NCBI GenBank assembly: GCA_030435675.1 | Contig: CM059623.1 | Span: 13,052,092-13,116,091, forward strand | Reading direction: 5' to 3' | DNA from: Steinernema hermaphroditum | Taxonomy: Eukaryota; Nematoda; Chromadorea; Rhabditida; Steinernematidae | Length of the DNA stretch: 64,000 nucleotides | Shown: piece by piece, positions 1 to 64,000 of the stretch | How the letters are laid out: each line of letters begins with the position of its first letter | Numbering within the stretch: the stretch's first letter is position 1 | Program-made: the position numbers and the translations under genes | The notes under the pieces: generated by a model | Seen by the model: the letters and a program-made list of their open reading frames with translations, nothing else | Databases searched by the model: none | Told to the model about the DNA's origin: nothing

Positions 1-188
1 GAGATAGCGGTGGACCTATCAGTGCCGTCCGTCCCGGTAAACTCGTTCAGCTCGGCATTGCCTCCTATGGTGCAGTTAGTCCCCGTGTATATCTGCAGCA
101 AGACAAATATCCTGCCGTCTTCACAAAAGTGTCGCATTACTGCGACTATATCAAGAGGACGACGAGAAACGCGGCTGAATGTCAGTAA
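1..188 (+). CDS. Terminal exon of an S1 serine protease, cut by the window edge
   Basis: This is the last coding exon of a trypsin-fold protease; the window begins one base inside it. It encodes the nucleophile motif GDSGGP at the very start and ends with the nematode-type tail HYCDYIKRTT..AECQ and a TAA stop at 186-188. The exon and about 85 bp of 3' flank are almost identical to the last exon of the complete gene at 2918-4034 (1-188 corresponds to 3847-4034), so the two are recent tandem duplicates. The rest of the gene lies to the left of the window, so whether it is intact cannot be judged here. Confidence 0.9.
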   Translation, partial: DSGGPISAVRPGKLVQLGIASYGAVSPRVYLQQDKYPAVFTKVSHYCDYIKRTTRNAAECQ

Positions 189-282
189 AAAACTTTTGTT
201 CAATCTTTTATAAAATTATCGCATTCTGGACAACTTTTACATGCATGTGGAATTTTGGGGGCGTCTTCGTGCTGAACAATAC

Positions 283-612
283 TCATTCATAAAAAAGGAG
301 ACCCTCTGCAAATCAAAAAACTATCGCCCTATATCGCTGCTCTCGGGGATCTACAAACTGTTCGCCAAGGTTATCACCCAGCGAATCGAAAAGATATTGG
401 ATGCAGCACAGTCGGAGGAACAAGCCGGGTTTAGGAAAAGATATTCGACCACGGACCATCTGCACGCAATCAACGAGCTATTCGAGAGGACCCATGAGTA
501 TCGAGTTCCACTATGTATTGCGTTTGTAGACTTCGAAAAAGCGTTCGATTCGGTGGAGGTTAACGCAGTATGGACCGCCTTACAGTAACAGGGTGTCCCA
601 GCGCAAATTGTG
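283..612 (+). mobile_element. Non-LTR retrotransposon reverse transcriptase fragment (RTE/CR1-like)
   Basis: The frame from about 300 encodes the N-terminal half of a LINE reverse transcriptase: KNYRPISLLSGIYKLFAKVI, then EEQAGFRKRYSTTDHL, then IAFVDFEKAFDSVE, and after an in-frame TAA at 586-588 the expected QGVPAQIV. These are the conserved fingers and palm blocks (RT1-RT3) of RTE-type elements. The catalytic YxDD block and endonuclease are missing, so this is a dead fragment. It sits exactly where the first exon, the catalytic-His exon part and their introns of the neighbouring protease should be. Confidence 0.88.
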
Positions 613-1311
613 TCTTCGGAAAAACACCACGAACACGCAGTGCAGACACATTCACACCATCCACACTCATCCTCTATACAACGATAGTGATGTGAACACC
701 TTCCATGACATTGGAATCGTCGAGTTTAGACCTGCTGTTCATCTCAATTGGTTCACCAAAGTAGCTAACCTGGTGAAAAATGACAATGAATTCCTGACGG
801 GCAACGGTCTCGCCTCTGGATACGGAGAATTTGAATGTAAGATGATGTTCTCATTTTACTTATTTCTTTGATACAGATATCGGCCGCCACTCGGCCGGCC
901 CAAGCATGGAACTTCGGTACGCTGATTTGACTATTTACCCCTTCGGACACTGTGTGTAAGATGCCTTTTCTCATCATATCACCTGTTTTGAAACCTCACA
1001 TTCAGCAAGGCTCGTCCGCTCCAACGCTTCTCATACGGACAGTTCTGTGCCGGAGCCGCCGGCCTTGGAATGGGAAGGGGGAGTCTATGCTCTTTGCGCT
1101 CAATACAATAATGCACATACAGGGAGATAGCGGAGGTCCAATCCAAGCCGTCCGCCCAGGCAAGCTGATCCAGCTCGGTATTGCCTCTTATGGTACCTCT
1201 TCTTTCGAGCAGTATCAGCACCAAGATTAGTGGCCAGTGGTCTACACCAGAATTTTACAGTATTAGGATTACATTCGTGAAACTACCGGTGGTACTGCTG
1301 AATGCCAGTAA
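613..1311 (+). pseudogene. S1 protease pseudogene lacking its 5' half
   Basis: Homology to the 2918-4034 gene starts right after the reverse transcriptase fragment. The catalytic Asp context (FHDIGIVEF, about 705-730) and the nucleophile motif GDSGGP (about 1123-1140) are present; the His exon is absent. Exon order is otherwise conserved: Asp exon to about 837, an exon ending YPFGHCV near 955, SKARPLQRFSYGQFCAGA at about 1005-1060, and the Ser exon. The donor after that fourth exon has changed from GT to GG (AAGTGAGT to AGGGGGAGT). The last exon has two in-frame TAG codons, one after HQD (1228-1230) and one replacing a conserved Cys codon in the HYCDYI motif. Clearly non-functional. Confidence 0.88.
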
Positions 1312-1319
1312 GATGTGCT

Positions 1320-2180
1320 GCTCTGAAAGCGAAAACAAGTTAGCTTGTGCAATAAATAACTGCATTTGACATGATAGTCACCTAAGCACGGTAGCCAAAC
1401 AGTGAAATGATTGGAACAACTTGAACCGCAGATCAAGAAGTACTAGAGTGCACCGTCGCAGTTTGATGTCTAACGGTCCCTTTAAAAGTAGACTTGCGAT
1501 AAGAAGTACACGGTGGTGGAAGGTCTTTGTCTAGTGTCTAGTGCGTCAATCAGCGATCGGTTTACAATGAAGACACTGAAGCAGTGAGATGATACTTATC
1601 TGAACAAATTGAACCGCCTACCAGGAAGTAGGGCAGCATTTTGAGAAATAATGGTCTTTGAAGGGCTGCGTTGGGCGATAATAAGGGCATCCGAAACAAA
1701 AGTGGCCATGTAAAGTGCAAATGGAGTTCCTTGGTCTGACGCAAACTGCTTCGAGGACGTCTAGCGATCGAATGTGAACAACGCAGATGTGAATCAGTGA
1801 TCCAGGATCAATCCGCTTGATTGGTCTTGATTGGTCCAAGCACACAAAAATCTTTAGGTTTTTGCAACACGACATTACAACAAAGGTCTTCAATATCCGT
1901 GTACTATTTGGTCATTAAGACACTGCTCAGGTAGGGTAGGAGGACAGAGGGCATAGCAGGGCATCTCATCACCAACCATCTTTACTCTTGGGGAGTAAAA
2001 GAGCATTTGAGCACCATGAAGGATGTGAAGGAGTCTGCATGATCTGCAAAGAATATCATCATAGTCTTTGCATGAATAATTCAGCTATGCACTCAGGGAG
2101 CGGGAATACATTTGAGCCAATTAGTCACCTATCAACTCTAGATTTAAACAGTATCAGACAGCAGCGCTTTGCATGATTTG
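1320..2180. other. Intergenic, nothing recognised
   Basis: No frame shows a recognisable domain, signal peptide or plausible splice chain. There is weak resemblance to other intergenic debris in the window but no repeat boundary that I can define. Confidence 0.5.
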
Positions 2181-2189
2181 AGCATTTAA

Positions 2190-2640
2190 CGAGGCATTGC
2201 AATCAGCAGCCTTTCGGTGTTGCCATTGAAAATGAACCACGCCATGCCGGGAGACCATAAATATGGACTATGGATGGGATGGATTGATAAGTTGTAAGGT
2301 GGTAAGTTGAAGTATGATCCAGTCCTGTACATCATCCCCGGATCAGGGGAAGAACTGGGGAAAGTGAGAGAATGTGGCAAGAAAGAGATGAGTATGAACG
2401 GGGAAGTGATGAGCGTGGGTCGCGGAAAGGATGTGGCATGAACGGGAAAGAGTTTAGGCATGAACGTAGAACAAGATGAGGTATGGACAGGGCATGGGAT
2501 GAGACATGAATGTGGATAAGCCTGCAACATAGAACGGGAGTGGAATGGGCTTGGAGCAGAACAGGGCATGGGCATTAAACATATAGTGTGAAGGATTGAG
2601 CAACCTAGACGCCGCCGCAGGCGGCCGATGTGGCTAATCC
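2190..2640. repeat. Degenerate purine-rich repeat ending in a dispersed motif
   Basis: About 350 bp of imperfect short repeats built on words such as GGCATGGGATGAG and GGAAGTGATGAG, strongly G/A-rich on the + strand, ending with GAGCAACCTAGACG followed by a GC-rich block. The same arrangement, purine-rich degenerate repeats followed by AAGCAACCTAGACG, occurs at about 52840-53050, so this is a dispersed element or a shared decay product. No coding potential is evident. Confidence 0.55.
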
Positions 2641-2671
2641 ATGGTCATTAAGACAATGTGTACATTGTATG

Positions 2672-2713
2672 AATGTTACGACATTTAATGTTACGACATT
2701 TAATGTTACGACT
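2672..2713. repeat. 15-bp tandem repeat, about 2.8 copies
   Basis: The unit AATGTTACGACATTT is repeated head to tail immediately upstream of the protease promoter region. Copies are exact except for the truncated last one. Confidence 0.85.
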
Positions 2714-2800
2714 TTCTTGTGAAGATTTCCTTCCTATGACGATATTTTTGATTTCGATTTGTTCTTGATCTCGGAGATGAAAAAGAGTACAACCACCAAA

Positions 2801-2858
2801 ACAAAAGTGCACTTTGGTGCGTCTACATTTCAGAGCAATCAGCTTGCACTGCTTATCG
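2801..2858 (+). promoter_or_regulatory. Putative promoter elements of the 2918 protease
   Basis: The shared upstream word AAAACAAAAGTGCACTTT lies at about 2800-2817 and a GATA core (CTTATC, GATAAG on the other strand) at 2852-2857, about 60 bp before the ATG. Variants of the AAAAGTGCAC word recur upstream of several secreted genes in the window. Confidence 0.45.
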
Positions 2859-2917
2859 AAGGGTGTCGATACTTGCTTAAAAAGCAGCCGTCAGTGACCA
2901 GACTATCGCACTGCAAC

Positions 2918-4034
2918 ATGGGCTTCCTTCCCCTTCTGTTCTGCCTTTTCTGTCCGGCTTTGGCGCTCCCCCTTCAGGGAGAGACGTCTCTTTTGGGACG
3001 ACGCATCCAGGACCCTGCTCTTCACCCGGCCACCTTTGAGTCTTTCAAGAAATTGGCTGACGAATATTATAGAAAGAATGAGCTTGTAAGCCCTAGGTTT
3101 CTTTTTGCATTCACGCACTAAAATCAAATTCAGATCTTCAATGGCGACAAAGTCCAAGCTGGTCAAATCCCAATGCAGGCCGCTATCATCTACAATAGTA
3201 CCGACGACAACAACTTGCATATCTGCGGAGGAACGCTCATCTCCAAAACTCATATTCTCACGGCAGCTCACTGCACTGTCTTCATGACTGCGCCGGCGAA
3301 AATTATGGTCGGAGGTGTCGAGCTCTTCAAAAACTCCACAAACACCCAGTGGCGATTCATCCACCGCGTGCACACCCACCATGACTACGATGACGACGAC
3401 AAGGACATCTTGAACGACATCGGAATCGTCGAGTTCAGCCCTGCTATCGAACTGAACGCCGATACCAAGTTGGCTAACATCGTGAAGGATGACAACGAAT
3501 ACCTTATGGAAGGATGGGGAGTCGCTTCTGGATTTGGAAACTATGAATGTGAGTGAGATTCCGTATTACTTCAATATCACTTTCTTAGACCGTGGAAAGT
3601 ACAAAAATGTGTCTTCTGGTGCCAGCGCACAGCTTCGCGCCACGGATTTGACCATCTACTCTTTCGACTACTGTGTGTAAGTATCGATAATGTATTTCCA
3701 TGGAACTTTAATCCGCATTCCAAATTTAGCAAAGCTCGCCTGAACACTAAGCTCAGTTTCGGACAGTTCTGCGCCGGAGCCAAAGGAAAGGGAATTGGAA
3801 AAGTGAGTTCTGTCTGACATACTCCCAAAAATCGCCATGTTTCAGGGAGATAGCGGTGGACCTATCAGTGCCGTCCGTCCCGGTAAACTCGTTCAGCTCG
3901 GCATTGCCTCCTATGGTGCAGTTAGTCCCCGTGTATATCTGCAGCAAGACAAATATCCTGCCGTCTTCACAAAAGTGTCGCATTACTGCGACTATATCAA
4001 GAGGACGACGAGAAACGCGGCTGAATGTCAGTAA
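2918..4034 (+). CDS. Secreted S1 serine protease, complete catalytic triad
   Basis: Five exons (2918-3085, 3134-3548, 3589-3676, 3730-3802, 3846-4034), all with GT-AG introns and compatible phases, give 310 residues. Residues 1-19 are a signal peptide (MGFLPLLFCLFCPALALPLQ). A pro-region follows, and exon 2 begins exactly at the mature N-terminus IFNGD. The triad is His102 (LTAAHC), Asp151 (LNDIGIV) and Ser251 (GDSGGP). The residue at chymotrypsin position 189 is Gly rather than Asp, so trypsin-like specificity for Lys/Arg is not expected; an elastase- or chymotrypsin-like pocket is more likely (inference). The residue before the mature N-terminus is Leu, so activation would need a non-tryptic cleavage. 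Near-identical to the terminal exon at 1-188. Confidence 0.93.
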
Positions 4035-4119
4035 AACACTTTTGTTCAATCTTTTATAAAATTATCGCATTCTGAACAGCTGTTACATGCATGTGGAATT
4101 TTGGGGGCTTTTTCGTGCT

Positions 4120-5390
4120 GAAACTTTCATGGACAAGTGGGCGGACGAGCGTGATCATTTATAGTCCGTATCCTAAAACAGAATCGCGTTTCTTTGACCG
4201 TCTGCCTTCCCTCGCCCCGGTATGGAGAGACAGTTATGCCTGTGTAGAGCCTTGCTATTCTGACTTACTGTTAAAAATTTCGGATTTGGGTGCACGAACC
4301 ACACGCGCATTCGTAGTTGCAACATTTTGGTAAAAACCCCGTCACCACAAGAAGTCGACGTCCTGTTCAATGTCGAGCTGGTCTGATAATGGTTTGGTCC
4401 CCACTTCGGCCACCGTGCGTCTCGATGTAATGCAGCCTGATTGGACCGCTAGTCGCTTTCCCCAGGCATCGTTGTTCCGCACCATTGTTCTTGTTTTTTT
4501 ATTGTTCTCTATGATGCCTTTCATGTTCGAGCTGTTGATTCCAGAGTATATTGTCCAACCCGAGAGGGTCTCATCCGAATCCCTCTCTAGTGTGTCTTGA
4601 GATTGTACTCTTTCATAGCCCTTCTTATATGATTTCCACATGAGCATATGGACACAAAAATGGTCAAATTTGACATCAAGGGACTCTAATGTGGTGTTGA
4701 TGAGGTCACCGTTCCCGCCGCCTTTTTGTGTTCCCATGGAAACGGTGACGAACAGCGACGGCGGCGGCATATGAACAAGGCATAAAACTCCAAATACATG
4801 GTCGATCGACTGGAGGCCGCTACGTCTTTCTAGATATCTCTTTGACGGCCTTTGTCGCAAAAGAGTGACCTTGATTAACGCGATTGTCAAAGAGATAAAT
4901 AAAAAAAAATAATAAAAAAAATTGAAAAGTGTTAGTTGCGCGCAGTGGTGAATATCGTTGAGAATGAACTTTTAACGGGGCACCACTCTTTGCGACTGGA
5001 TCTCCAAAAAGCGCGATAAAATAGCGAGTTCCTCGTTTCACTCTTGTGATTTTGCAAAAGTCGCGCAAAAATCATGGGCCATGGGAAGTGATGATTTGGG
5101 AGCAAAGTGATACTTGATCTGAATCGAGTAGATTGAGCGACGAGATCATGTGGTTTTTCTAATTTTCTAAGCCCGATGAAAACACTGGGGATACGGATCG
5201 TTCAGCTATTTACTATTTTACTATTTCGTCACTATTTCCTAGACTTTCTGGATCGAGTCCTGCTTCATACAGATGACTAACGGTAGAAAACAACGAAAAA
5301 AGCTAGGCCCCTTTTACAGAAATATCTTTATCACATGGTAACATAGCAGATTGCATCAGAAATATTGCACCACAGATGTAATATACATGA
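4120..5390. other. Intergenic; one unsupported minus-strand ORF
   Basis: Homology with the 3' flank of the terminal exon at 1-188 ends near 4115. The rest shows no recognisable gene. A 182-codon open frame on the minus strand (4890-4342) has no recognisable domain, no signal peptide and no obvious splice partners. It may be chance or transposon debris, and I do not claim it as a gene. Confidence 0.4.
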
Positions 5391-5394
5391 CTAT

Positions 5395-6272
5395 TTACTC
5401 TTTCTTGTTTGCCTCGAGCACCGCAGTTTCCTTCCGCAGCAGTGCGATTTCATTCTCAAGCTTCTGCTTCTGTATACCAAGAGCCTGGAGTTCCGCTGCC
5501 AACTTCTCGAAACTATCTATCGTCTCCTTATTCTTCTTCTCCGCTTCCTTCTTTTCGTTTTGTAGCTCTTCCAGGGACGGTAAGCCAGCTCTAACAGGCG
5601 GAATCTGTGTTATCTGAATATCTCTTTCAGTTATCGCGAAGAGCAATTGTTCGTCGGCGGTCTGCTGCTTCTCCAGGAGCTCTGTTAACGCCGCTTCGCC
5701 TTGGGCCTTCTTGGCTTGATCAGTTTCCGCATCATTGAGTTTCTTTGCCGCATCATGGGTCATTTTAGCCTGGTCGAACGCTTTTTGTGCTTTTTCTACT
5801 TTCGTCTCAGCGACTTTTAGATCCGCTCTCAGTTTGTCAGCGGTTGTCCTTTCTCGAATGTCGTTGTCAATGATCTTCACATTGTTGCCCTTTTTGGCTC
5901 CATCATATTCGCTATTTCCTTTCGTCAGGAGCTCGCTTTTCGACATGATCTCGTCTTCGACAGTTTTCAGGTTCCCTGCGATTTTCGTTATTTTTTCGTT
6001 CAGCTTTTGCAGCTTCTCTTCGTCAGTGAGTTCTTTGTCTTAAAAGCAACACTTGCTCAAGTTAGCAGCGTAGCAAATACTAAACATTACCTTTAGGAGG
6101 GGGCGTAATTTTAGGCTTTTCAGTTACCGGTGGTCCAGGCTTCACTAAAACTCAGTATTAGAGAAACTTGTTGATGCGAGATTCAGTACGTACTTGATGG
6201 GTCGTTAACAATTGGGTTGCAACCGTAACCGACTGCAGCGAACAAGGCGAGAACAACGAAGGCACACTTCAT
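5395..6272 (-). CDS. Secreted coiled-coil protein of unknown function
   Basis: Three exons on the minus strand (6272-6194, 6144-6091, 6038-5395) join in phase to a 258-residue protein. Residues 1-17 are a signal peptide (MKCAFVVLALFAAVGYGC), then a short Pro/Lys-rich linker (KPGPPVTEKPKITPPPK), then about 210 residues of heptad-rich, Lys/Glu/Ala-rich helix. Segments such as ADLKVAETKVEKAQKAFDQA and LENEIALLRKETAVLEANKK are typical coiled coils. One Pro-containing break (QIPPVRAGLPSLEEL) separates two helical blocks. No cysteines occur after the N-terminal region and no enzymatic motif is visible. It is not related by sequence to the proteases; its only link to them is secretion and location. 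Confidence 0.85.
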
Positions 6273-6393
6273 CGTGAGACGAGCTTCTGTGTTCTCCCTT
6301 CTCGAGTCACTATTTACAATACAGAGTTTCATCGCGGCAGAGAACTTGTCTTCTTTGTTCTCGTAATTTTTCAATTTTTGTTTTTCTGATGAT

Positions 6394-7050
6394 CATTTTT
6401 TAGTGTAGCGCGCTCGCCAATTTGATGAATTAATGACCTGTCTCAACAAAGAACGGTTTTTAAGTTTGCGCCGCATGTTGCGATAGGATTTGATTGATTG
6501 AAAAGTCTTTGAGACGTTTCTTTAAATTCTTCGCCGTGTCCATGACTGGAGAAACTCATCGACTCCTGTTCACGGATGAGCAACCTTGCCATAGTAACCA
6601 ATCCTATATAATGCAATAGCCATTCTTCCTTGATGTCTGTATACTGACAAGTCATCCGGATGGATCACAGCGTACACGCAGAAATTGATAAAGTTGACAG
6701 AGCCGCGCTCTGGTAGCGGAACTGGAAGATTCTTCAATATCTACCGTAGCTATGTAACCATCCAACGGACTACTTATCACTGTCATATGTTTGATCTTTA
6801 TGATTTTCGAATAGATCTTCGATAGCAGCAGACGAAAACAACAGTTCTTGATAACATACCCGTAAGATAAGAAGGATACCTGGAACAAAAGTAATGATCT
6901 AAACTGCAAATGTAGCTCAACGTCAATTAATCCTTCCTCCGAAATCGATTGATCAAATGTGAATAACGGAATTGGCGGAACGATATGTTGATATATTTGA
7001 TATGTTGATTATAGCATAGCACACATCAGGCATTTACACTTAATTACATG
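6394..7050. repeat. Decayed copy of the 8.24-9.10 kb region (transposon remnant and protease 3' flank)
   Basis: Blocks such as GCCAATTTGATGAATTAATG, CGACTCCTGTTCACGGATGAG and ATAGCACACATCAGGC align in the same order with 8240-9075, where they form the 3' flank of the 9078 protease. Relative to that copy about 145 bp are deleted between the GATGAGCAA and CCATAGTAACC blocks. No functional gene remains. Confidence 0.7.
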
Positions 7051-7055
7051 TAGCT

Positions 7056-7555
7056 TGATTCGACTCGTGTCGCAGTGGCGAGCGGTCGGTCCCTCCGGTC
7101 GCTCTCTGAGTGTCTGGTCGGTCAGATGGCAAACCCCGTGGCAGTTGTGACTGTTCCGGCTTCCAGAGGGAATTGGGACACCCGGAAGCCGTAGTCCCAC
7201 CACCGCTGACAACAAGATGTCCGACGTCAAGAATCCGGCCACGTGAGAAGTCATCCCGAAGGTCGCCGACGCTCTGAGGACGCCACCACCATCGAAGACG
7301 CAACTCCCGGACCACGGACCATCAGATTCGAGCACAGAAGCGTGCGCTGTGCCGCAAACGATGTTCCGCTCCTGAATCCGAAGATTTGCCGATTCCCAGA
7401 AGCCCCATGAAGCTCTCCGCCAACCACCGGTTCGACATCTACGCCGCGCCAGGGATGAAGCCGTCTTCCAGACATCCTCTGTTTGTCTATTTTCGGTGTC
7501 GCGCAAGGCATAATGCCTTTGATTCGCGAAATAAAATCGTGAAATAAAATCGTAC
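7056..7555 (+). repeat. Dispersed GC-rich repeat family R2, copy 1
   Basis: Contains the family signature CTTCCAGAGGGAATTGGGAC, then GGAAGCCGTAGTCCCACC, then CCGCTGACAACAAGATGTCC, and ends near GCGAAATAAAATCG. Related copies are at 7556-7990, 24885-25110 (inverted), about 47255-47710 and 48480-48680. No open frame resembles a transposase, so this is probably a non-autonomous element. Confidence 0.72.
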
Positions 7556-7990
7556 ATGTAGCTTCCGCCTTCCAGAGGGAATTGGGACACCAGGAAGCCG
7601 TAGTCCCACCACCGCTGACAACAAGATGTCCGACGCCAGAAATCCGACGTCCGACGCTGCGTGAGATGTCATCCCGAAGGTCACCGACGCTCTGAGCACA
7701 CCAATACTGCGGAAGACGCAAGCCCCGAACTACGGACTCATCTCTCCGTAGCAGATGCGAGCTCAGAAGCCTCCTCTGACGCAGAAGCCTCCTCAAACTC
7801 CCCGAGAAGAAGAAGTTCGGCCGCCATTTCCGGAGTTTCGCCGATTCCCAGATGCCCCGTGAAGCGCGCCGTCTCCCACCGGTTCGACGTCAACGCCGTG
7901 CCAGGAATGAAGCCGTCTACAAGTGATATCCTCTGTTGTCTATTAATCGGTGTCATGCAAGGCGTAACGCCTTTGATTCATGAAGTAAAA
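7556..7990 (+). repeat. Dispersed GC-rich repeat family R2, copy 2
   Basis: Directly follows copy 1 in the same orientation and starts with the same CTTCCAGAGGGAATTGGGAC block. It contains a short internal insertion of CTCCTCTGACGCAGAAGCCTC-like triplets not seen in copy 1, and ends with TGATTCATGAAGTAAAATCG just before the orphan protease exon. Confidence 0.72.
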
Positions 7991-8012
7991 TCGTTTAATC
8001 GTGAAAAAAATA

Positions 8013-8205
8013 CGTGTAGCTGCTCCTTTTATCGTGCGGTACATATAGTTACAATAATGAGAAACCCTATTGAAAACAACGAGATATTTGTCTTGCTCCT
8101 TGTAGGCTCCAGGTACCGCAGCGGCACGAAATTCCGAGTTCGATAAGTCGTGGCGCGACGATGGTCTGGATAGGTCCGCCACTGTCGCCTTTGCTCATTC
8201 GTTCT
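8013..8205 (-). pseudogene. Orphan terminal exon of an S1 protease
   Basis: The minus strand reads KGDSGGPIQTIVAPRLIELG, closely matching the last exon of the 9078 gene, then frameshifts: 4-5 bp are lost after GGAATTTCGT relative to GGAATTGCGTCCTATG. The downstream match (YKEQDKY.VVF.RVSHYC) is in another frame, and the final Cys codon region is altered. No upstream exons are found. It lies between repeat R2 and transposon debris and is a relic of an older duplication of the 9.1-10.1 kb gene. Confidence 0.82.
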
Positions 8206-8407
8206 TCCATTCCCTGTTTATCTTAGTCATTTTTTATCATGACGCGTTCGCCAATTTGATTAATTAATGACCTGTCTCAGCAAAGAACGGTTTTTTACTT
8301 TGCCCCGAATGTTGCGATAGTATTTGCTATCAGCAGTAAAGTGCATTTGCAGAATCGGAGAGGATGATGATTTTTTATTTGATTCGATTTATTGAAGAAT
8401 CGGTCTG

Positions 8408-8640
8408 CGGGTGTCGCAAAAGTTCTTAAAATTCATCGCCGTGGCCACGAACAGAGCAATTCGTCGACTCCTGTTTACGGATGAGCAAATTTTTCTCGAT
8501 CGAACCAGCATAACAACAGAGTTTTCCAGAAAGAAAAGCAGGTTCTTCTCAATCTGCTGAATTCAAAAGAAAGCACTTCCCATCGAAATCCGTCAAGCTA
8601 TGGACCCTAACCATGCCATAGTAACCAGCCGTATAACGGG
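8408..8640 (+). mobile_element. Possible Tc1/mariner-type transposase remnant
   Basis: Around 8455-8510 one frame reads RAIRRLLFTDEQIF followed, after a frameshift, by SIEPA..., then a run of QSAEFKRKHFPSKSVKLWT. This resembles the LFTDEKIFTIE block around the second catalytic Asp of some mariner-like transposases. Stops and frameshifts interrupt it. A shorter deleted version is at about 6510-6610. The family assignment rests on one motif only. Confidence 0.4.
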
Positions 8641-9077
8641 AAGATACCTAAAGTGCAAATGGAGTGCTTCATAACCTATGGAGGACATCATGAAATGCGA
8701 TGAACGAACAAGTACTTCTTTTTTATTTTTCACAACAAAAGTTCATTTTACTGCTATGTTTGATTCTCGTCACCCTGCTTAATCACGAATGGAAGCTAGA
8801 TAAAGCTATGCAAACATCTAACGGACCACTCATCACAGGTAGAACTGCGATCTTTATGATCTTCAATAATCAGAAACAGTACAAGGTTCCGGCTTTTTCG
8901 ATTACAAGATTTTTTTACCAGAATGTCGCAGTATGCCTACATCAAGCGTATTACAAATGTTTGGAAAATATTTGGACCATCTTTCTTGTCCCGAGCCAGT
9001 ATTATCGCTTCAATTCAATGCTCAATTTTTATTCATTATGTTAATTATAGAATAGCACACATCAGGCGTTATTTACA

Positions 9078-10145
9078 CTATTTACATTTAGCTGCTCCTT
9101 TTGTTGTCCGGGATATATAGTCACAATAATGAGAAACCCTAGTGAAGACAACGGGATATTTGTCTTGCTCCTTGTAGACTCCAGGCGCCGCAGCTGCATA
9201 GGACGCAATTCCGAGTTGGATAAGTCGTGGCGCGACGATGGCCTGGATAGGTCCGCCACTGTCACCTTTTCCCATGCCTCTTCCCTTAGCGCCAGCGCAA
9301 AACTGTCCAGCGAAGAGCGGTGTATTTGGTCTTGCCTTCCTGGAATTAGGGTATGAATTTGTGGCTAAATACAGGAGGGACTTGCAGACAGTAGCCGAAA
9401 GAATAGATAGTAAGGTCGACCGCTCGAAGATAGGCACTGTTTCCGGAACTTATATTTTTATGTGTTCCACGATCTAAATTGAGAGAGTTTGATTCTGAAC
9501 GAATATTATTACATTCATAGGTTCCATAGCCCGAAGCGACTCCTTTTCCTTTCTTCAGAAGAGCGTTGTCATCCTTGAGCAGATTGGCCAGTTGGATGTA
9601 GTGGCCATTGGTTGCCACGGCTGGACTAAACTCAACAATTCCGATGTCATTATACGCGTAGTGCTTCTTGTCTGTCGGGTCATCGTTGTACTGGAGATGA
9701 GTGTGCTTTCGGTGGACGTGTCGCCATTGTGTGTTGCTGGAGTTGGTGAAAACGTTTACTCCACCGACCATGATCTTCGCTGGAGCCGTCATGTTAATCG
9801 TGCAGTGTGCAGCTGTAAGAATGTGCCTGGGTGAAATCAGAGTACCGCCGCAGATATGCAGGAAGTTGTCTTCGGTGCTGTTGTAGATCAAGGCTGCCTG
9901 CATTGGGATCAGGCCTTCTTTCACTGAGTTTCCGCCGAAAATCTGGAATCATCCCATACTTATAGGAACCTGAAACTCCAACCTACGAGCTCATTTGGAT
10001 CAACCACTTTCTCGACCATTTCCTTGAACGATTCGTACGTAGCTGGTAGCAAAGACGGTATCTGGATCTGTTGGCCATGGTCGTCGCCAGGGACACTTAT
10101 AACAACCCCAAGGATGAAGCAGAACACTAAAACAGCGTCTCTCAT
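9078..10145 (-). CDS. Secreted S1 serine protease, complete catalytic triad
   Basis: Four exons (10145-9987, 9942-9513, 9473-9386, 9339-9078) give 312 residues. The signal peptide is MRDAVLVFCFILGVVISVPG. Mature protein begins IFGGN after a Leu at the exon 1/2 junction. The triad is His99 (LTAAHC), Asp152 (YNDIGIV) and Ser253 (codon 9260-9258, GDSGGP); position 189 is Gly. The third intron (9385-9340) starts with GCAAGT, a GC-AG intron, confirmed by alignment to the 2918 gene (L-K-A-R versus V-K-A-R across the junction). The intron that precedes GDSGGP in the paralogues is absent. Closest relative here is the 2918 gene. A TATA-like TTTTATA lies about 40 bp upstream. Confidence 0.93.
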
Positions 10146-10336
10146 GACTCCTTGTCGATGGATCAGGATGTGCACATTATCTTTTATACGATTAGTCCCG
10201 TGGTACAAAAGATCGAAAACGAGATAAAAAGTAGACAATATGATCAAGGACATTGAAAAAGCCAAGTACGGATGTGCTTTTATTTTGCTTGAAAGGGTGT
10301 TTTTCAAATTCTAATACAAAGTACAGAGATCACACT

Positions 10337-10609
10337 CAGAGATGGGACGAGTCCGGACTCGAGACTCGGACTCGGTTCAAAATCTGCAAACGAATCCCGC
10401 CGCGTCCCAATTTTATTTGCAACGGGTGATTACGGTAGACTGTTTGCGCGCGAAAGAAATTTCAAACTATCTCAATTTTTCGTATGGGTTTTGTTGTCTC
10501 GAAGCATTTTTGTAGCAATTCCAGCGAAAACACTACCAAAACACTTTTCCGCCAAAATTTGGATTTATATTCGGACTCGTTTGGTTTTCGGACTCGTTTC
10601 CCATCACTG
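10337..10609. mobile_element. hAT-type MITE with intact 8-bp target duplication
   Basis: The element starts CAGAGATGGGACGAGTCCG and ends with the inverse of CAGTGATGGGAAACGAGTCC, i.e. imperfect terminal inverted repeats of the hAT pattern CAGNGNTGGG. It is flanked by perfect 8-bp direct repeats ATCACACT at 10329-10336 and 10610-10617, the target duplication length typical of hAT transposons. At 273 bp with no coding capacity it is a non-autonomous MITE. The inner sequence repeats GGACTCG words. Confidence 0.85.
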
Positions 10610-10649
10610 ATCACACTATTTGATTGGATTTTAATTTCTGTTTGCCCCC

Positions 10650-11515
10650 CCCCACGAGTCCGGACCAAGGCTGTGGAAGTCACGATTTTCAAGGTTTGGA
10701 GGTTTTTTTTTCGGTTTCAAGTCGAAAAATTGTCGTGACTCTCAGCACTTTAGAACGAAGTGCCTAAAAGACAGTCTGCAATCATTTGGATAAGGCGGCA
10801 AGGTTTCTGCAGACGTGCTTTGACTTTTCAGTGCACGTTTTGGCAAGATGCGTTCCATTGTGATGTCGGACATATCGAGTGATGTGTGCAAGAACGTGAC
10901 TAGTCTTTAGTTCGAATTTTCCTTAACTTGAAGAATTAGATTCTCTTCGGTTTGAGCAGGAACACACAAAAAGTGTACTAAGGTCAGATAATTTTAAAGC
11001 CGCTTCCTTTACACACGCCTTCACTTTCGTCAACATTTTGGAGAGTCATGGAGGAATCTGAGCAGATCAAAGCCTTCGTCGTGTTACCTAACGCATACGA
11101 TAATGTCGTCGTACGTGCGATGGGATGAAGGATGAAGTAGGTCATGCCTATAGGGTCGAATATGTCCATATTTCAAGAGGCAGATAGGCATCAGAAGAAC
11201 CGGGAAAACACAGTGTGATAGTTTTTGTTTCTGAAAACGAGCTAAACGTCTGGAATCAGTCGAAGACTGTCATATGATCTCACAACGCCTACTTCGATCA
11301 TCGCCTCATCCTAGCAGAGATCCCAAACCCGAGCCGATTAGCTCTGTGACGTGAAGGAAAGAAGCCGAGGGAAAGATATATGTATGTTTGCATTCAATTT
11401 GAGTTCGTATTGTATTTGAGGTAGTCGGCTGCAAGAACTTTATACTCGAGGCGGAGAAATGCAGAAAATGTAGATGTTAAAGGAAATTGGATGGTGAAGC
11501 TTCCGATGTGGGGGT
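10650..11515. other. Intergenic, nothing recognised
   Basis: No gene seen. A stretch around 10646-10745 (GAGTCCGGACCAAGGCTGTGG ... GTCGTGACTCTCAGC) could be another degraded hAT-like end, but no matching partner or target duplication was found. Confidence 0.4.
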
Positions 11516-11528
11516 TCAATCACTATCC

Positions 11529-12025
11529 CTAGTCCGATCCCTCGTCGGTAGAAGGGGCCTCGGTAAGGGGATCATCAGGTGTATCCGTGTGAGAGCTATC
11601 AGTTCCTGGAGCTTCCGTTGAGGCGTCCGTGTCAGGTGCGTCAGTAGCTGGGCCATCGGTTGCTGGAGCTTCTGTTTCGGGTTCGTCACTGGCTGGAGCG
11701 TCGGTTGCTGGAGCGTCAGTGACAGCTGACCCTCCACCGCCAGAACCTACTCTGACCTTCACATCGACTTTGACATCTACGTCGACGCCAACTGTGATCG
11801 GCCCATTCTTTCCATCGAAAAACTGAAATATAATACACGTTGAAACGCGGTGTTATGGACACATACGAATTCTACTGGATTCAAGCCATTGCCAAGTTCC
11901 AAAATGTCGTCTTGGGTGATCTTCAGTGAAGTGGGTTTCAGTAAATCCGGTTCAAAGTTTTCGACTCGCAAAGGCAGTGAGGATACAGTGTTGAACAGAT
12001 ACAAAAGTGCAAGCAGAATAGTCAT
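11529..12025 (-). CDS. Small secreted protein: Val/Asp/Lys core and mucin-like TDAP tail
   Basis: Two exons (12025-11867 and 11822-11529) give 150 residues. Exon 1, 53 codons, is a signal peptide (MTILLALLYLFNTVSSLP) plus pro-like region ending GLNPVEF. Exon 2 begins FFDGKNGPITVGV, continues with an alternating DVDVKVDVKVRV pattern likely to form an amphipathic beta-strand, then Gly-rich GSGGGGSAV, and about 65 residues of acidic Thr/Pro/Ala/Asp repeats (TDAPATDAPASDEPETEAP), a likely O-glycosylated stalk. It is paralogous to the genes at 12805-13173 and 14470-14845. Function unknown; no enzymatic motif. The exon 1 phase and length (159 nt) match those of two protease genes. Confidence 0.85.
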
Positions 12026-12049
12026 CGTCAGTGTCACACGAGAATCTGT

Positions 12050-12790
12050 CGAGAAACGGCTTTTATGGCAATCCACGGACGAAATGACATCAGTATTTAT
12101 ACACACAGATAAATAGTTCGTACGGCATTGACACAGAGCATGCACTTTTCTTTCAACCAAAACATTCCTGCCCGTTACACCGAGTTCATTCTCAAATCTG
12201 AGTCTTTTATAGCTCTGGTTATTCACACTGCGTGAGCGGCTTCCTCCCGTGACAGAGCAAACATTTGACAGCCAATGGCAATTGTGTGAAATGAGCTACC
12301 AACAGGGAACTGAGAATGTAATAAGGTGAATCCAACAGCAACTGCCCCGTACAACACAGCTGCATATTTAGTCATGTTAGATGCAGTTTTTGTGATTTTT
12401 GTTTCTCAATTGATCTCGTTTCATATGAAGCAACACGAACCTCTTTTAGTTCTTTCTTGTCCATGGTAGCTATGCCTGCTGCCTACTTGCTGTGTGCCTG
12501 CCAAGTCTAGAACCTAAGCGATCGGGAGCAACGACTTCGCTGATACACCCGTTGACAAAGCTCGAACTCGCCATCATCAACTCAAAATGAGCTTTTGTAT
12601 ATGCCACTACTCTATGCAAAGTGGATAATTATTCAAAGATTTTGAAGTAGCGTAATAAAATTTGTGCATCGCGTCGAAGTTTCTTTTTCGAAACGCCGTG
12701 TAGTGTTACAGATTTTTACAGATTTATATACATCACATATACTACACAATGATATTGATCTTATCAAGCATCTGAGTTTCTTAACGCTGC
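12050..12790. other. Intergenic, nothing recognised
   Basis: Upstream flank of the 11529 gene; contains a CAGATAAATAG GATA-like site near 12106 but no recognisable coding sequence. Confidence 0.45.
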
Positions 12791-12804
12791 TGTCCCTGGA
12801 ACTC

Positions 12805-13173
12805 CTAAAACTTAGTCGATTTATTCTTGATTAGGATCATAAACAACGATACCGATGGCGGAGCCTCGGTTGCCGGTGGACTTCCTCCGTCTGAACCACC
12901 TCCACCAACTTTCACCTTTACAGCAACTTTAACATCCACATCAACTTTCACATCGATGGGTCCATTCTTGCCATCCATAAACTAAAAAACTAGATCATTC
13001 TTAAAATCACCGAATTAAAGTACACCTACAAATTCCACAGGGTTCAATCCATCGGCCAATTTCAAAGCGTCCTCCTGGGTGATGTCTGCAGTGAGCGTTT
13101 GCTTCGACTTCGCATTCTGAAGAGGCAATGATGCCGCCAAGGCAAAAAGGGCGAACAGTGGAAGAATCGACAT
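12805..13173 (-). CDS. Small secreted protein with Val/Asp/Lys core
   Basis: Two exons (13173-13030 and 12981-12805) give 106 residues. The signal peptide is MSILPLFALFALAASLPLQ, similar to the protease leaders; an upstream in-frame ATG at 13203 would add ten residues and is less protease-like. Exon 1 ends GLNPVEF as in the 11529 gene, and exon 2 begins FMDGKNGPIDVKVDVDVKVA, then a Gly/Ser linker and a short PPATEAPPS stretch. The long acidic tail of its neighbour is reduced to one repeat, so it looks like a shortened paralogue. Function unknown. Confidence 0.82.
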
Positions 13174-13298
13174 GACTGCTGCTGAGACTATGAACAGAGT
13201 CATTTACCATTTATGTACTCGCATATGAAGTCACAGGGATTCTGCACTTTGTGTTGGCTTCAGCCAATGAATCAAAATAACAGGTAAGTACACTACAT

Positions 13299-13306
13299 TG
13301 ATAAGG
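13299..13306 (+). promoter_or_regulatory. GATA-type site upstream of the 12805 gene
   Basis: TGATAAGG, about 125 bp upstream of the start codon (the gene is on the minus strand). It matches the TGATAA core bound by intestinal GATA factors in nematodes. Confidence 0.45.
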
Positions 13307-13319
13307 AATGCTCTTTTAC

Positions 13320-14375
13320 TCAGTGCGTTAAGAGTGTATTCTTAGAGAAAACCAATATCTGTTTTGACAAAAATCCGCTAAAACGAACGCTGTATTTCGG
13401 CTATGGATATGCGCACATTTCTCGAAGTGATATTACCTAAATACGCAATTAGCTGACTGACTTTCCGAGCTACTTTCTCCGTGTTTTCCTGTTGCACTGA
13501 ACTTGATAACCGCGTTCCCACAGAAACATGTACTTACAAAAATTCGGTCGATTGGCAAAAATAAATTACTTCCTGGCAGACCAAATTTTTGATCCAGCTG
13601 CTGTTACCAGTGTTACAAAAAAAAATTTCACCTACACGCTTCTGAGAATGCCGTATGTGCTCGATAAATGTGGCCATAGAACTCATATATGCTACCTGAG
13701 TCCGATTTTTGTACTTTAACCATTAGCGATTACGAGATGTCCTTTTTGTTAGTTTTTTCGAGTGAAATCGAATTTTGACTTTTAATTTTTAACTACAGTC
13801 TCGTGCTTGATCATAAGTGCTTTTGTGTTCGTGCACTTGAGGTTGTACTTGTATGCGATATGGACCTTGATGCACAGTGGAATACAAACGATCCTCATCG
13901 ATTTCATGTGGTAACGTGAGGTGACGGAGCCATCCGTTTTTCGGTTATCCTCTTGAAGTTAGAAGTGACCGATGGCCTTTTGTGAGGGCAGTGCGTTGTA
14001 TTGGCCACCCGAAATGGAACAACTTACCACTTTGCAACTCCCACAATCGAATCACATGTGGAGTCGTTTTGCGCAAAAGTATGAGGCGGAAGTGCAGACA
14101 TTATGTGCCTGAAAACAATAACTACAGTAGTCGTATTAACGAAAATCCCCACGCTTTGATCTGACGGAAAAAAAGCTTGACATCATTTGGCTCCAATGTA
14201 TCACTTCCATGTACCTTTCTCTCATTCCTCACACATTACAGTAAGCCAGCCGCTAATCATTTCTCACACATTTATGCTTATTTGTGTGTGTAAAAGTGCC
14301 TTGAATGCTGTTCGTCTTCAAGCATTCGGCAAGTAGGCGAAAATAAAAGTGCAGCAGCCCATATGACATTTGAAC
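13320..14375. other. Intergenic, nothing recognised
   Basis: No domain, signal peptide or splice chain seen on either strand. Two short open frames (13528-13719 and 13982-14164) look like chance. Confidence 0.45.
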
Positions 14376-14387
14376 ACACTTCTTATC
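14341..14387 (+). promoter_or_regulatory. Putative promoter elements of the 14470 gene
   Basis: An AAATAAAAGTGCAG word, a variant of the shared AAAAGTGCAC element, begins at 14341. A GATA core on the minus strand (CTTATC) is at 14382-14387, about 85 bp before the ATG, with CTATAAAG closer to the start. Confidence 0.45.
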
Positions 14388-14469
14388 GCTGCCCTAAATG
14401 GTATCAGTCTAAACAGTGTTCACTCCTATAAAGTACGAACGCATCCTTTGGGACGATCAGTTTAGTCCA

Positions 14470-14845
14470 ATGTCGGTCCTACCCTTATTGTTCTGCTTGT
14501 TCGCCTCGACGTTTGCCCTTCCACTCCAGGCTGAAGATGCTAGGGCACCGCCTGGAAAGATCGCTCTGGATCCTGCTGCTAAAGAACAAATAGTAAAAAT
14601 GGTGAAGGGCCTAAGTCCTGTGAAAATGGTAACTGCTAATTGGTGAGCTGACCAAGAAAAAGTAATACTTAGTTCCTCGATGGTCCAATCAACGTAGGAG
14701 TCAAAGTTGCGGTTGATGTAAAGGTCGATGTAGAGGTAAATGACGAGAAAGCATCGGAATACGTAAGTCATCCAGTATGCGTCTTGTCTTAATGAGCTTT
14801 TTTCAGGTGCTTTCCAGATTGCCACAGCTGAAGAAATCGGACTGA
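14470..14845 (+). CDS. Small secreted protein with Val/Asp/Lys core
   Basis: Three exons (14470-14628, 14673-14762, 14807-14845) give 95 residues. The signal peptide MSVLPLLFCLFASTFALPLQ is nearly that of the 2918 protease (MGFLPLLFCLFCPALALPLQ). Exon 1 ends GLSPVKM, homologous to GLNPVEF of the two sister genes. Exon 2 begins FLDGPINVGVKVAVDVKVDV, the same alternating pattern. Instead of an acidic tail a short third exon ends in LSRLPQLKKSD. The exon 1 length (159 nt) equals that of the 11529 gene. Secreted, function unknown. Confidence 0.82.
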
Positions 14846-14879
14846 TTACCATGCACTGCTGTTCTTTTGTCACTGTACA

Positions 14880-15260
14880 TTTTGTTATAAGTATTTTTTT
14901 ATATGGAAGCGTGTATGTGAACCTCTTTGATAAATAGTGATATCTGACGTTTCATCTTCAGTGGACTGTGGCTTCAGGGAGCCTCGTTACTAGTAACATT
15001 ACCGATCAATCTGTACCAACTGATGTTGGACGCGGAATGCGACAATGCGAATGATTTTAAACTCAATGACGTCGATGGGTGACTGGGGTGCAGTTTCATG
15101 CATCCATAAGAGCTTATCTCTGAGGTGCAATGTTGGCACATGCGTCATCGGGGTATATCGTATAGCGAATTTCGAGTTTACGGCGTCCCGTAGTGATGGT
15201 TCGCGAGAGTTTAAAGAAGCACCAGATATGTGATGAGCGGCTTACCTAGCGTCTCGATCC
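14880..15260. other. Intergenic, nothing recognised
   Basis: No gene seen between the small-peptide gene and the repeat R1 copy. Confidence 0.45.
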
Positions 15261-15274
15261 TGCTGGCGTCATCT

Positions 15275-15410
15275 GGCTTCTTGTGGTGACGCGGGTGGAG
15301 TCGGGCTGTTGTGATGGTCTTCTTGACAAGACAGTGGAACTAGGCCTTCCAGGAAACGGGATTATGACCGGTAGGCTGAGCAGACCTTGTGCTTTTAGTG
15401 ATGCTTCATC
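15275..15410 (+). repeat. Dispersed repeat family R1, partial copy
   Basis: Carries the R1 signature: GGTGGAGTCGGGCTGTTGTG, then ATGGTCTTCTTGACAAGAC, then GGAACTAGGCCTTCCAGG. Other copies are at about 17500-17700, 36165-36400, 46430-46798, 55985-56250 (inverted), 56440-56570 (inverted) and 58740-58920. Confidence 0.65.
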
Positions 15411-15805
15411 TTTACGTGGCAATCCATATAGTCTAACAGCGATAATAATAATCATCATTGATGTCGCTTTACTATGGCACGAGCTTCTTGGCCACACGTT
15501 GAAACTACGGCATATATTCTGGGAGCCGGATAAATCGTATAGTAGCGCTTGCAATAGTTAACTTGCAGATATGCTGAACAAAGTGATGCAAAGTGACTGT
15601 GCACTAAGTTCGCCAAAGGCCTTCTAGTCGACGATGAATTTTGTTTTCATGATTAGCACTGATCTCGATCGAAAGTAGATGTATAATCCTTGAGTTTCAT
15701 ACCAAAGCCAAGCATTGATCAGCAAAGTCAATTGTGCGGTTCAGTTGTTTATCATATACAAAAATATACACGAGTTAAGTACACACTCAGCTGGACTTCT
15801 GTCAG

Positions 15806-16843
15806 CTACTTGCACTTAGCGGCTCCTTTGGTGGTCTCGTCGATGTATTTACAATAGTGCGAAATTCGAGTGAAGACAGAAGGGATTTTGTCTTGGTCAT
15901 GCTCCATGGCGCGGTCGTTCGGAATTCCGAAAGATGTGATGCCGATTTGGACAAGACGGCCAGGACGCACGATGTAAAGCGGTCCTCCGCTATCACCCTA
16001 AAGAATATTGTAAGAAGTGTGTTTCTTGTAAGCGTCATATACAGGTCCGACTCCCTTGTTCTTAGCTCCAGCACAGAGTTGTTCGCTCTTTCTCAATTTC
16101 GTAGTGGCGAAAGACCAGGCTTTGCTATAATGAATTCCGTTTCAACAATGCCAGAGTCCCTACTGACCTGCAGAATTCGAAGGGGAACAGAGTGACATCG
16201 ATGGCCAGGAGGTTGCGGCTATGTTCGGTTTTCGTTGTTCCGTTCTTGTCCTTCACAACTGAACAGCGTCTTATAGAGAGATAGCAACGTTGTGGGCCTA
16301 CATTTGTAGGTTCCAAAGCCGGCGATCACCGCACGGCGTTCCTTCACGTACTCCTCGTCGTTCTTGTAGATATTGGCCAGCTTCACGTTGCGATTGAGAG
16401 ACACAGCCGGGCTGAACTCAAGGATCGCGATGTCGTTGAGGTATTTTCTGTCGTTGCTATACTGCTGGTGGATGTTGATCTTGGTGACTTTTCTCCACTG
16501 AGCGTTGGTGACATTCTGGATATGAATGGAGCCGACCATGATCATGACTTTGTCTTTCATGTGGACGGCGCAGTGAGCAGCAGTGAGGACGTGATTCTTC
16601 GAGATGAGGGTTCCTCCACAGGTGTTTGGTTTGCCCCTGCTATCAATGAATGCCGTAAGTGCTTGCATTGGAAGGTCCCCCTGCTTAACAGGTTTTCCTC
16701 CGAAAATCTAAAAGCACATATTGAGTATTCATCGGACTATCGGCGCTTACCAGCTCTGAGGGGCCGACGTTAAGGATGTCGTGGTCGATGGGAAGTGCGA
16801 GAGCTGAGCTAAGAAGGCACAGGAGCATAGGAAGAACACCCAT
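15806..16843 (-). CDS. Secreted S1 serine protease, complete catalytic triad
   Basis: Five exons (16843-16751, 16707-16302, 16258-16168, 16124-16043, 15997-15806) give 287 residues. The signal peptide is MGVLPMLLCLLSSALALP and the pro-region is short. Exon 2 starts the mature enzyme with IFGGK, preceded by Leu. The triad is His76 (LTAAHC), Asp123 (LNDIAIL) and Ser227 (codon 15991-15989, GDSGGP). The residue at position 189 is Gly. It is the only active member of the same-strand array at 15.8-26.6 kb; its closest paralogue, 22978-24000, has the nucleophile changed to Asn. TATA-like TTTTATA at 16883-16889 and TGATAA at 16928-16933 lie upstream. Confidence 0.92.
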
Positions 16844-16882
16844 GACTAGAGCTGGATGAGGGTTCGAGTTAGATCGCTCTCT

Positions 16883-16933
16883 TTTTATATATCGACATCT
16901 ACTGTAGTTCTTATTATTTGCCAACCATGATAA
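16883..16933 (-). promoter_or_regulatory. TATA-like box and GATA site of the 15806 protease
   Basis: TTTTATA at 16883-16889 (about 40 bp upstream of the ATG) and TGATAA followed by AAGTACACA at 16928-16933 and on. Confidence 0.5.
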
Positions 16934-17224
16934 AAGTACACACTTGATCATATCAATTAAAACTGTTGACTCAAAGATTTAAAATTTAAGCGACTAGTAC
17001 TTTATGTACACCATGTGTTCGATGTTCTTCGGTACACAGATACTCTTAGATAACATTTATCTGTTACAAGAAAACATGCCGTTTTATTATGTGATTGTTC
17101 GCACTTCTTATCGGTGACTTTAGTTCTCTGGGTGACGTTTTCGCTTCTGTTACATTATAGGCGACATGAGAGGGCGCCTACGGACAAAGGTCTAACACCG
17201 TAGAGGTGTAGGAACTCGTTGTAT

Positions 17225-17830
17225 TGGGTTGATCCATGAAAAATGGCCGATGACGTAAACATCCTTTAACTTTAAAATATTTACTCCAAGGCATAGTCGT
17301 CGACTCCAATTCTCAGCACTCACTATTATTAACCGCTTGTCCATTGCATTCCTCTACAGGTCTTGTCCATTGTAGATATTGGAGATTCATTCTGTTTTGA
17401 TAATGATTTTTCTGGAACCTCGACATTGCGGGTTTACTTTCGCATTCGGAGACCATCCGAATGCGAAAGACCGCTAAAGACATACTTCTTGTGTTTTCGT
17501 GGGTTTTCTTGGAACTACGGCTCCTTGGTGTTCCAGGCCTTCTGGGAGCCGGCGCGATCATTGAGTCAATAACGACGATCAGGAACGACCGCTCACTCAC
17601 TTCATCCGGCGAACCTAAGCGAGACATAGCCGTAGTTCCAACGTTTTGCCAAGAAGACCGTCACTGCCGCCCGACCACCGGCGCCGCTACATGAAGCAGA
17701 AATACAACCCACTGCGATCCCGAAGTCCGTGGCGCAAGCCGAACCGAAGATGATTCTTCACTCCGTACCCCATCACCGTGCTTCGACTGGATTCAGCCTC
17801 TTCGACTCTGCGATGTAAAACTAACGGATC
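17225..17830. repeat. R1 repeat copies in head-to-head arrangement
   Basis: A forward R1 segment (GAACTACGGCTCCTTGGTGT ... GCGATCATTGAGTC, about 17511-17560) is followed by an inverted R1 segment (ATAGCCGTAGTTCCAACG ... AGAAGACCGTCACTGCCGCC, about 17625-17680). The left part, TGATCCATGAAAAATGGCCG at about 17230, recurs at 36485 next to another R1 copy, so that word may belong to the same element. Confidence 0.6.
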
Positions 17831-18138
17831 AATCGCCACTTTTCAATTAGACATCGTCCACTGCCGAAAAAAAGACGATAAGCGACGACTACGTGAAAAA
17901 CTGCTCTTCTTTGTGCTTTGTGAGACGGTATAAGCTGTCGATACAAAAGTACAAACTCGTGAAATTCGTAAAATAGGTGTAGTTCGTGTGATATTCTTGT
18001 GTGATTCTCCCTTCTAAAGATGAGTGCTTGCATTATTTATTGTTCAAGAAATTTTACAAATTCGGAGTTGTTTACATAAATTTAGGAAGTTTATAAAAAC
18101 ACCGGTGGGTAGGTTCAATAGATGACGTGCACCTTGCA

Positions 18139-19131
18139 TCACTTGCAGTTGGCCGCACCACCGGTAACGTTCTTGATCCATTTGCAATACCTCACAACGC
18201 TCGTGAAGACAAAATTCTTTTGTTCCTTCGGAGGGGGATAAGAGGCGACGCCAATCTGAATCAATCCACCAGCGCGGACGACAAAAAGAGGTCCACCATC
18301 ATCGCCCTAAATGGACGATTCAGACGACTTAGAAAGATCGTCGTGGAAGCTTACATCTTCAACTCCTCCTTTGTTTCCTTTGGCACACAACTGGTTGGCT
18401 GCGAACTTCTTATTGTAAGCTTTGCTGTAAATAATCATAAGAAGCGAAATATCAGAACCATTCACTACCTGCATTCGCTGGTTGGCGCGAAAAACAGTTG
18501 AGCGATTTTGAGATTTGGCGTGTGCCCGAATCCAGATACGACGACACTTGCTCCATTGGCGATACTAGAGATGTCACCAGCCAGCTGGACGATTCCAACA
18601 CTACGATCCTTTGGTTTGATGACCACCTCCTTTTCAAGCTCTACGATGGCGATGTCATTGTTGAGCGTGTTCTCGTTGAAATAAGGGTGGGCGATGATTT
18701 CCTTGACTTTTATGCGCTGACCATTTTCGACAATCTGGCTGTTCACCGATCCAACCAGGACCTGCACGTGTTGCTTCGCTTTGACGGCGCAATGAGCAGC
18801 AGTGAGAACATGCTTCTTCGAAATCAGAGAGCCTCCACACGACTCGGCTGGCCTTTGCTGTTGATGAACAAGAAGAGAGCATGATTGGGAACGTCTCCCG
18901 CCCGTGCAGCATGTCCTCCAGAAATCTAGGAAGTAAGAAAGTTCTCTGAATGTCTGTGGGTGGAATGCTCACAAATTCGGTGTCGGGCAGGTCAGCTTCA
19001 AGGGGATTGACAGTTGGACGAGAATGACGAGGATGGCGAGTGCGCCTGGGATGGCGAAAGTCGTCCTGCTCCTCGAAGGGAACGGCGACCGAAGAGGCGA
19101 TGAGAAGGAAGAGAAGGGGAAGAATACCCAT
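18139..19131 (-). pseudogene. S1 pseudoprotease gene (Ser to Asp), with a one-base frameshift
   Basis: Four exons are recognisable (19131-18973, 18925-18469, 18424-18355, 18306-18139). The leader is MGILPLLFLLIASSVAVPFE, followed by a pro-region FRHPRRTRHPRHSRPTVNPL that matches the repeat unit of the 28228 protein. Mature sequence would start ISGGH. In exon 2 one C is missing in the run encoding QPESCGG (about 18845-18848; CAGCCGAG instead of CAGCCCGAG in the paralogues), so exon 2 is 457 nt rather than 458 and the frame breaks. Downstream codons are otherwise well kept, with His in LTAAHC, Asp in NNDIAIV, and the nucleophile codon 18300-18298 encoding Asp (GDDGGP). The lesion is recent or an assembly error. 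Confidence 0.82.
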
Positions 19132-19166
19132 GGCTGGTAATGAATGGATTCTACGGATTCAAAGAC

Positions 19167-19276
19167 TTTTATACCCGAAAGTCAAATGTTTTCAAGTGTT
19201 AACATAAATGCACTTTTTGTTTTTATCGTTCATCCTGAGAGTTTCGAGTAAGATTAAGAGTCATCCTTCTTTATCA
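19167..19276 (-). promoter_or_regulatory. TATA-like box and GATA site upstream of the 18139 gene
   Basis: TTTTATA at 19167-19173, a GCACTTTTTGTTTTT word near 19211, and TTATCA (TGATAA on the coding strand) at 19271-19276. Confidence 0.45.
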
Positions 19277-19279
19277 GAT

Positions 19280-19940
19280 GTGCTCTTTTGTGTGCCATCG
19301 CCGTTCTATCAGCACTTTCCATGAAAACATCGCTTACGCAATCATATGATCTACGTGTGTTGAAACTATTGTATTTGTTGGATGTATTTTGACAATAGTT
19401 TCACAAGCGCATAGCAACCAAGAAGAAACGGGTCTCGCAAAGCACAGGTCTTTTAAAATCGCATTCCCTCCTGCCGAGTAATCCGAAGTCTGCGCTCGCA
19501 GAGGCTTTGCGCTCTCTGCCTCAGCCCTCAGCCGCTGCCTCTGAAGCATGGGATCTGGCACGGGATGAGCATGGACAGTTCAAGCATCTTGCCAGGAAGG
19601 TCAAAGTCCGCTCCTCCACAGGCTTCGATGATAGCTTGCCTCATTTCACTCATTGTGCTCCGCTCCTCCACTGGATTCAGCTTCGATGCTTATGTAAATG
19701 ATGCTTATGGGGTCGTCTTCGACTCCGATGCCGCTTCTGACGCCTAAGCCAGAGAGGAAGAAACGACTATGATGTGATACATATCCTTCAAATTGCTCTG
19801 TATGATGTCTTGTTCGGTATAAGTTTTGTACGGTGTAAGCCATCGATCTAGAGCATATAAAAACAACCTCTTGCTCATCAAAAAATCTATGGTGATATAC
19901 ATAGGCCAGTCAACAGTTCTTGTTGTTTTGGAATCGTTCA
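19280..19940. other. Intergenic, no gene seen
   Basis: Several open frames in this stretch (for example 19507-19747) lack recognisable features. The segment is Ser/Cys-codon rich in forward frames because of CTC/TCC words. Confidence 0.4.
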
Positions 19941-19949
19941 TGCAACCCC

Positions 19950-20560
19950 GCGAGCATAAAACGCTGCTTGTGGCTCAGTTGAAGGATAACGTCCTATGGA
20001 GGGAAGCCTGCACGTACTTATTCGTTGGAGATGTTACACGGAAGTGCTTACCGCTAAGAACGAAAAATTGTCCTCGTAAGATGTGTGTCAATGTAAAGTG
20101 CATGTTATTAGCAGTGGAACAACGAATTAACTTCCATATAAAACCCCAGGATCTTATCATTGACATATACCGATTGTCTCGTTTCGGGGTAGCGATTCAA
20201 TACATTTCTTGTTAGTGGATGAAGTCTTACAGTACAGTAAAATATCATGGTTAAAACAGCCCAGGAACAACAGAAAATCAGCTCCGATAAGACGAAATGA
20301 TCTTACACGGAATGGACACTGAAAAAACAAAAGTACATCAATATTGTTTTCGCGATTTTCATCAATACACTTTTCACTAAAACAGAGAACAGAAATTCTT
20401 TTTTTGGAGAACTTCCATATAAAAATTCAGGATCACATTGACCATGGTCTTTTATATCACTTGATGTCCAATCGAAGACAAGTAATACCTGCTATACGGT
20501 GTCCACTTTTGCGAATATGGCGTCGGATAAGTGCAGTCTGAAGTTTGGTACATAAGAACA
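19950..20560. repeat. Duplicated intergenic block, partner at 22.28-22.74 kb
   Basis: GAAGCCTGCACGTACTTATTC, ATGTGTGTCAATGTAAAGTG and TTAGTGGATGAAGTCTTACAG have closely spaced counterparts in the same order at about 22299-22545. This shows that the tandem array grew by duplication of gene plus flank. A third copy of the first part is inverted at about 48720-48910. Confidence 0.7.
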
Positions 20561-20914
20561 TTTCCCAGAACATTGATTGAAGCAGATAAGTAGCACATCA
20601 CAGTCGACTCACTTTAATTTTACGCTTCCGTTGATAAAGAGCTTATATAAACGTTGAGTATGCATCTCATTCTCGTATCACATATTGTGACTTAAGTCTT
20701 GCAGAGGCCAAGACAAGCCCAAGAAGACAAAACGAAAAATGGAGAAACGGTTCGCCTTACTCGTTATCAACCTCAAGCTGTTTGTCGTTTGCTCGCTTTT
20801 GCAGTTTTGTTATTTATTCATTAGGAAATTTTACTATTCGGACTTTTTAGCACAAATTTAGGAAGGTCAAATAAACGTTGATGTATAGGGTCAGTAGCTG
20901 ACGTGCACGTTGAA

Positions 20915-21885
20915 TCATTTGGACTCGTCGTCACCATCGATAACGTCTTTGATCCAGTTGGCATAGCGGTCGATTCTGGTAAAAACAAACTTGGTTTGGT
21001 CTTTCGGTGGAGGATAAGAGGCAATGCCAATCTGGATCAGTCCACCAGCGCGGACGACAAAAAGAGGTCCACCATCATCGCCCTAAATGGACGATTCAGA
21101 CGACTTAGAAAGATCGTCGTGGAAGCTTACATTTTCAACTCCTCCCTTGTTCCCGTTGGCACACTCCTGGTTGGTTGCGAAAGTCTTGTTGTACGCTTTG
21201 CTGTAAACACTCATAACAAGTGAAATGACAAAACGCTTCGCTACCTGCATTCACCGATGGGCGTCAGAAACAGTTGAGCGGTTTTGAGATTCGGAGTGCG
21301 CCCGAATCCAGATACGACGACACTGGCTCCATAAGCCAGACTAGAAGTTCCATTATCAAGCTGGACAATTCCAACGCTACGATCCTTCGGAGTGATGACC
21401 ACCTCCTTCTCAAGCTCGACGATGGCGATGTCATTATTGAGCGTTTCCTCGTCGTAAAAGGGGTGGTCGATAATTTCCTTGGCTTTTATGCGCTGACCAT
21501 TTTCGACAATCTGACTGTTCACCGATCCAACCAGGACCTGCACGTGTTGCTTCGCTTTGACGGCGCAATGAGCAGCAGTGAGAACATGCTTCTTCGAAAT
21601 CAGAGAGCCTCCACACGACTCGGGCTGGCCCTTACTGTTGACGAACAAGAAGAGAGCGTGATTGGGAACGTCTCCCGGCCGTGCAGCTTGTCCTCCAGAG
21701 ATCTAGGAAGTAGGGAAGCCTTCATAATGATCGTTGGATGGAATACTCACAAATTCTGCTTCAACTGGGTTTTCAGTAGAACGAGAACGGCGAGTGTGCC
21801 CTGAGTGGTGCAAGTCGTCCTGCTCCTCGAGGGGAACGGCGACCGAAGAGGCGACGAGAAGGAAGAGAAGAGGAAGAATACCCAT
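20915..21885 (-). CDS. Secreted S1 pseudoprotease, nucleophile Ser replaced by Asp
   Basis: Four exons (21885-21751, 21702-21245, 21200-21131, 21082-20915) give 276 residues. The signal peptide is MGILPLLFLLVASSVAVPLE, with a pro-region HHSGHTRRSRSTENP. Mature sequence starts ISGGQ after Phe. His90 (LTAAHC) and Asp136 (NNDIAIV) are kept, but the nucleophile position 224 (codon 21076-21074) is Asp, GDDGGP, so peptide hydrolysis by the normal mechanism is not possible. The two C-terminal cysteines found in all paralogues (RYC..W and ECK) are here Ala and Ser, lost together. No stops or frameshifts, so it is likely expressed. Its nearest paralogue is the inverted copy 49697-50664. Confidence 0.9.
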
Positions 21886-21920
21886 TGCTAGTGATGGATT
21901 GACTGTACAGATTCAAAGAG

Positions 21921-22008
21921 TTTTATACTCGAAAGGTCATAGTTTTTGCCCTTTGCACTTTTGTTTTTCTCTTCTCTCCCGGAAGTCAAAAGTCACCCTT
22001 AGTTATCA
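21921..22008 (-). promoter_or_regulatory. TATA-like box and GATA site upstream of the 20915 gene
   Basis: TTTTATA at 21921-21927, TTTGCACTTTTGTTTTT at about 21952-21968, and TTATCA (TGATAA on the coding strand) at 22003-22008. The same set is preserved upstream of the inverted copy at 49697. Confidence 0.5.
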
Positions 22009-22279
22009 AAGGTGCTCTTTTGATGGGAAATTCGGTCTCGAACAAAAAGTGACCGTGATGACTCAACAATGACCCTAATGATTTGGGAAATGCTCGAACA
22101 ATGACCTTAATGATTTGGCTTGATTAAATGGGAAACTCTATTACAGTGGGAAAGGTCAAAGAATGAAGTTGTAAGACATTTCGATGTGGGGAGATTGTTT
22201 GCAGAGGCTCATGCCCGCTTATCTTTCATGTAACTCCGTGAGAGCAAATGCAGCTCGTTGTCTAATTGTTATACGGTTT

Positions 22280-22750
22280 CAGTATAACATTCGACTAAGG
22301 GAAGCCACCATGTACTTATCCGTGAACGATATGACACGGAAGTGATTACCAATAAGCAGGGAAAAGTGGACCGCGTGAGATGTGTGCCAATGTAAAGTGC
22401 ATGTTGTTCGAACGACAGAGATTTTTTTGTTCTTAGCTCTTTTGCCCTTTCAAAATACGATTTACTTCACAAGAACTGGTAATGGCGTTTCTTATTAGTG
22501 GATAAAGTCCTACAGTAGTAACATTCCATGGTTAAAACACTGCAAGAATTACATGGAAGTTAACCCCGATAAAATGAAATGACTTGTGATCTTTCTCAGA
22601 ATGAACACTGTAAAAGCAAAAAGTGCATAAATATTGACTTTTCACTAAAACGGAGAACAGATATCTGGACGTAGAACACTTCCATATAAAACGCCACGAT
22701 CATACCATTAACTCAGGCCCTTGACATCACTGTTTAAGGCGCAGAATACA
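22280..22750. repeat. Duplicated intergenic block, partner at 19.95-20.56 kb
   Basis: Same words in the same order as the 19.95-20.56 kb block, for example TGCCAATGTAAAGTGCATG and TTAGTGGATAAAGTCCTACAG. No coding sequence. Confidence 0.7.
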
Positions 22751-22977
22751 GTTCTTTCTGGCTATCTCATGTCCGTCGCATGCATCCTCAAGGTCTCTTA
22801 CTATCCCTTCCTTAGCAAAGCGGCCAATGTTTGTTTGGCATTAGGACGAATATTCTACCCTTGGCACTGGTTACTCAGCTACTGGCTACTTTAGTAACCC
22901 AAACAAGATGCGATTCAGTCGTTTATTTTATAGAAAGATACACATGAGTATATAATATGCAACTCCAGCCGCTTCGG

Positions 22978-24000
22978 CTATTTGCACTTGGCGGCTCCCT
23001 TTGTTGTCTTTTCAATGTAACCACAATAGTGCGACACTCTGGTGAAGATCGCCGGGAAAGACTCTTGGCTTCCATGAGCGATGACATCCAACAGCGATCC
23101 GAAAGAAGTGATGCCGATCTGGACGAGACGGCCAGGTTTCATGACATAGAGGGGTCCGCCGTTATCTCCCTAAACAGCAATTTTCAGAATTCAACTTTCC
23201 AAGGGGTGAACATGCCGGTGCGACTCCTCTATGGTCACCTCCTGCGCAGACGTGTTCCTCTTTTTTCAGCTTCAGCGAGTGGAAATGCCAGGCACGACTA
23301 AAAAGGAAGTTTTTCTAAGAAGAATGCAAGCTCTTACCTGCAGTAGTTGAAAGGGAAGAGAGTGACATGAGCGGCCAGCAAATTGCGACTCTGCTCGGGA
23401 CCTGACTTAACATCTGAATTGAACATGAAATACATTGACATATCATCAAGTTCTACATTTGAAGGTGCCGAAGCCAGCAACCAGAGCGTTTCTTTCCTTC
23501 AAGTACTCCTCGTCGTTCTTGTAGACATTGGACAGCTGGACGTTGTGGTTGAGAGATACGGGCGAGCTAAACTCGAGGATCGCGATGTCGTTCTGGTAAT
23601 TCCCATCTTTGCTGTACTGATCATGAACATGGATCTTCGTGACCTTTTTCCATTGAGCATTTGTGACGTTCTGAATGTTAACCGATCCGACCATGATCAT
23701 GACCTTGTCTTTCATGTTGACTGCACAGTGAGCAGCAGTAAGGACGTGGTTCTTCGAGATGAGCGTGCCACCGCAGCTGCTCGTGTTACCCTTTTTGTCC
23801 ACGAAGGCGGCTAGGGCTTGCATCGGGATCTGACCTTGCTTGATTGGAAATCCTCCGATTATCTTAAAGTAAGCTTAGGGAAACATCGGTGAGTCAATGA
23901 CGCCTACTAGCTCTGAAGGGCCGACTTCAAAGACAGCGTCGTCGATGGGAAGCGCGAGGGCTGATCCAAGGAGGCAGAGAAGGATTGGAAGAACATCCAT
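22978..24000 (-). CDS. Secreted S1 pseudoprotease, nucleophile Ser replaced by Asn
   Basis: Five exons (24000-23908, 23862-23457, 23413-23338, 23297-23216, 23169-22978) give 282 residues. The signal peptide is MDVLPILLCLLGSALALP. Mature sequence begins IIGGF after Leu. His76 (LTAAHC) and Asp123 (QNDIAIL) are kept; the nucleophile codon 23163-23161 is AAC, Asn222, giving GDNGGP, one base away from the AGC used by the active paralogue at 15806. The fourth intron (23215-23170) begins GCATGT, a GC-AG intron, placed by alignment with that paralogue, where the same junction is GT. The rest of the frame is intact. A polyadenylation-like AATAAA is found just downstream. Confidence 0.87.
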
Positions 24001-24039
24001 GACTGGAGCTGGATGGTGATGTGAGATGGCGCGCTTTGG

Positions 24040-24091
24040 TTTTATATGGTGAAATGTACTGTACTTTTCCTGATTTGATGATAACTGATAA
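24040..24091 (-). promoter_or_regulatory. TATA-like box and paired GATA sites of the 22978 gene
   Basis: TTTTATA-like sequence at 24039-24046 and two TGATAA sites at 24079-24084 and 24086-24091, the second followed by AAGTGCTGAG, a variant of the shared AAAAGTGC word. Confidence 0.5.
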
Positions 24092-24239
24092 AAGTGCTGA
24101 GTATTTATAACTGTACTTAAACCATGACAGAATGTTTTGAGCTCGGATAGAAAGCAGGCATACAGTGTTATTTTGCAACCTGTGCTAGTTCCCATGTGTC
24201 CTTTTGGGCACACCCCTGCATTCGTCATTCTTTTCTAAC

Positions 24240-24880
24240 ATTCTTCTACTCGGCTAAATGAAATTTCAGCAATCTTTGCGACGTTGATAGTCTTGTTATA
24301 ACATTTTGTGCAATCTTTTGTCCTCATATCGAGCCACATATTATTTCATCCCCTATAAAAGTGCCATTGAACTTCAATTTTTGAATCAAAACACGTCCTT
24401 ATCATGTATCGTTTAACATTTATTTCACTGTACTTCTTATCAGTGCCTGTATCGATAAAATGTGACATTTTGGCTTGCGTCAATTTTGTGGAAGGGCGAC
24501 AAGCAGCGAATTCGAATCGAAAGTCCTCTTTCAGTGACAAACACATATAGTAACTCCTTAGATGTTGCCATGACACACCTGTTTATGTTTACTAATCGGT
24601 CAGGTTAGTGGCGATGCGCTTCATGTGGATTCAGAAATTGGAAACTTCATCAAAGTTAACGTCACTTCACTTAAATTGTCGTTCTAAACTTCTATACGGT
24701 TCGCCGGCCACCGTCCGAATGATTGCCCGGTTTACTCCATAGTCCGAATGTGTACGTTGAGGAAAACTTGAATTTAGGAACCATGGATTCTCGTGTGACT
24801 GTGGCCCAGGCCACTCCAATGGTCAGGATAGAGCTCAGCCTGGGTCATGGGATCTCGACGATTAGCCTGCTTAACTTTCA
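24240..24880. other. Intergenic, nothing recognised
   Basis: No gene or defined repeat seen between the protease promoter and the inverted R2 copy. Confidence 0.4.
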
Positions 24881-24884
24881 CGAC

Positions 24885-25110
24885 CTTCACGACTTTATTT
24901 CACGAATCAAAGGCATTGCGCCTTGCGTGACACTGAAAATTTCACAAATAGAGGATGTCTGGCAGGCGTCTTCATCCTTGGCATGGCGTTGATGTCGAAC
25001 CGGTCGTAGACGGCGCATTTCACGGGCTCTCTGAATCGGCAAATCTTCGGATGCGGCAGCAGAACATCGTTTGCAACGCGTTTTCAACTCTCTCGTAGCC
25101 GGAACACCCA
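24885..25110 (-). repeat. Dispersed repeat family R2, partial inverted copy
   Basis: Reverse complement of the 3' portion of R2: TTTATTTCACGAATCAAAGGC, GAGGATGTCTGGCAGGCGTC and TTGGCATGGCGTTGATGTCG match the inverse of 7430-7545. Confidence 0.65.
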
Positions 25111-25483
25111 CACAAGTCCTTCTTTCAGACCAACTGCACGTTGTGGAAGTTTGAAGTTTTGAAGGTTTGAATTGCACCTTCAATCCAGTTGAACAGTTGA
25201 ATATTGCAGAAGCGGACGAAGTCTGTTTGAAACGAACCCGTTTCACTGGAGGACTTAGAGCGTCGCTTTGCGGAAAATTTGTTCAAGTAGGGGATGGGAT
25301 AAATATGTTGACGATAACTACTCGTGTTGACGATGTTACTCTTGTGACCCACAGCGACTCACAGGTGTTTCGAGAACTTCATGTACATATGCTTGCATGA
25401 TTTACTGTTATAAATGTTGACCTTTACAAAAATATACAAATTTTTGGTGGACGAATTTGCAGTTTGCTCGAAGTCGGGCATTC

Positions 25484-26578
25484 TTACTTGCAGTTGGCTT
25501 CTTTGCCAGTCTTCTCGGCGATCCATTTGCAGTAGCGCGACACTCTGGTGAAGACGAGATCTGGTTCACCTTTGGGATCGTAGGGACCGCCGAAAGAAGC
25601 GATTCCAAGTTGAATCAAACCTCCAGGGCGAACGACAAACAGCGGTCCACCTCCGTCACCCTACAATTAAAAGTACTCACTAACTCTCAACAAAACCTAC
25701 AGGACCGGGAGCCGAACCCTTTCCTTTGGCACAAATTTGGTTGTCGTTGAACTTCAGCTTGAAGGCTTTGCTAAAGTAAATTACAAGAACTAGAGCAATG
25801 TGTTCATAGTCTTACGTGCAAACTTCATTTTCGACAATTTTGACTTCTGCAGCGCGGAGCACAGGGCTGGGCACGGGCTTCTTTGCTTCATATGAAAATC
25901 AGTTTACATCTTATATGTGCAAAAGGGAATACCGTCGTGAGCTCCAAACCCGGAGATAACAGCGCGGGCGTTCTTTTCCAACTTAGAGTCGTCCAAGTTC
26001 AGCTGGACGATCCTCACGTTTTTGTTAATTTCCGCGTCCTTCTCTAGCTGCAGGATGGCAATATCGTTGTCGAACTTGTCCTTGCCCTTTCCGAAGTTGG
26101 GGTGGATTATGAACTTCGTTACGTTTCTGGGCTGGTGGGTCTTGCGGTCGTGAACGTCCACAACTCCTAGAATGACGACAGCAGACTTGATGTGAAGAGC
26201 ACAAGCGGCAGCAGTGAGGACGTGTTTCTTGGAGATGAGGCTTCCTCCGCACAAGAAGCGATGACCCTGTTTGGCCTTAGCAAGGATCAACGCCTGGATG
26301 GGAATATCACCGACTCTGGCCGGCTTTCCACCAAAGATCTAAACTTTTATAATGCATCCTAGTAAACACCATAGAAGGCGACTTACAAATTCACTTTTAG
26401 GGAAGAGTTGTTCAAATTCGGTTATTTCGAGTTCTTCTTCCATCTCGATTGGGCTTCGTGTAGGAGGAGAACGACGAGGATGGCGAGTGTGCCATGGCCA
26501 GTGCAAGTCGTCCTGCTCCTCGAGGGGAACGGCGACCGAAGAGGCGACGAGAAGGAAGAGAAGAGGTAGAATACCCAT
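25484..26578 (-). CDS. Secreted S1 pseudoprotease, His to Ala and Ser to Gly
   Basis: Five exons (26578-26387, 26338-25933, 25885-25816, 25770-25701, 25660-25484) give 304 residues. The signal peptide MGILPLLFLLVASSVAVPLE is followed by the longest pro-region in the cluster (WHTRHPRRSPPTRSPIEM, then acidic). Mature sequence starts IFGGK after Phe. The catalytic His codon is GCT, Ala109 (LTAAAC; 26206-26204). Asp156 (FDNDIAI) is kept. The nucleophile is Gly249 (codon 25654-25652, GDGGGP). Two triad residues are gone, yet the frame, splice sites and disulfide cysteines are intact. Its duplicate is 37742-38840. Could bind ligands or inhibitors rather than cut; this is inference. Confidence 0.9.
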
Positions 26579-26618
26579 CGCTGGTAATGGATGCATCTTC
26601 CTGGCTTAATACATACTC

Positions 26619-26667
26619 TTTTATACCCCAGTGAACGCTGGGTCGATGCTATTTCTGATATTGATAA
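26619..26667 (-). promoter_or_regulatory. TATA-like box and GATA site of the 25484 gene
   Basis: TTTTATA at 26619-26625 and TTGATAAGAG (TGATAA at 26662-26667). The arrangement is kept in the duplicate upstream of 38840. Confidence 0.5.
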
Positions 26668-26849
26668 GAGATCGGCTCAAGTGTACTCTTTGTTTTCCGT
26701 TCTTGATAATCATGAGCTTTTACAGTAAGATCAAGAGTTGTTGAGTTGTCCTTATTCCGCTCTACCCATAGGACATTTACACTTCTGATGTAAAAATTGC
26801 TTACGTCGTCATGTGATCAACAAGTGGAAAATGTAAACACTCTTTCGCT

Positions 26850-27200
26850 CTTTTTAGATGATCTGCTTTAGGCAAAGTTTTCTTCAGCGAGCGCTTCGCG
26901 CTCTCTGCGAAAAAGCACATTTCCGCTTCGCCCATCCTCAGCTGGCGATGCATAACCAAAGCGACACAGTCGCTTTATTCAGTTCAAACCGCAACATGCT
27001 TCTACACTGGTTTATCTCGAAAACACTCAGAGGAAAACACACATGGTGAATCATTCTAATTACGAAACTATTGGCTTGGAGCAGTGAAAGTGGGACACTT
27101 TTACACTTATTGTTTATTTGCTTTTTTTTAACCATTTCACTTCAAGGTATTCACTGGACAACTACAGACCACTTCGCGGGCAAAAGCCAGATCTTTCGTT
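26850..27200. other. Intergenic, nothing recognised
   Basis: No gene seen; contains a short AGCGCTTCGCGCTCTCTGC palindrome-like word near 26891. Confidence 0.35.
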
Positions 27201-27224
27201 CATGGAATACAAGGGATTTCAAGT

Positions 27225-27645
27225 CAAAAAATGTTGTGGTGCAATTTTCGACCTCTTTGATTTCTTCTGGTGTCGCCCTTTGTGAACGAGCACATATAAT
27301 GGTTAGATAGAATTAAAAGAGTGCTACATAAATAATACAAAAGGAATCTCGCAGCTCACAATGGAGAGGCATTCTGGGGGTCAACTTGAAAATGTGAGGT
27401 TTCAGGCACCATTCCTGCTGTGTGCTTTTTTTAAACATTTGGCCTCTATCTCCTTGAAGTAGAAGTGAACTCGTGGAGTGCGTGCATAGTAGCTGTGAGC
27501 GAGGGCTACCTGCTCTTTTTTTTATCCCCATTCTCTGTTACGGTACTTAACCAATTAGAAATGTTGGAGTTAACAGGACATGATCAAATCCGATGATCCG
27601 AAAAGACCATCTTTTTGAGATTAGGTCATGTTCTGATATATGACG
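27225..27645 (+). repeat. Dispersed repeat family R3, copy 1
   Basis: GCAATTTTCGACCTCTTTG, AAAAGGAATCTCGCAGCTCA, GGGGGTCAACTTGAAAATGTG and GTTGGAGTTAACAGGACATG recur in the same order at about 63390-63790 and, inverted and more diverged, at about 36815-37260. No coding capacity was seen. Confidence 0.7.
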
Positions 27646-28227
27646 ATCACATAGATAGGTGCATTCGGAAGATTAGACCCAAGGATGCTCGTGGTTAAGT
27701 GCGGAATCATAATGTATGGTGGCAGTTCATTGTACTCTACAAATCACCCATCTATTTTGCCAAAATTGTAAATATGGCGAAAAAAATGAATGTTTATCAA
27801 GTGTCCTATTTTAAATGCTCCAACACAAAATTTTATGGAATAAATGTAAGATACGTGTAGGTTATTCATACAGTGATCGATCAATTCGCTCTCTATGAAG
27901 AACGCCGAGCGAGCGGACCTTTTCGGTCGTGGTTATTGGCTCCTACGCCGTGGCTGGCCTGGAAACGCGATACTGAGCCTTTTTATCGCTTCGAAGCCCG
28001 CTCACATCGAAGGGACAGCTTCCACTCCCACGTCGTCGTCAAGAAACAAAAGAAGCAGCGACCACTGTGATCCACATTTCTTTGAGATGCATTATATCCT
28101 TTAAATAAGTGCACACTGTATGTATGCTCGCGTTATTTATGGTTTAAAAAATTTACAAATTTTACATTGTACAATTGATCCCCATGCGCAACTGCGATTA
28201 TAGTTACGCCAGGGAGGATGAGTAGAC

Positions 28228-29385
28228 TTAGAGCGAGAGAATCGGTTCCTTCTGTTGGACGGGACTGTGAGTGGGACGAGAGTGGCGAGGATGGTGAGTA
28301 CGTCGAGAGTGGTGGAACTCAGCGCCTTCGGCAAGAGACTCTTCGCTAGGCCCACGAGTGCGACGAGAATGACGAGGATAGCGAGTGGGGTGCGAGCGAT
28401 GCAAGTCACTCTCTTCGACCGGCGACTTATTCAGGTTATCCAAAGGGCTGCGAGTAGGCCGCGAGTGATGGGGATGACGGGTGTGTCGGGAGTGGCGGTG
28501 GAGCTCGGCTTCTTCGGGGCTGAATGTGGGTCTAGAATGCCGAGGAGGTCGCGATGGTCGGGAGTGGCGATGCAGTTCCTCTCCTTCAGCAACGGCAACT
28601 TCTTCAGGGCTTCTGGTACGGCGAGAGTGATGAGGCGGCCGGGTACCGCGAGTGTGACGAAGCTCATTTTCCTGAGCCAAAGATTCATCGATCGGGCTAC
28701 GTGTAGGTCGTGAATGATGAGGATGCCGTGTGTGTCGGGAATGATTACGGTGGTGGTGGAAATCGTTTTCCTCAACGGCAGCAGCTTCTTCGGGGCCACG
28801 AGTAGGCCGGCTATGATGAGGGGGGCGAGTATGACGAGGAGGGTGCGTAGGTCGAGAACGATGCAGGTCGTCTTGTTCGACATCCGACTCCACTTCCGAT
28901 AGAGGACTATGTGTAGGCCGGCTATGATGAGGATGGCGAGTATGTCGCGAATGGTTACGATGATGATGGAAGTCTTGTTCCTCGACCAGAGACTCTTCGA
29001 TGGGGCTGCGAGTGCGGCGAGGAGGTGGAGTAGGTCGGGAACGACGCAACTCATCTTCTTCCACAACCGCGGCCTCTTCAGGGCTGCGAGTGCGACGAGA
29101 GTGATGGGGAGGGCGGGTTCCGCGAGAGTGACGGAAGTCCTTCTGCTCCATAACAGCTTCTCCTACCTAAATTATATGCTTCTACGAAGGAAAAAAGCAG
29201 CAAAAACTTACGGATTCGCCAACAGCAGGAGCTACGTTCTCTTGAACAGCTGAAGCATCAAGCGGGTTGCGAGTAGGCCAAACAGGGGGAGGAGTTCGTC
29301 GGCTATGCCGAAAGGCATCTTGCTCCTCAGGAGGCAAGGCAATCGCCGAAGCGACCAAAAGGAAGAGAAAAGGAAGAACACCCAT
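28228..29385 (-). CDS. Secreted His/Arg/Ser/Pro tandem-repeat protein
   Basis: Two exons (29385-29212 and 29166-28228) give 370 residues. The signal peptide is MGVLPFLFLLVASAIALPPE, related to the pseudoprotease leaders. Exon 1 holds one repeat; exon 2 holds about ten more of 24-36 residues. A typical unit is an acidic start (VEEQDFHH) followed by HSRHTRHPHHSRPTRSPIEE. The protein is extremely rich in His, Arg, Ser, Thr and Pro, with almost no hydrophobic residues after the leader and no cysteines. The unit closely resembles the pro-region of the pseudoproteases (DDFRHPRRTRHPRHSRPT in the 18139 gene), so it probably arose by amplification of that exon. Possible roles are metal binding, polycation binding or a peptide precursor; none is proven. 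A near-identical copy is at 40128-41285. Confidence 0.9.
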
Positions 29386-29421
29386 TACTGTAAGTGGATG
29401 GATCTGACTGGTCACACTGCC

Positions 29422-29464
29422 TTTTATATCTTGGATATCTACCGGTCTTCAATTGGTCGATAAG
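29422..29464 (-). promoter_or_regulatory. TATA-like box and GATA-like site of the 28228 gene
   Basis: TTTTATA at 29422-29428 and CGATAAGG at 29457-29464, the same spacing as in the protease promoters. Confidence 0.4.
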
Positions 29465-29835
29465 GCATCAGCTGCTAGAAGGATCAGGTCAGATGGACTT
29501 TTATTTTTCAGTACATTTCATTCGAGTGATGTCCGTGAAGAACAAGACTTGCATGCTGTTATCAGCCGTAGTTCTTGTGGTTCCCATGCGTGCTGTTTGC
29601 ACTCGTTTGTACTCAAAACATGTACTGCACAGTGTGTGCCATTACATCAGCCACTTTTTCGTGGCATTCAAACAGTTATGACAGTTACATTTAAGTTAAC
29701 AACCTTGATCTTTATATGATCATGCTCATGGGATATGATATCCGAAAAACTAACAAATAACGGAAGGTTGGAATGCGTTTAGTAGGCACTACATGATTTT
29801 TCGTTGGCCACAAATCAGTGGTCTTCCTTGTACCC

Positions 29836-29841
29836 TTATCA
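29836..29841 (+). promoter_or_regulatory. GATA-type site upstream of the 30037 gene
   Basis: CTTATCA (TGATAAG on the minus strand) about 195 bp before the start codon; an AAGAGTACATTTTGACA word lies nearer at about 29956. Confidence 0.35.
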
Positions 29842-30036
29842 CTTGGAACTATTTTCAGTTAAACTGAGAATGTTATCTTGAACGGTCAGCAGTACCTTGG
29901 GCAAAGACTATGGTCTTGATCATGATGTTGCCCTATGTAGGAGCCCTGAAAACAAGAGTACATTTTGACATCAGCAGCACAAGCAGAGCCGCTCTCGCCT
30001 CAGATCATATAGAAAACATTCGCTACAGTTCGGTTG

Positions 30037-31026
30037 ATGTGTACACTACCAGTGCTATTTCTATTGGCATCTGCTGCCTACGTTGCACCTGTGCAGTTCG
30101 GCGATGGATTGGATGCCGCTGAATTTGTGAGGATGAGTATAGATGAGTGATATCAAGTATGAAACGTTCAGATCTTCGGAGGCAAGCCTGTGAACGCTGG
30201 AGAAATTCCCATGCTGGCGGTGATCCTGTTCAAAGATATCAATGGGAAACCCGACAGCTGTGGAGGTTCTCTGATCTCGAAGACACACGTGCTCACCGCC
30301 GCCCACTGTGCTCTTGAAATGAAGTCCAACATTACCGTCGTCGTTGGGGTGGTTAATATCCACAACCTGGCCGGAGCCCAGTTCAGAAATGTCAGCAGGA
30401 TTGTTGTTCATCCTCATTACAAGAACGACACCTCGCTGAACCATGACATTGCCATCCTTGAAGTCGAGAACGCCGTAACACTTAATGCCAATGTTCGACT
30501 GGCGGTGCTTACCAAAAGCGACGACACATATGGGAACGGCAAGCAGGCTGTCATCGCCGGTTTTGGAACATACAAATGTAAAAGTCTACACTTCCCTATC
30601 TCACAATCTCTTCTTTAGTGGCAGGAAAGCATAGTCTTCGTAGTCCCCATTTACTTTCAAGCAATGTAACCACTCTAAAAACAGCTGCATGCAAGTAAGT
30701 TCCAGAATGCTTATCTACACGACTCATTTTCAACTTCAGAAGCATATTGAAAAAGAAATTTAACGAGGACATTATGTGTGCTGAAGCCATGGCAAGAAGC
30801 TTAGGAGATGTAAGTAATCCTCCAAACAAGATTCGCTGATGCTTTTCAGGGAGATGATGGAGGTCCTGTCTTCGTTGTCCGTCCTGGACGTCTTATCCAA
30901 ATCGGTATTGCATCAGATGCGGAGTCATTCAAACCACAAGGGCAAAACAGGATCGTGTTTACAAGAATTTCTCGCTACTGCGGCTATATCAGTGACGTGA
31001 CAGATGGAGAAGCGACTTGCCAATGA
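30037..31026 (+). CDS. Secreted S1 pseudoprotease, nucleophile Ser replaced by Asp
   Basis: Five exons (30037-30126, 30172-30577, 30619-30694, 30740-30809, 30850-31026) give 272 residues. The start is set by the signal peptide MCTLPVLFLLASAAYVAPVQ, with the shortest pro-region in the cluster (GDGLDAAEF). Mature sequence starts IFGGK after Phe. His75 (LTAAHC) and Asp122 (NHDIAIL) are kept; the nucleophile codon 30856-30858 is GAT, Asp217, giving GDDGGP. C-terminal cysteines are present (RYCGYI, ATCQ). It lies 650 bp from the His/Arg repeat gene, divergently transcribed, and converges on the discoidin-like gene. A broken duplicate is at 41918-42603. Confidence 0.9.
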
Positions 31027-31117
31027 TCCTGTAAAGTTGTTTTTATCATCGCAAGAGCACGCTTTATGAATACAAACATAGATGCAGATTGAGAGCGGCA
31101 TGGAGCAAAGTAATTCT

Positions 31118-33750
31118 TCACTGATTACAGTGTTCACCTTGGGACGGACACGCAAAACGCCCAATCTGAATCCACGTGATCACATTACCGCAGTCTTTCC
31201 ATTTAAGTTTTATGTATTTCACAGGTCGTTTCTCAAAACAGTGATTTTGCCAAGAGCTGCAAAGACGATGGTAGCCATCTGTTCTAACTAGGCGAACATA
31301 CCTGCCATCTTCATGCATTCCATCTATAACCTTGTCCCATTTCTCCCCATCTATCGACATGTGTATTTTGTAGTGGTAAACGGGTAGTGGTAGAACGACC
31401 CAGATCAGAAACTGCAGTGATTCCAGCATGTAAAGCCTTCCTAGTTTTACTGTTATGCTGTTTCCGCTCCCCGTTTTGAAGCTTGGATAGTCGTGTTCCT
31501 CGTTTAAGCTGCTGCAATTACCTCTCAGCATGCAATTTTTGAGGCCTTGACAGTTCCCTTTCGTTATCACTTCTGCGCCGTCCTCCACTGTGGCAACATT
31601 TTGGCCATCAATGGGAGCATACACATCTAAACAGGATAGAACAACGCTAGATTCACAGTAAACTTATATACCTTTTCTACCATGCAGTCCCCAATGACCC
31701 AGAACGAGTGGGTCCTCGAAAAGAGCAATCCTATCCTCGGAGAATGTAGCTGTAGATTGCTTTTCTACTTTCAATGGACATTCAAATACTGCGATTCTGA
31801 ACGGCATCGACTCCGAATTATAAGTTCCGACCATTCTGATAAACTTCACCGGACGTCTCTTGAACATAATGTTCTGCCAACCTCTACAAAATATCTACAT
31901 ACTTTCACTGGATACGGAGACTTACCTGCAGTCGCTGTTTCTATTGTCACTGATCATATCATAGTCTCGTCCGTCGATAGACACTTCAACGTAGTAACGA
32001 TAAAATCCGAAAGCAAACGACCATAGTTGCAGCCTAATCAAATCTAGCATGTATATTCGTCCCAATTTCACTGTAATGTTGTTTCCGTTTCCAATTGTAA
32101 CACCTTGAAAGCTGTCCGGAGGAAACATGTAGTCCAGGTAGCCGTTCAGGATCCAGTTTTGAGTACCTTCAGCCTCACCTTCGATTATAACCTCAGCACC
32201 AACCGAAACCGACGTAATGTTGCCTTTGATCGGCACAAATACATCTAAAAACAAAGATCTGCATTTGCGTCGCATCGAGCAAGGACGATACCATGCCGAT
32301 TTTCAAGTCCCCATTGGCAAAGAACATACGGATCATGAAAAATGCGTTCTTTTATTTTCTCTTTGCGCGCTCTGAGACTCTCTGCATCACTGGGGCACGT
32401 AAAGTTATCTATACGAAATGCATTGCGGCTACGATAAGTAGTATAGGTTGGCACTATTCTTATGTACTTTACAGGACGTTTCTTGAAGAATATTTCCTGC
32501 ACAGATCTGCAAATTGGTCTTTGGCCTGCTACACGAGTGGGGAACTCACCTGCACTTCGAGTTCCTGTTGTCGTTTACCATCTCCCAGTTTTTCTTGTCT
32601 GTAGAGACTTCGACAAAGTAGTGGTAGTAGTACTCATCCCCATCCAAAATTGTAAATTGTACAGATCCTAGCAAGTAAATTTTTCCCAATCTGACCATGA
32701 TGTTGCTACCGGCTCCAATTCCAACAGCTGCATAAGGCGGAGCTTCCCATTGTAAATACGTAGAGCTGTCAGCAAAAGATAATTCATGACCTTGCGTAAG
32801 TGATTTTGAGAAGACATTCGCGCCCTTTTCGGCGCTAGCTAGGTTTTCTCCAAATTCTGGGATGTGGACGATTTCGTCTTCGCTTTCGTCTTCACTTTCG
32901 TACTCACTTTCGTCATCTGATCCAATTTCATACCCAGGCACACAATCCGCTTCCTGGAACCATCCACACATGTAATCTGAACGGTCTGCTGAGACGGTTG
33001 CAGGTTGTGAAAGTTGCAAGGACATTTGAGATTTGGTATTATACCCATCTACATAACCCGGTCCGTGGATATAATCGCGTATGTAATCTATGCGGTCTGC
33101 TGAGAAGTGCCGTGAAGGTTGCACAGGCATTTGAGTACCGCTTGATCGCCCACTGGACTGCGCAATACCTGCATCGTCGGAAAGTGATATTCTCTGCGTA
33201 GCGTTCATTTCACCACTGGACGCACTTCCTATGTAGGGCGAATATGCGCACACCTTGCTTGCTTGTTGATCTTCAGGCTCGGCATTATTGCATATTGAGA
33301 AAACGTGCCGGTCCTCATTCAACATCTCTTCGAACGCACGGCTAGATTCAGGGACATCGGTTTCCAATCCGGGCTCCTGAGCGAAGTGCTCATCACATCT
33401 GCTGCTCTCATCAGCTTCTTCGTTCACAGATCCGCCTTCGTTATCAAAAAGCAATTGTACAATGCTAAAATCGCATGAAAATATGTATCATCGTCTATCA
33501 CTCTTACCAATCTTCTGAAAAATGATCGCCGTCCTCATTATTTTCGTCGTGAAATGCAGCAGACTTAGCAATGAAGCCAAGCAATGCACCGCACAGTCCA
33601 ACTAACGATCTAACTGAGGACAATTTCCTGACTACTTCCGTCGCCACGATTTTGTATTCCAGGAGAACAGTATTAGTTCATTTTTCTCGATGTCATGTTT
33701 ACCTCGGTCTCTGTTTCACCACCCTCTTTGATGATCAGCTTAGCGAACAT
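31118..33750 (-). CDS. Protein with three discoidin-like (BTBD9-type F5/8C) domains
   Basis: Eight exons (33750-33703, 33659-33508, 33464-32550, 32506-32292, 32244-31926, 31883-31672, 31626-31302, 31256-31118) sum to 774 residues with perfect phases. The N-terminus has a hydrophobic stretch (SLVGLCGALLGFIAKSAAF, about residues 32-52), then a roughly 220-residue low-complexity linker with an acidic run (SEYESEDESEDE). Three tandem domains follow, each split by one intron: VRLGKIYLLGSVQF..VEVSTDKKNWEMV / KKRPVKYIRIVPTY; VKLGRIYMLDLIRL..VEVSIDGRDYDMI / KRRPVKFIRMV; VKLGRLYMLESLQF..MSIDGEKWDKV / EKRPVKYIKLKW. This is the beta-sandwich pattern of the BTBD9 C-terminal domain, but no BTB domain is present. 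The acceptor before 33659 reads TG instead of AG here (AG in copy B), so this copy may be mis-spliced. Confidence 0.8.
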
Positions 33751-33864
33751 TATATCGAAAAGGTGCTCATTCAGACAATTTTTCCTTTCTAAAAGCTTTC
33801 TAGAATTATATGAAATAAACCCGGCTGCGCGCGCATTCGCGCCCTCCAGGTACTAAAAGCCAAT

Positions 33865-34045
33865 TAGCCTGTAGCCCTGCGGGCGGCAAGACACCATAGC
33901 CCTGCGGGCGGCAAGATTGGCGCTCATGCAAAAAGCTGAAGTTGGGGCCTAAAACTGTAGCCCTGCGGGCGGCGAGAAACCATAGCCCTGCGGGCGGCAA
34001 GACACCAATAGCCCTGCGGGCGGCAAGATTGGCGCTCATGTAAAT
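33865..34045. repeat. Interspersed GC-rich hairpin repeat, five copies
   Basis: The word TAGCCCTGCGGGCGGCAAGA (or ..GCGAGA) occurs five times (about 33871, 33896, 33958, 33982, 34009), two of them followed by TTGGCGCTCATG. Each contains the inverted repeat GCCC-TGC-GGGC. The duplicate block at 44020-44140 has three copies, so copy number is changing. Confidence 0.8.
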
Positions 34046-34164
34046 GGCTAAAGTGGGCGAAAAAATTGTAAAGTTTCAGGAAACTCGAACCGAAAACACT
34101 GCTGGTTACAAAATAGACAAAAAATCACTCAAAAACAGCAAAAAAAAACTCAAAGCCTAGCATC

Positions 34165-34400
34165 ACCAGAGAGATAGTGGAAGTAGAGCACTACCACCTC
34201 AACTGTCTGTGTGGCTCATTGCAAACGTTCTCTGTTTGTAAGCGGGCGGTGTCGGGTTCGGTTCCCCACGGGGTCCTTATTTTGTGTGGGTGTTTCCGCC
34301 GTGCGCACGGAAAAACACACACAAACAGACCAACGAACCCGTCGGTTCTCCATTTATATATAGGGGATACAACATGCCCCCCAAATCTCTAAATTTCCTG
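34165..34400 (+). repeat. Possible tRNA-related SINE-like sequence
   Basis: A box A-like word (GTGGCTCATTGC, about 34211) and a box B-like word (GGTTCGGTTCC, about 34255) are spaced about 45 bp apart, as in tRNA-derived promoters. They are followed by a hairpin TTTCCGCCGTGCGCACGGAAA and a CA-rich tract. No full tRNA cloverleaf can be drawn. The sequence is retained in copy B at about 44265-44480, where the CA tract is longer. Confidence 0.35.
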
Positions 34401-34580
34401 AAAATCAGCAAAATTACGCTTTATCGCTCGCACAGCGTGAACGGGCCCGACTCTGAGCTTTTAGCCGTAAGATTACGTGCGGTTAAAATGTCTAAAAATG
34501 TGCAATGGGCCAAATGTCCAAAATACGAAGAGTGGGAGGCAATGAACTTCAAACAAGTCAAGTATTCGGTGTTCCTAAGA

Positions 34581-35687
34581 TTACATTGCTAGAGGCCTTA
34601 CTCCTACACCAAGTACGCTAAGCCATCCCTCAAATACAGGTACCTTTTGCATGTGACCATACGACATAAGTGCTCGGAACTTGACTGTCTGAATATCCCG
34701 GTTCGGAAGGTTCAAACACTATGGTAGTGCCGTGAGGAATTAGTGTGAAATCGTGTTTTCCTGTGGCAGTCTTCTTGAGTATGTAAAACACGCACTCACT
34801 CACCTGCACCTCGTTGTACTCCACGTTGGACTAACACACTCACTGGCAACATCTCCCCAGCCAAATTTGTTACTTCAATACCGTACCTCCGTAAACGGCC
34901 CCGGAGAAAGCTCCAGGTTTTCCTTTGCCACCGTGCCCAGTCAAACCATATCCAGAAAGTATCCGCGGCACTAACTGCTGAATCATTGCTTTCCACCACT
35001 TTTATGAAGCCTTCAGTGGTAAAAGTCACTTTGCTATGGAAATCGATGGGGTGATTCACGCAAGCAAAGCTGATAATTCGTCCTGCAGATGTGGCTTAAC
35101 GTTTTGAATTATTGAGTTTGTCTTACCTTCTTCTTCAACGAGAATGCTTACGTAGACAGTAAATCCAAATTCGGGAACCGGAAGCCGTTTGATTTCGTTC
35201 CGACGGACGGAAACAAATCGCTGACCAGCAGCAATTTTTGAATCTGCGAAGATGGACAATATCAAGGAGACTATATCGTACACAAACCTGCATTTGGACT
35301 AACCAGTTCCTTTTTGATAAGCTCTCGATGCGAGCTGCAGCGCACCCAGATAGACTTTTGAAATTCGTTGCGAACAGAAACTGCTGCAAGGCTGCGAAAT
35401 TGCCAGTGATAAGTTCTAAGAAAATGAAGAGATGTGAATAGCGAGAGAAGAAGTGTTGCTGCGATGCCAAGTTCTCCCGAATAATCGTAAATAATGTCTG
35501 GCAAGTCGGGAAAAAGGGTCAACAATAGTTGCAGTGACATGTGCTCTCCGCAATACCTCTTTCCTAAAGAAAGCAGGGAAGTGGGTAAAATCAATACGTT
35601 TGCTCTTATCAGATGCGTTCCACTGCTGATAAAGAACTCTGTTGCAACCACTAACAAAGAGAGGTCCAGTGCCCCACGCGGATTCGG
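34581..35687 (-). CDS. Unidentified multi-exon protein with membrane segments, 5' end unresolved
   Basis: Exons 35687-35288, 35243-35127, 35082-34804, 34760-34644 and 34588-34581 join in phase to a 306-residue frame ending at TAA 34581-34583. The 35687 boundary is a good TTTCAG acceptor, so at least one more upstream exon with the start codon is missing from my model; alternatively translation starts at an internal Met (MSLQLLLTLFPDLPD). The first part has two hydrophobic segments (SLLVVATEFFISS and GELGIAATLLLSLFTSL); the rest looks like a beta-rich ectodomain (ADSKIAAGQRFVSVRR, VPEFGFTVYVSILVEEEG, FHSKVTFTTEGFIKVVES). I do not recognise the family. Copy B (44681-45775) preserves every splice site and the frame, which supports it being a real gene. 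Confidence 0.65.
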
Positions 35688-35975
35688 CTGAAATTTGGCG
35701 GGAAGATAGACATGGCAGAATGTAGCAAAGCCTGATAGGGTTCATCGGTGAATGGCGTGTTTAAGCTATATATTGCATAGTTGATTATGCCCTCTGCAAT
35801 CGAAAAGTCTCCTAGCGCGATATCCCTGATGTCACAAAAGAGTGTGATGGTTTTTGTCAGTAGTCTTTTCTGGCCATTTATTTGAGGTTTTGCGAGGCCA
35901 TTCATAGATGAAACCTATCAGGTTTTGCTGCACTCTGGTATGCCAACCCAAATTTCAGCCGAATCAGCGTGGGTC
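35672..35975. repeat. Inverted repeat at the end of the unidentified gene
   Basis: About 70 bp at 35675-35745 recur as the reverse complement at 35908-35975 (shared words: CAAATTTCAGCCGAATC and GATGAAnCCTATCAGG). The arms include an intron end and exon start of the minus-strand gene, so the right arm is an inverted fragment of the same gene. The structure is present in copy B (45765-46072), so it predates the segmental duplication. Confidence 0.75.
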
Positions 35976-36164
35976 AGTTTGTGATCTACCCTTGTCAGCG
36001 ATACCTGTCATGCGCACACTGATGGGACCGCTGGTCGCTCTGTGCCCAGATGTCGTTTTCAGCAGAAGTCAAAAGAAGATCTATTGGCGCTTTCTTGTGC
36101 ATAAACATATGAGGCGTCTCGCCAGGTGTGTAAGCCGTGGGGAAACCATCAGCTGCGGGTTGCA

Positions 36165-36580
36165 CGGTCTTTGGAGTAGTGGCGCTTCTTTAGCTTCTCG
36201 GGACGTCGCGGGTGGTCAGGCGGTGGTGATTCGCTACTTGCCAGGTGGATGGAACTACGGTAACTATGGCGATCCAAGGCTTCTGGGAATCGGAGTGATC
36301 ATTGCGCAAGCAACGATAATCGAGAACCTCAATGAACTCATTCCAAAGAGCGAGTGGACGAGCGCCGGAAACTCAAATGAAATACCACAAAATCGGTATC
36401 AATGCTCGAAAAAGAGGCAATTTAGGGCAAACGGTTTCGTGACAAGTAAAAAAGAAATATAAAAGTTCGCTGAAAACTATACCGTTGATCCATAAAAAAT
36501 GGCCGATGTTGTAAACGTGTCATAATTTCATGACGTTTACTCCTAGGGCATAACCGATGGGCGCGTTACTGAGAACAGTT
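36165..36580 (+). repeat. Dispersed repeat family R1, copy
   Basis: Contains GGTGGTGATTCGCTACTTGCC, GGATGGAACTACGGTAAC, TTCTGGGAATCGGAGTGATC and the 3' end word GGAAACTCAAATGAAATACC. TGATCCATAAAAAATGGCCG at about 36486 is shared with the R1 copy at 17.2 kb. Confidence 0.65.
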
Positions 36581-36814
36581 ATCTCTCGCCCTACATCATG
36601 ATTTGCGGCTTGCAAGTTACATTCCTCTTTGCGTTAGAGGTCCATTCTTTTACGATGGTCATTTGTTTGGCACCTCGAGAGAGCGAAATGCGAAGTGATG
36701 TATGGACTTCCTATATTAACATTTGTGTGATGGACGGTGACTGCCTTATATCACATACATATTTGGGTCCTCCCTACCGAATGCACCTACCGCTGCGCTC
36801 GTCGTTTATCACAG

Positions 36815-37260
36815 CATGGGCTAATCTCAAAAAGATGGCCTTTTCGGATCACCATGTTCCGTTAACTTCACTGTTTCCAAATGATTAAGTAATATAATAA
36901 GGAACGGGGACATGCAGCAGATAGCCATCGCTCACAGCTACCATGCCCACATAGTGACTTCACGAGCTCTTTTCTACTTCACAGAAATAAAGTCCAAATG
37001 TGAAAAAAATGACCCTCGGATTACCAAAAACTCAGACTAACCGAGACCATGTGTTTCCAAATTGACCGTCACAATGTCTCTCCACTTTGAGCTGTGATAC
37101 TCCTGTTTGCTGTTCGTATAGAGCTCTCTTAGCTCTATCTTACTGTCATCTGTACGCATCCGTAAATGAAAATATCAGAGAAAGCCACTCAAAATAATGT
37201 GAAGAGGTCGAAAATTGGACGAAAAATATTTTTCGGTTTTAAACCCTCGTATTTCACGAT
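36815..37260 (-). repeat. Dispersed repeat family R3, inverted diverged copy
   Basis: Inverse matches to the 27.2-27.6 kb copy: AAAAAGATGGCCTTTTCGGATC, then TAGCCATCGCTCACAGCTAC, then the CTTTTCTACTTCACAG region. No gene. Confidence 0.55.
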
Positions 37261-37741
37261 TGAGGAATCAGGATGTTGGCCATAAAGTGGGCTGAAGTTG
37301 TACATAAGAGTGATGAATACCTTGACTGAAATCTTCCTGTTTTGTCTCAGTAAATTATCAAAAAATAATCCGCCATTTTTTATGGGTCAACTCAATATTA
37401 TAATATGTCCGGATCTTCAGGACGGTGTGATCTACGTAGGGTCTCTGTGTGCTGTACATATATACAAATCTCCGTAGCACATAATTTTTCTGTCCGGTTC
37501 CGCAATCCATGGACGTAAAGACGAGAAGTAAACTCGTAAATGTTTCTGGGTTTCCCATTTCTCTCTCGTAGCCGGAAAAATACTCTTGTTGACGATGTAG
37601 GACCCGCAGCGGCGCCCAGGTCTTTGGAAAAGGAACGATTGCACATATGCTTGCAGGATTTACTGTTATAAATGTTGACCTTTACAAAAATATACAAATT
37701 TTTGGTGGACGAATTTGCAGTTTGCTCGAAGTCGTGCATTC

Positions 37742-38840
37742 CTACTTGCAGTTGGCTTCTTTGCCAGTCTTTTCGGCGATCCATTTGCAGTAGCGCGACA
37801 CTCTGGTGAAGACGAGCTCCGGTTCACCTTTGGGATCGTAGGGACCGCCGAAAGAAGCGATTCCAAGTTGAATCAGACCTCCGTCGTGATTGACAAAAAG
37901 CGGTCCACCTCCGTCACCCTACAATTAAAAGTACTCATTTACTCGCAGGGAAACCTACAGGCCCAGGAGCGGAACCCTTTCCTTTGGCGCAAATTTGGTT
38001 GTCGTTGAACTTCAGCTCGAAGGCTTTGCTAAAGTAGATTACATGAACTAAAGCAATGTGTTTATAGTCTTACGTGCAAACTTCATTTTCGACAATTTTG
38101 ACTTCACCAGCGCGGAGCACAGGACTGAGCCCGTGCTTCTTTTCTTCAAATGGGAAACAATTTACATCTTTCATGAGTGCAAAAGGGAATACCGTCGAAA
38201 ACTCCAAACCCGGAGACAACAGCGCGAGCGTTCTTTTCCAACTTAGAGTCGTCCAAGCTCAGCTGTACGATCCTGACGTTTTTGTTAATTTCTACGTCCT
38301 TCTCTAGTTGCAGGATGGCAATATCGTTGTCAAATTTGTCCTTGCTCTTCCCGAAATCGGGGTGGATGATGATCTTCGTTGCTCTTCTGGACTGTTGCGT
38401 ATTATGGTCCTTAAGGTCCGCCGCTCCTAGAATGACGACAGCAGACTTGACGTGAAGACCACAATAGGCTGCAGTGAGCACGTGCTTCTTGGAGATGAGG
38501 CTTCCTCCGCAGTAAAAGCGATGTCCCTCTTTGGCCTTAGCAACGATTAACGCCTGGATGGGAATGTCACCGGCTTTTGCTGGCTTTCCACCAAAGATCT
38601 AAACTTTTATAATGCATCCTAATGTAAGCGCCATAGAAGGCGACTTACAAATTCACTTTTAGGGAAGAGTTGTTCAAATTCGGTCATTTCGAGTTCTTTT
38701 TCCATCTCGATTGGGCTTCGTGTAGGAGGAGAACGGCGAGGATGGCGAGTGTGCCATGGCCGGTGCAAGTCGTCCTGCTCCTGGAGGGGCACGGCGACCG
38801 AAGAGACGATGAGAAGGAAGAGAAGAGGTAAAATACCCAT
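37742..38840 (-). CDS. Secreted S1 pseudoprotease, His to Tyr and Ser to Gly
   Basis: Duplicate of the 25484 gene with identical exon lengths (38840-38649, 38598-38193, 38143-38074, 38028-37959, 37918-37742; 304 residues). The signal peptide is MGILPLLFLLIVSSVAVPLQ. The catalytic His is TAT, Tyr109 (LTAAYC; 38466-38464), a different change from the Ala in copy A. Asp156 is kept and the nucleophile is Gly249 (37912-37910). Downstream of it VVRPGG of copy A is VNHDGG. Frame and splice sites are intact despite many amino-acid changes, including two independent fates of the His codon, which suggests that the fold but not catalysis is under selection (inference). Confidence 0.9.
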
Positions 38841-38955
38841 CGCTGGTAATGAATGGATCCTGCGGATTCAAAGACTTTTATACCCGAAAGGCCTCCTGCT
38901 GGCGAAAAACTATTTCATAGCCCGCTGAACACAGGGGTGACGTTATTTCTGGCAT

Positions 38956-38961
38956 TGATAA
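38956..38961 (-). promoter_or_regulatory. GATA-type site upstream of the 37742 gene
   Basis: TTGATAAGAGA, conserved with the copy A site at 26662-26667 although flanking sequence has diverged. Confidence 0.5.
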
Positions 38962-39179
38962 GAGAGCGACACAAATGTACTCCTTGTTTCTTCTTCTTGG
39001 TAATCATGTGCGTTTCTGGTAAGATCAAGAGTTATTTAGTTGTCCTTACTCCGCTCTACTCTAAGGGCATTTACTTTGTCGATGAAAACATCACGTCATA
39101 TGATCAACTAAAAATAAACACTCTTTTAATTCTAGATGATCTGTTTTGGCAAACTTCAACTTTATGTTACTCATAAAGC

Positions 39180-39940
39180 ACCTATCAGTATTAAGTTTTG
39201 GGACTCATCGGGAGTCACCAAGATCCATTCTACATCTCTATAGACACTCTACAATATTTGAACCGTTGAAAAGGTGGCTCCACCGAATATTACGCCATGC
39301 GTGATCGTAGAAAATCGCTGTCATAGGAAACAACCAAAGAAGAGAAGAAAATGCAGATGCATCACTGGGCCTAAACTAAGGTGATCCAGAACTAGACCAT
39401 CGTATGAGTGCTTTAATGCAAGCTGGCCCTGGCCTTTTTGTGCACCCTAGGCCTAAGCCTAGTCTGGATTTCAGCAAGATAGCCGTCTTGAGGAGTTCAT
39501 TTTTTCCACTCGGTCTAACATCTTAACTTAGACTTCAGAGTCTTAATTTAGTCTTAGGATTCATGAATACACATTCTTAGCACCTTCTACTTTATTCTCT
39601 TCGTCATTCGCGGCGGAATATCACTGCTTCCTCGCGGGCGCCCTATCATGGACAATTCTCGATTCGTGCACCGAGTAAAGGTTTCGAGATTATAAACCTC
39701 GATGAGCGGAAGACGAAATATGTGAATGCTGTTTCACATATCTGTAGATCTTTCGGTTGTGTCGGTGATGAGCGTTCGTTCCCTCAGAAACACGTTGAGT
39801 TTGTATTTTATGTAATAAATGTAAGATAACCAAAATAACCAAAATTGCATCTCTCGAACAAGTCCGATGTCGTCATCAGGAAAGAAAAGAAGCAGCGACC
39901 ACTGTGATCTGCATATGTTGAGATGCATTATGAGATATCT
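39180..39940. other. Intergenic, nothing recognised
   Basis: Diverged from the corresponding copy A interval; no gene seen. CCTAGGCCTAAGCCTAGTC at about 39446 is palindrome-like. Confidence 0.4.
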
Positions 39941-39961
39941 CGCATGTAGAATGCCAATGAT

Positions 39962-40022
39962 TCAAAAGCAAATAATAAAGTGCACACTTTATAAAAGCAA
40001 ATAATAAAGTGCACACTTTATA
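39962..40022. repeat. Perfect tandem duplication, unit about 30 bp
   Basis: AAAAGCAAATAATAAAGTGC and the following ACACTTTAT are present twice in tandem downstream of the second His/Arg repeat gene. Copy A has a single diverged version, so the duplication is recent. Confidence 0.8.
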
Positions 40023-40127
40023 TATGCCTGCGTTATTTATTCTTTAAAAAATTTACAAATTTTACTTTGTACAATTGATCCCCATGCAAAACTGCGATTA
40101 TAGTTACGCCAGGAAGGATGAGTAGAC

Positions 40128-41285
40128 TTAGAGCGAGGGAATCGGTTCCTTCTGTTCAACGGGACTCTGAGTGGGACGAGAGTGGCGAGGATGGCGAGTA
40201 CGTCGAGAGTGGTGGAACTCAGCGCCTTCGGCAAGAGACTCTTCGCTAGGCCCACGAGTGCGACGAGAATGACGAGGATAGCGAGTGGGGTGCGAGCGAT
40301 GCAAGTCACTCTCTTCGACCGGCGACTTATTCAGGTTATCCAAAAGGCTGCGAGTAGGCCGCGAGTGATGGGGATGACGGGTGTGTCGGGAGTGGCGGTG
40401 GAGCTCGGCTTCTTCGGGGCTGAATGTGGGTCTAGAATGCCGAGGAGGTCGCGATGGTCGGGAGTGGCGATGCAGTTCCTCTCCTTCAGCAACGGCAACT
40501 TCTTCAGGGCTTCTGGTACGGCGAGAGTGATGAGGCGGCCGGGTACCGCGAGTGTGACGAAGCTCATTTTCCTGAGCCAAAGATTCATCGATCGGGCTAC
40601 GTGTAGGTCGTGAATGATGAGGATGCCGTGTGTGTCGGGAATGATTACGGTGGTGGTGGAAATCGTTTTCCTCAACGGCAGCAGCTTCTTCGGGGCCACG
40701 AGTAGGCCGGCTATGATGAGGGGGGCGAGTATGACGAGGAGGGTGCGTAGGTCGAGAACGATGCAGGTCGTCTTGTTCGACATCCGACTCCACTTCCGAT
40801 TGAGGACTATGTGTAGGCCGGCTATGATGAGGATGGCGAGTATGTCGCGAATGGTTACGATGATGATGGAAGTCTTGTTCCTCGACCAGAGACTCTTCGA
40901 TGGGGCTGCGAGTGCGGCGAGGAGGTGGAGTAGGTCGGGAACGACGCAACTCATCTTCTTCCACAACCGCGGCCTCTTCAGGGCTGCGAGTGCGACGAGA
41001 GTGATGGGGAGGGCGGGTTCCGCGAGAGTGACGGAAGTCCTTCTGCTCCATAACAGCTTCTCCTACCTAAATTATATGCTTCTACGAAGGAAAAAAGCAG
41101 CAAAAACTTACGGATTCGCCAACAGCAGGAGCTACGTTCTCTTGAACAGCTGAAGCATCAAGCGGGTTGCGAGTAGGCCAAACAGGGGGAGGAGTTCGTC
41201 GGCTATGCCGAAAGGCATCTTGCTCCTCAGGAGGCAAGGCAATCGCCGAAGCGACCAAAAGGAAGAGAAAAGGAAGAACACCCAT
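40128..41285 (-). CDS. Secreted His/Arg/Ser/Pro tandem-repeat protein, second copy
   Basis: Two exons (41285-41112 and 41066-40128), 370 residues, nearly identical to the 28228-29385 gene (offset 11900 with no indels). Only a handful of residue changes are seen, for example THHPRHSRPTHSP to TRHPRHSRPTQSP near the C-terminus, SPLS to SPQS, and SPLDN to SLLDN. Leader, repeat number and splice sites are unchanged. The absence of indels across a highly repetitive 1.1 kb exon shows that the duplication is young or the copies are being homogenised. Confidence 0.9.
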
Positions 41286-41917
41286 TACTGTAAGTGGATG
41301 GATCTGACTGGTCACACTGCCTTTTATATCTTGGATATCTACCGGTCTTCAATTGGTCGATAAGGCATCAGCTGCTAGAAGGATCAGGTCAGATGGACTT
41401 TTATTTTTCAGTACAGTTCATTCGAGTGATGTCCGTGAAGAACAAGACATGCATGCTGTTATCAGCCGCAGTTCTTGTGGTTCCCATGCGTGCTGTTTGC
41501 ACTCGCTTGTACTCAAAACATGTAATGCATCGTATGTGCCTTTACATCAGTCATTCAAAGGGACATGGCAGTTACATTTAAGTTGACAACCTAGATATGA
41601 TCATGTTCGTGGGATATGATATCCGAAAAACTAACAAATAACGGAAGGTTGGAATGCGTTTAGTAGGCACTACGTGATTTTTCGTTGGCCACAAATCAGT
41701 GGTCTTCCTTGTACCCTTATCACTTGGAACTATTTTCAGTTAAACTGAGAATGTTATCTTGAACGGTCAGCAGTACCTTGGGCAAAGACTATGGTCTTGA
41801 TCATGATGTTGCCCTATCAAAGAGTCCTGAAAACAAAAGTACATTTTGACATCAGCAGCACAAGCACAGCCGCTCTCGCCTCAGATCATATAGAAAACAT
41901 TCGCTACAGTTCGGTTG

Positions 41918-42603
41918 ATGTGTACACTACCAGTGCTATTTCTATTGGCATCTGCTGCCTACGTTGCACCTGTGCAGTTCGGCGATGGATTGGATGCCGC
42001 TGAATTTGTGAGGATGAGTATAGATGAGTGATATCAAGTATGAAACGTTCAGATATTCGGAGGCAAGCCTGTGAACGCTGGAGAAATTCCCATGCTGGCG
42101 GCGATCCTGTTCAAAGATATCGATGGGAAACCCGACAGCTGTGGAGGTTCTCTGATCTCGAAGACACACGTCCTTAGCGCCGCCCACTGTGCTCTTGAAA
42201 TGAAGTCTAACATTACTGTTATCGTTGGAGTGGTTAATATCCACAACCTCATCGGAGCGTAGTTGACATTGACATTGCCATCCTTGAAGTCGAGAACGCC
42301 GTAACACTTAATGCCAATGTTCGACTGGCGGTGCTTACCAAAAGCGACGACACATATGGGAACGGCAAGCAGGCTGTCATCGCCGGTTTTGGAACATACA
42401 AATGTAAAAGTCTACACTTCCCTATCTCACAATCTCTTCTTTAGTGGCAGGAAAGCATAGTCTTCGTAGTCCCCATTTACTTTCAAGCAATGTAACCACT
42501 CTAAAAACAGCTGCGTGCAAGTAAGTTTCAGAATGCTTATCTACACGACTCATTTTCAACTTCAGAAGCATATTGAAAAAGAAATTTAACGGGGACATAA
42601 TGT
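41918..42603 (+). pseudogene. Broken copy of the 30037 pseudoprotease
   Basis: Exon 1 (41918-42007, same leader MCTLPVLFLLASAAYVAPVQ) and the start of exon 2 (from 42053) are intact, with His in LSAAHC. A net 55-bp deletion at about 42258 removes the segment before the catalytic Asp and creates a TAG at 42260-42262. Exon 3 (about 42445-42520) and part of exon 4 remain. Homology stops near 42603, so the nucleophile exon is gone. Non-functional. Confidence 0.88.
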
Positions 42604-42899
42604 TGACAATAAGTTGATATGCGGACACTGGTCGCGCGATACAACAAACAACAACGGTGCTTATCTTTTCACTCTTTATGAATTGTCCCTCTGGACTGCA
42701 CCAAACTACAACAACGAATAAACAGTGATTCACGCTGCAGCCGACAGAATGTTCTCGAATCCGTTGACCGTAGAAATCGTGGAAAGACCAAGACCGTGGC
42801 AAGATCAAACGGCGCTTCGTAGACTTTAGACATTCAGTTTTGGCGCATCGTGGACATCGTAGGCGTGATGGAACATCCATCAGGCAGGTTAAAACAACA

Positions 42900-42985
42900 G
42901 AACATGGCACTAAATGTGCAGATATTAGTAGAAATACAATGATAAGCGATAAAAGGAACAGCGCGACCAGAGTTGTCGCGACACG
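42900..42985. repeat. Left arm of an inverted repeat flanking a 3.1-kb block
   Basis: A 21-bp stretch around 42962-42983 (CGCGACCAGAGTTGTCGCG at its core) is the exact reverse complement of 46077-46098, and weaker similarity extends about 60 bp outward (TGATAAGCGATAAAAGGAAC versus the inverse of GTTCCTTTTTATCGTTAATC). The core itself can fold (CGCGAC ... GTCGCG). Both arms abut the truncated copy B block. Confidence 0.75.
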
Positions 42986-43087
42986 CCCTGTTCGGCGGTA
43001 GCTAGGTTGTCCAGGCAGTGTGGAATGTGGACTTTTGATTTCAGAGCTTCACATATACTTGTAAGGGTTAGTTTTGTGCTCGCATAG

Positions 43088-43899
43088 TTAATATGTACTG
43101 TAAAATATATTTAAAGTGTCCACCTCTTCTTTCCACCTCTCTTCGCTTTCGACTTCACTTTCGTTCTCACTTTCTCCATCTGGTTCGGTCTCGCACCCAG
43201 GTATACAATCCGCTCCCTGGATACATTCACGCATGGTATCCATGCGACCTTCTGAACAGGCTTGCGTTGGTTGCAAAGGTGTTTTACCGCTTGATCGCCC
43301 ACTGGACTGCGCAATACCTGCATCGTCGGAAAGTGATATTCTCTGCGTAGCGTTCATTTCACCACTGGACGCACTTCCTATGTAGGGCGAATATGCGCAC
43401 ACCTTGCTTGCTTGTTGATCTTCAGGCTCGGCATTATTGCATATTGAGAAAACGTGCCGGTCCTCATTCAACATCTCTTCGAACGCACGGCTAGATTCAG
43501 GGACATCGGTTTCCAATCCGGGCTCCTGAGCGAAGTGCTCATCACATCTGCTGCTCTCATCAGCTTCTTCGTTCACAGATCCGCCTTTGTTATCAAAAAG
43601 CAATTGCACAATGCTAAAATCGCATGAAAATATGTATCATCGTCTATCACTCTTACCAATCTTCTGAAAAATGATCGCCATCCTCATTATTTTCGTCGTG
43701 AAATGCAGCAGACTTAGCAATGAAGCCAAGCAATGCACCGCACAGTCCAACTAACGATCTAACTGAGGACAATTTCCTGACTACTTCCGTCGCCACGATT
43801 TTGTATTCCTGGAGAACAGTATTAGTTCATTTTTCTCGATGTCATGTTTACCTCGGTCTCTGTTTCACCACCCTCTTTGATGATCAGCTTAGCGAACAT
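43088..43899 (-). pseudogene. Truncated duplicate of the discoidin-like gene
   Basis: Exons 43899-43852, 43808-43657 and 43613-43088 correspond to the first three exons of 31118-33750. The acceptor at 43810-43809 is a normal AG, unlike copy A. The third exon runs through the linker, diverges after an acidic run (SENESEVESEE) and stops at 43088; all discoidin domains are deleted. A short remnant of the lost part (TTCGGCGGTAGCTAGGTTG) is at 42992-43010. If translated it would give an N-terminal fragment of about 241 residues without its presumed binding domains. Confidence 0.78.
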
Positions 43900-44019
43900 T
43901 ATATCGAAAAGGTGCTCATTCAGACAATTTTTCCTTTCTAAAAGCTTTCTAGAATTATATGAAATAAACCCGGCTGCGCGCGAATTCGCGCCCTCCAGGT
44001 ACTAACAGCCAATTAGCCT

Positions 44020-44140
44020 GTAGCCCTGCGGGCGGCAAGATTGGCGCTCATGGATAGGGCTGAAGTTGGGGCCAAAAAACTGTAGCCCTGCGGGCGGCGA
44101 GAAACCATAGCCCTGCGGGCGGCAAGATTGGCGCTCATGT
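44020..44140. repeat. GC-rich hairpin repeat, three copies (copy B)
   Basis: Three TAGCCCTGCGGGCGGC words against five in copy A at 33865-34045. Confidence 0.75.
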
Positions 44141-44680
44141 AAATGGCTAAAGTGGGCGAAAAAACTGTAAAGTTTAAAGAAACTCGAACCGAAAACACTG
44201 CTGGTTACAAAATAGGCAAAAAATCACTCAAAAACAGCAAAAAAACTCAAAGCCTACCATCGCCAGAGAGATAGTGGAAGTAAAGCACTACCACTCAACT
44301 GTCTGTGTGGCTCATTGTGAACGTTCTCTGTTTGTAAGCGGGCGGTGTCGGGTTCGGTTCCCCTCGGGGTCCTTATTTTGTGTGGGTGTTTCCGCCGTGC
44401 GCACGGAAAAACACACACACACACACAGACCAACGGACCCGTCGGTTCTCCATTTATATATAGGGGATACAACATGCCCCCCAAATCTCTAAATTTCCTG
44501 AAAATCAGCAAAATTACGCTTAATCGCTCGCACAGCGTGAACGGGCCCGACTCTGAGCTTTTAGCCGTAAGATTACGTGCGGTCAAAATGTCTAAAAATG
44601 TGCAATGGGCCAAATGTCCAAAATACGAAGAGTGGGAGGCAATGAACTTCAAACAAGTCAAGTATTCGGTGTTCCTAAGA

Positions 44681-45775
44681 TTACATTGCTAGAGGCCTTA
44701 CTCCTACACCGAGTACGCTAAGCCATCCCTCAAATACAGGTACCTTTTGCATGTGACCATACGACATAAGTGCTCGGAACTTGACTGTCTGAATATCCCG
44801 GTTCGGAAGGTTCAAACGCTATGGTAGTGCCGTGAGGAATTAGTGTGAAATCGTGTTTTCCTGTGGCAGTTTTCTTGAGTATGTAAAACACGCACTCACT
44901 TACCTGCACCTCGTTGTACTCCACGTTGGACTAACACACTCACTGGCAACATCTCTCCAGCCAAATTTGTTACTTCAATACCGTACCTCCGTAAACGGCC
45001 CCGGAGAAAGCTCCAGGTTTTCCTTTGCCATCGTCCCCAGTCAAACCATATCCAGAAACTATCCGCGGCACTAACTGCTGAATCACTGCTTTCAACCACT
45101 TTTATGAAGCCTTCAGTGGTAAAAGTTACTTTGCTATGGAAATCGATGGGGTGATTCACGCAAGCAACGCTGAGTCCTGTAGAAGTGATTTAAAGCTGTT
45201 TGAGATTTTCTTACCTTCATCTTCCACGAGAATGCTTACGTAGACAGTGAATCCAAATTCGGGAACCGGAAGCCGCTTGGTTTCGTCCCGACGGACGGAA
45301 ACAAATCGCTGACCAGCGGCAATTTTTGAATCTGCGAAGATGGACAATACCAAGGAGACTATATCGTACACAAACCTGCATTTGGACTAACCAGTTCCTT
45401 TCTGATAAGCTCTCGATGCGAGCTGCATCGCACCCAGATAGACTTTTGAAATTCGTTGCGAACAGAAACTGCTGCAAGGCTGCGAAATTGCCAGTGATAA
45501 GTTCTGAGAAAATGAAGAGATGTGATTAGCGAGAGAAGAAGTGTTGCTGCGATGCCAAGTTCTCCGTAGTAATCGTAAATAATGTCTGGCAAATCGGGAA
45601 AAAAGGTCAACAATAATTGCAGTGACATGTGCTCTCCGCAATACTTCTTTCCTAAAGAAAGCAGGGAAGTGGACAAAATCAATACCTTGGCTCTTATCAT
45701 ATACGCAGCACTGCTGATAAAGAACTCTGTTGCAACCACTAACAAGGAGAGGTCCAGTGTCCCACGCGGATTCGG
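44681..45775 (-). CDS. Unidentified multi-exon protein, second copy, 5' end unresolved
   Basis: Counterpart of 34581-35687. The first recognised exon is 45775-45376 (400 nt as in copy A); downstream acceptors and donors are all conserved (for example TTCTACAG before the exon beginning near 45170, and CACCTGCAC donors). The stop is at 44681-44683. Differences are mainly substitutions (GTHLIRANV versus AAYMIRAKV; WARWQRK versus WGRWQRK), plus a diverged intron near 45180. Conservation of the reading frame between copies supports a protein-coding gene. Two hydrophobic segments followed by a beta-rich region; family unknown. Confidence 0.62.
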
Positions 45776-46076
45776 CTGAAATTTGGCGGGAAGATAGACA
45801 TGGCAGAGTGTAGCAAAGCCTGATAGGGTTCATCGGTGAATGGCGTGTTTAAGCTGTATATTGCATAGTTGATTATGCCCTCTGCAATTGTAAGATCTCC
45901 TAGCGCGATATCCCTGATGTCACAAAAGAGTGTGATGATTTTGTCAGTTGTCTTTTCTTGCCATTTATTTGAGGTTTTGCGAGGCCATTCACCGATGAAA
46001 CCCATCAGGTTTTGCTGCACTCTGGTATGCCAACCCAAATTTCAGCCGAATCAGCGTGGGTCAGTTTGTGAACTAC

Positions 46077-47050
46077 TGTCGCGACAACTCTGGTCGCGAT
46101 GTTCCTTTTTATCGTTAATCACTATGTTCTTACTAATGTATGCACATTTCGTGCCTTTTTCTGTGATAGTTAAAGGGAACTGCCAAGCTCCACGAAATTG
46201 CAAATTGGACGGCAATTACGAACACTTTCTTTTCAACGATGAGTACGGCTACCAATGCTTCGAAACGGGCAACGTAAACAATACATTTACATACATTTAC
46301 TCTTGAATCAATGACATTCGTCGTGTAAGTTATCTCATGATGCTCAAAGGGGAACCGTATATCACCGTAGTAGCTGCTGATCTTCTTTTTTCGGCGCAGA
46401 GAGCGACGTCCGAATTGAAGACAGCTATCCCATCAATGTGCGCGGGCTTCGAAGCGACAAAGAGGCTGTATCCAGAAGATGCGCGGTGATGGAGCATAAC
46501 AGGCGACGTGGAATCCCGGCTTCGGTGCGGTTGACGGAGCAGACTTCGGAGTTGGGGCGATTCTTCGCCTTGAGTGGACGACGCAGGTGGTCGGGTGATG
46601 CTGACGGTCTTCTTGGCGAGATATAATTCGGCTTACGTTCCACGCCAGTCACGGCGGATTGGAACGGGGCGATCATTGTGCCAACAACGACGGCCGAGAA
46701 CAACCGCTTACTCAACTATTCCGAGCGAACTCAGACAGCCTCAGAGAGAGAGCGAGTGGGCGACCCGACCGATCACTGGGAACACAAATGAAAGACCCAC
46801 GTAAACAATATAACTGTAAAACTAGGAAGGATTTATATGTTGGAATCACTGCAGTTTCTTCTCTGGGATTTCGACTCATCGACACCCAAATATTATTACT
46901 ACATCGAGATGTCGGTTGATGGAGAGAAATGGGACATGGTCATAGATAAAAGAGAAGATATGTGCACGTACGCTTATTTAAAAGCATTGCAATAATGACT
47001 GATATTATTGCAGATCGTGGCAAAACCTTTTGTTCAAGAAGAGCCCCAAG
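46077..47050 (+). pseudogene. Discoidin-like gene fragment split by a repeat insertion
   Basis: The + strand begins with a hydrophobic leader-like stretch (SFLSLITMFLLMYAHFVPFS), then VIVKGNCQAPRNCKLDGNYE and CFETGNVNN up to 46283, matching domain 3 of the 31118 gene (ITKGNCQGLKNCML). It resumes at about 46811 with ITVKLGRIYMLESLQFLLW, YYYIEMSVDGEKWDMVIDKR, then an intron and a second half-domain start (SWQNLLFKKSP, from about 47012) that is soon lost. Between the two halves lies a 515-bp insertion with stops. Not functional as a discoidin protein. Confidence 0.8.
46284..46798 (+). mobile_element. R1-family element inserted in the discoidin-like gene, 12-bp target duplication
   Basis: The sequence ACGTAAACAATA occurs at 46272-46283 and again at 46799-46810, exactly where the interrupted coding sequence resumes, so it is a 12-bp target site duplication. 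The insert contains the R1 signature (GGTCGGGTGATGCTGACGG, TCTTCTTGGCGAG, GGAACGGGGCGATCATTG) and ends GGAACACAAATGAAAGACCC, the same terminal word as the copies at 36.39 and 56.0 kb. It has no recognisable coding frame. Variable-length duplication of about 12 bp fits LINE-mobilised elements better than typical DNA transposons, but the class is uncertain. Confidence 0.75.
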
Positions 47051-47254
47051 ACGGCTACGCTGCGACATCTATGTTATTTGTACTTAAATGACGCCTTGAG
47101 CGGCGTAATCCGTTGATTCAAGAGTATAAACTCGGTAAACTCCCAATGTGAAAGATTTCAACGATGCTATCCCGTTGGTCTGACCCTTTCGTTCTTTGTT
47201 CAGCACTCAACAGTCAGAAGCATTTCGCCTTGTATGTCACAAAATTGCAGACAA

Positions 47255-47715
47255 AAATATTGTGTTTCTCGCTGGCTTCGTCCCTGGCATGGCGTTGATG
47301 TTCAAGTGCTTGGTGGTGGCGCGCTTCACGTGAAACGTGGAGATCGTCGAAAATTCGAAGAAATTCCTTTTCGGGACGCTTGCGACATCGGGACGTCTTT
47401 GGAGCTCATATTTGGTTCGGAGAGAAGAGTTCCTCAAAAGCCATTCAGGAGCAAACGGTTTTGGAGTCTGCCTTTGCCAACATTATCCACAGTCCATGGA
47501 CCAATTGGAAAAGTGTCGAATTTTTTCGCTCGTCTCTCGGGGATCACGTTTGTAATGGAAAATGTCGCACGGAACAGGATCACAGGATCCATTAACAGGA
47601 TCACCGACTTTATGTGCGGTCTTGATCAACCTCTCAGTCGTGTCGCGGTGGCGAGCGGTCGGTCCCTCGGGTCGCACTCTGAGTGTCTGGTTGGTCAGAT
47701 GGCGTAAAGTCGTAA
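47255..47715. repeat. Dispersed repeat family R2, rearranged copy
   Basis: Inverted part (TCGTCCCTGGCATGGCGTTGA, about 47278) and forward part (GTGTCGCGGTGGCGAGCGGTC ... CTGAGTGTCTGGTTGGTCAG, about 47640-47700) match opposite ends of the 7.06-7.55 kb copy. The middle is unrelated. Confidence 0.6.
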
Positions 47716-47719
47716 AGTC

Positions 47720-48470
47720 TTGATCAACCTATTCGAACATTTATATATGCTTAACTTTCCAACGGAAACGTAAAACAAAAGTGGGTCAACCGTAATGCGC
47801 TGCTTATCGAGGAAAATATTCTCATGTCCAAACTTCATACTACACTTACCCGGCGCCATATTCACAAAAGCCGATGTCGTATTAAACCCAGAGTTACTCT
47901 TGTATGTGTGTGTCAATAAAAGAAGACTGTTAACGGTTCGAATTGGCTCCTCGTCGCACTTCCACAAAATTGACACAAGCCACAATGTCACATTTTATCG
48001 ATAGAAACACTGATAAGAAGTACTGTTAAATAAATTTTGATAAGGTTATGTTTTGATGGATAAAGTGTTTTTAAATCTATTGAGTTGGGGCATTGAAAAT
48101 GAGACACTTTTTTAAATATTCAAACGGGAATCTTTCAGGTACCATTGCTGAATTATGACTTTTTCAACATTTGGTGACTATTTCTATAAACTCGAACTGA
48201 TATTCTCGTTCTTTGTGTCTTGTCGCAAACATAACACACATAAAAACCGGTTTATTCATTCTTCTTTACACACTATTGGGCGCGCAATACTCTCGATCGC
48301 TCTTTTAATTGATCTTGGAAGTGCAAAATGTTTCTGACCAAAGTATATTCTTCACTGGCGCACGACGTACGACGAACTTCTCTCCTAAAGCCGAATGTAC
48401 GCATTGAAAAAATTTGCCATTGGCGAGCGGCCGCTCTTTCAATGGGTCTGACGACAAACCCTTTGGAAGT
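47720..48470. other. Intergenic, nothing recognised
   Basis: No gene seen. A segment near 48080-48200 resembles part of repeat R3. Confidence 0.4.
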
Positions 48471-48479
48471 TCTGAGTGT

Positions 48480-48680
48480 TACGGCGGCTTCCAGAGGGAA
48501 TTGGGGCACCTGGAAGCCGTAGTCCCACCACCGCTGACAACAAGACGTACGACGCTAGGAATCCAGCTGCGTGAGATGTCATCCTGAAAGTCACCTCTGA
48601 GTGAAGACGCTTTGAGGACCAGCGAACACCCAACTCCCGGACCACGGACTCATCTCGTCGATGCAGATGTGAACTCTGAA
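48480..48680 (+). repeat. Dispersed repeat family R2, partial copy
   Basis: GGCTTCCAGAGGGAATTGGGG, GGAAGCCGTAGTCCCACCACC and CACCCAACTCCCGGACCACGG match the central part of R2. Confidence 0.7.
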
Positions 48681-48714
48681 CTCTTCAGTAAGTGGTGGTC
48701 GGACTCTATCCACT

Positions 48715-49560
48715 AAAAGATGATGTAAAAGAAATCGCATGTCCGGTTACCCGGAAGTGAGTAGTTTTGTTTACACAAACGGCAAAAGTGCTGAGACCAA
48801 AAAAGCTAACATGCACTTTACATTGACACACTTCTCGTGAGGTCCATCTTGTCCTTCTTATCGGTAATCGCTTCCGTGTGATATCTTTCACGAATAAGTG
48901 GATGGAGGCTTCTTTTGGAGACATGGATACGTTATCCTAGAACCATACACCAAATAAACCACAAGCTGCTTTTTATGCTCACGGAGCTACAGCTAAAAGA
49001 GCAATTCCGAAACAAGATCGAAAATACTGCATAACTTTTGACGGGCCTATGTATAACAACATAGATTCTTAGTTGAGAAACAGGTTGCTCTTCTATGTTT
49101 TGGATCAATTTTGGCGACTTACACCGTACAAGACGTTGTGCACATAGAGCTATACGAAAGATCTCACCGTAGTCGTTCTTTATTATCTGGCTTCGGCAGT
49201 TTAGTGCAAAGCGGAAGCGGCAACACACGTAGAGCATGTGATTGCAACTTTTTTTGGATGCGCTGATGTTAAGTTACGTATGAATCCATTATGGAGAGGA
49301 CACTCTTACTCCTTCCATATATGACATTTATAAAAGCCATTACGGACCTTCTCCCATGGTGATTTAATCCGGCGTGAGCCTCTTCAATTAACTTTCCCAC
49401 ATGCAGTGTCTTACAGTCGTATTCTTTGACCTTTCGCGGTGTAATAGAGTTTCCCATTTGATCAAACCAAATCATTAAGGTCATTGTTCGAGCATTTCCC
49501 AAATCATTAGGGTCATTGTTGAGTCATTAGGGCATTTTTTTTTGTTCGAATCCGAATTTA
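48715..49560 (-). repeat. Inverted duplicate of the 22.1-22.4 kb flank
   Basis: TACATTGACACACTTCTCGTGA (about 48820), GTTTCCCATTTGATCAAACC and CATTAAGGTCATTGTTCGAGC (about 49450-49490) are inverse matches to 22390-22075. Together with the gene at 49697 they show that 20.9-22.4 kb was copied in inverted orientation. The segment 48925-49280 between the matching blocks is unmatched. Confidence 0.68.
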
Positions 49561-49572
49561 CAAGGACACCTT

Positions 49573-49661
49573 TGATAATGAAGGGCGACTTTTAACTTCC
49601 GGGAGGGAAGAGAAAAACAAAAGTGCAAAGGGCAAAAAACTATGACCTTTCGAGTATAAAA
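49573..49661 (+). promoter_or_regulatory. GATA site and TATA box of the 49697 gene
   Basis: TGATAA at 49573-49578, AAAACAAAAGTGCAAAGG near 49616, and TATAAAA at 49655-49661, 36 bp before the ATG. All are conserved with the inverted paralogue at 20915-21885. Confidence 0.52.
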
Positions 49662-49696
49662 GTGTTCGAATCTGTAGGATAAATCCATCACCAGCA

Positions 49697-50664
49697 ATGG
49701 GTATTCTTCCCCTTCTCTTCCTTCTCGTCGCCTCTTCGGTCGCCGTTCCCCTCGAGGAGCAGGACGACTTGCACCACTCAGAGTACACTCGCCGTTCTCG
49801 TTCTACTGAAAACCCAGTTGAAGCAGAATTTGTGAGTATTCCCTCCAAAGAGTATTTCAAAGGCTTTCTTACTTCCTAGATTTCTGGAGGACAAGCTGCA
49901 AGGCCGGGAGACGTTCCCAATCATGCTCTCTTCTTGTTCATCAACAGCGAGGGCCAGCCCGAGTCGTGTGGAGGCTCTCTGATTTCGAAGAAGCATGTTC
50001 TCACTGCTGCTCATTGCGCCGTCAAAGCGAAGCAACACGTTCAGGTCCTGGTTGGATCGGTGAACAGCCAGATTGTCGAAAATGGTCAGCGCATAAAAGT
50101 CAAGGAAATCATCGACCACCCTTATTACGATGAGGACACGCTCAATAATGACATCGCCATCGTCGAGCTTGAAAAGGAGGTGGTCATGAAGCCGAAGGAT
50201 CGTAGTGTTGGAATCGTCCAGCTGGCTCGTGACACCTCTAGTGTGACCAACGGAGCCAGCGTCGTCGTATCTGGATTTGGACGCACTCCGAATCTGAAAA
50301 CCGCTCAACTGTTTTTGACGCCCACCGATGAATGCAGGTAGCGACGAGTTTTCTCATTCCACTTCTTATGATTGTCTACAGCAAAGCGTACAACAAGACT
50401 TTCGCAACCAACCAGGAGTGTGCCAAAGGAAACAAGGGAGGAGTTGAAGATGTAAGCTTCCACGACGATCACTTTCAGACTAAATCGTGTATTTAGGGCG
50501 ATGATGGTGGACCTCTTTTTGTCGTCCGCGCTGGTGGACTAATCCAGATTGGCGTCGCCTCTTATCCTCCTCCGAAGGGACAAAACAACTTTGTCTTTAC
50601 CAGAATCGACCGCTACTGCAATTGGATCCAAGTGGTTACCGATGGTATCGCCGAGTGCAAGTAA
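49697..50664 (+). CDS. Secreted S1 pseudoprotease, nucleophile Ser replaced by Asp
   Basis: Four exons (49697-49831, 49880-50337, 50382-50451, 50497-50664) give 276 residues, an inverted duplicate of 20915-21885. The signal peptide is MGILPLLFLLVASSVAVPLE, with a pro-region HHSEYTRRSRSTENP. Mature sequence begins ISGGQ after Phe. His90 and Asp136 are present; the nucleophile codon 50503-50505 is GAT, Asp224 (GDDGGP). Unlike its sister it retains both C-terminal cysteines (RYCNWI, AECK), so it represents the ancestral disulfide state. The segment before the nucleophile (KGNKGGVED) lacks the usual Cys191. AATAAA lies about 90 bp after the stop. Confidence 0.92.
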
Positions 50665-50769
50665 TGCAAGGTGGACGTCACTTATTAACCGATGTTTTCT
50701 TAATTTTCCTAAATTTGTGTAAACAACTCTGAATTTGTGAAACTTTCTAAACAATAAATAATGCAAGCA

Positions 50770-51540
50770 CTCATGCTTAGAGAGGTGCATCGTATAGGAA
50801 TGTCAGACGGACCACAGCGGTTGTCTTCATTGTTTATTTTGTACAGTTCACTATAACTCACAGCTCACTCTGATTTCCGATTTATATTCGCGAATCAACG
50901 GCCTTGCGGCACATTTATCTAACAACGTCACACCGCTAGTTTTCTACTTTTCTTCGGAGGACCAGTTGAATCCGAATAGAATGGAGTGGACCTGCAATCG
51001 CAAAAGCTGAATCCTGTCGGTGCGCGACGGTGGAGCACAGCGAACGGCTCAGCTGCGACGCAGACCTCGTGCAGCAGTTTTTGGCAAATTGGCAGCGGTA
51101 GCGCGGATGGAGCCAGACAGCGGCGACGGCTCTGCAAGCTTGACTTACTATTCACCATAGTTCTCAACCGGCGCATAGATGAGCCCTTAACTATTCCCAC
51201 ACTATTGCAGCTAAAAGGAAGTAGTGTTGTGTCTCTTCGTTCACAGCATTTCTCTGTGGATGGATCTAAGAGAAATGTTTTGAGTGAAGAAATTAAATAT
51301 ACTCATTGTCGGAACTGTGGGGGGAATCGAAATAGCACCCAATAAAACACCAAAGCAGACCATTCGGAAATACAGTGTAGGATCACGTAAAGTTTAGTAC
51401 AAAGGGAATGTCTCAAGAGAAAAGCTACGACAAGAAAGTATCGTATTTGACAAAAATTTAGCTACAATTGACCAATTGAAAATTGATACAATTGACCAAT
51501 TAGTAACAAAATTCCGTCATATTTAGCTTCCAAATTATGT
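50770..51540. other. Intergenic, nothing recognised
   Basis: A GC-rich stretch at about 50940-51140 resembles the composition of the dispersed repeats, but I could not match it to R1 or R2. No gene seen. Confidence 0.4.
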
Positions 51541-51546
51541 TGCAGG

Positions 51547-52557
51547 TCAGGACGATGCGACACTGGCAACGTTGACTTTCCATCCTCTCAATCGAAAAAT
51601 ACTCCTCAGCTCGCGGTTGTATAAAGTGCTCCGGAAGTAGTAAATAAAAAACGGAGCCACCATAGTGATGTTCCATAAGATGATAACTGTATTTTGAACG
51701 GCCACAGAGAAAAGATGGCTGAAACGTGCAAAATAAGTATCTGGTCTTGAACTGTTTAACTTTACCAAGGATGAAAAAGCGATACGGCGAGTGTAAAGAC
51801 TATAGGCAACAGCCACGCCGAGATATGAAGCAAAATCATTAGGTTAAGGGATCGATTTATTTTGATGTATTCCGGAACTGCCACTGAAATATATTGTTTT
51901 TCCATTGGATCAAAGAGTAACGTACCCTTAGTAAGTCTAGTCAAAGCGACATACGTTACCACAACAGCTGCGTTGATGGTCGTATTTCCAACAGCCCAAA
52001 CAGTGATATTGGAAGAAGCTAGAACGTCTACGATGGTACAAAAGATCGTGTCGTTGTTCAATGCAGTGTAGCGATAAACTGCGAAAGCAGATGAGAAAGT
52101 AAGGCAAGACAGCAGAATGCCGGTTACATATTTCCAGCCCTTCATGCACTGATATTTGAGGGGGTATTTGGTTGCGGCGAATCTGTCGACTGCTATGAAC
52201 AGCATCAGGAGTGTAGAGAAGTCCATGGCCAGCATACTGACTAACTGAATGAAGTAGCATTGGTGTACTGTGGTCATGTTCTCATTGAAGGAGTTGTAGA
52301 TGAGTGTAACGGAATGCCATTGTCTGATGATATCTGAGAGTGCTTGAGCCGCAATGAGAACGTTGCATGATGATTGTAGGGACTTGGATCTGAAATTTAT
52401 GTTATTTGTTTGCTCAATTTTATGCCCACCTAATGGTAACCAAGATAATGAGTCCATTTCCAACACTTGCAACGGCACCTTCGAACAGTAGTATCAGTGA
52501 ATCAACTCTTACTACGAGAAAAAATGTCGAAAGGGTCATGTTGTTGGTGAGTGACAT
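51547..52557 (-). CDS. Srsx-like seven-transmembrane chemoreceptor
   Basis: Four exons (52557-52430, 52389-51926, 51883-51766, 51718-51547) give 293 residues. Visible are TM1 (LLFEGAVASVGNGLIILVTI, with the GN motif), TM2 (LIAAQALSDIIRQ), a loop Cys before TM3 (HQCYFIQLVSMLAMDFSTLL), the DRF motif at the end of TM3 (MLFIAVDRFAATKYPLKY), TM4 to TM6 (INRSLNLMILLHISAWLLPI), and TM7 (IILWNITMVAPFFIYYFRS). This is the nematode srsx-type rhodopsin-like pattern; I place it there by motif, not by a search. The intron at 51925-51884 is easily missed because it reads through in frame. Likely an odorant or pheromone receptor at the cell membrane. Paralogous to 57022-58038. Confidence 0.87.
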
Positions 52558-52839
52558 GATACGCAGGAGATGTATGATCTGAAAACCAAGAGACTTTGAA
52601 AAAGTTAGATTGCAGTGGTCAACAGAGCTTGGTATTATGTGAGTAGTATGGCCCCGACAAAATACTATTCGAAAAACATGGTGACGCATACACCGGGGAA
52701 GGGGTGAGACATGAACCACTCGGACTCGGGAGGGATCAGCACACATTGTGGAAGGGTCAGGGCACGAGACTCTGAATTTCGAGACTTTGGAACGATATTT
52801 CAAGAACGAGACCGAGATCGAGAGTAGGCGACATGTCGA

Positions 52840-53060
52840 GCGAGACTGACCACTGGGCACGAGGATAAGCCCTGGATCAGGATAGGATGGCGGGGGACGA
52901 GATGAGGCATGGACTAAGGGTAGGATAAGGGTGTGTGGAGGACGAGACCGGAGAAACTATGGGGCACAGAATAAAGTATGAACCAGGCACATAAGGAAAA
53001 ACCATTAAGCGTTAAGCAACCTAGACGTGCAGGCTGCCGTAGGCAAACTGAGTGGTTAGT
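52840..53060. repeat. Degenerate purine-rich repeat, partner of 2190-2640
   Basis: G/A-rich imperfect repeats (GGATAGGATGGCGGGGGACG, ACTAAGGGTAGGATAAGG) followed by AAGCAACCTAGACG, as at 2.2-2.64 kb. Confidence 0.5.
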
Positions 53061-53069
53061 CGTAGTACT

Positions 53070-53970
53070 AATAGAAAGGACAAAGAATGCATCCTGGGTC
53101 TCAGAAACTATAGAACACTGTAGGGTGCTGTAAGACCTTAATCACCGGCAAACCTATAGCGACTAGAAGTTTACTATTGCCACGTGAAACACTAATCTCT
53201 CTACAGCTCCAAAGTTCACCACCGCCAGCCGAACCAATAAATGGAGTCGGTTTTGGTTGTCGTAATACATCAACAGCTTTGTTCGCCACTTCGAAGCCCA
53301 CGTATGTGAAAGCAAATGAATAGAACAGAACCGATTTTCCCATGGACCGACGATAAGACAAGAAAAAAGAAAAAACATATATCAGCTACACCCATAATAA
53401 TACAAAGGGCAATTTTTGTATTTAACCGCAACGACGTAGATACAAAACTTTTTCACATCTAACATCGTGGACACGCCCTATGCGTCTTACACTTAATACA
53501 TGCCAAAAGGTAAGACATGGATTGTATTCCTCTGTTTTTATGTATTCACTTCTATGTTCAGTCCTTCCGTATAAGCATTATAATCGTTCACCATTTGTCC
53601 TATGGTGTTTGTTCTTAATGAGGAAATTTTAGAGACAATACTTGCGCATCAAGACTAGAGCTAATAAAACCATTGTTATTCAAGTCATACTCGTGTTCAT
53701 AATTTGAAAGCACACATTCTTTCCGTCGTCTGAAATCGACAAAACAAAATATTTTTAAAAATACACACAACCAATGCAGAACAAAAGAATGTCTCATCAT
53801 ACAGGCCAATGCAAAATGCAGCTTGACGTCCATGGGACGATGATGTCCGCGTGTCCTAATTCGGTTTCTTAGTGTCCCAAATTGCTCTGCTACCTTGTTT
53901 TAGTGAAATATTTATACAGATATTAGTATTTTTTTCTGTGATGCAATGCAAATAATCGAAGAGCATGAAT
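53070..53970. other. Intergenic, nothing recognised
   Basis: No gene or defined repeat seen. Confidence 0.4.
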
Positions 53971-53980
53971 TTACATGAAA

Positions 53981-55700
53981 TTACTGGCACTTGGCTGCTC
54001 CTTCGGTGACTTCATTGATGTAGTCGCAGTAATGAGAGACTCTGGTGAACACCGAAGAAATCTCATGTTGTTCCGTAACATTCGCAGTATAGGAACTAAT
54101 ACCAATCTGCACGAGATTCGCCGAATGCAATACGTGGATAGGCCCTCCTCTGTCTTTCTAAACTATAACACCGTAACATGTTGTAGTCCAGCGAATATTC
54201 TAAACACTTTAGCGAACTTTGATTCCTTCAATTTTTCTTCTTTTTGTTCTGAACTTTACATATAATTTAAAATATGAAATTTGGCAACGTTTTCATCTCG
54301 ACGATAAGTACTGTCGCGTGGGTTGGTTTGTGAGAACTTACTTTTGTAATTCAACCTGTTTCCTTCGTGCCGGAAAAAAAACATGTCTTAGCAATACGCT
54401 CATACCAGTGGGATTTCGAAGTCTCGCGAGTCCCAGTTTCGTATTTCGTAGCGAGACTTTTAATTTGGTCTCAGTTTGCATGGCTCTGATCTGAATCCGA
54501 ACGGACACGAACTGCCGCCCACTGAACTGATTCTTCGAACTTCACTACACACAAATGAAGGATCCACTAAAATGGCGATCGTCGAGTTCGCTGATGCCAG
54601 TATACAGGGTGTAAGGCACCCAAAAAGGCACCTTAGACGTGACTAGCAAAAGTATAGGAGACGTATCAGAAATTCAAACCCTTCACCTTCAATTGCGGTA
54701 TTGCGGCACGATCAATTTTCTTTACCGTATTTAGCCACACGCTATATATCTGCCTATTTATAGTGGTATATGCAGCAGATGTCGAAAAATTTAGCACAAA
54801 ATCTACAAAGTGCATGAAAATGTTTTTAAAAATTCGCAACAAAATAATAAGTTTGAGTGCACTTGGGACAACCTTAGTACACCCTATAACTTACGGGTCC
54901 GATTCCAGTGCCTTTGGCACCTGCACAAAATTGTTGTCCTTCTTCGAGACGTCCATTCAAGACCTTGCTAAGAACACACACGACGTGTGAATGTAGAAGT
55001 GGTCGAACTTACTTGCAGTACTCAAAAGGGAAAATAGTAACGTTTGCAGCGACTAGAAGTTTACTATGCTCTGAAGATCCAGGTTCATCTGTAAACAGAA
55101 ATGCACTGCTTATGTAGTGGTTATATCATCTTACAACTTCCAAAACCAGAAACAATCGCGGTTTTGTGTTTGAAATACTCGGAATCGATTCTGTAGATAT
55201 TGGACAATTTGATGTTCCGGGTTAGGGAAACAGCAATGTCAAGTTCAAGAATTGCAATGTCGTTGTAATAATTCTCATCGTTGCTGAATTGTGGGTGAAT
55301 CGTGATCTTCCTGACCTTCCGCACTTCAGCATGTTTCAGGTAGTTAATGTTCACTGCTCCCACGACTACAGTAGCTTCTTCAATTCTCGTCGCGCATTGA
55401 GCAGAAGTAAGAACATGTCTCGTCGAAATAAGGCTGCCTCCACAGTCACCGGTCTCATTGCGGCTATCACTATAAACTATTAAAGCTTGATAGGGAATAT
55501 CACCCAGCTTCACTGGTTGTCCTCTAATGACCTACAATTCATTGTTTGGTCAATAAATGGCAAATAAAACATCATACAAGCACATTTGGAGGTCTTCTAT
55601 GCTCTGCTTTCCCACGGTCAAGAATACGATCGCCTATGACCACAAAAGGGTAAGCGAAAACGCACAGGACAAGGCAAATCACTAGCGAAAGAAAAACCAT
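53981..55700 (-). CDS. Secreted S1 pseudoprotease, His to Gln and Ser to Arg
   Basis: Five exons (55700-55578, 55531-55135, 55088-55013, 54967-54895, 54157-53981) give 281 residues. The start is chosen at the signal peptide MVFLSLVICLVLCVFAYPFV. Mature sequence begins VIRGQ rather than I-x-G-G. Triad: the His position is Gln86 (LTSAQC; 55399-55397), Asp132 (YNDIAIL) is kept, and the nucleophile is Arg226 (codon 54151-54149) in KDRGGP, where the oxyanion-hole Gly is also Lys. Exon phases and the C-terminal cysteines (HYCDYI, AKCQ) are conserved. The last intron is about 740 bp, far longer than the usual 45, and may hold an insertion. It is the most derived family member and sits between two chemoreceptor genes. 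Confidence 0.85.
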
Positions 55701-55984
55701 TTGTGGGATGAAAACGACAAATAGTTGCCGTTTATATAATGGTCGTTTCATCATACCGATAACGCTCTTCACAGCTGTTTGTACAGGGACGTGGAATTTT
55801 GTTTTTGATCGAAAATTGAACAGTTCTAACAGTCCTATGTGTTTGCTCATGGTGATGTGTAGGGCTTTTGGCATTTATTGGTCGTTGTTTTTCTGTCACT
55901 AATTTTAGCAAATAGATTTTCATTTTATGGGTTATGGACTCTCCCAATGACGTGCCTAGACCAGAACATCCGTTTGCACTTTCT

Positions 55985-56600
55985 ATCCATTATTTGGAGT
56001 CTTTCATTTGTATTCCGAACGATCGGTTGGGTTATCCAATCCCTCACTCTGAGATCCACTGAATGAGCCGAGTGAGCGGTTCGTGGCCTTTCGTGTTGCT
56101 CGCGATGATTCCCGCGCAACAGTCCTGACTCCCAGAACGCCTGGAACACCACGGAGCCGTGGTTCCATCTACCTGTTAAGGAAGCTCGTCACAGTCGCCT
56201 AACCGCTCGCTCCGTCAAGCCCTGGAACTCCGAAAAAAAGTCTGCGATAATGGGACCTCTCCGTTCGATGTGCTACGCCTCAACCGCAATCAGCCTATTC
56301 GCCGTTTGGAAGCTTTGATATAACCGCTGTATTCTACTCTGAAATTCTATCCAGGCTCTTTACCGCTCAATCTTATCGTGCTCTGCCTTATCTGGTCGAA
56401 CTGAATTTTATCACCCCGAATCACAGTAGGCATAAAACACCAGGGTTATCGTTGTTCCATTCACCTGGTGAAGAAGCTGGTCGATGCCGTCCGACCGGCC
56501 GCGACGCCAATATTCGCCGAAAATTCACTTCAATACCGAACTCTGCGCCGCCAGTCACATCGGTCCGCCAGTCGCACAAAGACAAACTGCTACCCAAGCT
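55985..56600 (-). repeat. Two inverted copies of dispersed repeat family R1
   Basis: GGAGTCTTTCATTTGTATTCC at about 55998 is the inverse of the R1 terminal word, followed by the inverse signature (CCAGAACGCCTGGAACACCAC, GGTTCCATCTACC). A second inverted copy starts at about 56437 (AACACCAGGGTTATCGTTG, GAAGAAGCTGGTCGATGCCG). Confidence 0.65.
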
Positions 56601-56609
56601 ATTCAGTCA

Positions 56610-57010
56610 TATGATATGGGGTTGGATAATGGAAACTATACATACGTGAGGCTTGGCTTTTCTACTGTCTCACGTGGATGGTACAGTGAAGTGATATCCT
56701 AAGGAGACAGAGAAAACACTTCAGCTTTCTGATAATTGAAACTTTCAAGGTCACTGAACTGTGCAGGATAGTATATGGTCGGTTCTTCCTATGTAAGAAA
56801 GCAGCGTCTGTATCTTCATGTTTTCACCAAATCGTACAATTGTACATCATCGATAAAGGCGGAGAGAAGGTCGGTAATCTTTGTAGTAAATAACAACGGT
56901 CTCATACATCATCATCATTTAGGAACACCCGACTTCACAAGTACAAGAAAACATGTAATGCAATGTAATGAGCACATACATAGTATAGACTATAAATAAG
57001 TATACGCAAT
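56610..57010. other. Intergenic, nothing recognised
   Basis: No gene seen; AATAAATAAGG at about 57007 could be part of a downstream signal for either neighbour. Confidence 0.35.
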
Positions 57011-57021
57011 AAATAAGGTTC

Positions 57022-58038
57022 TCAAAAGGTTTGGGCACTCTGTACGGGTGTCACTTGAAATCTTTTAAATCTAAGTATCTTGTTTATCTCCGTCTTGTAA
57101 ACAGTGCTCCGCGTGTAGTAGATAAAAAACGGAGCGATCATGGTGATATTCCACACAACGCTCATTATTAACTCAACAGCCTTTTGGAAGAGACTGCTGC
57201 AAAACACTCCTCCACTGACGAAGTCAAACAGTTGCATACCTCCGAATAAAAATCGAAAAACCAACCCCCACAGCTATGGGCAAGAACCATCCGACAATGT
57301 GGACCAAAATCACTATATTCAGCGACCGATTAATTTTTCCATAATCCACAAGAGTAGCTAATAGCAGCCATGTAAACCACGATTAAATAAATACTCACCT
57401 TTAGTCACCCGTGTTAAGCACATGTAGATTACAATGACAGCCAAATTAACCGTAGTGTTAGCTATGAACCATATTTTATTTCCAGCCACTTTCTGGAGCT
57501 CCGCTGTTGTACAGAAAATCCTCGTTTCGCTCACAATGTAATTATAGTACATGATTTTGAAGGTGCACGTATAGATCAAACAGCACAGAAGTACAGCAGT
57601 CACGTACTTTCGACCAGTACGATGTACATAAAAGACTGGAAACTTGGCAGCTATGAATCTGTCGACTGCAATAAAGAGCATCAAGATGGTACAGTAGTCC
57701 ATGGCAAGCATAGTAGCAAGGTTCACAAAGTAACATCCGTATACAGTTGCGGTGATTTCAGTAAATGAATAATAGGTGATGATGAGTTTATGACCTTGTC
57801 TTAAGCAGTCCGCAGCGGCTTGAACAGCTATCAGGATGAAACATGACGTTCGCAGCGTCTTTGACCTGAATGCAGAGGATGTATTCATTTCATTTTGCAG
57901 CTAGTACCTCAAGGTTACGGCAATAAGCAATCCATTGCCAACACAAGCAATAACTGCTTGGAGGAGAAGAACGACGGAGACAATCCTGGCCACCATGAAG
58001 AATACTGACTCCGTAATCTCGAAATATATGGCCGGCAT
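57022..58038 (-). CDS. Srsx-like seven-transmembrane chemoreceptor
   Basis: Four exons (58038-57908, 57865-57399, 57357-57240, 57196-57022) give 296 residues, with phases identical to those of the 51547 gene and the third exon of identical length (118 nt). TM1 is VLLLQAVIACVGNGLLIAVT; TM2 LIAVQAAADCLRQ; TM3 GCYFVNLATMLAMDYCTIL then LFIAVDRFIAAKFPVFY; TM6 INRSLNIVILVHIVGWFLPI; TM7 VVWNITMIAPFFIYYTRS. The start codon at 58038 aligns the N-terminus with the paralogue; an upstream hydrophilic frame (58170-58050) was not included. Membrane receptor; ligand unknown. The pair probably arose by tandem duplication, with the Gln/Arg pseudoprotease now lying between them. Confidence 0.87.
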
Positions 58039-58361
58039 TATGATCTCTGGAACGGAGAAACGTTATAATAACTTCATATGTAGATGTGAAAGCAGCTGCC
58101 GTTGCACTTTCAGGTATAATCAAATCAACATTATTAAGATTGAAGATCGTCGATGCCTTTGTTGAGCTGTTCATTAACAAAAAGGATAACCACGGTAAAC
58201 GGAAGACGCACATCGCCAGTGAGTGTTCAAAGGGATATGGTCTTTGCGAAAGAAATTTCTCAAATACTTCTGAGAGGATTATAGATGTGGACGGTGCAAA
58301 CACGAGGGTATGTTTATTTTGGGATTTCGGAAAGCTTCAGAAAGGTAAGAGACAACTTAAT

Positions 58362-58691
58362 ATTTCGATGTGAGTTTACGGTAATCCGAATCATAAGTGA
58401 CCATGGAGATTGCATAGAACAGAGTCTTTACACCCTTTGACTGATGTGCTAACTGCAACCGACCAACCAGAAGACCAACTCTCTTACAAATGAACGATCA
58501 AAGATGCAGCGCTCAGATGGTCGCAAGACTAGGGGCAAACGGTAGATCTAGGTGAGGACATAAAATTTGAAGAAACTGCTGCCCATACGCGCTCACGATA
58601 GAGATACCGGTTTAGCAATCCCATCTTCAGGTCTTCAGCGTAGACGGTGTTGAAGGGCATTTCGATGTGAGTTTACGGTAATCCGAATCAT
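58362..58691. repeat. 33-bp perfect direct repeats bracketing 264 bp
   Basis: The 33-bp sequence beginning ATTTCGATGTGAGTTTACGG and ending CCGAATCAT occurs at 58362-58394 and exactly again at 58659-58691. It could be a tandem duplication of about 297 bp whose body has diverged, or a very long target duplication around an insert. Confidence 0.8.
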
Positions 58692-58739
58692 CTTCGTTGG
58701 CTTCCGTGGGCGAAACAGACGAAGCACTGATTCCGATGG

Positions 58740-58925
58740 AGGCGCAACGTTGCAGCACAGCGGGAGAAGTGGGAACCACCATGCAGCTGGCGGCGCTTGG
58801 GACTTCGGAGTTGGAGCGCTTCCTGGGCTTCTCTGGCGGCGTGGGTTGAGTCGGGCGATGGTGACTGTCTTCTTGGTAAGACGTTGGAACTACGGCTCCC
58901 TGGAATTCCTGACCTTCGAAAAACT
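58740..58925 (+). repeat. Dispersed repeat family R1, partial copy
   Basis: GGGACTTCGGAGTTGGAGCG, GAGTCGGGCGATGGTGACTG, TCTTCTTGGTAAGACGTTGG and AACTACGGCTCCCTGGAATTC are the clearest form of the R1 signature in the window. Confidence 0.7.
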
Positions 58926-58929
58926 GTTT

Positions 58930-60600
58930 ATGTTCTATTAAAATAAACTACTCATACGAACACTTTGATAACAAATAATTGATAACAAGACTTACAGCAG
59001 CTCTATTGATGTGAAATGTCATTACTGGAACATTCACAGAATCAAAATACAACTATCAAATTAACTATCGCTAGTCGAAATAATTAGCGCAAGACTGTAT
59101 CCTAACAGTTTAAAAGCTTCGCAGAAATGGTATATTCCGTAAAGATAACTTCACGTTTACTGCTCATGCGCAGTTTCGCGAAAATAACAATTATCGCCAG
59201 CAGCTCTCACAAAGCACCTACTATTGACGCACTTTACTTGACTAACTGAAAATCTGATGAATTCATCGTAAACTGAAAGTGTAATTCCATACAAAGATCA
59301 ACGTCAACATCATTTCCGGGAGGGCGTCAAGTTAAGCTTAACGTTAAACGGTGTGCATGCATGGCCTAGTCATATCAGTTAAAGCACAGAGCAACAGTAA
59401 TAATAAGTAGTTAAGAATAGGTACTCTTATACTTCACTTTACATGAAGGCAGGATCCTTCGTCAGTATCCTCGAATCGCAAATTATCTGAAGATATGTTT
59501 TTGAGTTTGAGAGTTCACTTGAGTGAATTGAGACAAACTTAGCTATTCTTTAAGTACAAAGTGGTGAATTGACAAAAGAAGAAAAGCCTATTGTTATCTA
59601 GATAATAAAAGGTAGACAATAGTGAGCTTGCTTGATTAAAGATGTTAGTTGGCTATTATAGATGTCGACATAAGAACAGGGCCCGAAAAGTAAACTGACA
59701 GGTGAAGTAATCGAGTAACAGACAATTTGCACAGGAGTTTGGAGAAGCAAAATCCGAATTGTGTAAGAGTTTCTTCATCGGGCATGAACTATTTATGATC
59801 AAGAGCCAAGAAGTCTTTAAGAACTCGTAAACAACCTTACGCCTATGGCTTTCCATGCCAGTAACACCTTTTCGTAATTATCTAACATACAGAGAAAACT
59901 TCTGGCAGTGTACTCCCTAATTACATATAACTAAATTGACAGATGTGTGTTAAACTTAAAAACAGCAATACACACGTTCTAGATATCTTGTTATTTTTAG
60001 GATTTAATGAAGGGCTTCCCTGGTACGTGCTTGATCACACCGTCTAGATACTAGATAGCGTACTAGATGGACTCAACCATTTTGCAGAATTGATCCTACC
60101 ACTTCGCACCGAGAAGACAATTCCTTTTTTTGCTTATTGTCGATTTGGATTAATACGTGTATTAATATACCAATAGATTAATACAGCAGTAGACTAATGA
60201 CTCGTTCATAAGCTAGACATCTCCATCGCGGTCCTCATCGCCTGCGCTGGCCTCCTTATGAACCCCACAACTCGACAGCCTTTGCCTCAGTCTTCCTGTT
60301 TTGTTTTTTAGTTTCGAATCTTTACTTTCCTTATTCTCACCTGCCCACAGCAGTGGTTATTCATATTTTCGTACTCTCTTATTACTTCGTCACGCATGTT
60401 GGCCGCTGCAAAGGTTGTTAAGATCTTGTTCTGACACAACCGGCGAGCACGCACTTACTCGGACGTCGGGTCTTGTGCCGAACGAATAAAGAAGAAGACC
60501 GGCGCCTGTGTTCACTGTGTTAAACATAACGTTGTTCAAAGTGTCAACTTCAGCGTTAACACATTTATATTTCAGTTCATAGTCCTTTCGATACATATTA
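58930..60600. other. AT-rich intergenic, nothing recognised
   Basis: No coding chain, RNA gene or defined repeat seen in about 1.7 kb. A near-palindrome ATTAATAC-GT-GTATTAAT lies at about 60151. Confidence 0.45.
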
Positions 60601-60613
60601 CTCACACGGCAAC

Positions 60614-61588
60614 ATGGGTGCCTTTCTCTCTAATGTGAGCTTACCCGGAACAAGGATTCCGCCGACCTCGGGGGAAGCTCTCCCCAACGAGATCCTGTTA
60701 TATATATTCAACATGGTCATTATACCACGCAACCAGCGAAACCCGAAAAATATTCGTCTTCTTCGGCCACTGCGACAAGTGTGCGTTCGTTGGAACGAAC
60801 TCATATTGAGCTCGTTTCCGTTAAGAAACATGGTCTCGCTAACCATCAAGTAAGTGGCTGCTTGTTTTGCTAGTCTAGGGATATTTAGCTGTCAAAATGC
60901 GGATATCATGTGCTCAATGGCACCACACGGACGAAAAAGAAAATATCGATTTTTCAATGATTTTGTGAAAGAAGAACTTGTTGGATTGATTCCCGACGTC
61001 CACGTAAAATTAAACGTGGAAACACATGAATCGAGTACAGGTAGTGACCGGTTTCCGCTCACCCAAAACCACTTATCTCAAATATCGTCCATTGTCTTAC
61101 ATTTTCCTAACATCTGGTCAATCAACATTACGTGTGATACAATTCACGCTTCAAACGAAGAACTGAAAAACTTTTTTCACGACCTTCTGCGACCAAACTC
61201 ACTGAAAGATCTCATGCTTCCCATCGCATCCGATAACGTATACAACTGCATTGTTCAATTTATAGGTGATCATCCAAACTTAATGGTAATATAGCTATTG
61301 TTAATGTGTGCTCATTGTCTTTCAGCAAATTTTTCTGCACTACCCAGACATCACAGGCTCTGCCGACATGTTCAATGAATTTAAAGAAAACATTTCTACT
61401 ATCGTCGAACGCAATGGGAAAATCGTGGAGACTTTCAACATGGTGAGTAATTTTCTTATTTTCTATGATTGACGTATTCGGTTTAGTGTACGTACCCTCT
61501 AATGTACAGCGTGTTTTTGACGGTCGCAGGAGAAGAAAATGTCTTTAAATATCCGCTTCCGCAGATATCCGGTCGTCGAGTATCTTAG
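60614..61588 (+). CDS. F-box domain protein
   Basis: Four exons (60614-60849, 60889-61285, 61326-61442, 61487-61588) give 283 residues with all phases consistent. Residues about 22-70 form an F-box-like motif: ALPNEILLYIFNMV, then RLLRPLRQVCVRWNELILSS, the helices that bind SKP1 in SCF ubiquitin ligases. The remaining roughly 210 residues contain leucine-rich-like segments (SQISSIVLHFPNIWSINIT, LLRPNSLKDLMLPI) but no recognised substrate domain. The exon 2 acceptor is chosen at ATATTTAG (60881-60888), since the nearby TCTAG would give a stop. Nematodes carry very large, fast-evolving F-box families, and this looks like one of them. It is unlikely to work with the secreted cluster. Confidence 0.78.
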
Positions 61589-61715
61589 GATCAAGTAACC
61601 AACTGTTTTTTTTTGAGGCAAAGTGCATAAAAAACGTGGAGCTCAATCTCGGTTTGCTTTAGCAGAATACACCTTTTCGCAGCGTATGCCTGGAGTGACT
61701 TTGTGATAGAATCGG

Positions 61716-62240
61716 GTGTACTCTACCTGGCTCTTTTCGCAGTTAGAAGACGAAATACTGGAGGTGACGCCTCAAAGCAAAAAGGGACAACACGACTATC
61801 GAATACCAATATTCGATAAATTCAAGAATGTTGTAAATGCATGTAAAACGCAGTGTGGAGTCTTTACAACGTACTACCCGTTATGTTCAGTAGTCGCTAA
61901 TAAATTGAAGAACAACATTGTACAGGGTTTTCAGAAAGTTCTGCAACACGAAAAAACGATACTTTTTTTTTGCGACAGATCGCACTTCTTTTCGAAGAAC
62001 GATCAATACCATTTTATTCAACAGGAATCGTTTACTTCATGTACTTCTCCAATCTTTGAGCCTTTTTCTGATCGGTCGAAAGATATCAGCGGCTTATTTT
62101 GTAGCGTTTGTATCGATTCTCAATTGACTCCGTGGACTTTCGCCAGCTTTATTATCGAATCGCCAAGATTCCACAATTTTTTTTGTCAGACAAGTTTTCG
62201 GACCGCTGGAGTTTTTGTGCTCTTCGTTCTTCTTTTTTGA
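61716..62240 (+). other. Open frame of 174 codons, uncertain
   Basis: A Phe/Ser-rich frame without recognisable domain, signal peptide or homologue in the window. It follows the F-box stop by about 130 bp and could be 3' UTR or a chance ORF in AT-rich sequence. Confidence 0.2.
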
Positions 62241-62244
62241 GATC

Positions 62245-63380
62245 TTCAAACCTGGAATCGATCCTGCAATCGCTTGACGTCAGAACTTCCTGAACACCTT
62301 CATACACTGTCGGATACAATGGAAAACATCACTTTTTCTAGTTGCCTAGGAAATTCATTAATCGGAGAGTTATTCGTGCTATACATACAATGCGCAACAG
62401 ATAATGCTTAACAGTGGTCAAAAAAGGCCAGATTGAGGTCCTTCATCCCGTAACATCACACATATCCAACCGTCAAATTCCGCAAATCCAAATCAAATTC
62501 CCCACTAATAGCCCCCAAACCACGCAAAACACCGTTGTCGGAAATTATTAGGCGCAAAACCCGAACTTGACCTGTGTTCTTGTTCGGGTCCCAGAATGAT
62601 CTGCAAGACGGGATTGTCAGTTTTTCTATCTTTTTTTTTCTGCCTTGGAGCGTACGAAATAACCCTAATAATGATCCGCACACAGTTCACTTTGTTGATG
62701 TTTCCAGTACAAGTGGGTGACAGGTAGATCTGGGGGAGTCCTACACGACCAATAAGTATCTATGTCCCAGCTGAAGATGAATAGCAGAAACCCCGAATCA
62801 GATTCCTAGTTGTTGTCTTATTTTGAATTAGGAAAAGATATTTTCTTAGATGCAAGCTGTTGAGATGTTGCTCTATCCCAAGAACACTTTTCATCCACGT
62901 GCTTGAGTAATACTGCATATAGCAGAGTGCAGTCTCACGTTTATCGGCAACTCAATCTTTGACTTCTCTTCCTTATCCATAACATCAAGTAGTTCTATGG
63001 ATCACATAGCTCGAGCTTCCTTGATTCCTTGAAACAACAGCTTCCTTGAAACAACACTTGGGTGACGTCATGAACAACTCACCTGGACACACCTATTGCG
63101 CACCTGCTTGTGGATGCTGGCTTTGTGGATGCTTCTTTTGCGGTAGCGGATGTTCCTTCTACCATACCCAAGCCTCCCCACGGTCAGGCAAGATTTACGA
63201 AATCTTCAGCTGCCTGGACAACGGCGGTAACTATTCACTTGGAGCTTCTGAAAGGAAACGAAACAGAGACAAACCAGGTAACTCTCACACCAGGCTTAGC
63301 ACATGGATGGAATGGAGTGAAAACAACGTTATTCCCTCTCCCTTTCCTTCGGAACCAATTCGGACGCGGAGTTTGAAATA
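62245..63380. other. Intergenic, nothing firmly recognised
   Basis: Overlapping open frames at 63046-63465, one of them Cys-rich (CAPACGCWLCGCFFCG), have no supporting signal peptide or splice context and overlap the edge of repeat R3. Confidence 0.35.
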
Positions 63381-63384
63381 TAAA

Positions 63385-63790
63385 ACTTTTTTGGTCCAAT
63401 TTTCGACCTCTGTGTCTTATTCTGAGTGCTTTCTTTTGATGTCGTCACTTATGAATGGACACTGACGAAGGTAAGAAAGTGTGAAGAGAGGGCTATTTAA
63501 TCAGCAAAAAGGAATCTCGCCGCTCAAAGTGGAGAGCTATTGTGAGGGTCAACTTGGAAATGTGAGGTCTGAGGCATCAGTCCTGAAGTTTGAGTTTTCC
63601 ACTATTTCACACCTGTTTCCGAGAAGTAGAAGTTAGTTCGAGGTGTCGTTATATGGGCATGGTAGCTGCGAGCGATAGCGACCTGCATCACATCCCCATT
63701 GTCTGTTATAGTACTTAAAACAATTGGGAAACGTTGGAGTTAAGAGAACATGGTGATCTGGAAAGACCACCCTTTTGAAATTTGAAATTT
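63385..63790 (+). repeat. Dispersed repeat family R3, copy 2
   Basis: CCAATTTTCGACCTCTGTG, AAAAGGAATCTCGCCGCTCA, GAGGGTCAACTTGGAAATGTG and CGTTGGAGTTAAGAGAACATG follow the 27.2-27.6 kb copy in order. Confidence 0.72.
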
Positions 63791-63903
63791 ACGCATCTTT
63801 GCAGCCGGAAAACCGCGCATACCTGATGGGAACTCTGTGTTCTACTCGGATGTCGCGTCTTGTGCCAATAATAGAAGACAACCGGTGTCACCGCAGCCCA
63901 TCG

Positions 63904-64000
63904 TGAGACAACTCATCGGCGACGACTCATCGCGGGATAACTCATCGGCGACAACTCATCGTCGACAACTCATCGGCGACAACTCATCGGCGACAACTCA
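63904..64000. repeat. 14-bp tandem repeat running off the window edge
   Basis: About seven units of CATCGGCGACAACT (two units 15 bp, with single-base variants such as CATCGTCGACAACT) run to the last base. The last two units are identical. Its full length is not visible. Confidence 0.85.

What the first reader, a model, noticed from the sequence alone, without database searches (positions are those of the whole stretch)
15806..55700. A gene cluster of secreted pseudoproteases with different substitutions of the same catalytic residue
Eight S1-family genes that look expressible, or nearly so, have lost the nucleophile Ser: Asp in the 18139, 20915, 30037 and 49697 genes, Asn in 22978, Gly in 25484 and 37742, Arg in 53981. 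Their leader, activation junction, splice sites and core cysteines are kept, apart from the frameshift in 18139 and the C-terminal cysteine loss in 20915. Three active relatives (2918, 9078, 15806) sit in the same cluster. Repeated inactivation with preserved frames suggests a selected non-catalytic role such as decoy, inhibitor sink, adaptor or ligand binder. Non-catalytic serine protease homologues are known from arthropod immunity (clip-domain SPHs); a gut-type nematode cluster dominated by them is unusual as far as I know.
Basis: partly seen in the sequence, partly recalled or inferred. Interest (0 to 1): 0.93.

Follow-up and report, generated by a model that had tools for sequence, protein, structure and literature searches.

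The report
Conserved dead proteases in Steinernema nematode
An insect-killing nematode carries, in one gene cluster, a family of secreted digestive-type enzymes whose active site is destroyed but whose proteins still seem to be kept intact by natural selection, which suggests that they now work as binding proteins rather than as enzymes.

Summary
The eight genes are real S1A (chymotrypsin-family) genes of Steinernema hermaphroditum, an insect-killing nematode, and all eight have lost Ser195 as stated. Corrections: three also lost His57; one has a broken frame; one needs a GC splice donor. The cluster continues 23 kb upstream, where eight of nine genes are active-type, so dead genes do not dominate. 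Inactivation was not eight events: six dead genes form one well-supported clade (one ancestral loss, then divergence to Asp or Gly); the Asn gene is a separate loss, the Arg gene probably one (not shown), and a broken upstream Asp copy another. Inside the dead clade dN/dS is 0.24 against 0.14 elsewhere, and neutrality is rejected; intron divergence makes the case weaker for one pair. These look like constrained pseudoproteases, not pseudogenes. Residue 16, Asp194, core cysteines and fold are kept, while the substrate cleft has lost its extra conservation and, in the Asp lineages, its binding strand is altered. I favour non-catalytic binding outside the cleft over an active-site decoy. Side finding: a propeptide module of the dead sub-clade recurs as tandem copies in orphan genes next door. 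Expression and function are untested.

The parts
1..188 (+). last exon of an active S1A gene (U9) that begins upstream of the window
   Evidence: GDSGGP kept
614..1308 (+). decayed S1A fragment (in-frame stops) of the active type
2918..4034 (+). active S1A protease gene G1 (5 exons), H57-D102-S195 kept
8018..8198 (-). C-terminal fragment of an active-type S1A gene, frame broken
9078..10145 (-). active S1A protease gene G2 (public model QR680_014499, differs from mine at the start and one junction residue)
15806..16843 (-). active S1A protease gene G3 (QR680_014503), 5 exons
18139..19131 (-). dead S1A gene G4 (QR680_014504): S195D, frame broken in exon 2; two public isoforms splice round the break
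20915..21885 (-). dead S1A gene G5 (QR680_014505): S195D, H57 and D102 kept, two C-terminal cysteines lost
22978..24000 (-). dead S1A gene G6 (QR680_014506): S195N; last intron needs a GC donor (23215) or another splice
25484..26578 (-). dead S1A gene G7 (QR680_014507): H57A and S195G, frame intact
28228..29385 (-). orphan two-exon gene HSR1: signal peptide plus tandem copies of a His/Arg/Pro-rich module also seen in leaders of dead proteases; reading frame not proven
30037..31026 (+). dead S1A gene G8: S195D, H57 and D102 kept; deepest branch of the dead clade
37742..38840 (-). dead S1A gene G9: H57Y and S195G, frame intact; duplicate of G7
40128..41285 (-). HSR2, recent duplicate of HSR1
41918..42602 (+). 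truncated, broken recent duplicate of G8
49697..50664 (+). dead S1A gene G11 (QR680_014514): S195D, H57 and D102 kept, frame intact
53981..55700 (-). dead S1A gene G12: H57Q, G193K, S195R, frame intact

Best explanation
A tandem array of secreted chymotrypsin/elastase-like protease genes in Steinernema hermaphroditum gave rise to pseudoproteases more than once (shown by the tree). One loss was followed by duplication and divergence into six genes that differ at position 195 (Asp, Gly). After the loss these proteins stayed under purifying selection (shown by codon models, weaker by introns for one pair), so the protein product matters. They keep a leader, the hydrophobic activation junction, residue 16 and Asp194 (shown), so they can probably still be cleaved and switch to the mature conformation (inferred). 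They have lost the extra conservation of the substrate cleft but not of the rest of the fold (shown, with my own cleft definition). I infer that they act as non-catalytic binding proteins through surfaces outside the cleft, in the worm's gut lumen or in its secretions in the insect: cofactors or adaptors for the active paralogues, or partners or mimics of host serine-protease homologues.
For: Open frames in 7 of 8, with the GC-donor caveat for 22978. Tree: dead clade 100/99, G6 with active U7/G3; all eight as one clade rejected p 0.004 and, with corrected trimming, 0.006; G6 plus dead clade rejected p 0.012. Codon model (20 genes, 224 codons, 18139 left out): background 0.142, dead clade 0.236, dead=1 rejected p 1e-35; G5+G11 tips 0.29 (p 1e-5), G7+G9 tips 0.30 (p 6e-6). 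Pairwise G5/G11 0.30-0.36 and G7/G9 0.37-0.53. TATA box 38-47 bases before the ATG in 7 of 8 dead genes; TGATAA sites 14 seen against 4 expected upstream of nine dead-type copies. Cleft identity among dead lineages 0.56 against 0.75 among active, rest 0.43 against 0.47. AlphaFold2 gives a chymotrypsin fold for G11, mean pLDDT 87.
Against: No expression data. With introns as yardstick the G7/G9 case is weaker: intron distance 0.114 against dN 0.08-0.09. Absence of stops alone is not decisive (chance 0.11 and 0.07). Selection is somewhat relaxed compared with active genes. Related copies are broken (G4, U5, the copy at 41918) and 22978 has a weakened splice donor. No relative of the dead clade from another species stood among the best 120 hits, so conservation across species is untested.
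Confidence: 0.55

Rival explanations
1. Inhibitor sink: dead copies soak up host or self serine-protease inhibitors by binding them in the substrate cleft and so spare the active paralogues.
For: Active relatives lie in the same array with shared promoter features. G6 keeps His57 and the strand 214-216 of its active sister 15806; G7 and G9 keep Gly216. Protease inhibitor families are expanded in Steinernema (PMC4578762, passage).
Against: The cleft has lost its extra conservation. In G5/G11 residue 216 is Pro and Asp sits at 195; G8 has Asp215 and Ala216; G12 has Lys193 and Arg195. Such changes should hinder substrate-like binding (inference from known S1 structure, recalled).
Confidence: 0.2
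2. Simple decay: the genes are young pseudogenes on their way out and the low dN/dS reflects time before loss.
For: G4, U5 and the 41918 copy are broken; G6 has a weakened splice donor; G7/G9 intron distance is low.
Against: G5/G11 and G7/G9 share the changed residue 195 and so most simply split after the loss, yet show dN/dS 0.3-0.5 and an excess of silent changes (p 1e-4 and 1e-3); the dead clade rejects dN/dS=1; 7 of 8 frames are open.
Confidence: 0.12
3. Carrier of the propeptide: in the sub-clade of G4, G7 and G9 (perhaps also G5 and G11, whose leaders are similar by eye) the important product is the His/Arg/Pro-rich propeptide module, and the dead protease domain only folds and exports it.
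For: In this genome the module was found only in this cluster: in two stand-alone repeat genes and in the leaders of G4, G7 and G9 (13 matches); the stand-alone genes share the leader sequence.
Against: G8, G6 and G12 lack the module; the protease domain itself is constrained (the codon model used mature-domain columns only); exon 2 of the two repeat genes differs by 6 replacement codons and 1 silent codon, no sign of constraint.
Confidence: 0.08
4. The Asp195 forms are enzymes of another kind (His57-Asp102-Asp195 as a new active site or metal site).
For: His57 and Asp102 are kept in all three Asp195 genes with open frames (G5, G8, G11).
Against: No precedent known to me; the binding strand is altered; the 50 listed structure matches of G11 are ordinary S1 folds.
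Confidence: 0.03

Closest known systems
Insect single-domain serine protease homologues (SPHs), e.g. of Tenebrio molitor
   Same: S1A domain, signal peptide, triad residue replaced, alongside active relatives; 102 of Tenebrio's SPHs have no regulatory domain, and Gly or Asn at 195 and Gln at 57 are common there (PMC11172050, abstract and passages)
   Different: Nematode; hydrophobic activation junction instead of a presumed tryptic one; Asp at 195, in Tenebrio in the class of 1-4 cases, is the commonest state here; His/Arg/Pro propeptide module
Arthropod clip-domain and masquerade-like SPHs
   Same: Secreted, Ser195 lost with the rest of the fold kept; a Steinernema Kunitz protein (Sc-KU-4) binds such host SPHs (PMC3787073, passages)
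   Different: No clip domain in the 5 proteins scanned here; no evidence of a role in melanisation
Steinernema secreted S1A proteases (venom trypsins; Sc-SP-1, Sc-SP-3)
   Same: Same family and genus; 41 of 114 S. carpocapsae trypsin-domain proteins are in its venom (PMC5398726, passage)
   Different: Those I could align keep the triad: 42 of 42 Steinernema S1 proteins outside this cluster among the best 120 hits
Inactive S1 genes of Schistosoma mansoni
   Same: A parasitic worm with S1 genes lacking the catalytic Ser or His (PMC3967958, passage)
   Different: Flatworm, few genes; I saw passages only and no test of constraint in them
Vertebrate dead S1 proteins (azurocidin, haptoglobin, protein Z; recalled)
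   Same: Loss of His57 and/or Ser195 with retained fold and a binding role
   Different: Separate origin; no shared extra features tested

Membership tests
Peptidase family S1A (Pfam Trypsin, PF00089) | Matches the Trypsin profile over the whole domain | tested here: met
   5 of 5 dead proteins scanned (G11, G7, G8, G12, public G6), 106.7-149 bits against a cut-off of 20.6
Peptidase family S1A (Pfam Trypsin, PF00089) | Chymotrypsin fold | tested here: met
   AlphaFold2 of G11, pLDDT 87; the 50 listed PDB matches are S1; only G11 modelled
Active S1A peptidase | His57-Asp102-Ser195 | tested here: not met
   Ser195 lost in 8 of 8, His57 also in 3 of 8
Serine protease homologue (pseudoprotease) | S1 domain with at least one triad residue replaced | tested here: met
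Serine protease homologue (pseudoprotease) | Maintained as a protein after the loss | tested here: met
   dN/dS 0.24 in the dead clade, =1 rejected; weaker by introns for G7/G9; G4 has a broken frame; no expression data
Serine protease homologue (pseudoprotease) | No peptidase activity | not testable with these tools
   needs purified protein
Clip-domain SPH | N-terminal clip domain | tested here: not met
   Only trypsin-type domains in 5 of 5 scanned
Pseudogene | Disabled frame or neutral evolution | tested here: not met
   7 of 8 frames open, neutrality rejected; the feature is met by the frames of G4, U5 and the 41918 copy
Steinernema venom protein | Detected in secretions of activated infective juveniles | not tested
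   no proteome of S. hermaphroditum at hand

The most novel reading that the evidence does not exclude
A nematode parasite of insects evolved its own set of serine-protease homologues that act in the insect as mimics or partners of the host's SPHs, and the propeptide module of one sub-clade has broken free and been amplified into a stand-alone secreted repeat protein for which no relative elsewhere was found.
Probability: 0.2. Interest if true: 0.8.

Novelty: new variant of a known kind. Interest (0 to 1): 0.52.

Why it matters
Dead serine proteases are best known from arthropod immunity and vertebrate blood. Here is a nematode array in which live and dead copies stand side by side, several of the losses can be placed on a tree, and selection after the loss can be measured. 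S. hermaphroditum is a self-fertilising laboratory worm (recalled), so gene removal could show whether the dead proteins matter inside the worm or during insect infection. It also warns that counts of trypsin-domain proteins in Steinernema secretomes may include proteins that cannot cut.

Tried and rejected
Apparent frameshift in 25484 and odd exon 1 introns in 25484/37742: artefacts of my first templates; solved by inspection, the public model and translation of exon 1. The GT alternative for the last intron of 22978 is what the public model uses. One clade of all eight dead genes: rejected. A separate loss in 53981: not shown; joined with the dead clade it is not rejected (p 0.40). Absence of stops as proof of selection: too weak. 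A further dead S1 gene elsewhere: the Asn-type motif at C3:2146074 lies near listed S1 matches, but I did not model it. The two Asp-type and eight Gly-type motif sites outside the cluster lie near no S1 match listed (a capped list) and are taken as chance; the scans miss genes that changed Gly193 as 53981 did. Literature: searches for inactive S1 proteins in Steinernema or nematodes listed no paper whose title or abstract start points to this cluster, and no paper holds 'QR680'; two searches showed 12 of 22 and 12 of 3,495 papers, and subscription papers are not covered.

Slips put right: A125 and A126 are really public genes QR680_014452 and QR680_014277 (named rightly); the '214' and '216' columns are one off, corrected, and its residue-201 column is not meaningful; in the tree several rows were trimmed at the wrong place (U4, U6, G12 and public rows), so I rebuilt it (37 rows; P0189 left out as a long branch), with the same dead clade but 53981 no longer placed.

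Gene models broken in frame (18139, upstream U5, 41918, the fragments at 614 and 8018) were left out of all dN/dS and codon analyses; 18139 entered the trees only as part of its public protein model P0003.
Full report
What and where. The window is C3:13052092-13116091 of a 90.6 Mb genome. The protein of the 49697 gene is identical to QR680_014514 of Steinernema hermaphroditum, on a contig of the same length as C3, so the species is an insect-killing nematode. The genome has at least 159 matches to the trypsin profile (a lower bound), and the cluster runs from about 23.5 kb upstream of the window to 55.7 kb inside it. Public models agree with mine for 15806 and for the dead genes 20915, 25484 and 49697, and nearly for 9078; 22978 differs at its last junction and 18139 has two isoforms that splice round its break. 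For 2918, 30037, 37742 and 53981 I saw no public model in the lists.

The genes. I wrote a splice-aware protein-to-DNA aligner and modelled 18 genes with open frames. Eleven keep His57-Asp102-Ser195: U1, U2, U3, U4, U6, U7, U8, U9 (upstream), 2918, 9078, 15806; the leaders of U6 and U8 are not resolved. Seven do not: 20915, 30037 and 49697 (Asp195), 22978 (Asn195), 25484 (Ala57, Gly195), 37742 (Tyr57, Gly195), 53981 (Gln57, Lys193, Arg195). 18139 (Asp195) and one upstream gene, U5 (Asp195), have broken frames; 41918 is a truncated duplicate of 30037. All seven keep Ile/Val16, Asp102, Asp194 and Cys42, 58, 168, 182, and a Phe or Leu before residue 16; for 22978 this holds with a GC donor, not with the public splice. 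At codon 195 the eleven active genes have AGC or AGT; the dead ones have GAT (two steps away), AAC, GGA or AGA. Unless two bases changed at once, the Asp state passed through Asn or Gly, both inactive.

How special is the cluster. Of 44 public nematode S1 proteins outside the cluster that I aligned (24 other S. hermaphroditum, 11 S. glaseri, 7 S. carpocapsae, 1 Necator, 1 Panagrellus; picked from the 120 best rows, with insects, vertebrates and one Trichinella row left out), 44 of 44 keep the triad. Exact motif scans of the genome found 100 Ser sites, 13 of them in the cluster (two in fragments), and 19 Asp, Asn or Gly sites, 8 of them in the cluster; of the other 11, one (Asn, C3:2146074) lies near S1 matches listed, the rest do not. 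Not every Ser site was checked to be a gene. Fisher p is 4e-6, or 0.002 if four losses here are set against one elsewhere (the fourth, 53981, is not firmly separate). The scans miss genes like 53981 with a changed Gly193.

History. In the protein trees (38 rows; 37 rows with corrected trimming) six dead genes, 30037, 25484, 37742, 18139, 20915 and 49697, form one clade (support 100/99 in both). 22978 groups with active U7 and 15806 (100/96 and 99/96); joining it with the dead clade is rejected (p-AU 0.012). Holding all eight together is rejected (p-AU 0.0039 and 0.0061). 53981 is not firmly placed: beside active genes elsewhere on the chromosome with weak support (84/68, 74/52), and its union with the dead clade is not rejected (p 0.40). 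The open last exon of U5 is closest to active U4, 70% over 63 residues. So I count two firm losses among the eight genes, a third likely (53981), and another in U5. The array is dynamic: pieces of 25.3-36.0 kb recur at 37.6-46.1 kb at 85-95% identity, and 20.8-22.2 kb is an inverted copy of 49.4-50.8 kb, 87%.

Selection. Pairs that share the changed residue 195: 20915/49697 dN/dS 0.30, 0.36, 0.34 and 25484/37742 0.37, 0.53, 0.43 (Nei-Gojobori, Yang-Nielsen, likelihood); active pairs 2918/U9 0.20, 0.28, 0.26 and 15806/U7 0.18, 0.21, 0.20. A codon likelihood model that I wrote (20 genes, 224 gap-free mature codons, tree fixed, 18139 left out) gives 0.159 for one ratio, and 0.142 for the background against 0.236 inside the dead clade (better than one ratio, p 6e-4). 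dN/dS=1 for the dead clade is rejected (p 1e-35), also for the youngest tips alone (0.29, p 1e-5; 0.30, p 6e-6). The branches to 22978 and 53981 show 0.15 and 0.12, but include time before the loss, and the placement of 53981 in that tree has 45% support. The stem of the dead clade shows 0.44. Against this: the introns of 25484/37742 differ by only 0.114 (180 aligned bases), so by that yardstick constraint there is weak; for 20915/49697 it is 0.200 (137 bases). A neutral simulation gives the excess of silent changes p 1e-4 and 1e-3, but an absence of stops p 0.11 and 0.07.

Can they be made. A TATAAA-type box lies 38-49 bases before the modelled start in 7 of 8 dead genes (not in 30037) and in 6 of 10 active genes examined (U6 was not). 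TGATAA, in Caenorhabditis the site of gut GATA factors (recalled), occurs 14 times in the 500 bases before nine dead-type copies (4.0 expected) and 13 times before ten active genes (4.4 expected); duplicated promoters are not independent. This is compatible with gut expression of both kinds but does not show it. No expression data were available.

How it may work. The predicted fold of the 49697 protein is that of chymotrypsin (pLDDT 87; best matches include duodenase, factor Xa, cathepsin G and chymase). With my list of 21 cleft columns, mean identity between three dead lineages (49697, 37742, 30037) is 0.56 in the cleft against 0.75 between seven active lineages; in the other 203 columns it is 0.43 against 0.47. 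So the fold is held about as firmly as in active genes while the cleft has lost its extra constraint. In the Asp lineages the strand that receives substrate is changed too (Pro216, or Asp215-Ala216), and Pro225, present in the 13 active rows aligned, is lost throughout the dead clade (numbering mine). I therefore favour binding by other surfaces, with the zymogen switch still in place, over a substrate-like decoy. The decoy remains open for 22978 and, less so, for 25484/37742. Whether the partner is the active paralogues, a gut ligand or insect plasma proteins is inference. The setting makes the last plausible: 41 of 114 trypsin-domain proteins of S. carpocapsae are in its venom (PMC5398726, passages), S01A proteases are expanded in the genus (PMC4578762, passages), and the worm's Sc-KU-4 binds host serine-protease homologues with Gly at 195 (PMC3787073, passages).

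The propeptide module. The leaders of 18139, 25484 and 37742 carry a His/Arg/Pro-rich stretch. In the genome search it was found only here: in those leaders and in two neighbouring genes made of a matching signal peptide and tandem copies of the stretch (28228-29385 and 40128-41285). In the protein database search only four proteins matched, all public models of these two genes (only the 7,986 candidates sharing most words were scored). Those models switch to another frame after the leader or the first modules, so the reading frame needs proof. Exon 2 of the two copies differs by 6 replacement codons and 1 silent codon.

Known or new. Dead S1 proteins are a known kind: Tenebrio alone has 125, 102 without regulatory domains, with Gly and Asn at 195 and Gln at 57 common and Asp rare (PMC11172050, abstract and passages), and Schistosoma has a few (PMC3967958, passage). 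My searches listed no report of such proteins in Steinernema (listings). New here, as far as I could see, are a constrained dead clade in an insect-killing nematode, Asp as the main state, and the module that also forms a separate gene. I call it a new variant of a known kind.

Noticed in passing
28228-29385 and 40128-41285 (-): Orphan secreted repeat genes built from a module also seen in leaders of the neighbouring dead proteases; public models QR680_014508 and QR680_014511 switch frame after the leader or first modules.
   Followed up: partly
32546-33487 (-): Open frame with a weak F5/8 type C (discoidin) match below the Pfam cut-off, near the duplicated block; similar-looking frames at 31118-32302 (one part scanned, no match) and 43088-43636 (not scanned).
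   Followed up: no
25313-35989 and 37575-46076: Recent tandem block duplication in three aligned pieces, 85-95% identical; one of its protease copies (41918) is already broken.
   Followed up: partly
C3:2146074 (L038): A further S1-like site with Asn for Ser195 outside the cluster; gene not modelled.
   Followed up: partly
51762-52493 and 57358-57900 (-): Srsx-type chemoreceptor genes, one between the last two dead proteases and one beyond the cluster's right end.
   Followed up: no
214-588 (+): Reverse transcriptase fragment (RVT_1), perhaps from a LINE-type element.
   Followed up: no
upstream of the window, C3:13039887-13040981 (U5): S1 gene with Asp195 and a broken frame, closest to active U4: a separate loss in another branch of the array.
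   Followed up: partly
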